Positions 1 to 64,000 of a DNA stretch of 64,000 nucleotides are shown here, in pieces. This DNA comes from Limnomonas spitsbergensis. Its lineage: Eukaryota > Chlorophyta > Chlorophyceae > Chlamydomonadales. Position numbers and translations under genes: made by a program. The notes under the pieces were generated by a model. The model was not told the DNA's origin. It saw only the letters and a list, made by a program, of their open reading frames with translations, and searched no databases. Every line of letters begins with the position of its first letter. The first letter of the stretch is position 1. The stretch lies in contig JAYJMM010000124.1 in NCBI GenBank assembly GCA_037349105.1, positions 778,501 through 842,500 on the forward strand, written 5' to 3'.

Positions 1-3000
1 GCACCCTGGTTAGGCTGCACCCTGGAACCCTGAGGTTTCCCTGTACCCTGGTTAGGCTGCACCCTGGAACCCTGAGGTTTCCCTGTACCCTGGTTAGGCT
101 GCACCCTGGAACCCTGAGGTTTCCCTGTACCCTGGTTAGGCTGCACCCTGGAACCCTGAGGTTTCCCTGTACCCTGGTTAGGCTGCACCCTGGAACCCTG
201 AGGTTTCCCTGTACCCTGGTTAGGCTGCACCCTGGAACCCTGAGGTTTCCTTGTTCCCTGGTTAGGCTGCACCCTGGAACCCTGAGGTTTCCCTGTACCC
301 TGGTTAGGCTGCACCCTGGAACCCTGAGGTTTCCCTGTACCCTGGTTAGGCTGCACCCTGGAACCCTAAGGTTTCCCTGTACCCTGGTTAGGCTGCACCC
401 TGGAACCCTGAGGTTTCCCTGTACCCTGGTTAGGCTGCACCCTGGAACCCTGAGGTTTCCGTGCACCCTGGTTAGGCTGCACCCTGGAACCCTGAGGTTT
501 CCCTGTACCCTGGTTAGGCTGCACCCTGGAACCTTGAGGTTTCCCTGTACCCTGGTTAGGCTGCACCCTGGGACCCTGAGGTTTCCCTGTACCCTGGTTA
601 GGCTGCACCCTGGAACCCTAAGGTTTCCCTGTACCCTGGTTAGGCTGCACCCTGGAACCCTGAGGTTTCCCTGTACCCTGGTTAGGCTGCACCCTGTGAC
701 CCTGAGGTTTCCCCTATACCCTGGTTAGGCTGCACCCTAGAACCCTGAGGTTTCCTTTATACCCTGGTTGGCTGCACCCTGGAACCCTGAGGTTTCCCTG
801 TACCCTGGTTAGGCTGCACCCTGGAACCCTGAGGTTTCCCTGTACCCTGGTTAGGCTGCACCCTGGGACCCTGAGGTTTCCCCTATACCCTGGTTAGGCT
901 GCACCCTAGAACCCTGAGGTTTCCTTTATACCCTGGTTGGCTGCACCCTGGAACCCTGAGGTTTCCATGTACCCTAGTTAGGCTGCACCATGGGACCCTG
1001 AGGTTTCCCTTATACCCTGGTTAGGCTGCACCCTGGAACCCTAAGGTTTCCCTGTACCCTGGTTAGGCTGCACCCTGGAACCCTGAGGTTTCCTTGTACC
1101 CTGGTTAGGCTGCACCCTGGGACCCTGAGGTTTCCCTGTACCCTGGTTAGGCTGCACCCTGGAACCCTGAGGTTTCCCTGTACCCTGGTTAGGCTGCACC
1201 CTGGAACCCTGAGGTTTCCCTGTACCCTGGTTAGGCTGCACCCTGGAACCCTGAGGTTTCCCTGTACCCTGGTTAGGCTGCACCCTGGAACCCTGAGGTT
1301 TCCCTGTACCCTGGTTAGGCTGCACCCTGGAACCCTGAGGTTTCCCTGTACCCTGGTTAGGCTGCACCCTGGAACCCTGAGGTTTCCCTGTACCCTGGTT
1401 AGGCTGCACCCTGGAACCCTGAGGTTTCCCTGTACCCTGGTTAGGCTGCACCCTGGAACCCTGAGGTTGCCCTGTACCCTGGTTAGGCTGCACCCTGGAA
1501 CCCTGAGGTTTCCCTGTACCCTGGTTAGGCTGCACCCTGGAACCCTGAGGTTTCCCTGTACCCTGGTTAGGCTGCACCCTGGAACCCTGAGGTTTCCCTG
1601 TACCCTGGTTAGGCTGCACCCTGGAACCCTGAGGTTTCCCTGTACCCTGGTTAGGCTGCACCCTGGAACCCTGAGGTTTCCCTGTACCCTGGTTAGGCTG
1701 CACCCTGGAACCCTAAGGTTTCCCTGTACCCTGGTTAGGCTGCACCCTGGAACCCTGAGGTTTCCCTGTACCCTGGTTAGGCTGCACCCTGGAACCCTGA
1801 GGTTTCCCTGTACCCTGGTTAGGCTGCACCCTGGAACCCTGAGGTTTCCCTGTACCCTGGTTAGGCTGCACCCTGGAACCCTGAGGTTTCCCTGTACCCT
1901 GGTTAGGCTGCACCCTGGAACCCTGAGGTTTCCCTGTACCCTGGTTAGGCTGCACCCTGGAACCCTGAGGTTTCCCTGTACCCTGGTTAGGCTGCACCCT
2001 GGAACCCTGAGGTTTCCGTGCACCCTGGTTAGGCTGCACCCTGGAACCCTGAGGTTTCCCTGTACCCTGGTTAGGCTGCACCCTGGAACCTTGAGGTTTC
2101 CCTGTACCCTGGTTAGGCTGCACCCTGGAACCCTGAGGTTTCCATTGTACCCTGGTTAGGCTGCACCCTGGAACCCTGAGGTTTCCCTGTACCCTGGTTA
2201 GGCTGCACCCTGGAACCCTGAGGTTTCCCTGTACCCTGGTTAGGCTGCACCCTGGAACCCTGAGGTTTCCCTGTACCCTGGTTAGGCTGCACCCTGGAAC
2301 CCTGAGGTTTCCCTGTACCCTGGTTAGGCTGCACCCTGGAACCCTGAGGTTGCCCTGTACCCTGGTTAGGCTGCACCCTGGAACCCTGAGGTTTCCCTGT
2401 ACCCTGGTTAGGCTGCACCCTGGAACCCTGAGGTTTCCCTGTACCCTGGTTAGGCTGCACCCTGGAACCCTGAGGTTTCCCTGTACCCTGGTTAGGCTGC
2501 ACCCTGGAACCCTGAGGTTTCCCTGTACCCTGGTTAGGCTGCACCCTGGAACCCTGAGGTTTCCCTGTACCCTGGTTAGGCTGCACCCTGGAACCCTAAG
2601 GTTTCCCTGTACCCTGGTTAGGCTGCACCCTGGAACCCTGAGGTTTCCCTGTACCCTGGTTAGGCTGCACCCTGGAACCCTGAGGTTTCCCTGTACCCTG
2701 GTTAGGCTGCACCCTGGAACCCTGAGGTTTCCCTGTACCCTGGTTAGGCTGCACCCTGGAACCCTGAGGTTTCCCTGTACCCTGGTTAGGCTGCACCCTG
2801 GAACCCTGAGGTTTCCCTGTACCCTGGTTAGGCTGCACCCTGGAACCCTGAGGTTTCCCTGTACCCTGGTTAGGCTGCACCCTGGAACCCTGAGGTTTCC
2901 GTGCACCCTGGTTAGGCTGCACCCTGGAACCCTGAGGTTTCCCTGTACCCTGGTTAGGCTGCACCCTGGAACCTTGAGGTTTCCCTGTACCCTGGTTAGG

Positions 3001-4096
3001 CTGCACCCTGGAACCCTGAGGTTTCCATTGTACCCTGGTTAGGCTGCACCCTGGAACCCTGAGGTTTCCCTGTACCCTGGTTAGGCTGCACCCTGGAACC
3101 CTGAGGTTTCCCTGTACCCTGGTTAGGCTGCACCCTGGAACCCTGAGGTTTCCCTGTACCCTGGTTAGGCTGCACCCTGGAACCCTGAGGTTTCCCTGTA
3201 CCCTGGTTAGGCTGCACCCTGGAACCCTGAGGTTTCCCTGTACCCTGGTTAGGCTGCACCCTGGAACCCTGAGGTTTCCCTGTACCCTGGTTAGGCTGCA
3301 CCCTGGAACCCTGAGGTTTCCTTGTTCCCTGGTTAGGCTGCACCCTGGAACCCTGAGGTTTCCCTGTACCCTGGTTAGGCTGCACCCTGGAACCCTGAGG
3401 TTTCCCTGTACCCTGGTTAGGCTGCACCCTGGAACCTTGAGGTTTCCCTGTACCCTGGTTAGGCTGCACCCTGGAACCCTGAGGTTTCCCTGTACCCTGG
3501 TTAGGCTGCACCCTGGAACCCTGAGGTTTCCCTGTACCCTGGTTAGGCTGCACCCTGGAACCCTGAGGTTTCCCTGTACCCTGGTTAGGCTGCACCCTGG
3601 AACCTTGAGGTTTCCCTGTACCCTGGTTAGGCTGCACCCTGGGACCCTGAGGTTTCCCTGTACCCTGGTTAGGCTGCACCCTGGAACCCTGAGGTTTCCC
3701 TGTACCCTGGTTAGGCTGCACCCTGGAACCCTGAGGTTTCCCTGTACCCTGGTTAGGCTGCACCCTAGAACCCTGAGGTTTCCCTGTACCCTGGTTAGGC
3801 TGCATCCTGGAACCCTGAGGTTTCCTTGTACCCTGGTTAGGCTGCACCCTGGAACCCTGAGGTTTCCCTGTACCCTGGTTAGGCTGCACCCTGGAACCCT
3901 GAGGTTTCCCTGTACCCTGGTTAGGCTGCACCCTGGAACCTTGAGGTTTCCCTGTACCCTGGTTAGGCTGCACCCTGGAACCCTGAGGTTTCCCTGTACC
4001 CTGGTTAGGCTGCACCCTGGAACCCTGAAGTTTCCCTGTACCCTGGTTAGGCTGCATCCTGGAACCTTGAGGTTTCCCTGTACCCTGGGGTCCCTG
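1..4096. repeat. 42-bp minisatellite array, about 97 copies
   Basis: The unit contains ggctgcaccctggaaccctg followed by aggtttccctgtaccctggt and ta, 42 bp in all, repeated to about 4096 where it decays into unique sequence. The window starts inside the array. Because 42 is divisible by three, long spurious ORFs exist on both strands; they are not genes. Rare variants mark a higher-order period: a gttgccctg variant at 1467 and 2350, cctaagg at 1712 and 2596, gtgcaccctgg at 2019 and 2902, and an extra base (ccattgtacc) near 2143 and 3026. All are spaced about 883 bp apart. An unexpressed satellite or subtelomeric array is the likely nature. Confidence 0.97.
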
Positions 4097-4248
4097 CGAC
4101 CTGGGGGTACGAACTTTGAAGTATAAGCCTCGTAGCCCCCCCTCCCCTTCTAAAGAGTAAGATAGGGCTCTCAATCAGGGTCACAGTTTTGGTAGTGGCT
4201 GAGGTCTGCGTTTGTCAGATCCAAGTTTGATTACAAGACAATGATGAC
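4097..4248. other. boundary of satellite, nothing recognised
   Basis: Unique sequence beginning with a decayed last repeat unit. No gene or RNA is recognised. Confidence 0.5.
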
Positions 4249-4374
4249 TTATACCTCAGACTCACAGATCTTGTGGCTGAGACTCTGTGCATCAGATTCC
4301 TGAGGAGCAGATTGCCTTGCCACTGGCTTAAAGACGCCGATCTGCGTCGGCCAGAGCTCGTTGTCTTCGTCCAC
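4249..4374 (-). CDS. possible terminal exon, unknown protein
   Basis: On the minus strand an acceptor (tttttcgtag) is followed by an open stretch of 41 codons beginning VDEDNELWPTQIG and ending in TAA at 4249-4251. A related stretch (VDDAPETNSLLWPTQIG) follows another acceptor at 6598 on the same strand. Two related copies 2.2 kb apart, each directly behind a plausible acceptor, suggest coding material, but either copy could be a decayed echo of the other. The product is not recognised and no complete gene can be assembled. Confidence 0.25.
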   Translation of the reverse strand: MDEDNELWPTQIGVFKPVARQSAPQESDAQSLSHKICESEV

Positions 4375-4640
4375 CTACGAAAAAGGTGATACATGCCAAC
4401 AGGGGATTAGCCAGGATTTGAATTACAACCAAATTGCTGTAGATGGACACTTGGCAGGGATGATGTAGTGGGCTCGTCGAGCCTGGCCCTTCCATATTGT
4501 GTACAGTCAGCATGCTCAATGTAGGACGCTGCAAGCTCTTCATGAATGAAACAAGCTTACACGACAGACTCATGAAGGAGGGTATTGCTGCTGCCTAGTA
4601 TGCTCATTCAAATTGCTTGCATGCTTGGCAAGCAGTGTCT

Positions 4641-4860
4641 CTCAGCTTCCTCACAGCTACCTCACAGCTACCTCTTAGCTGCCTCTCAGCTACCTAGCAG
4701 CCACCTAGCAGACTCAGCCACTCAGCTACCTCTCATATGCCTCTCAGCTTCCTAGCAGTTACCTCACAAAATTGTCTCAGCTACCTCTCAGCTACCTATA
4801 AGTTGCCTCTCAGCATCCTCTTAGACTCTCAGCTACCTCTCAGCTACCTAGCAAAGAGGC
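4641..4860. repeat. ctcagctacct degenerate tandem repeat
   Basis: About 15 imperfect copies of an 11-bp motif (cctctcagcta, ctcacagctac, cctagcagcca). Low complexity, no coding evidence. Confidence 0.8.
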
Positions 4861-4879
4861 AGGCAGGCTGGTGGTGCCC

Positions 4880-5280
4880 GGCGGAAGAGGGGGTAACCAG
4901 TGGAACTCACCGGGATGGAAATGCCTCGCTTGCTGTTGTTGTTGCAGCTCACAAAGCATAAGTTGGCGAGATCAGGGTGCGCTACGGCCCTGAGAATGTG
5001 TTGAGAACGGAAGCAGGATAGAAAGAGAGGGGACACTTCAGTTGTATGCGTGGCTTTTCCAAATCAGCAGCAGTGCTGGGGTCTTCATGTGCCAAGCTCC
5101 TGCGAAGAAAGAGGGGGTGGGATCGGAGATAACGGTGTGCTACTGAGAAAACGTTGAGGACGGAAGTCGGATAGGATAGAAAGAGAGAATTTGCTTGCGT
5201 GGCTTTTCCAGGAAGTGTGGCTGGGTGACCCGATGTACACCTGCAGGCTGCAGGTTCCGGGTGTGAACACGGTTCCATGG
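4880..5280. repeat. diverged tandem duplication, about 165 bp
   Basis: The stretch near 4985-5075 (gagaatgtgttgagaacgga, then a gataga tract and gcgtggcttttcca) recurs near 5145-5212 with substitutions and small indels. At 4896-4920 the minus strand carries a donor-like edge (atcccggtgagttcc) that recurs near 7040-7065 (atcccggtgagttcg). No confident gene. Confidence 0.5.
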
Positions 5281-5765
5281 TGAATGATTTAGGGGGGGGC
5301 TACGAGGACAGGTAGGAGGGAGGGGTTAAAGTGGGCAAGGGCACTATGTTCAGGGCAAGGACGCAAACAAAAAGGGGAGTGGGTAAATAAATAAATATAT
5401 ACGCAAACAAGTGGATGAAGGAAGCCGCCCAACAGCAGGGGGTACAGGTGATTAGGTGACAGCATGGAGCCATACAGGGAATTAAAGGAACAGATGGAAA
5501 AGTGGAACACTGGTTTAGAGATGCCAAAGGAAGTCAAGCTGGGTCTATAAGTAGAGGAGAGGACACCAAAGGAGGCAAGCAGGGGAATATGGGAAAGTTC
5601 AGAGAGGACAGTTCGAGGTGGAAGAGGATCTGATAAGACAGACAAGTGACGCGGAGGTGAAGGCGGGGTCGGCAGCTGATGAAGGTAAGCAAAAACACTG
5701 ACTTGGGGGAAGAGGACGAAGGGGAGGACCTCAGAGCAAGGGCTTTCATCCGGTATGTCCGGAAT
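5281..5765. other. no gene recognised
   Basis: Purine-rich sequence. Minus-strand ORFs here are short, hydrophobic and lack splice or domain support. Nothing recognisable. Confidence 0.4.
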
Positions 5766-5940
5766 CCGGAGTGCTTATTTTGCTGCGCGCCAGACCACCT
5801 TCAGGGGGCCGCCGGGCAGCCACCTCTGGGCCAATTGGGACCAAACCTTGATCGGCCTATGGCCGGTGGCCCAAGCAGTAGGGCTTGCTGCGCCAGCCAC
5901 TCACGGCGGTGGACGGTGTTGTAGCTGAATTGTAGCTGGA
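5766..5940 (+). repeat. dispersed repeat family B, copy 1
   Basis: A stretch of about 170 bp running from tgcttatttt through attgggaccaaacc to ttgtagctga. Two further copies lie at 22078-22250 and 34664-34815, with conserved order of blocks (gaccacc, cagccacc, gattgggaccaaacc, ggcc, aagcag, agggctt). It is probably a non-autonomous mobile element, though no terminal structure or tail is defined. Confidence 0.6.
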
Positions 5941-6423
5941 GCGCGGTAAAATAAGCACTGGTCCGGATGTACGTGAGAGAGCTTCCAAACAGGAATGCAA
6001 TGGGGCATAGGCGTGAAAGACACTGCGAAGCTGTAGATACTAAAAGCTGGAGGCATCCAAAAGTGTGAAGGACCTTCTGAGGGCGGTATGAATCTTCGGA
6101 GGGCCTGGTTGTGGCGACAGACGTTGGAAGCTGCTGTAAGGGGGGCTGACAGCATGCAGCACAAGTGACCTGGCTTCAGTCACTTGTCCAGTTGCCAGCC
6201 GTGAGGAGCAAGTCGGCAAGGGGGGGGGGGCAGGAAAGAGACCAGACGTGCAGCAACCAGCATTTGTGACCGTCAGTGATGGGCCAGTGATGAGCTAGGA
6301 GGGAACATGGATTTTCAGATGGACTAAATAGGCCATGGCTGAAATAGACTAGAGAGATACAAACTAAAAAGGCTTCCGAGAGAGGAACCAAGGGCTTTCA
6401 ATTCTGAAATATTCATCTGATAC

Positions 6424-6598
6424 CGTATGAGTCCAAAGCAGTCCCCCATCCACTCCCCCTGGTCCCATGTGAAATCCCATGTGGCTGGGTTCTGGAGAGG
6501 AAGCTCAAGTCGGCGTTTCTCAGGTCTGAGTTCCCTTCATCGAGGTTGCCGATCTGCGTCGGCCATAGCAAGGAGTTGGTCTCAGGGGCATCGTCCAC
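6424..6598 (-). CDS. possible internal exon, unknown protein
   Basis: Minus strand: an acceptor (cttcctgcacag) precedes 58 open codons, beginning VDDAPETNSLLWPTQIGN, that run to a possible donor (tcatacggtatc). The first 17 or so residues resemble the stretch at 4374 (VDEDNELWPTQIG). Flanking sequence at 6690-6800 also resembles 4460-4590, so a block of about 260 bp was duplicated. Function unknown. It could be a gene fragment or chance. Confidence 0.25.
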
Positions 6599-6599
6599 C

Positions 6600-9160
6600 T
6601 GTGCAGGAAGAGATACAGGTCGAGAGGAAATGATGAGGCAGCAGGAGTTGATTTGTTTTTAGAGTGGTGAAGGCGGACACTGCGCTGTAGAGATCGACTG
6701 AGCTTGGCAAACCTGGCTCTTCAATTCGTGTACAATCACGGCACAGTCAGCACCAGAGGTCAGCAAAGGCTTGCATACCATGTGACAGGAATGAATGAGT
6801 CAGCCCGCATGCTGTTGCCACTGTCTGCAGGAAATTCGCTGGTTCCTGGCCTCCTCGTTCGAAATACGTAGTTGACTCGCGATCGATGCAAGGACGAGCT
6901 TTTATTAATCAGCAACCCACCAGCAGGCATCGCGTGCATGCTGCTGATGACCTGCTGCTAGACAACCCAACAAACCTGCTGGTTGGGGAGTGGGGGTCAG
7001 TGTCGGGCGGGATCGGGGAATCGAAGTACCGACGGTATCGATCCGAACTCACCGGGATGCATGGCGATGCAGAGCTTGCTGTGTCTAGATGTGCTGATGG
7101 AGGAGAGCATCTTGTTCTTGCAAGACTGTTCTGCATTGGCACGATGCAATCAGTACTTGGTAATTGGACTGCTTTTGGTTGCGAAGTGCCGATGGGCTGC
7201 GTGCTGCTGATGTTTCATGCATACGATTCGTCTCATTCGCGCAAGCGTCTGACATACACGCTAACATACAAGTGCACGCATGTTTTGCCTACCAAATGGT
7301 TCTCTTCAGTCTTCTGTTAAAGCTCGGGTGCTGTCGAGTAGGCGTCGAGTACGTCGAGATAGCGAAGTAATGCATAATTCTACATACCGTACATACCATA
7401 CGGTACCGGTAATAGGGAAGAGCGGCCAGTTGCAGGAGCAAACACTAGCAGACACAGGAGGATGTGAGGGTATATGAACAATTGATAGAAATTATATATC
7501 CAAAAGTAAGGAGAACTGGTTCACAGGGGCTGTTCAGTGTTGGTTTTTGGTGGGCCCCGTACCCACCCGCCGTCACCCGCCATTCATGCACCCCAAATTG
7601 AAGGTCCCGTTCACGCGGGTGGGCCCCTACGTGGGTCTTTCAACTTCGGCCATATTGAAATGTTCTGCACTAGCCCGCCTTTGCCCGTGCCTCAAGCAAA
7701 TTTTCCCAGCAGCTGTCGGGGCTGTCGGGGCCGCCCCTCGTGCGCCACCGCCCGACGCCCTTGTTACACGTTCTGCCAGCAGCTGCCATGCCATGTAGGG
7801 TCATGAGGCCAGGCAAGTAAGAGTGGCCTTGATAGGGATCTGTTACCACCAACCAGAAAACCACGCGGCCAAGCCTTTTATTTGAGCAGGGCCCAGTAAG
7901 GCATTTTCAGTAATCTTGGACATGAGGTGTGTTTCATTTCAGGGACATGCTCCTACCAACAGCCAGGAAACCCACGCGGCCAACTAAGCCTTTGGGTACG
8001 CCCCAGTCAATAACGTTACACCTCTGGGCCCGCTCAAAGCTCGGCCGCAGTGCTGTAGCATCCGTCACCTTGGGCGTGCGACATCATTGATTTTCGCCGC
8101 AACTCGGGGCCAAGGCTGGTGGAACATGCTAACATTGGGGCTGATGCCATCCATCATGGTAACAGCAGATAATCCATCCCACCCCATGATTTCCCTGCTA
8201 ACACTGTATGTTGCCAGCACTGCTGCAGATCCCCACCATGCAATGGACTTTTGTCCACAGCAGATGCAGCCCTCATGTGGTGTGACGCGGTATAATGCAG
8301 TAAACGTGCCAGAACCGTATTACCCGCCGCCGCGGCCACGGAGGCTCCGCAGCTTCTCTGCGGAGCCCACTTTTCTAGGTTAGGAGCCCAGCTTCCCACT
8401 TTCGGGAAGATCTGAGGCATGATTTCCCGTACTTCGTAAATAGGGCTTGCCGGGACCTTTGAATCCCGGCTCGCACGCTTGACTCTTACTTCGTCCCTTT
8501 TAAGTGGACAGGCCTCTATTTGTAAACTGCACCAGCTAATATCCCTTGATATGTCCAGTGAGAGGCATTAAAGCCATTTCCACATAGTTAGTCGGTCAAG
8601 ACTAGATCAGCTACCCAGCCGAGATAGCAAGCCTGAGACTTCCCTACGAGATGCCCAGCCCGACTTAAGACAACGTCCGCAGTCTACGTTTACGGCATCC
8701 CCGGCTACACGCGGTAAGTGACTTACATCGACCTGCCGGTTCGCTACCCGACAGGCCAGAAGTCTAGCTCTACAAGTGATTTGCTCCGTGTCCGTCATCT
8801 AGAAGTTCCAGCCACAGCTTAATGCTTCGCGCATCCGCGGCCATCCCAGTGTTTAGACACTAAGTCCGCCCGTAGGCGTCCGCCACTCTGTGAGGAAGAA
8901 GTCCGCCACGGACCTGAAGCAAACATCACGAGTAAAGTAGTAGGGGCGGTACCCACGAGCCAGGGGTGCCCAGGCAGGCCAACCAGTGAGGACTTTCCAC
9001 TTAGGGCTGCCTTTATACCAGTACTCCGTACCAGTGAACCCCGGTAATCTCTATAATGTAGTACAAGGAGCCTTTGCATACGGTGATGTACCGTAGTTGT
9101 GAGTAGAGTAAGCCTCTCTAAGGCGACCTGGCCAGCTTTTACCATTATGGCACGGTGACT
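6600..9160. other. no secure gene; unassigned repeat-poor DNA
   Basis: Open stretches of 60-144 codons occur on both strands (for instance plus 6886-7320), but none shows a domain, a conserved motif or a consistent exon chain. At 8345-8365 there is a short inverted repeat (ctccgcag, ttct, ctgcggag). The stretch 8400-9150 differs in texture from its surroundings: few tandem repeats and many cgac or gtcc words. It could be an old mobile element, but no LTR, TIR or coding hallmark was found. Confidence 0.35.
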
Positions 9161-9194
9161 GCTTTATGGTGCGACAGGTGACACTAGGTCTCCC

Positions 9195-9400
9195 ATTCCA
9201 GGAATTCACATTATTGGGCATCATGCATCACAACAGCAACAGCTTCATGTTCCTGCCCCCCTCACATAGGAGGGTGGCATGGCTGCACCAATCAATAAAT
9301 CCCCTACCAGCCCCATGCGGCCGAGCATCCAGCAGAGCCCAGCGGGTATGCACCGTTCTAAACATTCCAGGAATTCAAATCCTTGGGCATCATCCATCAC
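9195..9400 (+). repeat. 190-bp-spaced direct duplication
   Basis: The block cattccaggaattca followed by ttgggcatcat and catcacaaca appears near 9195-9240 and again near 9363-9405, indicating an old tandem duplication of about 168 bp. Confidence 0.6.
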
Positions 9401-9847
9401 AACAAAATCAAAAGCAGCAGCATTGTGAAGGCTGTGCGATAGGGTGTCTGGCTAGTCTAGGATACATGAAATACCGTACAACATATTAAGTGTTGGTTCA
9501 TACAAACAGAAAAATTGTAATAAAGAGCTCGATAAAGAGGGACAATAACTCAAATTAAAACATCCAGCCAGGAAACGCCTATTTTTTCTCTCTTGCAATG
9601 GCAGGCCTTCTTGCGTTCAATCCTGTTGGCACATGTAACAACAGAAACCACTCAGGCCTGTGCGAAAAGCTATGAAATGCGATACAAACCAAAAGAAATG
9701 CAACAGGTATTGAATAAGTGAATATTTGCCCCTGACACCAGCAAGTTGTATCCATCCCGCATTCCAACCCTCCATCCCGTAAAACTGTGCATCATCACAG
9801 CAGCATGTGCAACCAAGGTATCATGATATTGTCTTTGGGGCCATCGT

Positions 9848-9876
9848 ATCATATCATATTAGCAATATGATATGAT
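9848..9876. repeat. 13-bp perfect hairpin
   Basis: atcatatcatatt (9848-9860), a 3-nt loop, then aatatgatatgat (9864-9876) form a perfect AT-rich stem. No neighbouring gene gives it a role. Confidence 0.75.
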
Positions 9877-10559
9877 GTAGTAAATACGGTATCAACCTCT
9901 CCATGCATGGGCATGGGTATGGTGAATTGGTAATGAGTTGGGAAGAGGGGGGAAATGTGCATCATCACAGCTGCATGTGTAGCCCATGCAGGTCAGAAGC
10001 CCTTCATGATCCTGCCAATGCTGTGGGATTGGTGGCTGCATCAGAGCAAGCTGAGCTTCGTAGACAGCAACCTGCAGAGGGTCAGCTCGATAGTCGAGCG
10101 GAAGGCGAGTAGCTGCCACCCACACGTTGAGACCCAGCCGGGGCCGAGCTCGACAGACCCGAGGTTGGCCCTCTGTGCCGTATGGAGGTAGAGCCCTAGG
10201 CGGCGCCACCAGCAGGGACCATGTCAGCGTCGGCCATGCCTTTTATGGGCTGGCTCTTGAGCGGCCTGCCGAGGTCCTAGTCCACACCGCCGGCCCCGCC
10301 ACGATCTGCACATGGAGCTGGACAGCACGAGCTGCTGCACACTATATGGAAGCACCTCCATCCTGTAGCCGCTGCGGCGGCTCCTGGGCAGTGAGCTGGA
10401 ACAGGTCGTCCGATAATGAGGTTAGGTCGGCGGGCGGGTCAAGTATGGAAAGCGGAGTACAAATCTTCTCATACGCAACACCGCCGCCATTACGGCCCAG
10501 CCTGTCGCTGTTAGCCAGCAGACAGCTTTCATGCGGCCGCACATCCATGTTGTACCTAC

Positions 10560-10830
10560 AGGCTGCAGTCCTTGCTGGTGTCAGACGAGTCTGGCTCTGC
10601 CTCTGCCGATGCTGAGCGGGCGGCTAGCAAGCTCTATCTGTTGGGGGTAACTCAAGAGTTCCGATCTACCGGTTTCAAAGCAACTGATGAGACCGATTAA
10701 ATGGTTCATTTTCACAAGCTGTGCATCATGCTGGAGGGGTCCACCGCTCACACCACGCTCTGCTACCTGACTGGACGCCCTGATGACCCCGAGGCGGTAT
10801 ACGCCGACGGGGCGCCGGGCGCACTGTCAG
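10560..10830 (+). pseudogene. possible decayed coding remnant
   Basis: In one plus-strand frame a protein-like stretch (LLVSDESGSASADAERAASK, later LYLLGVTQEF) meets an in-frame stop near 10697. It then continues with FHKLCIMLEGSTAHTTLCYL before another stop near 10833. Neighbouring open stretches on both strands (for example plus 10010-10110, minus 10345-10550) also look partly coding, but cannot be joined. It may be a relic of a gene or of a mobile element. Product unknown. Confidence 0.2.
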
Positions 10831-10900
10831 GTTGAAACGGCGGGATGTGCTGGTGCGTCCCATAAACGTTTCCGTAGCGAGCGGAAGGCGGCGAAGAAAC

Positions 10901-13900
10901 TTAAGCGAGCCCAGTCACATATCCGAGCGTCGGCGACATCGGCTGCGCCTGCCGGACCTCCCTGAGTTGCCTGATGCCACCGCCGCTGGATGCGAACGAC
11001 CGCAGCTTGCCTGACCCAAAGCGACTCCCCGGGTCTTCGTCGTCGGACAGAAGGACGCCAAAGCTGTCCGAGCTGGTGGGCACGCCGGTGAATGCGATCG
11101 CGGCCGCGGCTGCATCAGCGGCAGCAGCCGTCATCTCGATAACGGCATGTCTGGGAGCTGCAGCCGGAAATCCCGCGGACCCCGTCATATGCGACTGCCA
11201 TTGGACGTCCGAGGGGCTATCATGGGGCTCGGCATTAGGGAGCATGGCAACTCTGAGTTGCAGGCCGGCCGCTGCCACTCGGTCGAAACCTCCTCTCGGT
11301 TGCGCGGAAGCGGGGAAGTGATTGACGCCCGGGAGGTGGTCAGCCGCGCCCCATTGCCGGTCGAAGCTGGACGTGACGGTGCTTGCGACATCGCTCCTTC
11401 GGTCGTTTCTGTGATCGCCTCTCATGGGGACTCCATGCGCGGCTTCCTGCCAAGGCGCGCCACCTGGCGGAGCACGGCCAGTGCCCGGTGGGAGCTGCCA
11501 GGCCGGGCCGGGGAAGGGCGCCTGGCCATCCACAAGCTGAGGCCAGTGGCTCAGCCAAGCAGCAGGCAGGTTCATGTGGGGGGCACATTCCCTCGCATCG
11601 TAGTGCAGGAGCGGACGACTCGCGGCTGCGGGAACCGGCACAGGCCGCAACGGGACCGGCGCTTGCCGCCGATCCGAGGGTTGCAGGACAGTGCCTGCGG
11701 TTGACCCTGACGCCTTGGACGCACCGCCGGCGCTGCGCTCGGCATTGTCTTGCCCTTCGCGTATCAAGGCATTTCTCAGTCTGGACCTTTTGCTGTCAGC
11801 CTCTTCCGCGGCCGGGCCGGCATCCCGTGAGTGTTTGGTTTCCTTGCGTCTGCCTTGTGGGACCTCCTTTCCAGCGCCTGCGAGACTGCTGCCTCCGCCG
11901 CTGTCCCCAACATCGCTGGACCGCCGAGGCATGAGCCGGTTGGTGGACAACACGGATGCCCGTTCCGCTTCGCCAATCATGTACTCTTCGGGGAACTGCA
12001 CGGTAGTGAGAGAGGGTGCAGCGGAAAGTGTGGGTCAGTGAAGTCACGGCTGATCGGCCGCCGACGGAATGGGGGGAACACAAATGTGGCTGATCGCTCC
12101 GCTAGGGGCATGTAGGCGATGGCCAAAAGAGAAAAAGGGAGGAGGGGTCGGCCCAAGGCAGGCCGCAGCACTATGGGAAGGAACCCATCGCTTGAGGAGT
12201 GTTTTATTTAGTGGACCTGGAGCGCGGTCCCACGATGAACACCAACGTGGTCAGTCCTTGCCAATCAAAAACCACTAGGCCCCATCTTCCCCCTTCTCTC
12301 CCTTGGCGAAAAGAGCCACATGCTGCCACAGAGGCCTGCCCCAGAGTTTTTCAACTGAGTACATCCACAGAGTACTGCCACAGAGTGTTTCAACAGAGTG
12401 TTTCAACAGAGTACTGGCACAGAGTGCGAGAAGAGCCTCAAAGCTCCTACTTTTGGTCCCCTGTCGCCTCTCACCCTTCCTGCCAGGAGCTGCTCCGGGT
12501 GCTGCTCCTCCCAGTGCTGGCGCATGTGGTACTTCCACACGTAGTGCGGCGAAGTGCAGGCGCAGCACATGATGGGTTGATTGCTGCACACCAGGGGCTT
12601 GAGAAGTCCCTGGAAGCCACCAGTCAGGAGGGACACGATCACAGATTTAGCAAAGAGCAACTAGCCAAGAGGAACATGAATACATGATCCCTGGTTTCAG
12701 CAACCAGTGAAGTGATGTATCATAGTTTCCTGCAGCTAGACAAGCGGCAAGGGTCCGCAATCAACCAAGAGGAGGTATGTCAAAGGTTGTAGCAATCAGC
12801 AAAGAAGAAAGATGCCAGAGGTTGCAGCAATTAACCAAGAAGAGTCATGTCAAAGGTTGCACAAATCAGGCAATACGAGTTATGTTGAAGATTGTAGCAT
12901 TCAGCCAAGAAGAGTTATGTCAAATGCAGCAACAATCAGCCAAGAAGAGTAATGGCAAAGGTTGTAGCAATCAGCCAAGACGCGTAATGCCAAATTTGTA
13001 GCAATCGGACAAAGAAAAGCCATCATAAAAAACAAAAATGCAATACGGTGCACGAGACCAGCTGAAGTGATGGGGCCTAGAGTTGTACTGTTTAGTAGAG
13101 CTGTACTGCTGTCCTAGTAGGGCTGTACTGCTGTCCTGGTAGAGCTGAACTGCTGTCCTAGCACAGCTGTACTGCTGTCCTGGTAGAGCTGTACTGCTGT
13201 TACCGGTATCCACGCCTAAGGGCCAACGCACATCTTTTTTGCGGCACACTTCAGTGTGGTTGTTCAGGGGTAAAGGGTTGCATGATAGCAGTGATGTGCC
13301 GATTGCGGTCTATACAGTGGCTGAAGTACTCAGCTGAGTTTCAGTCGCCGTAATATCAAGGCAGTTTCAGCTACAGGAAGGATTGTAATTAATTGCACAA
13401 TTTCTGAATTGCGGCGTAATTGCACAGCGCTGTATGCTAGCCTCAATGGCAGGCTTCCAATACGGGGGTTGATGGTTTGGGGTTTTGGGTCTAAAGGTCA
13501 CTGATGGTACGATAGCCTCAAGGACAGTATTCCAAGAAAGTTGTGCAGCACAGGCATCTTCTGGTCCACAATTGAAGCCATGCTAGCGTACGGAAAGGTT
13601 TGATCCAGGATGCTTATTATACAAGCCCATGTCTGCTGAGTCTCAACACACACAATGGCCAACCTTCATCTCTGCCTGACCCATTCGAAAAGGCTGCGGC
13701 TGGTTGTGTGACTTTGTGGCAACAACTTGTTGGCACGGACCTTTGTGTTGAACTTGTAGAAGTAGGGGCAGTCGCTGGCCGGCACAATGATGCCCCGCTT
13801 AGCCCCTTGGTCCATGTAGCTGGTACAACCCTCCTGCACGTCACACGCATGGGGTAAGAAAGAAAGTAAGCTAGAAAGAAAGAAAGCTACGCCCCGTGGG

Positions 13901-16900
13901 GGGCGTGAGAGTTAAGGAAACAGCGCAGCCTGGGCAGAAGCCACATCCGCGCTGTTACCGTTAGCAATTCCTAATTACCGTGCATATTAGGGGCTATTAC
14001 TAGGAGGGCCTGCGTGGGACACAAGAAAGAACGCTACGCCCCGTGGGGATACGTGCCTGCGTGCCGGAGGGCCTGCGTGCCGGAGGGCCTGAGTGGGACA
14101 ATATAGTTCACTGGATGGCAGCAGGAGAGGACAAAAACAAGAGCACAGACAGGTGTGGTAGCAAGCTTAGCATGCACATCAAAGGCATGTAGCTGGTGCA
14201 GCCATCCTGTACGTCAGAAGCATGGGATAGCATAGGATGGTTGCATGTGATAAATGGATGCGCGCAAGGGCTGGGCGAGGCAGGTTTGTCCGCAAACACT
14301 GCATGCAACGGCTGGGTGAGAATGTGCCATAGTAAGCACAGCCTGCAAGGAGTAGGTGAAGCAGGCGCAGCTTGCCAGGGCTGGGCGAGGTAGGTGTAAC
14401 AGCAGACACAGCATGCAAGGGCTGGGCGAGGCCAGCTACATAAGATTCCATGACATTCCAGAAGTCCAGGGTCGACATGTCACCTTTCCGCAAAAGCCGC
14501 ATGCTGAAGTCTCGTTTCTCAGCATGTGCCCCGCAACGTGGGTCCTCATGCGCTCCAGGGGGATCTGCGAGAGGTAGATCCCAGGTCACAGGGGTTGGAT
14601 CCAGGTCAAGGGTAGTAGATCCCAGGTCAAAATAGATTGGATCCAGGTCAAGGGAGGTAGATCCGAGTGTACCGCAACCTGGGTCCTCATGCGCTCCAGC
14701 GGGATCTGCCAGAGGGGCGGCGACATGTAGATGGGGGGGGCGCACGCTGTAAAAATGTGACACAGTGATGTATTTCGTAGGCATCACAGGCAAGTAGTGA
14801 TGCAGTACAAGCATGTTGTAATGCATCACATGCTGACAGTGATGCGCTTACAGCATGAAGTGATGTAGTACAGGCATGTAGTAATGCAGTGCACATATAT
14901 AGTGATGCAGTACCCACATGTAGTGATGCAGTACATGCTGACAGTGATGTAGTTAAGGCATGAAGTGATGCAGTACAGGCATGCAGTAATACAGTACATA
15001 CATACAGTGATGTAATACATGCATGTTGTAATGCAGTACACAAATATAGTGATGCAGTACACACATGTAGTGATGCAGAACATGATGACAGTGATGCAGC
15101 TAAGGCATGCAGTGATGAAGTACAGGCTTACAGTGATGCATGACAGACATGTAGTAAATAGTGCCCCACTGGACCTGCTGAAACCGGTGAACAATAAAGC
15201 AGGACCGCAAGCTGCCGTAATCAATTATGATGTACCGGTATTTTTTCACACTGTAACAGTGTGGATGTGGCTTCGGCCCAGGCTGCTCTGTTTCCTTAAC
15301 TCTCACGCCCCCCACGGGGCGTAGCGTTCTTTCTTTCTTGTAGCAAATTAGTAATGCAGTACAGACAAGCAGTGATACAGCACGTTTTTATCAGCGCTAT
15401 GAGTATGGCTCTAGGGAAGGCAGCATCACGCACCTGAACGGCCGTTTGCAGTACAACAGTGAATCAGTACAGACGCACAACACCATGAGTATGGCTCTGG
15501 GGACGGCAGCATGACGCACCTGGATGCTCGCTTGCAATGTATACATGCATTAATGCAGTACATACATGTAGTACATACATGCAGTAGTGCAGTACAGACA
15601 TGTAGTGAAGTAGTACAGCAGTGAAGCAGCACAGACGCACAACGCTACATGAGTATGGCTCTGGAACGGCAGCATGACGCACCTGGACATTCATTTGCAG
15701 CATATCCAGGCACACCAGACAAGTTCTGGTCTCCTGCTTGATCCGGGAGCGTACCCCACCAGTGGTAACAACGCCTGCCTGGCCCTTTTCGAGGTCCGCA
15801 GCGCCCTCTGACGCCCTCTGTCGCTTTCTCTTGCCAGGATACGGTTCGGGGAGGTCTGGGAAGGTGCAGGGCGCCGAGGACCTGCCACGTGGCGGCAGCG
15901 CAGCAGCAGCAGCGGCGGCGGCAGTGCCAGCAGCCGCCCTCGCGGCAGCGGCGGTGGCCTCGCAGTGTTCGTCAACAGTGGTCGTGCCATCGGAGTCATT
16001 GCCCAGTTTGGGACTTGTGCTAGGGCTAGGCAGCCAGGACGGTTCCACATGGCCAGCGCTGCAGCCCCCGGCGGCCCCGTCACCTCCAGAGGGGCTGGGA
16101 TCGGCAGGAGGGGTCTCAGAGAGAGGCGTGCATGCCGCTGTGTCGCATGCCCCTTGGGCTGCCACATCGTAGCCAGACATCGGCGTCGTGTGAGCTCCCC
16201 AGTCCGCAACCCCAACTTTGACGACCGCTGCTGATGCAGCCATCATCTCTACCCCAGCACCGCCGCTAGCCTCCCTGCCCCTCTTGAAACCGCGCTCGGC
16301 GGCCGAGGCTGCTGCCTCTTCGCCACCCCCCGCAGCCGCCAAAGCTGCGCTGCCGCCGCGGCTGCCCCCCTGGTCACCAGGACACATCGGCGAAATGCAG
16401 GCGCTGTGCTCCGCGCCTTGGCTGGTCTTAGCGTGACTCCGGGACAAGGGGCGATGCTTCGCCGAGTGTTCCACGCCACTGAAACCCTGCTCAGGACGAA
16501 GCAAGGGGGGCAACATGGGATAAGGACATGAGGCTTCTGGAGATGTGAATATGGATGCAGATACATGGACGCATGCGGCGGCGGCCTGATGTCCCACCCG
16601 CAACCCTACTCACCCCCTCTTGCTGGTGGGATGTTTTACCCCCGAGACTCGGCTTGCCAGACCTCAGTATGGCAGCTCAAGACATCACACTTTCACACAG
16701 CTCAAGGTATCACACTTATCAAGACATCACACTGCCACACACAGCCCAATGTATCACACTAATCAAGGCATCACACGGTCACACACAGCTCAAGGCATCA
16801 CACTTATCAAGACCTGACACTGAGGCACAGCTCAAGACATCACCCTGCTCAAGACATCACCCTGCTCAATACGTCACACTGCTACACACAGCTCAAGGTA

Positions 16901-17541
16901 TCACACTCATCAAGACATCACACTGCGTAAGGTATCACACTTATACACACATCACACTGCTCAAGGTGTCACACTGAGACACACACACAGCTCACATGTT
17001 AAGACATCACACTGACACACCCAGTTTCGGATATGTCACAGCACCCACTGCATTGCTGGGCATGCCCGAGTTGGACAGCAGGCTGGTGATGGCCACGAGG
17101 TCTCCGTCTCGGAGGAGTGACAGCCGCCCAATATGCGGCAACGTGAACCCCCCTGAGCTGAGCTGCAAGTCGGAGGCTGCGTACATCTCCAGCTCAAACC
17201 GCATGACCAGCTGTGACGGTCAGGTAGGGGGGCAAAAGAACAGCTGGGATCAGTATGCGCTGGTGTACCAGCAGCATGTCTGCCTCTAGGGCTCGGGTGC
17301 GTAAAAGAAGGTGCTGTCTGCCTGCCTTCGTGTGGCAACTTGACAGACCTCATTGGCCAGATCCCCGATGGACTTGGTGGATTCGAGGGGCTCATACCTT
17401 CAAGGGGAAGAAAGGGAAGTCAGGTAAACACAGCTGGAGAGGTGCCCCTCCCTGCGCTCACCAGCATTTGTGGAGTCCGGCATGCGTCATGCTGTCTGTT
17501 AACAGCTCCGCGGCGAATTCTAGTCGTAATCGTATCGACAT
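10901..17541 (-). CDS. coilin-like N-terminus plus KDZ-type zinc-finger protein
   Basis: Eight exons, read from high to low coordinate: 17541-17462, 17397-17349, 17210-17049, 16486-15683, 14564-14484, 13833-13741, 12609-12475 and 11995-10901. They total 2499 nt (832 residues plus TAA), and phases agree at every junction. Exons 1-3 start MSIRLRLEF and contain LHKCWYEPLE, SSGGFTLPHIG and LLRDGDLVAI. This order matches the self-association ubiquitin-like fold at the start of coilin, the Cajal-body scaffold. Exon 4 is Ala/Ser/Gly-rich with a basic GKRKRQR, then TCLVCLDML. Exons 5-8 give MRTHVAGHML, CGFCGK, EGCTSYM, SDCPYFYKF, VCSNQPIMCCAC, YHMRQHWEEQHP and MIGEAERASVL. That is the Cys/His order of the zinc-finger region known in fungal and algal KDZ-associated proteins. 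Nuclear nucleic-acid binding is inferred. The acceptor of exon 4 and the exon 3 donor are the least certain, so two genes remain possible. Confidence 0.65.
12735..13030. repeat. about 44-bp tandem repeat, six copies, intronic or intergenic
   Basis: Degenerate units built on gtcaaaggttgtagcaatca and gccaagaagagttat. They lie inside the intron between exons 6 and 7 of the zinc-finger gene. Confidence 0.8.
13080..13205. repeat. about 22-bp tandem repeat, six copies
   Basis: Units of tgtactgctgtcctggtaga plus gc. Intronic to the minus-strand zinc-finger gene. Confidence 0.85.
13330..13440 (+). repeat. dispersed repeat family C, copy 1
   Basis: A block of about 110 bp: tttcagtc, cgtaat, tcaaggca, ttcagcta, gcacaatttctgaatt and a final cgtaat. 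Copies occur at 21900-22020 (same strand) and 19300-19415 (reversed). Probably a short non-autonomous element; ends not defined. Confidence 0.65.
13858..13980 (+). repeat. dispersed repeat family A, copy 1
   Basis: It begins with a gaaagaaagaaag purine tract and ctacgcccc, with a ggggcgt complement. It continues through gttaaggaaacagcgcagcc and gccacatccgcgc to gttaccg. Other copies: 15243-15342 (reversed), 35348-35427, 39413-39500 and a partial one at 14022-14055. It looks like a SINE- or MITE-like element with a purine-tract head. Confidence 0.7.
14022..14055 (+). repeat. family A, partial copy
   Basis: Only the purine head and the tacgccccgtgggg hairpin are present, followed by a gtgccggagggcctg duplication (14058-14092). 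Confidence 0.6.
14195..14222 (-). repeat. echo of zinc-finger exon 6 acceptor edge
   Basis: On the minus strand this reads tctgacgtacag then gatggctgcaccagctacat. That is a diverged copy of the true edge at 13833 (gtgacgtgcag then gagggttgtaccagctacat). The copy sits about 370 bp upstream in the same intron. Confidence 0.7.
14250..14440. repeat. about 42-45-bp tandem repeat, five copies
   Basis: Units around aagggctgggcgaggcaggt and ccgcaaacactgcatgc. Located in the intron downstream of zinc-finger exon 5, on the side of the next exon. Confidence 0.75.
14671..14720 (-). repeat. echo of zinc-finger exon 5
   Basis: Carries a second copy of the exon 5 start (gatcccgctggagcgcatga then ggaccca) preceded by a similar acceptor tract. 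The true copy is at 14564. Confidence 0.75.
14750..15165. repeat. gtgatgcagtacaggcatg degenerate tandem repeat
   Basis: About 13 units of 28-32 bp (tagtgatgcagtacatgc and variants). ORFs through it on both strands are repeat artefacts. A related continuation is seen at 15345-15385 and 15540-15620. Confidence 0.8.
15243..15342 (-). repeat. family A, reversed copy
   Basis: Reverse complement of the element at 13858: gtggatgtggcttcggccca, gtttccttaactctcacgcc, the hairpin, then ttctttctttcttg. Confidence 0.75.
15405..15683 (-). repeat. triplicated donor edge of zinc-finger exon 4
   Basis: Three copies of a donor-containing block occur at about 15409-15450, 15487-15540 and 15650-15700. On the minus strand each has caggtgcgtcatgctgcc (or gtgcgtgatgctgcc) followed by agccatactcat. 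The most upstream one (15683/15682) is chosen as the true donor because it keeps the reading frame to exon 5. Confidence 0.75.
16675..17035. repeat. caagacatcacact degenerate tandem repeat
   Basis: More than 15 units of 16-25 bp (ctcaaggtatcacacttat, caagacatcacactg). It fills the intron between exons 3 and 4 of the minus-strand gene. Confidence 0.85.
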
Positions 17542-17994
17542 GATGTTTACAGCAACGGAAAGGTAGTTGCTGCATGATTTATCTCAAGTGCATCTGGTTG
17601 CCCTGGTCGACGTCTGAAGCTTGCGGCATGTAGCCCTGATGGCATACAATTGTGGATGCTCTACCTGTATGTTACGGAATGCCAGGACAAATATTTTACT
17701 CTCCACGATCCTAATAGGATGCAAACACTTATAATTTAAATCAGGGCTGTGACTCGGGACAGTGACACCGATGATAGCTAAGCCCCGAGGGTTCCACGCG
17801 AGAATCAAATCAAAACTTTACAGCGCTTCACAGCAGGGTGCAGGGGTAGGGCACCGGGGGCAGGGTGTGATGACAAGTACGGCATGGTAGAACATACACA
17901 GGAAGCCCGCCAGTGAGACCGCGCCCGCGCCCGCGCCCGGGTCCGAGATTTCCCTTGAGGCCACGCTCTGTTGCTCCCTTCATCTTTCCACTCG
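17542..17994. promoter_or_regulatory. divergent intergenic region, candidate bidirectional promoter
   Basis: 453 bp between the start codons of the minus-strand coilin-like gene (17541) and the plus-strand unknown gene (17995). No TATA box or defined element is recognised. A gcgcccgcgcccgcgcccg tract lies at about 17920-17940, just upstream of the plus-strand start. The promoter role rests only on position. Confidence 0.35.
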
Positions 17995-20900
17995 ATGGAG
18001 GTGATTTATACAGCCAGCAGCACGAAGAAATCGAAGGCACGGGAAGGCAGCTCCAATGATTCCCGTAGCGCTTCCTCTCGTCCCCCTAGCTCGTCCTTCA
18101 GGCATCCATCGACTGACAACGCCTCGAAACCCTCATCAACAACGCGCCTCACAATGTCCTCCTCCTTGAATCAAAGAAGGGAAGGAGACCGCGGCTCCGC
18201 GACTGAGCAGGCCAGCAGTGACCAGCACAGACCAGCAGAGGAAAACGAGGCACGACAGTCGAAGACAGTCGACTATGCGAGCAGGAACATGTTTGTAAGC
18301 GCCCCTGCAGCAGAACTTCTTCCAATTCATGGGGCCCCGACAGCCCTAACCATGCATGGGCTGCGAGCTCGGGTCATTCATACCTCAGCTGCTGGCACTA
18401 CCAGCAACTTAAAGGTAGAATGCACAACCAACCCCACTTCACTGCCACAGAGAGACGCAGATGCCTTAGCAGTGGACCGTGCTAGCAGGACCGAGGTGCA
18501 CCGAATGCGTTCCCAGGAGGCTGGCTATTTGATGACCTCATCAGCCGCTGCCTCCGCCCCAACAGCCCCAGGTCATACCCTCCCTGACCCTCCCTCCCCG
18601 ATCCTCACAGCCCCTGAGCTATCCCCCATCCCCGACCTCCTCTCCTCTCTCCCACGGCCACCTCGAATCTACATAGTTGCAACCGCAGCCGAGGCCGCCG
18701 TCCCTCCGATCTACATCAAAGCACCAATGTACTGCGCACCCAGGAGCTCCTCGCCCTTGCGGCAGCAGAGTGAACCTCAAATCATGGAGCTGCAAGGTAG
18801 CGGCTCTGCATGGCCCGCTTACATGGCGGCGCATGGCAAGGGCCGCAATGTGCTGGAGATGCATGACGGATGGACAGAGGCCGGCCCGGAGGGCCTGCCT
18901 ACACCATTGACTCAGCAGTCCAAAGCTCAGCCTCCTTCCCTGAACAGTCGGGCTGATCCAGCCGCTACCTGCACCGCCAGCTCGTACCCTGCCCCTGCCA
19001 CGTCATCCACTGCGGTCCCTCCTCCTCCGATGATCGACCGCTTCCAGAGCCCAGCCTACCTGAGTGGGAAGGCCACTCGCGGAGTTGTGCAAGCCCTGGC
19101 ATGCGGCCACGCCGCTCATGCTAGAACCTACTTCAAGCTTGTGTTTGTGAGGCCGGATGGAGTGCCCCTGTCCATCCATACTCGCACCACATCCTACCCG
19201 ATGAACACCACCCTAGTACAGGTGGGCTGAAACCGAAACAGGAACTGTAACTGAATTAAAACAGGTTGGCCTCTCCAACCCTAAGGTGGACGTCAGTGCT
19301 GTGCTATTGCGCCGTAATTCAGAGATCGTGCAAGTTATGAAGGCCCCTTGCGGGTAAAGGTAGCTGAATTGTCCTTGAAATTACGGTGACTGAACTTCAG
19401 CTACGCAATTCATCTACCGTTAGGGATGTAATCAGCACAGCACTGATGGATGTGCAACATCTGTTCCTGTAAATGCGTTGCGCCTGCAATCACCAGTGTT
19501 CACTCTTGGGCGTTTGAGGCGTTTGCTGGGTAAGACATCATACATACCCGTGTGAGGATTAGGTGGCCACGTATGATGCAGGTGGCCATTTTCCCAAGCA
19601 TCGGGTAGGAGGCCGTATGCAGTACTTCGAGTTGGAGGGCAGCATGTAATCTAGCGAATGTGCCCGGAGCGTGAGGGGTGTATGGGAGAGCGAGGGAGGT
19701 TGCTGACGAAATTAAAGGTACAGGAAAAGGGCACGTCGATCATGCTGAGACAGGTCCAAATTATCTTCTGTGTTATCTTCTGTGTTCTTCATCTTGCTTT
19801 AGAGCATGAGAAGCAGTGGAGAATGATAGCTCAATATCCTCCCCCCCCCCCAACTTCTCCACAGGCCAGCTTGCACGAGTCCGATGGTGCCCTGCATGGC
19901 ATGTCCAGCCTTCTGGAAGCAATCCTCAAGGAGGATCAGAAGGTGGTGGCGCATCGTGAAGGTCTGCACCTATCGCTGGCTGTGGCCAAGGTTCTCGCAT
20001 GGTGAGCTGGGTTCGTATCCGACGGCTCACTATCGCTGGCAGTGGCCGGCCATAGTGCGTTGGCAGTGGGGTCCAGGCACCCAGCCATAGTGTGTGGGGG
20101 GTCCAGCCATAGTGCGCTGGCAGTCGCCTACGTCCTTGCATGGCGAGTAGGGTTGGTTTAAGAAGGCACACCAGTGCACCGTGTAGCTTTTACCGTAGAT
20201 TGGTACCGTCAAAAACAGAAAGAGTCAAAATCAGCCCGCGCCCTTGTCAGCACCCTTGACACGTCTAATTATGACGACCACAGGAACTAAAGGAATGTTG
20301 CCCTGAAACATCAAGCATGATGCCCACAGGAACGCTGATCGCATGGATCACCCAAGATCCAACGGCGCCAAGAAAGAGCTGTCTTTCGTGAAGGTGAGGA
20401 GAGGCCGAGCACCAGGGCAACATCTAGCAGTACATCAGAGAAGCTGCTGGCAGCAAAACAGGGCAACATCTTGAAGAATTAGAGAAGCTGCTGGCAGCAA
20501 ACCACATCCGAGCAGCATGTAGGACTTCATCAGGTCAACTGCCATCAGTACAGATGGGCAGCATATGGTGGTACATTAAAGCTATTTTCAGTACAAATGG
20601 GCAGCTTGTAGCAGTACAGAATAGCAGCTCATATCAGTAAAACAGGGTAGCATCTAGCAGTCGGTATAGCAGAGCAGCTGCTAGCAGTACACATGGGCAG
20701 CATATAGCAGTACATCATAGCAGCTGCTTGCAGGATAAATTGGCAACATCTAGCAGTACAAATCGGAAGCATGAAACAGTACCTATGATCAGCCGTCTGC
20801 TGCAAAATAGACAGCATCTCGCAGTACATCAGCGCAGCATCTAGTAGTACACATGGACAGAGCATATAACAGTACACAAGAGCATCTGCTAGTATACCAG

Positions 20901-22858
20901 ATCTGATCAGCTGCTGCTAGCAGTGCAAATGGGCAGTATCTAGCAGAGTAGTAGTGCATCAGAGCAGCATATGTCAGTACATAACAAAAGCATCTAGAAG
21001 TGCATCAAAGCAGCATCTAGCAGTACATCAAAGAGCAGCATCTAGCAGTGCATCAGAGCAGCATATATCAGTACATAACAAAAGCATCTAGAAGTGCATC
21101 AAAGCAGCATCTAGCAGTGCATCAAAGAGCAGCATCTAGCAGTGCATCAGAGCAGCATCTAGCAGTACATCAAAGAGCAGCATCTAGCAGTGCATCAGAG
21201 CAGCATCTAGCAGTACATCAAAGAGCAGCATCTAGCAGTGCATCAGAGCAGCATCTAGCAGTACATCAAAGAGCAGCATCTAGCAGTGCATCAGAGCAGC
21301 ATCTAGCAGTACATCAAAGAGCAGCATCTAGCAGTACATCAGAGCAGTTGCTAACAGCACATCAGGTCAGCATCTATAAATGCATGATCATTTATTTAAT
21401 ACCAAATACCGTACACCTCTGTGGCCCCGAGCAGGTCATAGAGCTGCTGCCGGTTCCTGTATCGTACATTAGCTCGTTGGGGCGGCCGGCAGCACCTGTC
21501 CTACCCAAGGACACCTTCCCCAGTGAAAGAAGTGTGTTGCAAGCTGCAGCCAGAACGCGTGGGCAGCAGGAGGCAACAGCTGTTGGCGCACCTGCAAAAG
21601 CCGCACCCACAGAGAGAGGGGACGAAGCTGAAGGAGTCGATCAGAAGCCAGAGGGACGCTCGGATTTAAATTTGAATTTGAGCACAGATCCGGTGTTGGC
21701 GCTGGGGTCCTGTGGCGAGTCCAGCCAGCGTCCAAGCATCCGTGCCTCCACGTCAGCGTGGTGGGCGGCTGATGCGGACCATGCCCCCAGCAATGAAGTA
21801 CCCCGCATGGTGAGGTGTCACATTCCCACGATTTCATACGTAAACAGTGTATGATGCGCCAGAAGCAGGGCTGGGACTGATCACGGTCCTTGCGGTGTCT
21901 GAATCACGAAGCTCGATTTCAGTCACTGTAATCTCAAGGCAAATTCAGCTACTTGTACACGCAAGGGCCGGTGATTACTCGCACGATTTCTGAATTACAG
22001 CGCAAATGCTCAGCACTGGCGACATGGGGCATGGGACCTGTGTTGTTCTTCGTGCATGGCTGCATGGTGGCCTATAATTGCCAGTGCTTATTTTAGTTTG
22101 CTCTAGACCACCATAAGGGGCCGGCCGGCTGGCTACCACTGGGCTGATTGGGACCAAACCGTGACCAGCCTACAGACGGTGGCCTAAGCAGCAGGGCTTT
22201 CTGCTCCAGCCTTCCTCGGCCGTAGGCCGTGATGTAGCTGAAATGTAGCTGAATCTACCCAGCATACAGTGATTCTCACTGTTGGTTCCAAGCCCTGCTG
22301 TTGAAGGAGAACTCAGTTCAAATCGCCCTATGACTCCTTGCATGACAAGCTTGTGAACCCTAAGAAGCATGGAGCCTGATCATAAGCCCTGACGTTCTAA
22401 GCGCAGCGTGTAGCCTATCAAATGTTGTTGAAAATATTTGTTTAGCACCTCCTTGCACCTTCTTGGACCTGCTTTGTACCTGCTGGATAGCTGGGTTGCT
22501 AGGCTGCTACTGTTTTTCAAGTAGGATAAAACAGTAGGGCTGGTGCATACCATATGTCCTGATGCTACTTCTGGAGCCTAATTCGCGGATTGTGAAACAT
22601 CTGAAACCAGGCAACCGGAATGCAGCAGCCTCGGAATGTACTTAACCCATACCAATATGCACGCAAGTTGCAAACTGCTTCACTCTCCACCCTCCACCCT
22701 CCACCCTCCACCAGGGCTCTGTCTCGGACATGCGGCCTTCGTCAGCTTCTCTTGCGAGCTCAAAGGAGGCCACACGGAAGGTGTTGAAAGAGGTGTATGA
22801 GATGGAACAGAGGCTACGGCACCTGCGAGGCATTGATGTGAAACAGTCTGCTCATTGA
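17995..22858 (+). CDS. unknown protein, four-exon gene
   Basis: Exons 17995-19221, 19865-19990, 21435-21809 and 22715-22858 (TGA 22856-22858) join in phase 0 throughout and give 623 residues. Start chosen at the ATG reading MEVIYTASSTKK; an upstream in-frame TTG was ignored. Residues 1-340 are rich in Ser, Pro and Ala and probably disordered. The end of exon 1 is more ordered (ACGHAAHARTYFKLVFVRPD, then GVPLSIHTRT). Exon 2 is helical (MSSLLEAILKEDQKVVAHRE). Exon 3 begins VIELLPVPVSYISSLGRP. The last exon has a heptad-like helix (EATRKVLKEVYEMEQRLRHL). No family is recognised. The exon 2 donor (aaggttctc) is weak; a better-looking gtgagc lies 11 bp downstream but breaks phase with exon 3, so an extra exon is possible. 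Confidence 0.5.
19300..19415 (-). repeat. family C, reversed copy, intronic
   Basis: Reverse complement matches the block at 21900-22020 closely, including cgcaagggg, gcacgat and ctctgaattacggcgcaa. It lies in intron 1 of the unknown gene. Confidence 0.7.
19991..20150 (+). repeat. echoes of the exon 2 donor edge
   Basis: Behind the true edge (tatcgctggctgtggccaag) come diverged copies: tatcgctggcagtggccggc near 20030-20050, and gcgctggcagtcgcctacg then tccttgcatggcgag near 20110-20148. Same exon-edge duplication pattern as in the neighbouring genes. Confidence 0.55.
20400..21365 (+). repeat. gcatctagcagtacatcaaa tandem array, intronic
   Basis: Degenerate at the left (about 60-bp spacing of gcagctgctagcagtaca). 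Becomes regular from about 21000: alternating units of gcatctagcagtacatcaaa, gagca and gcatctagcagtgcatcaga, gca. An open frame through it is a repeat artefact. It fills the intron before exon 3 of the unknown gene. Confidence 0.9.
21900..22020 (+). repeat. dispersed repeat family C, copy 3
   Basis: Contains gatttcagtcactgtaatct, caaggcaaattcagctac and gcacgatttctgaattacag. In the last intron of the unknown gene. Confidence 0.7.
22078..22250 (+). repeat. dispersed repeat family B, copy 2
   Basis: Same block order as 5766-5940: gcttattttagtttgctcta, gaccaccata, gattgggaccaaaccgtgac, then cagcagggctttctgctcca. Intronic in the unknown gene. Confidence 0.65.
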
Positions 22859-25620
22859 AGGCTGTTACAAGGAACTTCTTATTCTCACTCACTCTCTCCA
22901 GTTATGAGCCAGCCATGCTTGGGTCATTGGGTGTCAATCTCATATATCATTTGTTTCCTGTGTCAGAAGCTACCTCAGATAATGTGTCAGTAATTTGGGA
23001 TTATTGCATTTGTCTCATCTCACAATTTTTCTTTCCTCTTTGATCGATGTATGTTGCATAGATAGCTGAAGGAGGAGGAAAGTGTTTGATCCAACTTAAC
23101 CCAACCGCACATAGGGCAAAGGGCCAAGACCGCCTTTCGGCCTGTAAGTGGTTGCAAAATTATAAAATTAGAAACAGCAAGAAAAATTGGTACTCGCCCA
23201 GGAGGGCCTCAAGTCTTGATTTACTAGTTTACTACCGATATGTGTATGGTACTGCCATGCGGTGGAGCTTGATCTTGAAGAAAGCAAAAAAGCGTATGCC
23301 AAAAGGTGGCTGCCCATGCCACTTCAGAAATTACGCCGTTAAATACATCGAACCCTTCAGACTTCAAAACCTAGGAACGGAAAAGAGAAGAAAAAAACGC
23401 TGCTCTCGCCTTTGTGCATTGTCGCCACCGGGCCCCACGCAGGACACGCGTGCATGAGCAGCGATAGGGCATCTGATGTACTAAAGAGCCTGGCTAGGCT
23501 CAGGGACCCCGCTGGTTTCGACAGGCGACCTGGACCTATCCCCACAGAACACTGCAAAATCATGAGAGCCAGAGACACCCAGGCTAGACAAAATACATCA
23601 CACGGCGCCTGCTGGATTCGACAGGCGGCCTGCTGCTTGCTTCCTTTATATACTTGTGGAATGATTTACAGCCTGGGCACACCGTTGCTTCAGGATTATG
23701 CTAAAATTCCTCAACACACACATGCAAACTGCAACCAGCAGAAATCCTGACATACAATACACAGCTTGACTTTTAACCTATCAGATCATATGTGCGAGGC
23801 GCTTACTCGCCCCAACCTGTATCAAAATTCTTCGAAGCCTGACTGCAAACCCATCAGATCCTGTGCGCCAGGCGCTCACGCGCCTCACAGCATGATGTAC
23901 GGCCTGTGAGAGTCTGAGCACCTCATCAACAAGCTCAACGCATGTTAACGCTGGCTGGCCTGGCTAGCACGAGCAAATACGGTATAACTTCTTGCTAGCT
24001 CCAGTTGTCCGCTGGCTCCTCTCCCTAGTGCTCTTGCTCCGAATCATCATGGATCATACTGAATCATCCTGAAAACCACTTTGAATCGAAACCACCCCGA
24101 ATCTCAATCCGACTACCGTACGGACATCCATACCGTAGTATCAGTCGGATTTGGTTTTATTCTGAGCTGGTTTATTTTTTTGGTACAACAAGCTTGCACT
24201 GTCACTTGATTGGTTTTGATGGTTGGTTGTTTTCTTTTGGTACCTGGAGAACTACCGTACTGTAAATCGTTGGTTTTATTCAAAGACCAATTACCGTACT
24301 CAAATTCTGGAAATTTGATTTATTACCTGGAAAATCCCTACACAGAGCCTCATCCCTGCAGCTAGTACTGACAGTCAGGAAGAAACCTGAGGCCGAAGTT
24401 GCTACCGGGTAAATAAAATAAAATGTAAACACTGCACCAGTCCGCTGATCATGGCCTCGGCGATATCCAGGACAGGGAGGATGAGATACAGGGCGGAGCG
24501 ATGACAACTGTGATCTTGAGTTCGATGGGCGGCTGCAGAGCTGGGGCCCCGCCTCTCTAGGTGCATGTCCCAGAAACACCTCATCAACTAAGCGAACAAC
24601 TTGTACAGCCCTTTCTACGTTCTTTGCCTTTGCTCTAGCGAATTACTCTTATAATCCGAACTGCCTCTTCATTCTAGATACCGAATAGAGATTGGCCGCA
24701 GTGGGCGCAGAATGGGGACGAAAAATGACTACTCCTGCCTCTGCATTCTGGGTTGCCTCTGCCTCATCATTCTCGATAAAGATTCGCCGCAATAGGCGCA
24801 GAATGGGAAGGAAATAGAGAGGAGAAACCCTGGTTGTACCCAGAAGATTTGATTTTTTGTTGGTTTTTCTCTTTGGTACCTGAAACTGATGGTTTCAATG
24901 CTTGGTTTGTAATTGAAAACCATCAAAAAACCAATTCCGACAGATACAAAGGTAATTTGTAACATGGATATATATTTTTTATACCGAGACAGAGGAAGGG
25001 ACAGGGCGGGGGGACACCGGATAATTTGAAAAAGCAAGGAAGGCACTGAGACCAAGCATTTGGACAAACCAGACAAAAAGCGGAGACAATGCACGAAACA
25101 CGCACGCGAAAAGGAAGCCAACATAAAAATAAAAGACGCCAGAGAAGGAAAGGAAACAGCCATAAACACAGAACGCCGGGTATAGTAAGAGGCCAATATC
25201 AATACTAGGCACAACATCCCGGGGATGTTGAAGGGCAATGGCAAAATGTCATGCACTCATGCAAGACTGATGCATCAATCTATCCCGCTTGGCATCCCTC
25301 CACACGTCCTGTCTCCGCTTCATAGCACCATGCCATCTTCTGATTTTATTCTGCATACCCTTTGTGTAGCTGTGCCAGATGTCACACACATACAGGGGGG
25401 TCTGAAGAAATTAGTTGAGCGAGAGGGATGTCAGGCCGATGAGGCATCCCTGTCGTACCATTTCCCCAATGTGCTGATCACGACCATCGATCACGACTCG
25501 AGAAGCAAGGGGCTGGGGCTCACCAATGGCTTCAATGTGGGCGTACCGTCATATTTCATATCTCACAGATGTCGCAGCTGCAGCCGGCTTGGCGGCCTCC
25601 GCCTGTGATGTGTTATGTAC
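22859..25620. other. no secure gene; local duplications
   Basis: Two short tandem duplications are seen: ttcgacaggcgacctg and ttcgacaggcggcctg (near 23518 and 23618), and a block of about 95 bp (cagatcatatgtgcgaggcg near 23783, cagatcctgtgcgccaggcg near 23853). From 24130 to 24300 there are several ttggtttt words. Long minus-strand ORFs at 24729-25256 are hydrophobic because of purine-rich template. A plus ORF ending at 25608 (...LVEREGCQADEASLSYHFPN) looks more protein-like but cannot be placed in a gene. Confidence 0.35.
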
Positions 25621-25627
25621 TCAGTAA

Positions 25628-25663
25628 TCAAAGAAAGAAAAGAAAACGCCTGAGCGTGGCTTG
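25628..25663 (+). repeat. left direct repeat of retroelement fragment
   Basis: caaagaaagaaaagaaaacg then cctgagcgtggcttgag. Nearly identical to 26806-26842. The two bracket the retrotransposon remnant. Purine-tract heads resemble family A. Confidence 0.8.
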
Positions 25664-25877
25664 AGGATTACGGGATTTTAAATGCGGTACACCGGGAGAC
25701 AAAAAACCTGGTGGTTAAGGAGGGTCGTCAAGGGGTACCGGACGATAATGGGCAGGGGAGTTTTCCAGATGGCGACGCTGACGAAGGATGTTTATATGGC
25801 AGCGTATGGTATGCTTCGTGAGACGGCTGAGGACGGAGGAGATGTCGTGTTTGGAGACACCGAGCATGCTGAGGATT

Positions 25878-26804
25878 TTATCGGCAGGACGAAAGAGGAA
25901 GCCTACGGTTCCCAGAAGGATGATATGTGTATGAGAAGAAGGCGGGGAAGGATGTGGGGGGGGGATGTATGGGCACGGTCGGCGAAGGATCAGGTGGTAG
26001 GGCAGGATGGAGAACGGGTGCCAAGGAAACTGTCCAACCATTATGTTTGAGGAGAAGGATAAGTTGTAAATGTTGTTCTGATTTACGGGCATGGCATTGT
26101 TCGAAAGAAAATTCGGAGGTGTAACCGACTTCAACTACGTGTACAGTGCAAGTCCTCTGGAGCCGAGACATAGTTTGTGAGCTAGAGAGTTGACCAGCGC
26201 GGTAAAGACGAAGGAATTCGGAATGTGGGAGACCTTGGACAATAAGCAAGTCCGGTCGCAGTTTGTTACAGTAATCAAAGGTGTCAGGGAAAGTGGGGGG
26301 TCGTCGGGGCACTAGCCAACGTGGAGGACGGGTGTCATAGACCCCGAAGGGAAGGTTAGCACGGGAAGTGGCATCCATGATAGTAAAAGAGGAGCCTAGG
26401 GAGCCATTAGCAATAGCAGTTTGGATGATGCATACAGCTCGGTTGTGTCGAGCAATGTATGAGGCGGACATGGAGGAATGAGCACAACCGCCTAAAAGAT
26501 GGCCAGGGGTATCATTGGGATGGAAGCATATGGGACAGTGGGGGGTGGTGCGAGTGCCTAAAGCTGTTTTGTGAGGGAGGTTCATATGCATGTCTGTAGA
26601 TGCAGTCCACAGGGTATTGGTGCGCGATTTGAGGATGTTGCGAATACCACTGAAGGGCAGACCCATGTGCCATAAGATGGGAAGGTAGGAGGCGAGGTCA
26701 GAGGCAACGAGGACTAGCATGCGGACATACCGGTAGCGCAAGGGCAGAGGGGGAGAAGTAGGACCATCTGTTAGAAAGGGGCAGTTTCGGGACATGTGTT
26801 CCTT
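25878..26804 (-). pseudogene. non-LTR retrotransposon 3' end, 5'-truncated
   Basis: Minus-strand open frame of about 308 codons with no reverse-transcriptase core left. Near residue 91 it has the zinc knuckle CPICFHPNDTPGHLLGGC (C-x2-C-x8-H-x4-C). Then follow RHNRAV, LRPDLLIV (about 183-190), HVVEVGYTSEF (about 223-232), KSEQHLQLILLL and NGWTVSLAP. This order fits the C-terminal zinc knuckle and restriction-like endonuclease (R/K-PD ... E) of R2/CRE/NeSL-type elements that are common in green algae. It is truncated at its 5' end exactly against the direct repeat at 26806, typical of incomplete reverse transcription, although the flanking repeats could instead be element-derived. Confidence 0.65.
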
Positions 26805-26805
26805 C

Positions 26806-26842
26806 AAAGAAAGAAAGAAAGAAAACGCCTGAGCGTGGCTTG
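26806..26842 (+). repeat. right direct repeat of retroelement fragment
   Basis: caaagaaagaaagaaagaaa then acgcctgagcgtggcttgaa. Partner of 25628-25663. Confidence 0.8.
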
Positions 26843-28269
26843 AATGGGTAAGGTCATATTCGGTGTTGCCTTACTGTTTGGGTATTCCTACCCAGGGGAC
26901 CCAGGGGATGGGCCAGGGGACGCCTCGAAAATGGGGATAAGTAAGGCCATGGGATAAGGCTAGGCTGCGCATCACAAATACCACTTGCTTCGCTTTTGAA
27001 CCCGGGGAAACTGACAATTCACGCAACGACAGCAACCGTTAAGATAACAGACGTCCCTCGACAGGTAGGTGCGTGTGCCCACGTCCCCTCCCCCGCCTGA
27101 GACCCACTCAACCATGCTGATGCACACAGTGATAAATTATGCGTGTCCACGTGAAAGGAAGTAGTTGCAACGGGCGCGCTCGTTGTGTTGTAATCCGGTC
27201 CAGTCCGGTAATGTTTTTGCCCCTCCACCCGCCCCCCATCCACTGACAAAAATAACACCGCGTTGCTGGTCTCGCCGGCTGAGGCTTGCGTAACAGGGTG
27301 TCGTCGCCGCTAGACATGTTGAGTGGGCGAGGAGGCTGAGGCTCAGGGCCTTACTCTAGCTCAGTAACCATGGCCGTCTCGAAAAGCAGGCAAAACAGCA
27401 GAAGATAAATTGATGCATGAGAGGAGATGTGGCTGTTTGGTTCATTATTTACATGGCATACTGAAACGTGTAGCTGTTTGGTTTTATGCAACTGAACCAA
27501 ACGCATGAGCGTGAGGCAAGAAAAAGGGAGGATGATATTTTGCCATGAGAGCTCGATCACTCCCTGTGCTTGATGTAATTCGAATGCTTTGGTTTCCTAC
27601 TTGGCTTGACAGTGGCGTTCACTGGGTTGGTTGGCCGCTGCTGATTTAATAGGACTTCAGCTACAATTCAGCTGTGTTACGATCTGCAGCATGGGGAGCA
27701 TGTTGCTGCATGCCCTACTGCTTGGGACACAGGCATTCCACGATTTGAGTAAGACTGGCATGAACATGTTAGCAGATCAGTATTCGAGTTTGGAAACGCC
27801 TAGAAGTTAAACACTGGACAGAGTCACTCAGGCACGGCGCCATGGCCGCCAGAACTGTCAATGCAAGTTATGAAAACAAAATATTCGTCGCATAGAGTTC
27901 AGACATGGAGTTCGGAACGGAGATCAAACGACTTATACTGGACTTAGCTCTAGACATTAAGCTGTTTGCATGCAACTGGCTGAATTTTATTATATCTAAT
28001 TTGTAGTACAAAGAACCAATTCTCTACCAATCTGAAATTTTAAGAGAACCAGCACATTTTTAGAGTGAGACAGTTAGAGTGAGGCAGTAAGAGTGGGCTG
28101 CACTGTTGCCTCTGCATTAGACCTCTCCTCATACCTGAGCTCCAGCTTGGAGTGAACCTGATCAAGGCACCTTATCCCATGAAGCATGTGTGTAAGTGGT
28201 GTTAAGGCTGCCCTGTCAGCATGTATGACAGAAGCTGTGTGTGCTAGGGGTGCCATGACAGTCAGCATG

Positions 28270-29615
28270 CAGTGCACCTGTGTGTGCTATGGGTGCCATG
28301 CCAGGCAGCATGCAATGCACCTGTGTGTGTCATAACAGTCAGCATGCAGTGCACCTGTGTGTGCTATGGGTGCCATGCCAGTCAGCATGCAGTGCACCTG
28401 TGTGTGCTAGGGGTGCCATGCCAGGCAGCATGCAATGCACCTGTCTGTGCCATAACAGTCAACATGCAGTGCACCTGTGTGTGCTATGGGTGCCATGCCA
28501 GGCAGCATGCACTGCAGAAGTTGTGTGTGCTAGGGGTGCTATGGCAGGCAGCATGCAGTGCAGCAGCTGTGTGCTAGGGGTGTCATGACAGGCAGTATGC
28601 AGTGCTTCTGTTTGTGCTAGGGATGCAATGACAAGCAGCATGCAGTGCAGCAGCTGTGTGTGCTAGGGGTCCCATGACAGCCAGCATGCAGTGCACCTGT
28701 TTGTGCTAGGGATGTCATGACAGGCAGTATGCAGTGCACCTGTTTGTGCTAGGGGTGGCATGACAGTCAGCATGCAGTGCACCTGTTTGTGCTAAAGGTG
28801 TCATGACAGTCAGCATGCAGTGCACCTGTTTGTGCTAGGGGTGGCGTGCCAGTCAGCATGCAGTGCACCTGTGGGTGCTAGGGGTGTCATGACAGTCAGC
28901 ATGCAGTGCACCTGTTTGTGCTAGGGGTGGCATGACAGTCAGCATGCAGTGCACCTGTTTGTGCTAGGGGTGGCGTGCCAGTCAGCATGCAGTGCACCTG
29001 TGGGTGCTAGGGGTGTCATGACAGTCAGCATGCAGTGCACCTGTTTGTGCTAGGGGTGGCATGACAGTCAGCATGCAGTGCACCTGTTTGTGCTAGGGGT
29101 GCCATGGCAGGCAGCATGCAGTGTACCTGTTTGTGCTAGGGGTGTCATGATAGTCAGCATGCAGTGCACCTGTCTGTGCTAGGGGTGTTATGACAGTCAG
29201 CATGCAGTGCACCTGTTTGTGCTAGGGGTGGCATGACAGTCAGCATGCAGTGCACCTGTTTGTGCTGAAGGTGTCATGACAGTCAGCATGCAGTGCACCT
29301 GTTTGTGCTAGGGGTGCCATGGCAGGCAGCATGCAGTGCAGACGCTATGTGTGCTAGGGTGGCCATGACAGGCAGCATGTAGTGCACCTGTGTGTGCTTG
29401 GGGGGCCATGGCAGGCAGCATGCAGTGCAGACGCTATGTGTGCTAGGGTGGCCATGACAGGCAGCATGTAGTGCACCTGTGTGTGCTTGGGGGGCCATGG
29501 CAGGCAGCATGCAGTGCATATGCTGTGGGTGCCAGGGTGCCATGTCAGGCAGCATGCAGTGCTGAAGCTGTGGGTGCCATAGCTGGCAATATGCAGTGCA
29601 GAAGCTGTGTGTGCT
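28270..29615. repeat. about 44-bp minisatellite in left arm
   Basis: Units of gtgctaggggtgccatgaca, gtcagcatgcagtgcacctg and tttg. Starts at the outer side with gccatgccaggcagcatgca variants. Long frames through it (ACHG-, MAPLAHT-type peptides) are repeat artefacts. Confidence 0.9.
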
Positions 29616-29676
29616 AGGGGTGCCATGCCACTGTCTGTCGTCCATTCCACCTTGCGCCTGTCGAACTGCTATCTGC

Positions 29677-29880
29677 CTAGTAGTTTTCCAGTCGACCTCG
29701 GACAGCGCTCACTGCCTTTTCCAGCTGCTCCGACCTCCCCACCTCGACGTTTAATTCCGAGTTCTTAGGTGCCAAAAAATGTTTGAATGCACGTTCGGCA
29801 TCGCTGGGCGATCCACCGTCAAACATGGGGCCTCGGTCAATTGCAGAGGGAACGCCCCCCCGCAGGGCAGGCAGGGCCAT
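29677..29880 (-). CDS. protein-like ORF in left arm, unknown
   Basis: Minus-strand frame with MALPALRGGVPSAIDRGPMF, then SDAERAFKHFLAP and SEQLEKAVSAVRGRLENY before the stop. Its twin at 30189-30392 differs by a few residues. The frame is open upstream of the Met. It may be a fragment of an element-encoded protein. No domain is recognised. Confidence 0.3.
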   Translation of the reverse strand: MALPALRGGVPSAIDRGPMFDGGSPSDAERAFKHFLAPKNSELNVEVGRSEQLEKAVSAVRGRLENY

Positions 29881-29989
29881 ATCTGGCTGTAATAGACCTG
29901 TTTTAACCAGAGAGGAAGCCCCAAGTCGTCTAAATGTCGACGTAGTTTGGGGGGATCGGGGGGCTTGCCGACATTAGGGAGCAGGGGAC

Positions 29990-30081
29990 CCGTACAATAC
30001 GGGGGGGCAGGGGACCGCGTAGTTTGGGTCCCCTGACGTAGTTTGTTCACACCAGGGGACGAGGCTCCCTCTTGTACGGGT
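29990..30081 (+). mobile_element. 92-bp terminal inverted repeat, central copy
   Basis: Begins ccgtacaatacggggggg and ends ctccctcttgtacgggt. The reverse complement recurs at 33057-33148 with essentially one mismatch. Thus the right arm (30082-33056) is bounded by 92-bp inverted repeats like a TIR transposon. The block also carries its own outer inverted ends, cccgtacaa and ttgtacggg. It contains three spaced cccctg/caggggac words. Confidence 0.7.
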
Positions 30082-30188
30082 CCCCTGCTCCCTAATGTCG
30101 GCAAGCCCCCCGATCCCCCCAAACTACGTCGACATTTAGACGACTTGGGGCTTCCTCTCTGGTTAAAACAGGTCTATTACAGCCAGAT

Positions 30189-30392
30189 ATGGCCCTGCCT
30201 GCCCTGCGGAGGGGCGTTCCCTCTGCAATTGACCGAGGCCCCATGTTTGACGGTGGATCGCACAGCGATGCCGAACGTGCATTCAAACATTTTTTGGCAC
30301 CTAAGAACTCGGAATTAAACGTCGAGGTGGGGAGGTCGGAGCAGCTGGAAAAGGCAGTGAGCGCTGTCCGAGGTCGACTGGAAAACTACTAG
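30189..30392 (+). CDS. protein-like ORF in right arm, unknown
   Basis: Twin of 29677-29880. Contains MALPALRRGVPSAIDRGPMF, SDAERAFKHFLAP and a helical tail ending RGRLENY. The frame is open upstream of this Met for at least 30 codons. Function unknown. Confidence 0.3.
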   Translation: MALPALRRGVPSAIDRGPMFDGGSHSDAERAFKHFLAPKNSELNVEVGRSEQLEKAVSAVRGRLENY

Positions 30393-30444
30393 GCAGATAG
30401 CAGTTCGACAGGCGCAAGGTGGAATGGACGACAGACAGTGGCAT

Positions 30445-31710
30445 GGCACCCCTAGCACACACAGCTTCTGCACTGCATATTGCCAGCTATGGCACCCACA
30501 GCTTCAGCACTGCATGCTGCCTGACATGGCACCCTGGCACCCACAGCATATGCACTGCATGCTGCCTGCCATGGCCCCCCAAGCACACACAGGTGCACTA
30601 CATGCTGCCTGTCATGGCCACCCTAGCACACATAGCGTCTGCACTGCATGCTGCCTGCCATGGCCCCCCAAGCACAAACAGGTGCACTACATGCTGCCTG
30701 TCATGGCCACCCTAGCACACATAGCGTCTGCACTGCATGCTGCCTGCCATGGCACCCCTAGCACAAACAGGTGCACTGCATGCTGACTGTCATGACACCT
30801 TCAGCACAAACAGGTGCACTGCATGCTGACTGTCATGACACCCCTAGCACAAACAGGTGCACTGCATGCTGACTGTCATAACACCCCTAGCACAGACAGG
30901 TGCACTGCATGCTGACTATCATGACACCCCTAGCACAAACAGGTACACTGCATGCTGCCTGCCATGGCACCCCTAGCACAAACAGGTGCACTGCATGCTG
31001 ACTGTCATGCCACCCCTAGCACAAACAGGTGCACTGCATGCTGACTGTCATGACACCCCTAGCACCCACAGGTGCACTGCATGCTGACTGGCACGCCACC
31101 CCTAGCACAAACAGGTGCACTGCATGCTGACTGTCATGACACCTTTAGCACAAACAGGTGCACTGCATGCTGACTGTCATGCCACCCCTAGCACAAACAG
31201 GTGCACTGCATACTGCCTGTCATGACATCCCTAGCACAAACAGGTGCACTGCATGCTGGCTGTCATGGGACCCCTAGCACACACAGCTGCTGCACTGCAT
31301 GCTGCCTGTCATTGCATCCCTAGCACAAACAGAAGCACTGCATACTGCCTGTCATGACACCCCTAGCACACAGCTGCTGCACTGCATGCTGCCTGCCATA
31401 GCACCCCTAGCACACACAACTTCTGCAGTGCATGCTGCCTGGCATGGCACCCATAGCACACACAGGTGCACTGCATGTTGACTGTTATGGCACAGACAGG
31501 TGCATTGCATGCTGCCTGGCATGGCACCCCTAGCACACACAGGTGCACTGCATGCAGCTTGGCATGGCACCCATAGCACACACAGGTGCACTGCATGCTG
31601 ACTGTTATGACACACACAGGTGCATTGCATGCTGCCTGGCATGGCACCCATAGCACACACAGGTGCACTGCATGCTGACTGTCATGGCACCCCTAGCACA
31701 CACAGCTTCT
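30445..31710. repeat. about 44-bp minisatellite in right arm
   Basis: Reverse-complement counterpart of 28270-29615, with units of tgcactgcatgctgactgtc, atgacacccctagcacaaac and aggt. About three units fewer. Confidence 0.9.
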
Positions 31711-33056
31711 GTCATACATGCTGACAGGGCAGCCTTAACACCACTTACACACATGCTTCATGGGATAAGGTGCCTTGATCAGGTTCACTCCAAGCTGGAG
31801 CTCAGGTATGAGGAGAGGTCTAATGCAGAGGCAACAGTGCAGCCCACTCTTACTGCCTCACTCTAACTGTCTCACTCTAAAAATGTGCTGGTTCTCTTAA
31901 AATTTCAGATTGGTAGAGAATTGGTTCTTTGTACTACAAATTAGATATAATAAAATTCAGCCAGTTGCATGCAAACAGCTTAATGTCTAGAGCTAAGTCC
32001 AGTATAAGTCGTTTGATCTCCGTTCCGAACTCCATGTCTGAACTCTATGCGACGAATATTTTGTTTTCATAACTTGCATTGACAGTTCTGGCGGCCATGG
32101 CGCCGTGCCTGAGTGACTCTGTCCAGTGTTTAACTTCTAGGCGTTTCCAAACTCGAATACTGATCTGCTAACATGTTCATGCCAGTCTTACTCAAATCGT
32201 GGAATGCCTGTGTCCCAAGCAGTAGGGCATGCAGCAACATGCTCCCCATGCTGCAGATCGTAACACAGCTGAATTGTAGCTGAAGTCCTATTAAATCAGC
32301 AGCGGCCAACCAACCCAGTGAACGCCACTGTCAAGCCAAGTAGGAAACCAAAGCATTCGAATTACATCAAGCACAGGGAGTGATCGAGCTCTCATGGCAA
32401 AATATCATCCTCCCTTTTTCTTGCCTCACGCTCATGCGTTTGGTTCAGTTGCATAAAACCAAACAGCTACACGTTTCAGTATGCCATGTAAATAATGAAC
32501 CAAACAGCCACATCTCCTCTCATGCATCAATTTATCTTCTGCTGTTTTGCCTGCTTTTCGAGACGGCCATGGTTACTGAGCTAGAGTAAGGCCCTGAGCC
32601 TCAGCCTCCTCGCCCACTCAACATGTCTAGCGGCGACGACACCCTGTTACGCAAGCCTCAGCCGGCGAGACCAGCAACGCGGTGTTATTTTTGTCAGTGG
32701 ATGGGGGGCGGGTGGAGGGGCAAAAACATTACCGGACTGGACCGGATTACAACACAACGAGCGCGCCCGTTGCAACTACTTCCTTTCACGTGGACACGCA
32801 TAATTTATCACTGTGTGCATCAGCATGGTTGAGTGGGTCTCAGGCGGGGGAGGGGACGTGGGCACACGCACCTACCTGTCGAGGGACGTCTGTTATCTTA
32901 ACGGTTGCTGTCGTTGCGTGAATTGTCAGTTTCCCCGGGTTCAAAAGCGAAGCAAGTGGTATTTGTGATGCGCAGCCTAGCCTTATCCCATGGCCTTACT
33001 TATCCCCATTTTCGAGGCGTCCCCTGGCCCATCCCCTGGGTCCCCTGGGTAGGAAT

Positions 33057-33148
33057 ACCCGTCCAAGAGGGAGCCTCGTCCCCTGGTGTGAACAAACTAC
33101 GTCAGGGGACCCAAACTACGCGGTCCCCTGCCCCCCCGTATTGTACGG
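33057..33148 (-). mobile_element. 92-bp terminal inverted repeat, right copy
   Basis: Inverted copy of 29990-30081. Outer boundary at gtattgtacgg (33138-33148), followed by unique atccaggttcgg. No target-site duplication is evident because the left side abuts the left arm. Confidence 0.7.
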
Positions 33149-33173
33149 ATCCAGGTTCGGAGCGTGTACTGTT

Positions 33174-33208
33174 GCGCACAAAGAGGTTGGCGCAACCTCT
33201 TTGTGCGC
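33174..33208. repeat. 16-bp perfect hairpin upstream of the glucan synthase gene
   Basis: gcgcacaaagaggttg (33174-33189), loop gcg, then caacctctttgtgcgc. It lies about 290 bp upstream of the ATG. It could be a promoter-proximal structure or a mobile-element scar. Confidence 0.8.
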
Positions 33209-33501
33209 CAGGTGGGTGGTTGGGCTGTGCTGATGATCCCTTCGTATGACCATCATCCTGCTCTGGAAAACACTACTCATGGTTCTTGAAGTGCAACCTT
33301 GGATAGGAATGGCAACCACAATCAGTGTTGCTCGATATGCCCAGCGCGTCTGATGCCTGCTGTGTGTGGCAGGGGCTGAGCCTCTCGGCTTACAGCCTTA
33401 AGAATTTTAAGAACTTAGAAATACAGTAATCACTCCCTAATCGTGTCTTGGACTCGACCTTGCTGGTGAACTGTGGTTAGCATCCAGAGGAGACAAGCAA
33501 C
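33209..33501 (+). promoter_or_regulatory. 5' region of the glucan synthase gene
   Basis: Unique sequence between the hairpin and the chosen start. No recognised promoter element. Listed by position only. Confidence 0.3.
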
Positions 33502-36500
33502 ATGGACATGTCGCCTCTTTCAGGAGATGCGATGGCCGAGGAAGGAGCTGTAAGGGGCCCCACATCGTCCGTCACTGCCCGTCTAGCTTCTATCCTGGGC
33601 CACAAGCACCCCCGCGAGCACAACCCAGGTTCCCCAGTAGATGGCATAGACGAGGACGACGGGGACTCAGCCGACAGCAGTGAGCAAGTTCTGCCCCGCG
33701 CCAGCAGGGACAGCTATAATGACCATGTGCCAGAGCTCTTCGTCCCGTCGACAGGTGAGGAGGTTGCATGCTAGCAAGCTCAAGGGCACGAAGAGGCCGT
33801 GTCTCCCTCCCGCCCAGCGGTTGCCACCACTTCAACAATCATACCCACGTCACCCCTTCAGCACTCGTCCGGACACCTGCCCCGTGCCAATGAAAGAATT
33901 TCACGGTTCCCTGATATACAGCCGTGGCTTGTCTAAAGCGTCGGAACCCATTCGGAACAACTTCACCCACCCCTCTCCCACCCAAAAACCTGGCAACAAT
34001 GCACATGGCACATGCCACTGATTAGCTCAAGGCATTTTTGCACACATACTGGCCTCAAGCCTGAGGGGGGAGCCTGGTACAGCGATTCCTGTTGCTTGGG
34101 CCCCATCAGCCTGGACGCCCAGCGGCCTGACCAAGGTGGTCCGGGACGCACTGAAATAAAGACAGGCTTGTGTATCTAGCATTCGACCCAGATCCTCGGG
34201 ACTTGTCTGAAGCATTCAGGTCATGCAGAAGGAAAGAAAGAAAGATGACGCATGTTGGCGCATGGGGGATTATGCGTGCGCAACGGGGGGACATGGGTGC
34301 GCATGGGCCATGCGGGGTCATGTGCGCACATGGGCGTTAATGCTCTGAAGGCAGACTCGCCTGTGCCGGAAGGGGCATGGCTTACACCTTTTTAAGAAAT
34401 GTCACATGATGGATAGATAGCATAGATGCTGAGAGTCTAAGCAAAGGAATAGCTGACGGCCATCAGAGGCGCGCGCTCCCTCTGCACCAACATACATTTC
34501 TAAGTACTGTGTGAGGTTCTGGGTTGGCCTTTGGGGTTTTGGCTGCTCTTTGGGGTTTGGGCTGCGCCTTGGGATGAGGGCTGCGCTTTAGGGTGAAGGC
34601 TGCGCTTTGAGGTTTGGGCCTTCACCCTTCACCCTCCACCCTCCACCTCAATCTTTCACCCCAGTGTTTATTTTCTCTGCTACGAGGCCGCCTTCGGGAG
34701 GACACCCTGCAGCCGTCAGAGGCTCGATTGGGACCAAACCAGGACCGGCCCACGTCCGGCAGCCGAAGCAGCATGGCTCGCCACACCTGGGACTTCTGGC
34801 AGGAAGCCGGGCTGTGGCTGACAGGTACCCCAATCACACAAAAATAAACAACTCTGCACCGTCCACCCTCCATTCTCCACCTCTCAGGGGCCAGCCACGT
34901 TGCCGGCCCTCGTCAGACCTTCAGCGAAAGCGGCACCCACCAGCCCCCGGCCAAGATCCACCCCGTGCTGTACGCTTTCCAAATGCCCGAGTCGCCTCAT
35001 GGCTTCGATGAAGATGCCCCCGTCCGCGGCCTCAGCAGCCTGCCTGGCTTCCTCCCCTCCCCCTTGCCGCTGCCTGGGGAGATGGATGCTCCCACGCGGG
35101 TGCGGGCCGGGGGCTTAAAGGCAAAGTCCTCCTTCTTCACGCCCGACGACTTTGACTACGTGGAGGAGCCCTCTGAGAATGGTCTAAAGTGAGAGGGATT
35201 GACAGGGGTCTGGGGGTATAGGGTAAGGGGGTCTAATGGGGGTAGGGGGGAGGCCGGGAGGGGAGGGGAGGGGACTAGACAGGGGTCTGGGGGTATAGGG
35301 TCAGGGGGTCCGAGGGGGGGATCGGGAGGGGAGGAGTGGGGAGGTGAGTAAGAAAGAAAGAAAGCTACGCCCTACTAGGGCGTGGAAGTTAAGGAAACAG
35401 CCGTAGCCACATCCGCGCCGCTACCATCAAATTATCTTGAAGGGGAGGGGAGTAGACAGGAGTGAGGAACATCAGGGTTCTGGGAGTTTAGGATAAGGGG
35501 GCCTGGGAGGGGTTGGGGTGGGGGACCAGCATTGCACGCCATGCATGGCAACTGGCCTGGTGCGCCATGCATGGAGACTTGCATGGTACCTTGCATGTTC
35601 GCTGCACTCCTGTACCACACACCTTTGCGCCATTTTGTAACTCCTGATCGTAGGTTTGTTACTCCTCCTCTTGGTTCATAACCGCCCCTGTGTATCTGAG
35701 CGCAGGGATGGTCCCATGCCCATGCCGGCTGCTGCTGCCAAGGTCATCCCGCCCTCGTGTACTATCTTCATGCCAGACCTGTCCACCAATGGCTACGAGG
35801 ATGTGCTGCATGCGGTGGTGTGGCACGTCGGGCGCATTTTTGGTTTCCAGGCCTTCAACATGAACCCCAGGACCAGTGGCCAGGTGTGTGTGGGGGGGGT
35901 GAATGAACTGATGTTAGGGGGGGGGCGGTCAGATGGATCTCTGCCTACAGGCTTTTGCGGCAAATGACAACAGCGCCGATGCCGGTATTTTAGTCATGGT
36001 TTCACCGTTTATTGCGTTACGGTATGTTGTGTTTTTACAGTTGTGCTTTCACCGTTATGTTATGTTTGAAGTTCTGTTTCCACCGTCGCTGTGAAAACAT
36101 GTCCAGCTGTCACAATGGTACGCAATGATGTACGGTATGCAGCCCGATGGCATGCATGCCGCCCGATGATATGCACGCGGCACCTCTGCCGGCCATGGGC
36201 CCATTTCCACACCCATCCCTAAATCTTACACTCCAAATCCTCGACCCTAAATTCCAACCTGTACCCTCACCCCCCCCCCTCCTCCTGCTTTCAGGTTTCC
36301 AAGGAGTTTGTGCCTGCCACCATCTTCGTGGCCACCGACCACTTTCAAACCTGTAGCCTTGACCCTTATCCCTATCCCCCTCCACATTTCAGGTTTCTAA
36401 GGAGTTTTTGTCTGCAACCATCTTTGTGGCCACCGACCACTTTCAAACCGTTAACCCTTAACCCTTAACCCTTAACCCTTCCACATTTCAGGTTTCCAAG

Positions 36501-39500
36501 GAGTTTGTGCCTGCCACCATCTTCGTGGCCACCGACCACTTGGCCAGCCTGCTTCTGCGCAACGGCTACATCCGACGGGACCAGGGAGAGGACACGGCCA
36601 ATGAGCGCTTTGCTAAGGTGTGTGTGGGGGGGACAGCCGGGTCAGGCACCAGCCGGGTCAGGCAGCAGCCTCATTATGTACATACACAATACATCATGCA
36701 CAACTCCTATTTTGTTTACCCATTCAGTATATTGGTCGCATGGTAGGCTTGGGTTTCCCAAGTCCAAGGCTGACAGATTGAGACTGCACACTCAAACCCT
36801 GAATTGCGTTGAACTCAATATGTCTGGGGACCCTGTTTGAAATCCTAGTATGACAGCATCATCTTTGACCCCCACACTTCTACACTTGGCAGGCCCTGTA
36901 TGAAACGCACAGGGTCTCTTGACCCCTTTCCCACACTTTGACACTTGGCAGGCCCTGTATAAAATGTACAGTACCATCTTTGACCCCTTCCCCACACTTT
37001 GACACTTGGCAAGACCTGTATAAGATGCACAGTATCATCTTTGACCCCTTCTCCACACTTTGACACTTGGCAGGCCCTCTATGAGTTGCACAGTGTCATC
37101 TTCAAGGCATACGAGACAAACTACCTCCCGCTGGTGGGGCTGTCCAGGCGTACCGCCTACGCACAGGTGGGTAGCTGAGAGTAGCTGAAGATGGGTAGCT
37201 CAGAGTAGCTGAATTCACTACCATGCAGGTTGATCTTACATCTGGTGGGAACACGGCTGGTTGAAGGATTTTGGCTGCAATTTTGCAGACTGGCAGCTGA
37301 AGGAATCTGTCAGGTAGCTGGTGGGTAGCTGAAGGGCAGCTGGTCCGCTCCTCTGACTGCCAATGCCAAAGCCCATGAGCATGCATCAGTAATATTTTCA
37401 TGGGAGGTCATTGCCCATGAACTCGAAACCCTTCAACTGAACCCTTCACCTGGACCCTCAACCCCCGAAACCTAGCGCCTCACTCTATTTGAAACTGTCT
37501 ATAAATGAACAGTATAAACACTTTGCCATAAATGAATACCCCAAGCTCCTGAAACCTTCATTTTCTTTGGGCTGCCCCCTAGACTCAAATCCCCGAAGTT
37601 CAACCCTGAACCCTGAACCCCTAGAATCCACACCCTGAACCCTTCACTACCTCTCAGGGCATTCTTCATACCCGTCCCTACCATGACGTCCGCTGCACCA
37701 ACGGGCTGCTGAGCGAGCTGGCGCTCTACTTCCTCATCTACTCGGAGGCCTCATCCATGAGGCACACTCCAGAGCTGTTGTGGTTCCTGTTCTGGTGCGC
37801 GGAAATAGGGAGGAGGCACTGTTTTCTTTTAAATAAGAAAATAAATATATTTCCCTTAGGGAGGGAGGAACTTTTGTGCTACCATGTAGTCAGGGGCCTC
37901 TTCCATGAGACACACACCGGAGCTGTCATGATTCTCCCCTCCCCCCCCACACTGGCCCCCTCAGGACTCTGAATTAAGCAACCTTATGTCTGAAGTGTGG
38001 CAGCACAACCTACTCAGCCCCCTTCACCCCCCTCACCCCTCGCCCTGCTCACCACTCGCCCCCTCTGGACTCTGAACCACAGCAACCAAATGTTTGAAGC
38101 TTGGCAGCGCGACTTGCCCAGCCCCCTTCACCCCTCACCCCTCACCCTCCTCACCCCTCGCCCCCCCTGGACTCTGAATCACAGCAACCACATGGCTGAG
38201 CTGTGGCAGCGTGACTTGCCCAGCCCCCTTCACCTCCCTCACCCCTCGCCCCCTCAGGACTCTGAACCACAGCAACCACATGGCTGAGCTGTGGCAGCAT
38301 GACTTGCCCAGCGCACACCCCAGCCTGCGCCTCAAACACCACGAGCTTCGCAACGAGCACCAGTCCATGATCGCGGAGATGCAGAAGCAGCTCAACCTGC
38401 ACCCCAAGCGCATGCGGCCAGAGGACTGCGGCAGGGTGTCGTCCATCCTGGCACGGCTCAGGAGGGTGCACATGAGCAGCGAAGACAGGTAGATGTGTGT
38501 GTGTGTGTATGCATGGGTTCACATGAGCAGCAAAGACAGGTAGATGTGTGTGTGTGTGTGTGTGTGTGCATGGGTGCACATGAGCAGCAAAGACAGGTAT
38601 GTGTGTGTGTGTCTGTCTGTATCCATGGGTGCATGTGAGCGTGCATTTACAGGTGTGTGTATGCATGCATGCATGCATGTGTGTGCTTATGTATGCATGC
38701 ATGTGTGTGCTGATGCATGTATGCATGCATGTGTGTGCTTATGTATGCATGCATGCATGTGTGTGCTTATGCATGCATGCATGTGTGTGCTTATGCATGC
38801 ATGCATGTGTGTGCTTATGTATGCATGCATGTGTGTGCTTATGTATGCATGCATGTGTGTGCTTATGTATGCATGCATGTGTGTGCTTATGCATGCATGC
38901 ATGTGTGTGCTTATGCATGCATGCATGTGTGTGCATGTACAGATGGGTTTATGATTGTGTGTGCTTATGTGTAACTGTTGCCATGCATGACTGCCGCCCT
39001 TGTGTCAATAGCATGCACGGCAGCTTTCATGCATATCATTTGTGGGAAGTGTGAATGGTGTGGAATGTGTCGCACCGTTGCTTTCATGCACAACACTTAT
39101 GTGTGACACAGTTATATCTAATTGATAGAAAAACTGGCATGCACAACACTTATGTGTACCCAGTTGCTGACATGGAACAGTCTAACTCACACGCAACATT
39201 GTAACTGAAATGTTACACTATAATTGATACACAACACCTTCACTGTTGCACGAAAGGTACATTGTTGCGGAGCTTGTTGCATTTGGCGACGGTGGCTTTT
39301 TCGTCGACCGCATTATTGCGCCCATCTTCTCCGTCATGTCGTACGAGGTGCGTGACAGGAAGTAGCTGTGAGGGTATTGCTGATCTAGGGGTGGTGGTGG
39401 TTCGGGGGCTCTAAGAAGGCAAGGAAGTTACGCCCTACTAGAGCGTAGAGGTTCAGGAAACAGCGCAGCTTGGGGCCGTAGCCACATCTGCGCCGTTACC

Positions 39501-42500
39501 ATGATGCAAAAAGAAAGAAGCAAGTACTTCCTCACGGCGGTTACCACTTATATGGGGTCTAGATGATCTTCTAGGAACATCAAGGATGTCACAGCCACCA
39601 TATGTATGCAACCTCCCTCACGTCCTCTCCAGAAGTAACATCTGTCTGTAACCGTCCATGCCAATTGTAACCCCTGCTTGTAACCCCCACAGATCGACCA
39701 CCTGTCCAATCTGGGTGTGGACCCTGCGCACCGCATTGGCTACTGCGATTTTAACGAGTCGCTGTGCAACCGGGACATCGTGCATGACACCATCAGGGCA
39801 CTCGGGGTAGGTTGCGACATGGTAACGGACGTAAGTGTATAGCATAAGATGGTATCGGCACTGGAGGGTCATGTGTGACCGGGACATCGTGCCCACCTGT
39901 CTGCTGATCCCCTCCTCTCCCCACTGCCCACCTGTCTGGTGACCGTGACATCGTGCATGACACCGTCAGAATACGGGTGGGGTAGGTCAAAACATGATGA
40001 GGGCCAGCGGGGCAGGTCATGATTTGATATCATTGTGAAGGATTGATGACTTAGGGGGCAGAGCATTTGGACATTGTGCACGACACCATGAGGACATGTG
40101 GGGTAGGCCATGACATGATATGATGTTTTAAAGGATGGCAATGGGGGTTTGGGTGCCACCGTGTACGATGTCGTCAAGGCCCCAGCGGTAGGTTGAAAGA
40201 GGATGTTTGTGTACCGTAAAGGATAAACGCGCCATAATCCTGTCAAGGGCGTCATAATCTACATGCGACATTATAAAGCTGTTTTCCTTCTCATTTCCAA
40301 CTCCCTTAACCTTAAACCCTGCACCTGCACCCTGAACCCTTAACCCTGTGCCTCAAGTGATCAAGACCTGGAGGTGTGCCCTGAATAACGCCTACCCCTC
40401 TTAACCCTCAACCCTCAACCCTGCATCCTGAACCCTAAAACCTGCACCTCAGGTGACATCTCACGATCTGGAGGAGCATGCCCCATATGATGCCTGAAGG
40501 CTGTAAGCCCTCAACTTGATAGCTAGTCAGAAGCTGCTAGGTGGTGCGTACATCAACCCTGAACCCTAAAACCTGAACCCTAAAACCTGAACCCTAAAAC
40601 CTGAACCCTGCATCCTGAAACCCCAAACCCTGTACCTCAGGTGACCACCCACGACCTGGAGGAGCGCGCCCCGAATGACGCCTACCATCGGATGACCAAC
40701 CTCGGCTATGCTAAACACTCGCTCTCCAATTTCGACGCCCTGGTCAGTTCATAATGTTACTGGTGCAGCGTCACTACGGTGTGGTAGGATGAGTACCGGG
40801 GTATGCTCCCACACTTACTAGTGCTACCACACCGTAGTTAGTGTGGTAGCATGAGTACATACTCTACCTGTCTATGTATTTGAACGCAGCTGTCTGATGA
40901 TAGCTCCCTTCATCGAAGCTGGACAGTATCAGTGTAACTAAGGTGTGATCGCGTAATTGTCACAGGGTGACTCTCCGTTGTAGACCTTGAGTGCTTGAGC
41001 GTTACTACCGGAAGCGATACTTACGGTATTGGGGCGTCACTTAGACAGTGTAACTACGGTATGGTAGCATCACTGTTGCGGTTTGTACTACGGGGTGATA
41101 ACATAACTCTCGCAGGGTAACTCCATGCATTAGAACGCGGATTCTCTCTTTGCATATGTGGCCAGTGACTTCTCCCGCACCAGGTTGTTTGTCAGAACGG
41201 TGCTCCTGATGCTCCTTGTTTGTGCTGGTGGCCAGTCACATCTACCAATGACCGCCTCCCCCCCCCCCTCCTGCCAACTCACCCCTGGTGTTCTGTCTAT
41301 GTGTAGGTGGCCAGTGACTTCTACCGCACCAAGGTGTTCGTCAAGACGTACCGTGAGCGGCGCTCCTGGGCTGCGGTGTACCGCGCGTACTACAGAGTCT
41401 TCTCCTTCCACCTGGTGCTGTTCCACCTCATCCAGGTGAGGTGTGAGGAAGTGTTGAAATAGTGCAAGAAAGAGTGCCTTGGGCTGCGGTGTACCGCGCG
41501 TACTACAGAGTCTCCTCCTTCCACCTGGGGCTGTTCCACCTCATCCAGGTCAGATGTGAGGAGGTGTTTAAATGTGTGAGGAAGAGTGTCATGTGCTGTA
41601 GTATGCCATGTGTACTGCATAGTCTTCTCCTTCCTCCTCACACTGTTGAGGTGTATGGTGTTAATAAGTGTGAATATAGCCAACCCCACTCTCATGTCTC
41701 CCTTTTTTTCCCCTCCCGCTCCGCTCCCTTGCCCCCACACTTATGTAGGTGTATGCCTTTGAGGGGTGGGACTGGCGTTGGCTGTCGTCCATCATTCTGA
41801 CCATGTCCTGGTGCAAGGCCCTGGAGCGCATCAGCAACTGGTAAGGGGGCGTCCAGACAAGTGTGGATGTTGAATCAGCAGGGGAAAGGGGTGCGAGGCA
41901 CTTGGACGTATCAGCATGGGGTGTGGGGGACATTCACACAACGCCTGCATGTGTGGATGCAGACTCGTTCACACAAAACCAGCATGTATGGATGCTGACT
42001 CGTTCACACAAGACTTACATGCATGGATGCTGACTCGCTTACACAAAATCTACATGTATGGATGCTGACTCGTTCGCACAAACAAGCATGTATGGATGCT
42101 GACTCGTTCACACAAAACCTGCATGTATGGACGCTGACTCGTCCACACAAAAATAGAAAGGAAAGGCCATCCCCAAAGAAAGGAAGATCGAAGAATCCCC
42201 AGCCCGTCCAGATCCTAGCCATCATCAAAAAAAAAAGAAACGTACCAGGCAGACTGACGTGCTAAGTGTGCACTGTGATCTGCACTGCTTTCTTTCACCT
42301 TTACTGCCATTGACTGTACTGCCGTTGTGCTGCCACTGCTGTACTTCAGGTTCATGTGCCAGGAGCTGGATGAGCCGCTGTCCACCACACTCAGCAAAGT
42401 GTTCAGCAGCAAGTGAGAGATCGCGGTTTAGTTTCACAAGCGATGGGTAGTCAGGCCGGTGTCAGGGTTTAGAGACTGTTTTTGTTTAAGGTTCATGAGT

Positions 42501-45500
42501 GAGGGTGCAACGGTAGCCAGGCCAGGGTCAGGGTTTCGGAACTGTTTCTGTTTCGGGTTTAGGGTTCATGACTCACATACCAATACACCATAGCTAAGTT
42601 CATAGGTATAAAAATATTATACGGGTACAGTCAGCCCTAATCATGATCGGGGGCTCAATCATAGCCAGGCCAGTTCCCGGGTTTAGGGGTAGTTTCTGCT
42701 TATATTTTAGGGTTCTGGGACTGGTTCTGCCTAATGTTAAGGGTTCAGGGTGAAGAATATGGTCTGTCTAACGATTAGGGTTAAGGCTCAAGGGAATGTC
42801 TCTGTCCAACGGTGAGGGCTCAGGGTTTAGGGTTTTGGTACTATTTCTGACCAGGATTGAGACAATGGGATCTGTTTCTGTTTTAAATTTAGGTCTCAGA
42901 ATTTATGGCTTAGGGACGGTTTAGGGTTGAGGATTTATGGCTTGGGGACCGTTTCCGCTGAACGTTGTCCTATCACCTGGCGTGGCTTGTGGAAAAAATC
43001 GCCGTGCATTTAATGGGCGCTACCAATTGAATCCCGGTGATCTGCAATGTGGAGAACGAGAACAAAATGTGCTTTAAGGTCTGCATCAACGGTGTGGCTT
43101 GCTGTGATGGCTGCTGTCGGAGCCCTACCTGCACGCCCTATAACCTTCATCAGCCTCAGCCCAAACCTGCAAGATCTGAACCCTCTCACCTTCTTCAGAC
43201 TCAACCCAGAAGCCTGAATCCGGAAATCATAACTTTGTCACCTTCCTCAGGCTCAGCCCAGAAGTCTCAACCCTGCAATGGCCCCTGCAGGAAGAAGAAG
43301 CTGATGACCACGGGCAACATGTGGGCGACCATGAACTTCGAGGCGCAGGGTGGTGTGAACGCCAACAACAAAGGTAAAAGGCAAGATCGGGAACCTCATG
43401 GTATTTACCTCTACTGGCACAAAGCTAGGAAAAGGATAGGAAAGCAGGTGTGAACGCCAACGAAGGTTTTGTAGGATCGGGGACCTCATACTATTACCCC
43501 ATCTGGCACCGACCTATGAGGGTCACAATGAAGTTGAAAGCGCAGGGTGGTGTGAACGCCAACAACGGTAAAAGGTGGTATCAGGAACCTCATAGTATTA
43601 TCCCTTTTCGCACCAACCTTGAAAAAGGGTTAAAAAGCAGGACGGTGTGAACGCCACCAAAGGCAAAGCCGGGGTCAGGAGCAGTGAACCTTTCTCGCAC
43701 CAACCTAAGGGGGCGACGATGAACTTCGAAGCGCAGGGTGGTGTGAACGCCAACAAAGGTACAGCTCTAGGCGGCTCTTCGTTATGCATAGGGCAGGTGC
43801 AAGGGTCGCTCTATTCTTAACTCGTACACAATAAATCATTATACAATATAGCTACCCCGTTCCCCTCTTGGGGCAGGAGAGTTCAGGAGGTTAGGCTACT
43901 GGGGGCTCCCTGCTGGGTTTGAACCTAGGTTGGGATTGGTAGCTGTCTAGGCGGGATTTACAAATTTAAAAGATGCAAATCAGCACTGCTATGTCTTTTC
44001 CGCGTGGCAGCTGCGGGATGGGGGGGCTGCAGAGAGCCTAAGCTGAGCAATGCGCGTTTTAATTCGAATTTAAATTTAAAATCAACAGCTGGCGTTGAGA
44101 CTGCAAGCGGAGCAGCCAAACACCACATGCTTGATTCGACGCAGATCAGAAAAATCAAAGAGCAGGCCGCAGTGCCACCGAGGTATTTTTGAATTACAGG
44201 CCAAGGCGACAAGAAGGGCAACGAGGCCAAGAGGTAGCTAAAGCGTAGCTGAAACTGTGGCAGAAATGTAGCCGAAGCTGTGGCTGAAAGTTGTCAAAAC
44301 TATGGCTGAACCACGGAAAATCAATCGCTGACTTTGCAGGCCACAGCTCCATAGCCAATCGCCCCCATATCCCCCATTGAGTTGCAGGCCCAGGTGACAG
44401 GAATGGCAACGAGGCCTACGCGTACGCTTTTGCCGCCGAGAGGTTCCAGGAGCGTCGCAAGCATGTGATCGAGGGCACGCCGAAGAGCATGTTCTTCAGC
44501 TTCCTCATCTGGGTGCTCATCGCCATGCTGGCGACTGCTTGGTGAGGTTTCAACCCTGGAAAGTGATACCCGAAACCTGAAATCTGAAACGTATCCCCTG
44601 AAACCTGAAACCCCTTCACCGTGTGGCCTTCAGCACATCCCCTACAATATTTTTAAAATTCTTCAGGGTGGGTTTCGACGAACCTGCTGCCAGCAGCTAA
44701 ACGAAATACCACATCCTGGGTGAGGTTCAAAGGTTCGAACCCTATGCCCTGTGATAGAGGGCGTATCCCCCAAACTCATTTCCAAATGTTTTGCATGGAT
44801 GTGCACGAAACCTGCTGCCAACAGCTTTGTAAGGCAACGCACCTCATAACCCTCTCCCATCGCCCCATGCCCCCCTCCCCCCCTCAAGGTTTATCACCAT
44901 GTTTATGTAAGGCCGATTACGAACATAGCCCATGTCTGGTGATGTGTCCTCTGCACCTGGCCCTGCCCTCTTTAGTCTTTACCACCTGGTCCCTGACCCT
45001 CTCCCATCGCCCCAGGCCCTCCTCCCTTAAGGCTTATCACCATGTATATGATCGGTCCGATTAAGGAACTTGCTTGCATCTTGTGACCTCTCCTATCACC
45101 GTGCTCCCCCCCCCCTCCCTCCCCCGGCACCTGGCCCTGAACCCTTTGCTCCCTGGTCCCTGATCCTCCCCCCCTCCCCCCATGCCCCCCTCCCCCCATG
45201 CCCCCCTCCCTCCCCCCTGTAGGTTCATCGCCATGTATGTGTATGGGCCAATCAAGGACGCGGCCCAAGCCTGGTGGTGGATCTTCTGCACCTGCTACGT
45301 TGGCGTGTACGTGATCCACTTCTTGGTCACCACCCGGGATGGATACATCGTCTCCTTTATGTCCATGATGAACATGCCGGAGTTCATGCGGGGGCACGGC
45401 AACTTCTCAGATCCAACCTGCTGGATCTACCAGCCTCAGGTATGCTCTTAGATCCAACCTGCTGGATCTGCCAGCCTCTGGTGTGCCTCACAGATCCTAC

Positions 45501-48500
45501 CAGCTGGATCTCCCAGCCTCCGTTATACTTCTCAGATCCAACCAGCTGGATCTCCCCCTTCCCGCGCCCCCCCCTTCAGTCTCCCCCCATCTTATGATCC
45601 CCTCCCTCCCATTCTCCCGTCCCCCCTTCCTACCCCTCCCTCCCATTCGCCCGTCCCCCCTTCCTGCCCCTTCCTCCCATCCCCCTGCAGGGCATCAAGT
45701 GGAAGCTGTTCTGGTGGGACGTGCTCTTTTGGGTCCTGGTCCTGGTCATGAAGGTGCCCTTTGACTACTACATCGTGTGCAAGCCCTGTGTGATCCCCCT
45801 CAAACTCGTGATGAAGCGCGGATGGCTCGGATGCGGAAAACACGACTGGACCACAGCGTGCGTACTGGGGCAGCAGGGCAGGGCAGATTGGTTCTTTGAT
45901 CGTGATCTTTATCTTTGATAGATTCTACGATCAGTTCCTTGATCGATTTGTTTGATCCTGATGTTTAACGTTGAACGGTATCCCAAATAACCCCTGTCAT
46001 CTACCGACGACGACCAAGTTTGTTTCCCTCCTCTAGCTCCAATCTGATATTCCTCTTGTTGTATGACCATGCCACCGTATAAGCTAATATTTAATTATTT
46101 ACCTTGCCGTATTGTGCATGTACTGGACCGGTTTTGTGTTTTTGTCCCGCAGGTATTGGGGAGCACCGTGCATAGGTGGTGATTGGATCCTGGCCCTGGC
46201 GCGCATCTTTCCCTACATCCTCATCTTCTTCATGGACACCTCGCTGTTCTACCAGGCAAGTGCTTTAGATCTAAATGCGGATCTGGATCCATGCCCACAA
46301 ATTCGGCACGCTGATTTGGCGCGTATCTTCCCCTTACATTATTCTTAACACCTTGTTATGATACTCAGGCAAGATCCAGGTTTAATGCAGATCTGGATTG
46401 AAGTACATCAATGCACCTCGCATCGTCCCCTACATCCGCATCTTCTTCAGGGACACCACGCTGTATTAAAATCTAGAAAGCAAGGTTAGGGTTTAGGGTT
46501 TAACCTGGTTATAAACGTACATAAATTATACTCGCTGAGCTTGCCAGTGAGTGCGAAGTTCACGCAGGCATGGATCCAGGTCTGCATTTATATAGATTTC
46601 AGGCAGGCAAGCATATTCGGTATTAATGCAGGCATGTATCCAGATCTGTATTTAGATCTAGGTCAGACAGGCAAGCACAGTCGGTGTAAACGCAGGCATG
46701 GATCCAGATCTGTATTTAGATATAGGTCAGGCAGGTAAGCACAGTCAGTGTTAACTCAGGCATGGATCCAGATCTGTATTTAGATCTAGGTCAGGCAGGC
46801 AAGCACAGTCGGTGTAAGCACAGGCATGGATCCAGATCTGTATTTAGATCTAGTACAGGCAGGCAAGCACAGTCGGTGTAAGCGCAGGCATGGATCCAGG
46901 TAAATAGACATTGGCACGCAAGATGACGCCCAGCCAGACGTGGTACAAGAGTCCCGTTTAGTGAGTCGTCCCAGCTGTGGCCGCGGGGCGGCCCTGCAAA
47001 GGTGTTCAGGTATCCTCTGAAATTAACACTGACAACAGTGACGGATACCAAGAGGCAGGTGCCTTTCTCCTGTTAGTCAATGTCTGCCTGGGTTCATACT
47101 CTTTTGGTTTGGAACGGATGTGGCAGGCTGTGGCTGTGCGCAGGTCACGACTACCATTTATGGAATCGTGGTGGGCATGCTGAAGCTGGACCTGGGCGTG
47201 CTGTCTGGCTGGGAGGATGTGGTGAATGAGTTCTACAAGGCACCAGCCAGGTGAGGCGAGGAGGCATGGAAATAATGCGATTTGAATACACAAACGCCTG
47301 CCAGGGCAGGCGAGGGGGCATGGATGCAATGTGATTTGAATACACAAACAGGGCAGGCGAGGGGGCAGGCGAGGGGGCACGGAGGTGTGCAATTTAAACA
47401 AATTGACGCCTTCCAGGGGAGAAGGAGACGTCGAAGGAATGCGATTTGTATACACAACCGCCTGTCAGGGCAGGCGCGGAGGTCTGGACGGAATGCAATG
47501 TAAATGATTTGACGCCTGCCCGGTGAGGCCAGGAGGCATGGAAGGAGTGCAACTCACGTTAGCATACGCCAGCCATGGCAGGCCTGGGCGTGCTGCCTGG
47601 CTGGGAGGATATAGTCAATGAGTTATATACAAAGGGCCTGCCTGGTGAAATGCAGAATTTGTGTCCATGTTTCCTTGGCCCAGGGAACCCAGGGAACCCA
47701 GACACAAATAAAGAATCCATCATTCAAGAATTCAATTCAAATCTCAGGTATCACCAGGGGGTATCACCTGGGGGTATCACCAGGGGGTATCATCAGGGGG
47801 TATCATCAGGGGGTATCACCAGGGGGTATCACCAGGGGGTATCATCAGGGGGTATCATCAGGGGGTATCATCAGGGGGTATCATCAGGGGGTATCACCTG
47901 GGGGTATCATCAGGGGGTATCATCAGGGGGTATCATCAGGGGGTATCACCTGGGGGTATCACCAGGGGGTATCATCAGGGGGTATCATCAGGGGGTATCA
48001 TCAGGGGGTATCACCAGGGGGTATCACCAGGGGGTATCATCAGGGGGTGTCATCAGGGGGTATCACCTGGGGGTATCATCAGGGGGTATCACCAGGGGGT
48101 ATCATCAGGGGGTATCATCAGGGGGTATCATCAGGGGGTATCATCAGGGGGTATCATCAGGGGGTATCATCAGGGGGTATCATCAGGGGGTATCATCAGG
48201 GGGTATCATCAGGGGGTATCATCAGGGGGTATCATCAGGGGGTATCACCAGGGGGTATCATCAGGGGGTATCATCAGGGGGTATCATCAGGGGGTATCAC
48301 CAGGGGGTATCACCAGGGGGTATCATCAGGGGGTATCATCAGGGGGTATCATCAGGGGGTATCATCAGGGGGTATCACCAGGGGGTATCACCAGGGGGTA
48401 TCATCAGGGGGTATCATCAGGGGGTATCATCAGGGGGTATCATCAGGGGGTATCACCAGGGGGTATCATCAGGGGGTATCATCAGGGGGTATCATCAGGG

Positions 48501-51500
48501 GGTATCACCAGGGGGTATCACCAGGGGGTATCATCAGGGGGTATCATCAGGGGGTATCATCAGGGGGTATCACCAGGGGGTATCATCAGGGGGTATCATC
48601 AGGGGGTATCATCAGGGGGTATCACCAGGGGTATCACCAGGGGGTATCATCAGGGGGTATCATCAGGGGGTATCATCAGGGGGTATCATCAGGGGGTATC
48701 ATCAGGGGGTATCACCAGGGGTATCATAAGGGGGTATCATCAGGGGGTATCACCAGGGGGTATCATCAGGGGGTATCATCAGGGGGTATCATCAGGGGGT
48801 ATCACCAGGGGTATCATCAGGGGGTATCATCAGGGGGTATCACCAGGGGGTATCATCAGGGGGTATCATCAGGGTGTATCACCAGGGGTATCACCAGGGT
48901 TAAAACTATATCAACATTTGTTACCCCAGCCTCATCCACATGTGATCTCCTCTCCCCCCCCCCCCTGGCATCGCTGCACATCTTAAGTGGGGAAGCCACC
49001 CAAGCATCGTTCACAAGCCAGTAGGGCACCATCATATCCACATATGGTGCAACGGCCTCATCCACATTTGATATCCTCCTCTCCCCCTCTCCAGGTGGTG
49101 GCATCGCTGCATGTCAGAAGTGGGGAATGCCAACCGCCTCGCAGAACTCAAGCTGAAGCTTTTCACCGTGAACCCTGATGGGGACTCCACCGATGATGAT
49201 GACAGGGACGGAGCACGCAGGTGGGGGTTCAGGGTGTTGGTTTCAGGGTTTGGGGCTAATGCTTTAGGGTTTGTAGTGCAACCCTGATGGGGACTCGACC
49301 GATGATGATGACAGGGACGGAGCACGCAGGTGGGGGTTCAGGGTGTTGGTTTCAGGGTTTGGGGCTAATGGTTTAGGGTTTGTAGTGCAACCCTGATGGG
49401 GACTCGACCAATGATGATGACAGGGACGGAGCATGCAGGTGGGGGTTAAGGGGGTTGGTTTCAGGGTTTGGGGCTAATGGTTTAGGGTTTGTAGTGCAAC
49501 CCTGATGGGGACTCCACCAATGATGATGACAGGGACGAAGCACGCAGGTGGGGGTTAAGGGGGTTGGTTTCAGGGTTTGGGGCTAATGGTTTAGGGTTTG
49601 TAGTGCAACGCTGATGGGGACTCCACCGATGATGATGACAGGGATGGACCACGCAGGTGGGCGTTCAGGGTGTTGGTTTCAGGGTTTCGGTTAGAGGGCT
49701 TATAGTACAGCCCTTAACCATAATCCCTCATCCCTAAACTGCACGAACAATAAGGACTAGGATATACCACGCCGCTGAGCGCTAGGGTGTTAAGGGTTCA
49801 GGGCTTCAGGGCGCCTTAATTACACGGACAATGATGACAGGGAGGGGCTGCGCACGTGGGTGCTAGGGCGTTCAGGGTTTATGTTTTATAGTGTAACCCT
49901 TAACCCCAAACTCCACGTACGATGATGACTGGGACGGACCGCTGTGGGTGGTGTGGGGAATAGGTGTGGATGGCACCTTCCATTCTGGTTTATGTGACAA
50001 CTGGGTGCTGTCTAAGAGAAACAACCTTTCCCGGGCATTTTGCTTTACCACACTCAAGACGCCCTGGGGGGACCAGAGGCAGACGCTGCATTTTCAATCG
50101 ATGTACAATACCATAAACCCCTAAAACCTGAACCTAAACCATAAAACCTGATGTGTAGAACCCTTGAACCCTAAATCATACACCCATTCTCCTGATTCGC
50201 CTACAGGTTTGCGAACGCCGTGGTGACGGATGGCCTCATGTTCAAGAAGGCGGTGCTTTCTCCCGAGGAAATCCGGAACCGGACGGCCTCCCGCGCCACC
50301 ACCCGGACGGGGGGCAGCATGGGGGGTGCCTCCGCTGCTTCTAAGGCGGCTTCTAAGGCGGCATCAAAGATGGCCTCACGCGTCGGGTCTCAGGTACAGA
50401 AGGACACAAAACCCTATTCTCTAAACTATAAACTCCATACTCTTCACCTCACCCCGTCACCCTAAACTCACACCCCTTAACCCTATACTCGTAACCCTAA
50501 TCCCTATACTTTCAACCCTTCACATTTTTCTCTCAACTCTCAACCCCAAACTTTAAAAACTTAACCCTATACTCTTAACCCTAAACCCTATACTACCAAC
50601 CTACAATCTGTACTCTCAACCCTAAACCCTATACTCTCAACCCTAAACCCGTAGTCCTCAACCAAACACATGTCCACAACCCATGCTTCGATCAACGTTT
50701 TTAAATGGTCAACGCCTTATATCGATCAAATGTGTCATCAATCACCGATTTGCATTGTCACGCTGATGTACCTTTCATACCTGCCCTGCCCTGTCCTCCC
50801 TCCAGGGTGAGCAGGGTGTCCACGTGGCGCTCACGTCGTGTATTGATCAGCGTTGTTTTTTAATACACCTTGTGTATCGTGTGCTCAGGCCACTGATCTT
50901 CCTGTCATACCTGGCCTGACCTGTCCTGACCTCCAGGGCGAGCTTAATGTCCACGTGTCCACTTAACCCTAAATCATAAAAACCTTACACCCTCAACCTG
51001 CAGGGTGATGAGCTAGATGTCCACGTGGCACTCACATTGTATGTCGATCTATGCTGTATTGATCAACGTTTTGTGTTGTGTTCCTGATCTTCCTTTGACA
51101 CCTGACCTGCCCTGACCTGCCCTGACCTACCCTGACCTACCCTGACCTACCCTGACCTGCCCTGACCTGCCCTGACCTACCCTGACCTACCCTGACCTAC
51201 CCAGACCTACCCTGACCTGCCCTGACCTGCCCTGACCTACCCTGACCTACCCTGACCTACCCTGACCTACCCTGACCTACCCTGACCTACCCTGACCTGC
51301 CCTGACCTGCCCTGACCTGCCCTGACCTGCCCTGACCTACCCTGACCTACCCTGCCCTGCCCTGCCCTGCCCTGCCCTCCCTCCAGGGCGAGATGGGTGT
51401 GCGTGGGGAGTCATCAGCCATGTGGGGCACTCCCAGGGCCTCCGAGAACGGCGGCCACCCATCAAGTGAGGCCGCAATTTGACTAGTTGTGTTTAGAGGT

Positions 51501-54500
51501 TGTAGCCGGTGGTCGAATGCGGCCCCAAGGCGACTAGTTGAAGGGGGCTAGGCGCACTACACCTAGGCGCAATGTGGCGCAGCGGGTTCAGGTCATGTAA
51601 GCATGTTATAGATGCATCAGTATGTACTGGTGGCTGTGTACTTCCATGTTTTGAGTATGATCTGGGTATGGATCAATACAGCTACGCTGCTCAGTTACGC
51701 TAAGCTGCCATTGGCAAAAATCCTACGCAATTCAGCTACGCACTTCAGCTACTCAATTCAGCTACGCACTTCAGCTAGGCACTTCAGTTATGCACTTCAG
51801 CTACGCACTTCAGCTACACACTTCAGCTACGGAAAGGACGCAATCGGCACAGCGCTGACCGCGTGTCCCTCCCCCCTCCCCCGTTTGATCAACAGGCAAG
51901 AGGCCCACCGCTTCGCTGCTCAAGAATGCCATCGCCAACAAGGCGGCCCGCAACAAGCTGGCTCCAACGGGGATGGGTGAGAGAGGTCAAGGCGAAGGAA
52001 CAAGATCCACGGGGTTTAGGGTCAAGGGTCAAGTGTTGCAGGTGGTCTTCATAAAGATATCCCCAACCAGCATGGGTGAGAGAGGTCAACACGAAGGAAG
52101 AAGATCCGCAGGGTTTAGGGTTGAGGGTTTTAGGGTGAGAGAGGTCGACACAGAGGAAGAAGATCCGCAGGGTTTAGGGTTGAGGGTTTTAGGGTGAGAG
52201 AGGTCGACACAGAGGAAGAAGATCCGCAGGGTTTAGGGTCGAGGGTGGAGGGTGGCCCCCATAAAGATATCACGGCACGATTCAGGCGGTTCAGCGCAGA
52301 TGGGGTTTAATGTTAGGGTTTAGGCAATCAAGGTTAGCCCGCAACCGGCTGGTCCTGACCGGGACAGGTTTAGGGGGGTCGACACAGAGGAGGATGGTTT
52401 AGGGTATAGGGTTGGTGGCAAGCCATGTGGCTTGCAATAAACTGGTTCCAACCAGACGGGTGAGGGGGGTCAACACAGAGGGAAGGTTTGGTTTCGAACC
52501 CTGTTTTCAAATCTGGTTTTCAAACCTGGTTTTCAAGCCTGGTTTTCAAACCTGTTCACTTATACTTTTGACACCCCACCGTTGCCCCTGTGTTACATTC
52601 TGCCCGACCCCCTTCCACACTTCTGTGACATCAGACCCAACCCTTTCCGCCTGTCACTCCCCCACACTTTTGAGTAATGATGTCCCACCCTTTCACCCCT
52701 CACACTCGTGTGATGTCAGGCCTGACGACGATGAAAGAGATGGAACTGGCTGTGGGCGCCAAGCTGAGGCATATGGACCACCACTCCCAGTCCGCCCAAT
52801 CAGGTCGCAGGTCCTCACCTGGCAGTGACATCCTAGAGGTGTGGGGGCTGCAGGGGGGAAGGGGATGCTGCAGGGGGGTTAGAGGGAGGCAGGGGGGGAG
52901 GAAGGAGGCAGGGAGGAGGGGGAGTTAAGGTGAAGGGGGGAGGGAGATGCTACAGGGGCAGGGGGCCGCAGGGAGGAGGTGGCATGAGGCGCATAGGCTA
53001 TGACTCCCTGTCCGCCCAATCAGGGTCGCAGGGTGGAAAGGGGGGCTAGTGGGGAGGGGGTGCAGGCCCCAAGGAGTCCCAGCAGGGATCAGGGTTTATG
53101 CTTACCTTGGAACCGCGACCTGGGCATGCCCTCCTCCTTACTCGCAGGCCGAGGATTCTCAGACGTCTCTGGTGGCCGAGGCGACCGGCAAGACCCTCTC
53201 AGAGAAGAGCAAAAGGTGGGGGGTACTTATCCCTAGATCCTAGATCCCAGACCCATGACATGGCGCAGCCCTTAGCATGAGGTGAGTGACACTGAACCCT
53301 AGATCCTAGATCCTAGATCCTATACCCAAGACACTCCTTAGCTCTAAGCCTGAGGTGGGGCCCCTGAACCCTAGATCCTGGATCCTATATTGAGGCATGC
53401 CAAAGCCCTGAGCATCAGGTGGGGGGCACTGAACCCTAGATCTAGACCCTACACCCAAGGCATGCCGCAGCCCTAAGCATGATGTCCTCAGCTCTCTAGT
53501 CCTTCACCCCGGATGCTGTTGGCCCTAATCTGTCACCCACACCCTACTCTATATATTGATGTCGGTAGGGTGGAGACCTGATGTTCACCCACACACCCAT
53601 ATTATGTAGGCGGTGGGAAGCCTGATAGGTCACCCGTGCACCAATTTTCTATACTTCTATTATTTAGGTGGGCTGGCAGCCTGATATTACACCCCCCTCA
53701 CATTATTTAGGTGGGCTGGCAGCCTGATATTACACCCCCCTCATATTATTTAGGTGGGCTGGCAGCCTGATATTACACCCCCCTCATATTATTTAGGTGG
53801 GCTGGCAGCCTGATATTACACCCCCCTCATATTATTTAGGTGGGCTGGCAGCCTGATATTACACCCCCCTCATATTATTTAGGTGGGCTGGCAGCCTGAT
53901 GTTACACCCCCTCATATTATTTAGGTGGGCTGGCAGCCTGATATTACACCCCCTCATATTATTTAGGTGGGCTGGCAGCCTGATATTACACCCCCCTCAT
54001 ATTATTTAGGTGGGCTGGCAGCCTGATGTAACACCCCCCTCATATTATTTAGGTGGGCTGGCAGCCTGATGTTACACCCCCCTCATATTATTTAGGTGGG
54101 CTGGCAGCCTGATGTTACACCCCCCTCATATTATTTAGGTGGGCTGGCAGCCTGATGTTACACCCCCTCATATTATTTAGGTGGGCTGGCAGCCTGATAT
54201 TACACCCCCCTCATATTATTTAGGTGGGCTGGCAGCCTGATGTTACACCCCCCTCATATTATTTAGGTGGGCTGGCAGCCTGATGTTACACCCCCCTCAT
54301 ATTATTTAGGTGGGCTGGCAGCCTGATGTTACACCCCCCTCATATTATTTAGGTGGGCTGGCAGCCTGATGTTACACCCCCCTCATATTATTTAGGTGGG
54401 CTGGCAGCCTGATGTTACACCCCCCTCATATTATTTAGGTGGGCTGGCAGCCTGATGTTACACCCCCCTCATATTATTTAGGTGGGCTGGCAGCCTGATA

Positions 54501-57500
54501 TTACACCCCCCTCATATTATTTAGGTGGGCTGGCAGCCTGATGTTACACCCCCTCATATTATTTAGGTGGGCTGGCAGCCTGATATTACACCCCCCTCAT
54601 ATTATTTAGGTGGGCTGGCAGCCTGATATTACACCCCCTCATATTATTTAGGTGGGCTGGCAGCCTGATATTACACCCCCCTCATATTATTTAGGTGGGC
54701 TGGCAGCCTGATATTACACCCCCCTCATATTATTTAGGTGGGCTGGCAGCCTGATGTTACACCCCCCTCATATTATTTAGGTGGGCTGGCAGCCTGATAT
54801 TACACCCCCTCATATTATTTAGGTGGGCTGGCAGCCTGATGTTAAACCCCCTCATATTATTTAGGTGGGCTGGCAGCCTGATGTTACACCCCCTCATACT
54901 ATTTAGGTGGGCTGGCAGCCTGATATTACACCCCCTCATATTATTTAGGTGGGCTGGCAGCCTGATATTACACCCCCCTCATATTATTTAGGTGGGCTGG
55001 CAGCCTGATGTTACACCCCCCTCATATTATTTAGGTGGGCTGGCAGCCTGATATTACACCCCCCTCATATTATTTAGGTGGGCTGGCAGCCTGATATTAC
55101 AACCCCTCATATTATTTAGGTGGGCTGGCAGCCTGATGTTACGCCCCCTCATATTATTTAGGTGGGCTGGCAGCCTGATGTTACACCCCCTCATATTATT
55201 TAGGTGGGCTGGCAGCCTGATGTTACACCCCCCTCATATTATTTAGGTGGGCTGGCAGCCTGATGTTACACCCCCCTCATATTATTTAGGTGGGCTGGCA
55301 GCCTGATATTACAACTCCTCATATTATTTAGGTGGGCTTACAGCCTGATGTTACACCCCCCTTATATTATTTAGGTGGGCTGGCAGCCTGATATTACACC
55401 CCCCTCATATTATTTAGGTGGGCTGGCAGCCTGATGTTACACCCCCCTCATATTATTTAGGTGGGCTGGCAGCCTGATATTACAACCCCTCATATTATTT
55501 AGGTGGGCTTACAGCCTGATGTTACACCCCCCTTATATTATTTAGGTGGGCTGGCAGCCTGATATTACACCCCCTCATATTATTTAGGTGGGCTGGCAGC
55601 CTGATATTACACCCCCTCATATTATTTAGGTGGGCTGGCAGCCTGATATTACACCCCCTCATAATATTTAGGTGGGCTGGTAGCCTGATATTACACCCCC
55701 CTCATATTATTTAGGTGGGCTGGCAGCCTGATATTACACCCCCCTCATATTATTTAGGTGGGCTGGCAGCCTGATATTACACCCCCCTCATATTATTTAG
55801 GTGGGCTGGCAGCCTGATGTTACACCCCCCTCATATTATTTAGGTGGGCTGGCAGCCTGATGTTACACCCCCCTCATATTATTTAGGTGGGCTGGCAGCC
55901 TGATATTACACCCCCTCATATTATTTAGGTGGGCTGGCAGCCTGATGTTACACCCCCCTCATATTATTTAGGTGGGCTGGCAGCCTGATATTACACCCCC
56001 CTCATATTATTTAGGTGGGCTGGCAGCCTGATATTACACCCCCCTCATATTATTTAGGTGGGCTGGCAGCCTGATATTACACCCCCCTCATATTATTTAG
56101 GTGGGCTGGCAGCCTGATATTACACCCCCTCGTATTATTTAGGTGGGCTGGCAGCCTGATGTTACACCCCCCTCATATTATTTAGGTGGGCTGGCAGCCT
56201 GATATTACACCCCCTCATATTATTTAGGTGGGCTGGCAGCCTGATGTTAAACCCCCTCATATTATTTAGGTGGGCTGGCAGCCTGATGTTACACCCCCCT
56301 CATATTATTTAGGTGGGCTGGCAGCCTGATATTACACCCCCCTCATATTATTTAGGTGGGCTGGCAGCCTGATGTTACACCCCTCATATTATTTAGGTGG
56401 GCTGGCAGCCTGATATTACACCCCCCTCATATTATTTAGGTGGGCTGGCAGCCTGATATTACACCCCCCTCATATTATTTAGGTGGGCTGGCAGCCTGAT
56501 GTTACACCCCCCTCATATTATTTAGGTGGGCTGGCAGCCTGATATTACAACTCCTCATATTATTTAGGTGGGCTGGCAGCCTGATATTACACCCCCCTCA
56601 TATTATTTAGGTGGGCTGGCAGCCTGATATTACACCCCCCTCATATTATTTAGGTCGGCTGGCAGCCTGATGTTACACCCCCCTCATATTATTTAGGTGG
56701 GCTGGCAGCCTGATATTACACCCCCCTCATATTATTTAGGTGGGCTGGCAGCCTGATGTTACACCCCCCTCATATTATTTAGGTGGGCTGGCAGCCTGAA
56801 ATTACACCCCCCTCATATTATTTAGGTGGGCTGGCAGCCTGATGTTACACCCCCCTCATATTATTTAGGTGGGCTGGCAGCCTGATATTACACCCCCTCA
56901 TATTATTTAGGTGGGCTGGCAGCCTGATGTTACACCCCCCTCATATTATTTAGGTGGGCTGGCAGCCTGATATTACGCCCCCTCATATTATTTAGGTGGG
57001 CTGGCAGCCTGATGTTACACCCCCTCATATTATTTAGGTGGGCTTACAGCCTGATGTTACACCCCCCTCATATTATTTAGGTGGGCTGGCAGCCTGATAT
57101 TACACCCCCCTCATATTATTTAGGTGGGCTGACAGCCTGATATTACAACCCCTCATATTATTTAGGTGGGCTGGCAGCCTGATGTTACGCCCCCTCATAT
57201 TATTTAGGTGGGCTGGCAGCCTGATGTTACACCCCCTCATATTATTTAGGTGGGCTTACAGCCTGATGTTACACCCCCCTCATATTATTTAGGTGGGCTG
57301 GCAGCCTGATGTTACACCCCCCTCATATTATTTAGGTGGGCTGGCAGCCTGATATTACAACCCCTCATATTATTTAGGTGGGCTGGCAGCCTGATGTTAC
57401 ACCCCCCTCATATTATTTAGGTGGGCTGGCAGCCTGATATTACACCCCCTCATATTATTTAGGTGGGCTGGCAGCCTGATATTACACCCCCTCATATTAT

Positions 57501-60500
57501 TTAGGTGGGCTGGCAGCCTGATATTACACCCCCTCATAATATTTAGGTGGGCTGGTAGCCTGATATTACACCCCCCTCATATTATTTAGGTGGGCTGGCA
57601 GCCTGATATTACACCCCCCTCATATTATTTAGGTGGGCTGGCAGCCTGATATTACACCCCCCTCATATTATTTAGGTGGGCTGGCAGCCTGATGTTACAC
57701 CCCCCTCATATTATTTAGGTGGGCTGGCAGCCTGATATTACACCCCCCTCATATTATTTAGGTGGGCTGGCAGCCTGATATTACACCCCCCTCATATTAT
57801 TTAGGTGGGCTGGCAGCCTGATATTACACCCCCCTCATATTATTTAGGTGGGCTGGCAGCCTGATGTTTCCCGTCGGGAGCAATGCCAAGAAGGAGGTTT
57901 CTTCAGCCGAGCAGATGACAGAGCAATATCAGGTGGGACCTGGGACTGATTGTAGATGTGGGGCTTTGCTGGGCTTAGGGACTGTGCTTGGGGACTGGGC
58001 TTGGGTGCTGGGCCTGGCACTGGATGTCGATGTTTGACATCCCTGGATTAAGGCACTGGGCTGAGGGACTGGGCCTGGGTACTGGGCTTGGGTGCTGGAT
58101 GAAGGCACTGGGCGGAATCTAACTGCCAATTTCAGGTGGGGCCTGTGACCTGGGACTGGATTGTGAAGGAGACGGGGCTTCGTTCAAGGGCTTGGATACT
58201 GGATTAAAGCTCTGGGAGGCATTGTAACTTTTGTGGGGATCTGGGACTGGATTTCGATGGAAATTGGGCTTGGGCACTGGCCTTTGATACTTGGCAGGAC
58301 TGCAACTCCTAATGTCAGGTGGAGGTCTGGAACCTGATGCTAGATTTCACTGTATGGCGTTGCTGTGCTTAGGGAGTGGGTCTGGGTGCTAGGCTTGGTA
58401 ACCAAGCCTGGGCACTGCGAGAGCATTGCAACTCCCAATATCAGGGGTGGACCTGGAACCTGGAGCTAATTTTCGATGTTTTGGCGTTGCCGGTTTAGGG
58501 CCCTGAGCCTAGGTGTTAAGTTTAGGGTACTAAGCCTAGGCACTGGGCTTGGACTGCAGGCTTGAACGCTGAGCCTGGGCTCAGGGCTTGGGCGGTAAGC
58601 CTGGGTATTGGGCAGGGATTGCCACTCCCGATGTCCCAACCTTAGGCGGCCCACAAAGCAGTATTAGCCTCCGTTGCATATGGATCCAAATCAATGCCTA
58701 CCTCTGCCGCCTCCCCCCTTGTGAATCCCTGTGATCTTATGTCATTCACACCTTGCAGTCCCGACCTCTAATTATATTGGATCCCATGTTTGAACAGGTC
58801 TGGATGTACCCCGTGTTTTGTTCTGCCCTGTAAGCTCCCTATTCCTCCTCATCCCTCTTCCCTCCTCCCTCCGCCCTCCAGAGGATGGCCGCCTTGAGGC
58901 AGAAGAAGAAGGAGGATGCGGCAGCGGCTGGCGGCAGGGACAAGTCCAGGGAGGGGTCCGTACGTAGGCAAGAAGAGATTGAGGTGAGTTCTGAACACCG
59001 ATAGCGGTAACCTTTACCCTTAACCCTCGTCTGAAACATCTTGTTTTGCCCATCTGAATATCGCTGTGTTCACACTGCAAGGCCACACTTCCCAACTGCA
59101 ATGTATGCCAGCTATGCCCATTCACACTCCATGGTCACACTTTGCATGTGTACTTCTGTTTGTACGGTCTGTCCACAGAACATGTCCACACTGTATAGCC
59201 ACATGACCTTTTTGCATGGCCTGTTCACACAACCTGCTCACAGTGCATGGTCACAGTACATTAGGGCCCAAAACTCACTCGATTAGTTCCAAGCGCGAAA
59301 TGTCCACACCTCCTGCTTGAACTGCCTGGCCCCTCATACAAAGGCTGGTGGGTGGTTGTATGGACGTCGTCAACACAACTCTGTCGTTAGCCTGCGTATC
59401 CTACTTAATGCCTCCCGATCGCTTCCTCCCCCCTGCCCCTGGGTGATCAGAATGCTGCCCATCGGAAGGTTCTTTCAAACACTGTCCGCAAGCCGGATTC
59501 GTATTCGAGAAGCCACCTGCTGCCCTTGACCAATGTGGGTAGACAAGTTCAGGGTGTAGGGTTCAGGGCAGGCACCTCCTGCCCCTGACCAATGTAGGTA
59601 TAAGGGTCTAGGGTGTAGGATTTAGGGCAGCCACCTGCTGCCCTTGACCTATGTGGGTATAATAGTATAGGGTGTAGGGTTTAGGACAGCCACCTGCTGC
59701 CCTTGACCAATGTGGGTATAATGGTCTAGGGTGTAGGGTTTAGGACAGCCACCTGCTGCCCTTGACCCAGGTGGGTATAAGGGTATAGGGTGTAGGGTTT
59801 AGGACAGCCACCTCCTGCCCTTGACCAATGTGGGTATAATGGTCTAGGGTGTAGGGTTTAGGACAGCCACCTGCTGCCCTTGACCCAGGTGGGTATAAGG
59901 GTATAGGGTGTAGGGTTTAGGACAGCCACCTGCTGCCCTTGACCAATGTGGGTATAATGGTCTAGGGTGTAGGGTTTAGGACAGCCACCTGCTGCCCTTG
60001 ACCCAGGTGGGTATAAGGGTCTAGGGTGAAGGGTTTAGGACAGCCACCTCCTGCCCTTGACCAATGTGGGTATAAGGGTATAGGGTGTAGGGTTTAGGAC
60101 AGCCACCTGCTGCCCTTGACCAATGTGGATATAAGGGTCTAGGGTGTAAGGTTTAGGACAGCCACCTGCTGCCCTTGACCCAGGTGGGTATAAGGGTTTA
60201 GGGTGTAGACAACCACCTGTGGCCCTTGACCAATGTGGCTATAAGGGTGTAGGGTTTAGGGCAGGCCCTCACCATGGTGGGTGTTCATTCACCGATGTTC
60301 ACCAAGCATCATGTTATGCAAACATAAAAACCAGCGTTCAAACATCTTAGCTTTTGTGACACATGAAACTCGAATTCGAGCAGCCACCTGCTGCCCTTGA
60401 TCTTGGTGGGTGGGTATATTCAACGATGTTCGATAAGCATCCTGTTCAATGTGGATCACGAATCAGGAAACAATCATTTAAACTTTCATGAGACACTAAC

Positions 60501-63500
60501 AAGCATCACTGCCTCTAGTGGGCAAGAGGCACATGAATCATGATGCATTTATCGCTATCAGGAAACATAAAGCATACAACATTGTAAGGAAACATGACGC
60601 AAGGAGGGCAAGCAGGAGACCTGCATGGTAGCTTTCATTAACCATGGAACAGGATTTAGGAAAGCAGGCAGGAAACATCAAGCATAACATGTTATCAGGA
60701 AACATGAAGCATGAATCATTATCAGGAAACATGCATTACAGCTTTAACAAGCCATGAAACAGGTTGTGTCTCCTAGTATCCCCAACCTACAGTGCATTTA
60801 CTTTGAACCCTCGCTCCCCACCCTGCTGCTGGGCCTTCAGTCCTCTCCCGCGCTCGGCGTTGGCAGCCCGGATGGGGAGGCTGGCGAGCCCACACTGGGA
60901 GCCTTCGCTAAGATGAGGAAATTCCTGACCAGCGCCAAGGCCCACAAGGAGCCCGTCGCAGACCAAACGGTGAGGCACAACCTTAACCCCAAGGCCCCAA
61001 GCCATATGCCCCAACCCTAAATCCTGAGCCCTTAACACTCAACCTGAGACCCTAGACTTAAACCTTGAACCCCGAACCCTGAGCCCTTCAGCGTTAAACC
61101 TAAACCTTACACCCTGAAGGGCACTGCCACTCTGAACCCAAGACAGTAGCCCAACACATTTGCCTTAAGCCCCTGAGCCATCTATGTAATCATGGCAATG
61201 TGCCGCACCAGCATCAATTTTCAACCATAAATTAAGTTTAAAAGCTGCATACGGGCATGTGCTCTTAAGGCCCAGGCTATGGCCCTAAACCCCAACCTTA
61301 AGCCCTTGGTGCTAAGGCCCCAATACCTGGGCTTGTTATGAATGAAATAGTCCCTATGTCCAGGGACCCTGGGCTTCTTTTTGCCATCCCTTGCTTGATT
61401 TGTAGGTCTAAACTCCCTCCTTTGTGTGCGGACCAGCGACAAAACCCTAGGCGCCAAGGCTTAAAGCCCTAGGAAGCTATTGTGAACGAAACATTCCCTC
61501 TGTCCCAGGACTCAGTCCGTTTGTGTCATCCCTTGCTTGATTCATCTGTCCCAAAATCCCTTCTTTGTGTACAGGCCAGCAACAAAACCCCCGCTCGGGC
61601 TGTTGGCGAGGCGACCGCATCTCGCATCGAAGTCTGTCCACCTCCCCCGCCGCTGTCCGCCCCGCCCGCGCCGCCCTCTGCGCCGCCACCCCCTAGGGAC
61701 AGCTATGCTGGGAACGAGGATGAACAGGTCAGTGGGGGCTGCCTTCACGCCCATGACCACCCGTAACCAGGCAGGAAACACGAGTTGACTGACAGTCCTA
61801 GACCCTCACTGTACCCTGATATCCACCCTCAACCCTGAATACGTCAAGAATCTGCATTTGTCTAAAACCTGAATGTGTCTCAACCCTGAAAACCGAACCC
61901 TTTTCAGGTCATGGAAACTGCCCAGGAACCTGATTATGTGTAAAACCTGAATAGGTCTCAACTCTGAATATGTCAGAAACCTGAAAACCGTATGTCTGAA
62001 CCCTGGATATGTCTGAACCCTGAATATGTCTGAACCCTGAATATGTCTGAACCTTGAATATGTCTGAACCTTGAATATGTCTGAACCTTGAATATGTCTG
62101 AACCTTGAATATGTCTGAACCTTGAATATGTCTGAACCTTGAATATGTCTGAACCCTGAATATGTCTGAACCCTGAATATGTCTGAACCTTGAATATGTC
62201 TGAACCCTGAATATGTCTGAACCCTGAATATGTCTGAACCTGGAATATGTCTGAACCTTGAATATGTCTGAACCCTGAATATGTCTGAACCTGGAATATG
62301 TCTGAACCTGGAATATGTCTGAACCTTGAATATGTCTGAGCCCTGAATATGTCTGAACCTTGAATATGTCTGAACCCTGAATATGTCTGAACCTTGAATA
62401 TGTCTGAACCCTGAATATGTCTGAACCCTGAATATGTCTGAACCTTGAAACCCCTTTCCAGATTATGGATACTGCTCAGGAGCATGCCGACTGGGAGCAC
62501 CCGTCCGCCCACAGATCTGCATCAGCGCACATCGGCCCCCGTGGATCTGAATCCGAATCCACCTCCAGTCAGCGGGGATCTGGATCTGGATCCAGGAGGG
62601 GCTTGTCTTCGGTCCTTGCCGCTTCCTCACGCCGCAGGGCTGAGATCCAGGAGGGCGGCCTGCGCGAGGTGCTTGAGGAGGGGCAGACAGAAGAAGAGGG
62701 TCTAGCACAGGACCAGGCGGAGGTGGGTGATGTCAGCCAGGTGGATGCTAGAAGAGGGACAGAAGAGGGTATAGCGCAGGACCAGGCGGAGGTGGGTGAT
62801 TTCAGCCGGGTGGATGCTGGAAGAGGGACAGAAGAGGGTCTAGCACAGGACCAGGTGGAGGTGGGTGATGTCAGCCAGGTGGATGCCGGAAGAGGGGCAG
62901 ACAGAAGAGGGTCTAGCACAGGACCAGGCGGAGGTGGGTGATTTCAGCCAGGTGGATGCTGGAAGAGGGGCAGACAGAAGAGGGTCTAGCACAGGACCAG
63001 GCGGAGGTGGGTGATTTTAGCCAGGTGAATGCTGGAAGAGGGGCAGACAGAAGAGGGTCTAGCACAGGACCAGGCGGAGGTGGGTGATTCCAGCCAGGTG
63101 GATGCTGGAAGAGGGGCAGACAGAAGGGGGTCTAGCACAGGACCAGGCGGAGGTGGGTGATGGCAGCCAGGTGGATGCCGGAAGGGGCAGACAGAAGGGG
63201 GTCTAGCACAGGACCAGGCGAAGGTGGGTGATGGCAGCCAGGTGGATGCCGGAAGGGGCAGACAGAAGGGGGTCTAGCACAGGACCAGGCGGAGGTGGGT
63301 GATGGCAGCCAGGTAGATGCCGGAAGGGGCAGACAGAAGGGGGTCTAGCACAGGACCAGGCGGAGGTGGGTGATGGCAGCCAGGTAGATGCTGGAGGGGA
63401 GGAAGATGAAGGTAGATATGTCCTAGTGTGGGGATAAAAGGAGCGGATCCCATTTGGTCCTGTGAAGATGATGGCAGGAAGGTAGCTCAGTGACAACCCA

Positions 63501-63940
63501 AAGTCTGCTGAAGGAACCATAATCTGACATGCAGCAGGGATGTTATAGTTTTATGATCTACTTCAGGAACAGTCTGTGCACAAGAATTGTACACTGGGAA
63601 AAAAACGGATGAGCGTTTCATTTCCTTTCAGGTAGAGCTCAATTTGTGTGATGGAAACAAAAATTGGCAATGCCATTTTTTTTTGAGAACCAGCTCAATG
63701 TGCACACAGACGAAACAAACATGCCTGGCCTGAGAGTGTCAATTTTCTGTCTTTCAGGACCAACTCCATGTGTATCAGAACGAAGCCTTCAGCAACCAAG
63801 AGCTCAGCCACGTCCAGGTTCTAACCATCAACCCCGGCGGAGGAGAGGAGTATGCCGGAGGGCAGCAGGACGGAGGCGAGGTTGAGGCTGACCTGGACCT
63901 CACGTTCGGCAGGCCCAACTTGTCGGTGCTCGAGGTGCAG
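33502..63940 (+). CDS. GSL: 1,3-beta-glucan (callose) synthase, N-terminal 1464 codons
   Basis: Membrane-embedded enzyme that polymerises UDP-glucose into callose at the plasma membrane. Thirty-two exons join with continuous phase from ATG 33502 to 63940, and the gene runs on past the window. Family hallmarks: LALYFLIYSEASSMRHTPEL (about 335-354) corresponds to the FKS1-domain motif of plant callose synthases. RERRSWAAVYRAYYRVFSFH (about 557-576) corresponds to the RS...R.FDRMW.F segment before the first membrane helix. LFWWDVLFWVLVL, CKPCVIPLK and IFPYILIFFMDTSLFYQ match the end of the first membrane cluster. The C-terminal glucan-synthase catalytic domain and second membrane cluster are not in the window. 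By residue 1464 plant homologues would already be inside the catalytic domain, so this protein carries a long extra linker. No other gene is interleaved. Confidence 0.93.
34340..34660. repeat. gcgcatggg and gggtttgggctgcg short repeats in GSL intron 1
   Basis: Around 34240-34335 gcgcatgggg/catgggcg words recur. At 34520-34620 units of ttggggtttgggctgcgc repeat about six times. Nothing else in this intron except family B. Confidence 0.6.
34664..34815 (+). repeat. dispersed repeat family B, copy 3 (GSL intron 1)
   Basis: gtgtttattttctctgctac, gattgggaccaaaccaggac, cagccgaagcagcatggctc. More diverged than copies 1 and 2. Confidence 0.55.
35348..35427 (+). repeat. family A copy in GSL intron 2
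   Basis: aagaaagaaagaaagctacg, ccctactagggcg hairpin, gttaaggaaacagccgtagc, cacatccgcgccgctacc. Confidence 0.75.
36293..36491 (+). repeat. two echoes of GSL exon 4 start
   Basis: Before the true exon (36492), tttcag followed by gtttccaaggagtttgtgcc and a gccaccgaccac tail occurs at about 36294-36355. It occurs again, more mutated (gtttctaaggagtttttgtc), at about 36393-36450. Each copy spans about 50 bp of exon and is followed by aacccttaaccc-like tracts. Confidence 0.88.
36862..37073 (+). repeat. three echoes of GSL exon 5 start
   Basis: A unit of about 61 bp (cccacactttgacacttggc, ag, gccctgtatgaaacgcaca) repeats at 36893, 36952 and about 37012. The genuine exon at 37074 is the last copy. 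Confidence 0.88.
37886..38257 (+). repeat. echoes of GSL exon 6 end and exon 7 start
   Basis: At 37886-37935 is a diverged copy of the exon 6 tail (gcctcttccatgagacacac). At 37965, 38068 and 38169 are copies of the exon 7 start (gactctgaaccacagcaacc). The true copy at 38258 is the last. The exon 6 echo sits after its exon and the exon 7 echoes sit before theirs, which is the general rule. Confidence 0.85.
38480..38960 (+). repeat. tgtg/gcatgcatgc tandem array after GSL exon 7
   Basis: Starts with two further copies of the exon 7 donor edge (catgagcagcaaagacaggt at about 38521 and 38580). It then becomes about 11 units of gcatgcatgtgtgtgcttat. Spurious ORFs in all frames. Confidence 0.88.
39413..39505 (+). 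repeat. family A copy in GSL intron 8
   Basis: ggcaaggaagttacgcccta, ctagagcgtag, gttcaggaaacagcgcagct, gccacatctgcgccgttacc. Confidence 0.7.
39876..40195 (+). repeat. four echoes of GSL exon 9 end and donor
   Basis: Copies of the tail gaccgggacatcgtgcatga with the donor-side gggtaggt at about 39876, 39944, 40072 and 40157, progressively mutated. Confidence 0.82.
40280..40640 (+). repeat. ccctaaaac telomere-like tract with exon 10 echoes
   Basis: Units of ctgaaccctaaaac. At about 40350 and 40450 are echoes of exon 10 start (tcaagacctggaggtg; tctcacgatctggaggagca). Confidence 0.82.
41156..41580 (+). repeat. echoes flanking GSL exon 11
   Basis: A diverged copy of the exon start (gtggccagtgacttctcccg) at 41158 precedes the exon. 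A copy of its second half (gctgcggtgtaccgcgcgta) with donor follows at 41480-41555, and a third, more decayed one near 41590-41645. Confidence 0.88.
41940..42150 (+). repeat. about 36-bp tandem repeat, six copies
   Basis: Units of gcatgtatggatgctgactc and gttcacacaaaacc. In GSL intron 12. Confidence 0.9.
42430..42965 (+). repeat. gggtttagg-rich intronic tract
   Basis: Degenerate telomere-like words (agggtttaggg, gttcaggg) spread over GSL intron 13. No ORF. Confidence 0.7.
43435..43765 (+). repeat. echoes of GSL exon 14 end and donor
   Basis: Copies of gcgcagggtggtgtgaacgc then caacaaaggta at about 43445, 43540, 43645 and 43735. Each ends in a donor-like aaggt. The true donor is 43373/43374. 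Confidence 0.88.
46258..46905 (+). repeat. echo of GSL exon 18 and about 63-bp array
   Basis: A decayed exon 18 copy lies at 46415-46465 (cgtcccctacatccgcatct). From 46560 about six units of gcatggatccagatctgtat, ttagatctaggtcaggcagg and caagcacagtcggtgtaa follow. The array motif resembles the intron start just after the donor (gatctaaatgcggatctgga). Confidence 0.82.
47251..47660 (+). repeat. echoes of GSL exon 19 end
   Basis: Units of tgatttgaatacacaaacgc and cagggcaggcgagggggcat recur, each copying the donor edge (gccaggtgaggcgagg). A longer exon copy at 47577-47650 (gcctgggcgtgctgcctggc, then tgggaggatat) matches exon 19, 47185-47250. Confidence 0.85.
47748..48900 (+). repeat. 13-bp minisatellite, about 88 copies
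   Basis: Units tatcatcaggggg and tatcaccaggggg. The array starts right at tctcaggtatcacc. With a period of 13 it is open in several frames (GGIIRGYHQGVSS peptides), an artefact. It lies in GSL intron 19. Confidence 0.97.
49260..49720 (+). repeat. about 115-bp array: exon 20 end plus donor, four copies
   Basis: Each unit has ccctgatggggactcgaccg, atgatgatgacagggacgga and gcacgcaggtgggggtt, i.e. the last 55 bp of exon 20 and its donor. Intronic ggtttcagggtttggggcta sequence follows. Copies at about 49280, 49390, 49500 and 49610, then more decayed ones near 49830 and 49920. Confidence 0.93.
50394..50680 (+). repeat. ccctaaaccctatactc telomere-like tract
   Basis: Degenerate units of tcaaccctaaaccctatact in GSL intron 21. 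Confidence 0.85.
50805..51386 (+). repeat. echoes of GSL exon 22 start and ccctgacctg array
   Basis: Acceptor-plus-exon copies (ccag then ggtgagcagggtgtccacgt; ggcgagcttaatgtccacgt; ggtgatgagctagatgtcca) at about 50806, 50938 and 51004. They are followed by about 27 units of the 10-mer ccctgacctg/ccctgaccta (51105-51380). The true exon starts at 51387. Confidence 0.88.
51977..52450 (+). repeat. echoes of GSL exon 23 end and about 64-bp array
   Basis: The tail caacggggatgggtgagaga recurs as caaccagcatgggtgagaga near 52063 and ccaaccagacgggtgagggg near 52446. In between are units of gaagaagatccgcagggttt and agggtgagagaggtcgacac. Confidence 0.8.
53230..53480 (+). repeat. ccctagatcctagat degenerate repeat
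   Basis: Four blocks of about 63 bp with ctgaaccctagatcctagat and gagcatgaggtggggg. GSL intron 25. Confidence 0.8.
53565..57847 (+). repeat. 43-44-bp minisatellite, about 97 copies of an acceptor-exon edge
   Basis: Each unit reads ctcatattatttag, gtgggctggcagcctgat, then attacacccccc. The first part plus gtgggctggcagcctgat equals the 3' splice site and first 18 bases of GSL exon 26 (57848). The array is the whole of intron 25 from its degenerate left end (53566, 53620) to the exon. If an upstream acceptor were used, translation would run WAGSLILHPPHII and stop at the TAG of the next unit. Confidence 0.96.
57933..58640 (+). repeat. echoes of GSL exon 26 end and donor, about 190-bp units
   Basis: The donor edge atatcaggtgggacctggga recurs as aatttcaggtggggcctgtg (58130), taatgtcaggtggaggtctg (58310) and caatatcaggggtggacctg (58436). 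Between them lie gggcttgggcactggg-type words. Confidence 0.83.
59535..60270 (+). repeat. about 60-bp array: GSL exon 28 end plus donor, about 12 copies
   Basis: Units contain agccacctgctgcccttgac and caatgtgggtataagggtct, then agggtgtagggtttaggac. The first part is the last 28 bases of exon 28 with its donor (aat then gtgggt). Several copies improve the donor to caggtgggt. Confidence 0.95.
61970..62455 (+). repeat. 17-bp minisatellite, about 28 copies
   Basis: Units aatatgtctgaaccttg and aatatgtctgaaccctg, ending just before the exon 31 acceptor (cctttccag). Minus-strand ORF is an artefact. Confidence 0.95.
62723..63410 (+). repeat. 69-73-bp array: GSL exon 31 end plus donor, about 10 copies
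   Basis: Units begin at the donor (gtgggtgatgtcagccaggt), continue ggatgctagaagagggacag and end ggaccaggcggag, identical to the exon end. The first two units (62723-62791, 62792-62860) are exactly 69 nt and stay in frame with exon 31. Later units of about 73 nt break the frame. Confidence 0.95.
63560..63757 (+). repeat. echoes of GSL exon 32 start
   Basis: Before the true exon (63758, gaccaactccatgtgtatca) lie ttcaggaacagtctgtgcac (63564), ttcaggtagagctcaatttg (63628) and gagaaccagctcaatgtgca (63686). Confidence 0.75.
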
Positions 63941-64000
63941 GTGCGGCATCCTCGTTAAAAAAATGTTCTGCCCCTCACCCTTGATCTGCCACATGCTGCA
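63941..64000 (+). other. GSL: start of GSL intron 32, truncated by window
   Basis: The donor is caggtgcgg. The next exon is outside the window. Confidence 0.6.

Follow-up and report, generated by a model that had tools for sequence, protein, structure and literature searches.

Why should the introns of a single gene carry copies of the exon borders that flank them? The question is raised by a stretch of 64,000 nucleotides (hereafter the window; C124:778501-842500) from the 260-Mb genome, in 124 contigs, of the green alga Limnomonas spitsbergensis. In one gene of this window, diverged or tandem copies of exon edges, referred to here as echoes, lie in the intron beside the genuine edge, acceptor copies upstream of their exon and donor copies downstream, in the orientation of the exon itself. 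Coordinates are window positions unless a contig or another stretch is named.

The gene is predicted to encode a 1,3-beta-glucan synthase. Its window part, exons 3-32 of the model, occupies 35706-63940 of the forward strand, as indicated by alignment to a paralogue, a partly open frame and the Pfam families PF14288 and PF02364. FKS1_dom1 was recognized in the first translated part of the gene (E 2e-9) and the Glucan_synthase domain in the second, beyond the window (E 3.6e-56). Four proteins were matched, from Haematococcus lacustris (two entries, 58%), Sanguina (53%) and Astrephomene (49%). The paralogue lies on contig C108, and homology to it extends past the window end to about C124:882400. 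A model of 49 exons was built by tblastn of window open reading frames against this paralogue, most splice positions being common to both genes wherever they can be aligned. Spliced exons are free of stops over 35706-50393 and over 68756-84136 (17 exons beyond the window). The model omits one doubtful exon with weak support, located between 33754 and 34888, and exons 22-32 (51387-63940), whose borders come from AG/GT signals and partial paralogue support, are tentative in both borders and frame. Exon 18 ends in a GC donor (gcaagt, 46256-46261); the paralogue has GT. An origin of C108 from a different organism was set aside, without proof, and the contig was kept as part of the same genome because it holds a second echo-bearing gene (in stretch L019) and shares 653 bp with the window at 74%. 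The shared sequence, window 24131-24782 and 754-1373 of the C108 stretch L009, is possibly a repeat element.

All echoes of the window gene lie on the forward strand. On the acceptor side, exon 4 (36492-36617) is preceded by two copies at 36277-36442 that keep AG and match the exon at 56/60 and 45/50 positions, exon 5 (37074-37166) by three at 36872-37041 with a period of about 61 bp, and exon 7 (38258-38488) by three at 37938-38224 (exon parts 49/64, 56/64 and 53/55). Alignment further revealed two acceptor echoes of exon 10 (40641-40742) at 40335-40495, echoes of exon 11 (41307-41435) at 41142-41246, one of exon 15 (44388-44541) at 44189-44239, two of exon 16 (45223-45439) at 44867-45067, and one each of exon 20 (49095-49220) at 48947-49009, exon 30 (61575-61727) at 61410-61447 and exon 31 (62462-62722) at 61878-61932. 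Exon 22 (51387-51465) has acceptor echoes at 50781-50942, one with AG kept and an exon part of 16/20 and a second reaching only 6 bp into the exon, and exon 32 (63758-63940) has one at 63675-63714 (21/27). Before exon 26 (57848-57932), a 43-bp minisatellite fills 53658-57847, and its unit corresponds to the acceptor edge of that exon.

Donor echoes are found in the same gene. Exon 6 (37658-37794) has a donor-side copy at 37883-37934 (41/52), exon 7 two copies at 38515-38619 with GT kept (23/25 and 24/25), exon 11 two at 41480-41647 with a period of 113 bp (67/69 and 41/56), exon 18 (46153-46255) two donor-side copies at 46317-46464 (42/59 and 41/46) and exon 24 (52720-52838) a donor-side copy at 52991-53032 (37/43). 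The donor echoes of exon 23 (51896-51976), at 52040-52484, match at 23/36, 29/43 and 33/43 positions, the exon border being placed from signals only. By alignment, there are also four copies after exon 9 (39693-39806) at 39872-40195, one after exon 12 (41749-41840) at 41890-41941, four after exon 14 (43291-43373) at 43447-43761, copies with a period of about 42 bp after exon 16 at 45465-45548, copies after exon 19 (47144-47250) at 47283-47648, seven after exon 20 at 49276-49965 (period 109), a 59-bp minisatellite after exon 28 (59451-59534) at 59562-60422, and nine copies after exon 31 at 62753-63390 (period 73). All 14 exon numbers cited in an earlier note on this DNA recur in this list, provided that both numberings agree.

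The association with exon edges was measured against controls. In a strict test, the outermost 40 bp of an exon were aligned with the intron next to them, for 96 edges and 48 introns. A score of at least 20 was reached by 21/96 own edges, 5/96 exon interiors and neither opposite edges nor antisense edges (0/96 each); at a score of at least 15 the counts were 32, 9, 1 and 1 of 96, respectively. A looser rule that includes the intron flank detected echoes at 41/96 own edges, 23 acceptor and 18 donor, compared with 3/96 in antisense and 7/96 in another intron of the same gene; since these controls are not empty, several of the 41 edges may be chance matches, and two (2A and 32D) are weak calls. 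Own-edge matches therefore stand far above the opposite-edge, antisense and other-intron controls, and exceed exon-interior matches, and both acceptor and donor edges are affected. Echoes occur in 35 of 48 introns, 23 of them among the 31 introns of the window (22 if the weak exon 2 call is dropped), and the pattern carries on past the window end, in stretches L010-L012. The presence of exon-edge copies in neighbouring introns, claimed for at least 18 introns, is thereby confirmed, although 'almost every intron' was too strong a wording.

In the paralogue the looser rule gave 2/62 own edges, 1/62 antisense and 3/62 in another intron, that is no echoes above background, and no own edge out of 62 scored at least 15. 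The echo rate appears locus-dependent, because the paralogue has the same exons and belongs to the same assembly. Fifteen further ten-kb stretches (L016-L030) were taken at positions chosen without looking. Pfam-supported genes came from L016, L019, L021, L022 and L030, and a gene-like frame without Pfam support from L017; L018 and L024 held transposon-like frames only, and L020, L023, L025, L026, L027 and L029 nothing usable, these eight being judged by eye without a scan. A kinesin family, PF00225, gave 139 matches. Local duplicate density was 0.15-0.68 in L016-L019, 0.01-0.17 in the paralogue stretches L005-L009, 0.04 in L014 and 0.81 in L015.

On C124, one exon of an alpha/beta hydrolase gene is preceded by about eight acceptor echoes, counted by eye, and the gene has donor echoes as well; in a NAMPT gene on C108 the last coding stretch is copied beyond the stop codon, a single case. 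TPR, amine oxidase and short-chain dehydrogenase genes had no echoes in the edge count. Across 29 edges of 15 exons, from the five Pfam-supported genes and L017, scores of at least 15 were reached by 5 own edges, 1 interior, 1 opposite edge and no antisense edge; for the 25 Pfam-supported edges the numbers are 4, 1, 1 and 0. The echoes in L016, L019 and L017 had been noticed ahead of this count. In these other genes, of which five have Pfam support, the rate is below that of the window gene (5/29 compared with 32/96 at the same score). In L028, about 90 bp, an exon-like stretch among them, are duplicated in tandem at 5430-5600; this copy has no Pfam support and was left out of the count.

These observations are probably best explained by frequent local tandem duplication, which takes little or no account of gene structure and is seen through purifying selection. 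A duplication wholly within an exon would spoil the protein and be lost, and one wholly within an intron would be neutral. A duplication straddling a border would be tolerated if the spliceosome kept the site beside the intact exon, namely the most downstream acceptor or the most upstream donor. The surplus edge would then stay intronic, where it could decay neutrally or be amplified into a minisatellite. Replication slippage or end-joining repair may supply the duplications. Homology and open frames suggest that the outer, exon-proximal splice sites are those used at echo borders, and, as equally good decoys lie nearer to each other across the intron, a choice resembling exon definition would be implied.

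The main alternative is that exon-intron borders are mutational hotspots, where breaks or template switching, associated with transcription, R-loops or exon composition, duplicate border DNA preferentially. Local duplicate density does not set borders apart: over 46 introns it is 0.344 at borders, 0.354 in deep introns, 0.236 at exon edges and 0.162 deeper in exons, and the difference between borders and deep introns is -0.01 (CI -0.10 to 0.08). Because deep-intron coverage counts the echoes themselves too, repeat families were counted instead. Exon-touching families are 36 of 74, against 17.2 expected under uniform placement, and 19 of 28 near-identical families touch exons, against 6.3; this two- to threefold excess speaks for a border process. 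Against it, exon-touching pairs should stay recognizable about twice as long, because selection freezes the exon copy, and a twofold persistence is thus to be expected by reasoning alone. None of the 74 families is confined to the exon flanks examined.

A first simulation, with uniform placement and frozen exons, gave ratios of exon-touching to purely intronic families of 0.34-1.62 over eight runs, a range that includes the low-identity value observed, 0.95. In a larger simulation, uniform placement fell below the observed ratio in 12/12 settings, with 0.42-0.89 against 0.95 for 28-bp loose matches and 0.52-1.03 against 1.83 for 40-bp loose matches, and it was too low for near-identical pairs as well. 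Judged by eye, without a formal fit, the family counts agree better with a border weight of 2-3 than with uniform placement. The ratio of border to deep coverage, observed at 0.96, was 0.67-0.93 under uniform placement and 0.90-1.43 under weight 2, and fits a weight of about 1-2. Family counts and coverage therefore disagree on the size of the excess, leaving a range of 1-3-fold beyond uniform duplication with frozen exons. A border-linked process is unnecessary for the pattern to exist, and the family counts lean to a modest one.

Two further features bear on this alternative. Exon parts are spread over 20-127 bp in 31 strong alignments, with no preferred breakpoint, and the one clear echo that crosses a stop codon counts against a splice-anchored process: such an echo is expected under a selection filter but not from anchoring at splice sites. 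We regard a border-concentrated process as unlikely. The earlier proposal of recurrent short tandem duplication anchored at splice sites stands as to the duplication; the anchoring is putative, drawing some support from the excess of exon-touching families, about twofold of which is expected from frozen exons, and being weakened by the varied exon parts and by equal border and deep-intron densities. The bolder combination, tandem duplication truly two- to threefold concentrated at borders together with an exon-recognizing spliceosome that tolerates exact decoys, is likewise doubtful; if true, it would turn the genome into a natural library of many experiments on splice-site choice.

In the Rogers model, introns arise when an exonic AGGT segment is duplicated in tandem, and the echoes could be what such births have left behind. 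Five introns of the window gene are absent from the paralogue, and in one of them (16-17) the exon tail recurs close to the 3' end, as the model would have it. The other four, however, have no exon-tail copy in their last 200 bp, and none of the five has an exon head in its first 200 bp, which leaves little sign of a new intron bounded by two copies of an AGGT segment. Only 2 of the 35 echo-bearing introns are among those absent from the paralogue, a comparison that is incomplete for the introns between exons 21 and 33, and wherever introns align the paralogue has the echo-bearing introns without their echoes. An origin in intron birth is accordingly very improbable. Intron presence differs between the two gene copies in both directions, with five introns confined to the window gene and at least two to the paralogue, and the pair offers a fair system for studying recent intron gain or loss.

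The sequence of the echoes argues for duplication followed by decay. In 25 of the 31 strong edge alignments the match begins within 5 bp of its own splice edge. In 60 echoes of exons of known phase, mismatch at codon positions 1, 2 and 3 is 0.136, 0.099 and 0.200, and the changes comprise 195 non-synonymous and 99 synonymous codon changes, with 9 stops, and gaps in 32/60. The higher rate at position 3 may reflect synonymous change in the true exon. The nearest echo lies mostly 50-250 bp away (51-246 bp, plus one of 519, at 29 edges), and its spacing is a multiple of 3 at 10/29 edges. AG is intact in 35/46 echoes, compared with 35.5 expected under neutral decay, and GT in 47/60, compared with 41.5; these copies are non-independent, 12/46 AG and 12/60 GT coming from the exon 26 and exon 28 arrays, and 12 at most were counted per edge. 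Given the frameshifts, stops, non-synonymous changes and about neutral loss of AG and GT, the echoes appear to be non-exonic and to decay about neutrally. Old copies decay, as the earlier note proposed; they form a graded series, and their sequence speaks against their being real exons. That the echoes are functional, as alternative or mutually exclusive exons or as decoy splice sites under selection, is hardly credible, since AG or GT is kept in 82/106 copies but at a rate near the neutral expectation, the coding frame is broken, a single strong alignment (1/31) spans 90% of its exon, and the paralogue has no echoes above background.

Some copies have expanded into minisatellites, as had been suggested: 43 bp x 98 before exon 26, built from its acceptor edge, 59 bp x 13 after exon 28 and 73 bp x 10 after exon 31. 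Introner elements consist of one intron sequence at many genome loci. For one intron piece, the beginning of the 43-bp array (53658-53900), a genome-wide DNA search in which very common words were skipped matched only the array itself. Other repeats are present in the window. A 42-bp x 97 minisatellite with 97% matches occupies 3-4088, and a palindrome-like block of nearly 4 kb (28060-31880) contains two 43-bp arrays (28235-29562 and 30507-31705) whose consensus units are, by eye, mutual reverse complements. Degenerate AACCCT/CCCTAAA telomere-like motifs are abundant in the gene introns, e.g. at 40310-40640 and 50400-50650, sometimes immediately 5' of acceptors (by eye).

Near-identical duplicated splice sites at varied distances constitute a natural test of spliceosome choice that requires no engineering. 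Consistent use of the outer sites would support exon definition in a green alga. The echoes also illustrate intron growth and the origin of minisatellites from coding DNA, and the exon-like intron sequence will mislead gene predictors.

How do the echoes compare with known systems? No paper describing the same pattern in green algae was found in open-licence full text. The earlier note knew of no named element or process of this kind, but the amphioxus 'mirage' minisatellites have the same structure, as far as excerpts of two reports describe them (PMC3087553, PMC3902484). In Adh3, the globins BflGb6 and BflGb9, troponin C and PGBD5, tandem copies span borders at 5' and 3' ends, AG/GT is often kept, units measure tens to about 160 bp, and those excerpts report no interference with regular splicing. 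The echoes resemble them in tandem copies across exon-intron borders at both ends, with many AG/GT kept, and their array periods of 43, 59, 73 and 109 bp stand beside a mirage unit range of 10-160 bp. In the portions seen, mirages affect single borders in a handful of genes, with BflGb6 units 81-100% identical, whereas the echoes affect about 40% of the tested borders of one gene, grade from near-identical to decayed, and belong to a green-alga lineage rather than an animal. An excerpt on the potato RdRp gene describes a border-spanning tandem duplication, splice choice among the copies and formation of a new intron (PMC4974935). The duplication of an intron-exon border followed by a choice among copies is common to both cases, as that excerpt presents it, but in the alga, judging by the paralogue, the extra copy mostly ended up in an intron that was already there. 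The lineage, the density within a single gene and a graded decay that allows neutral tests are new here.
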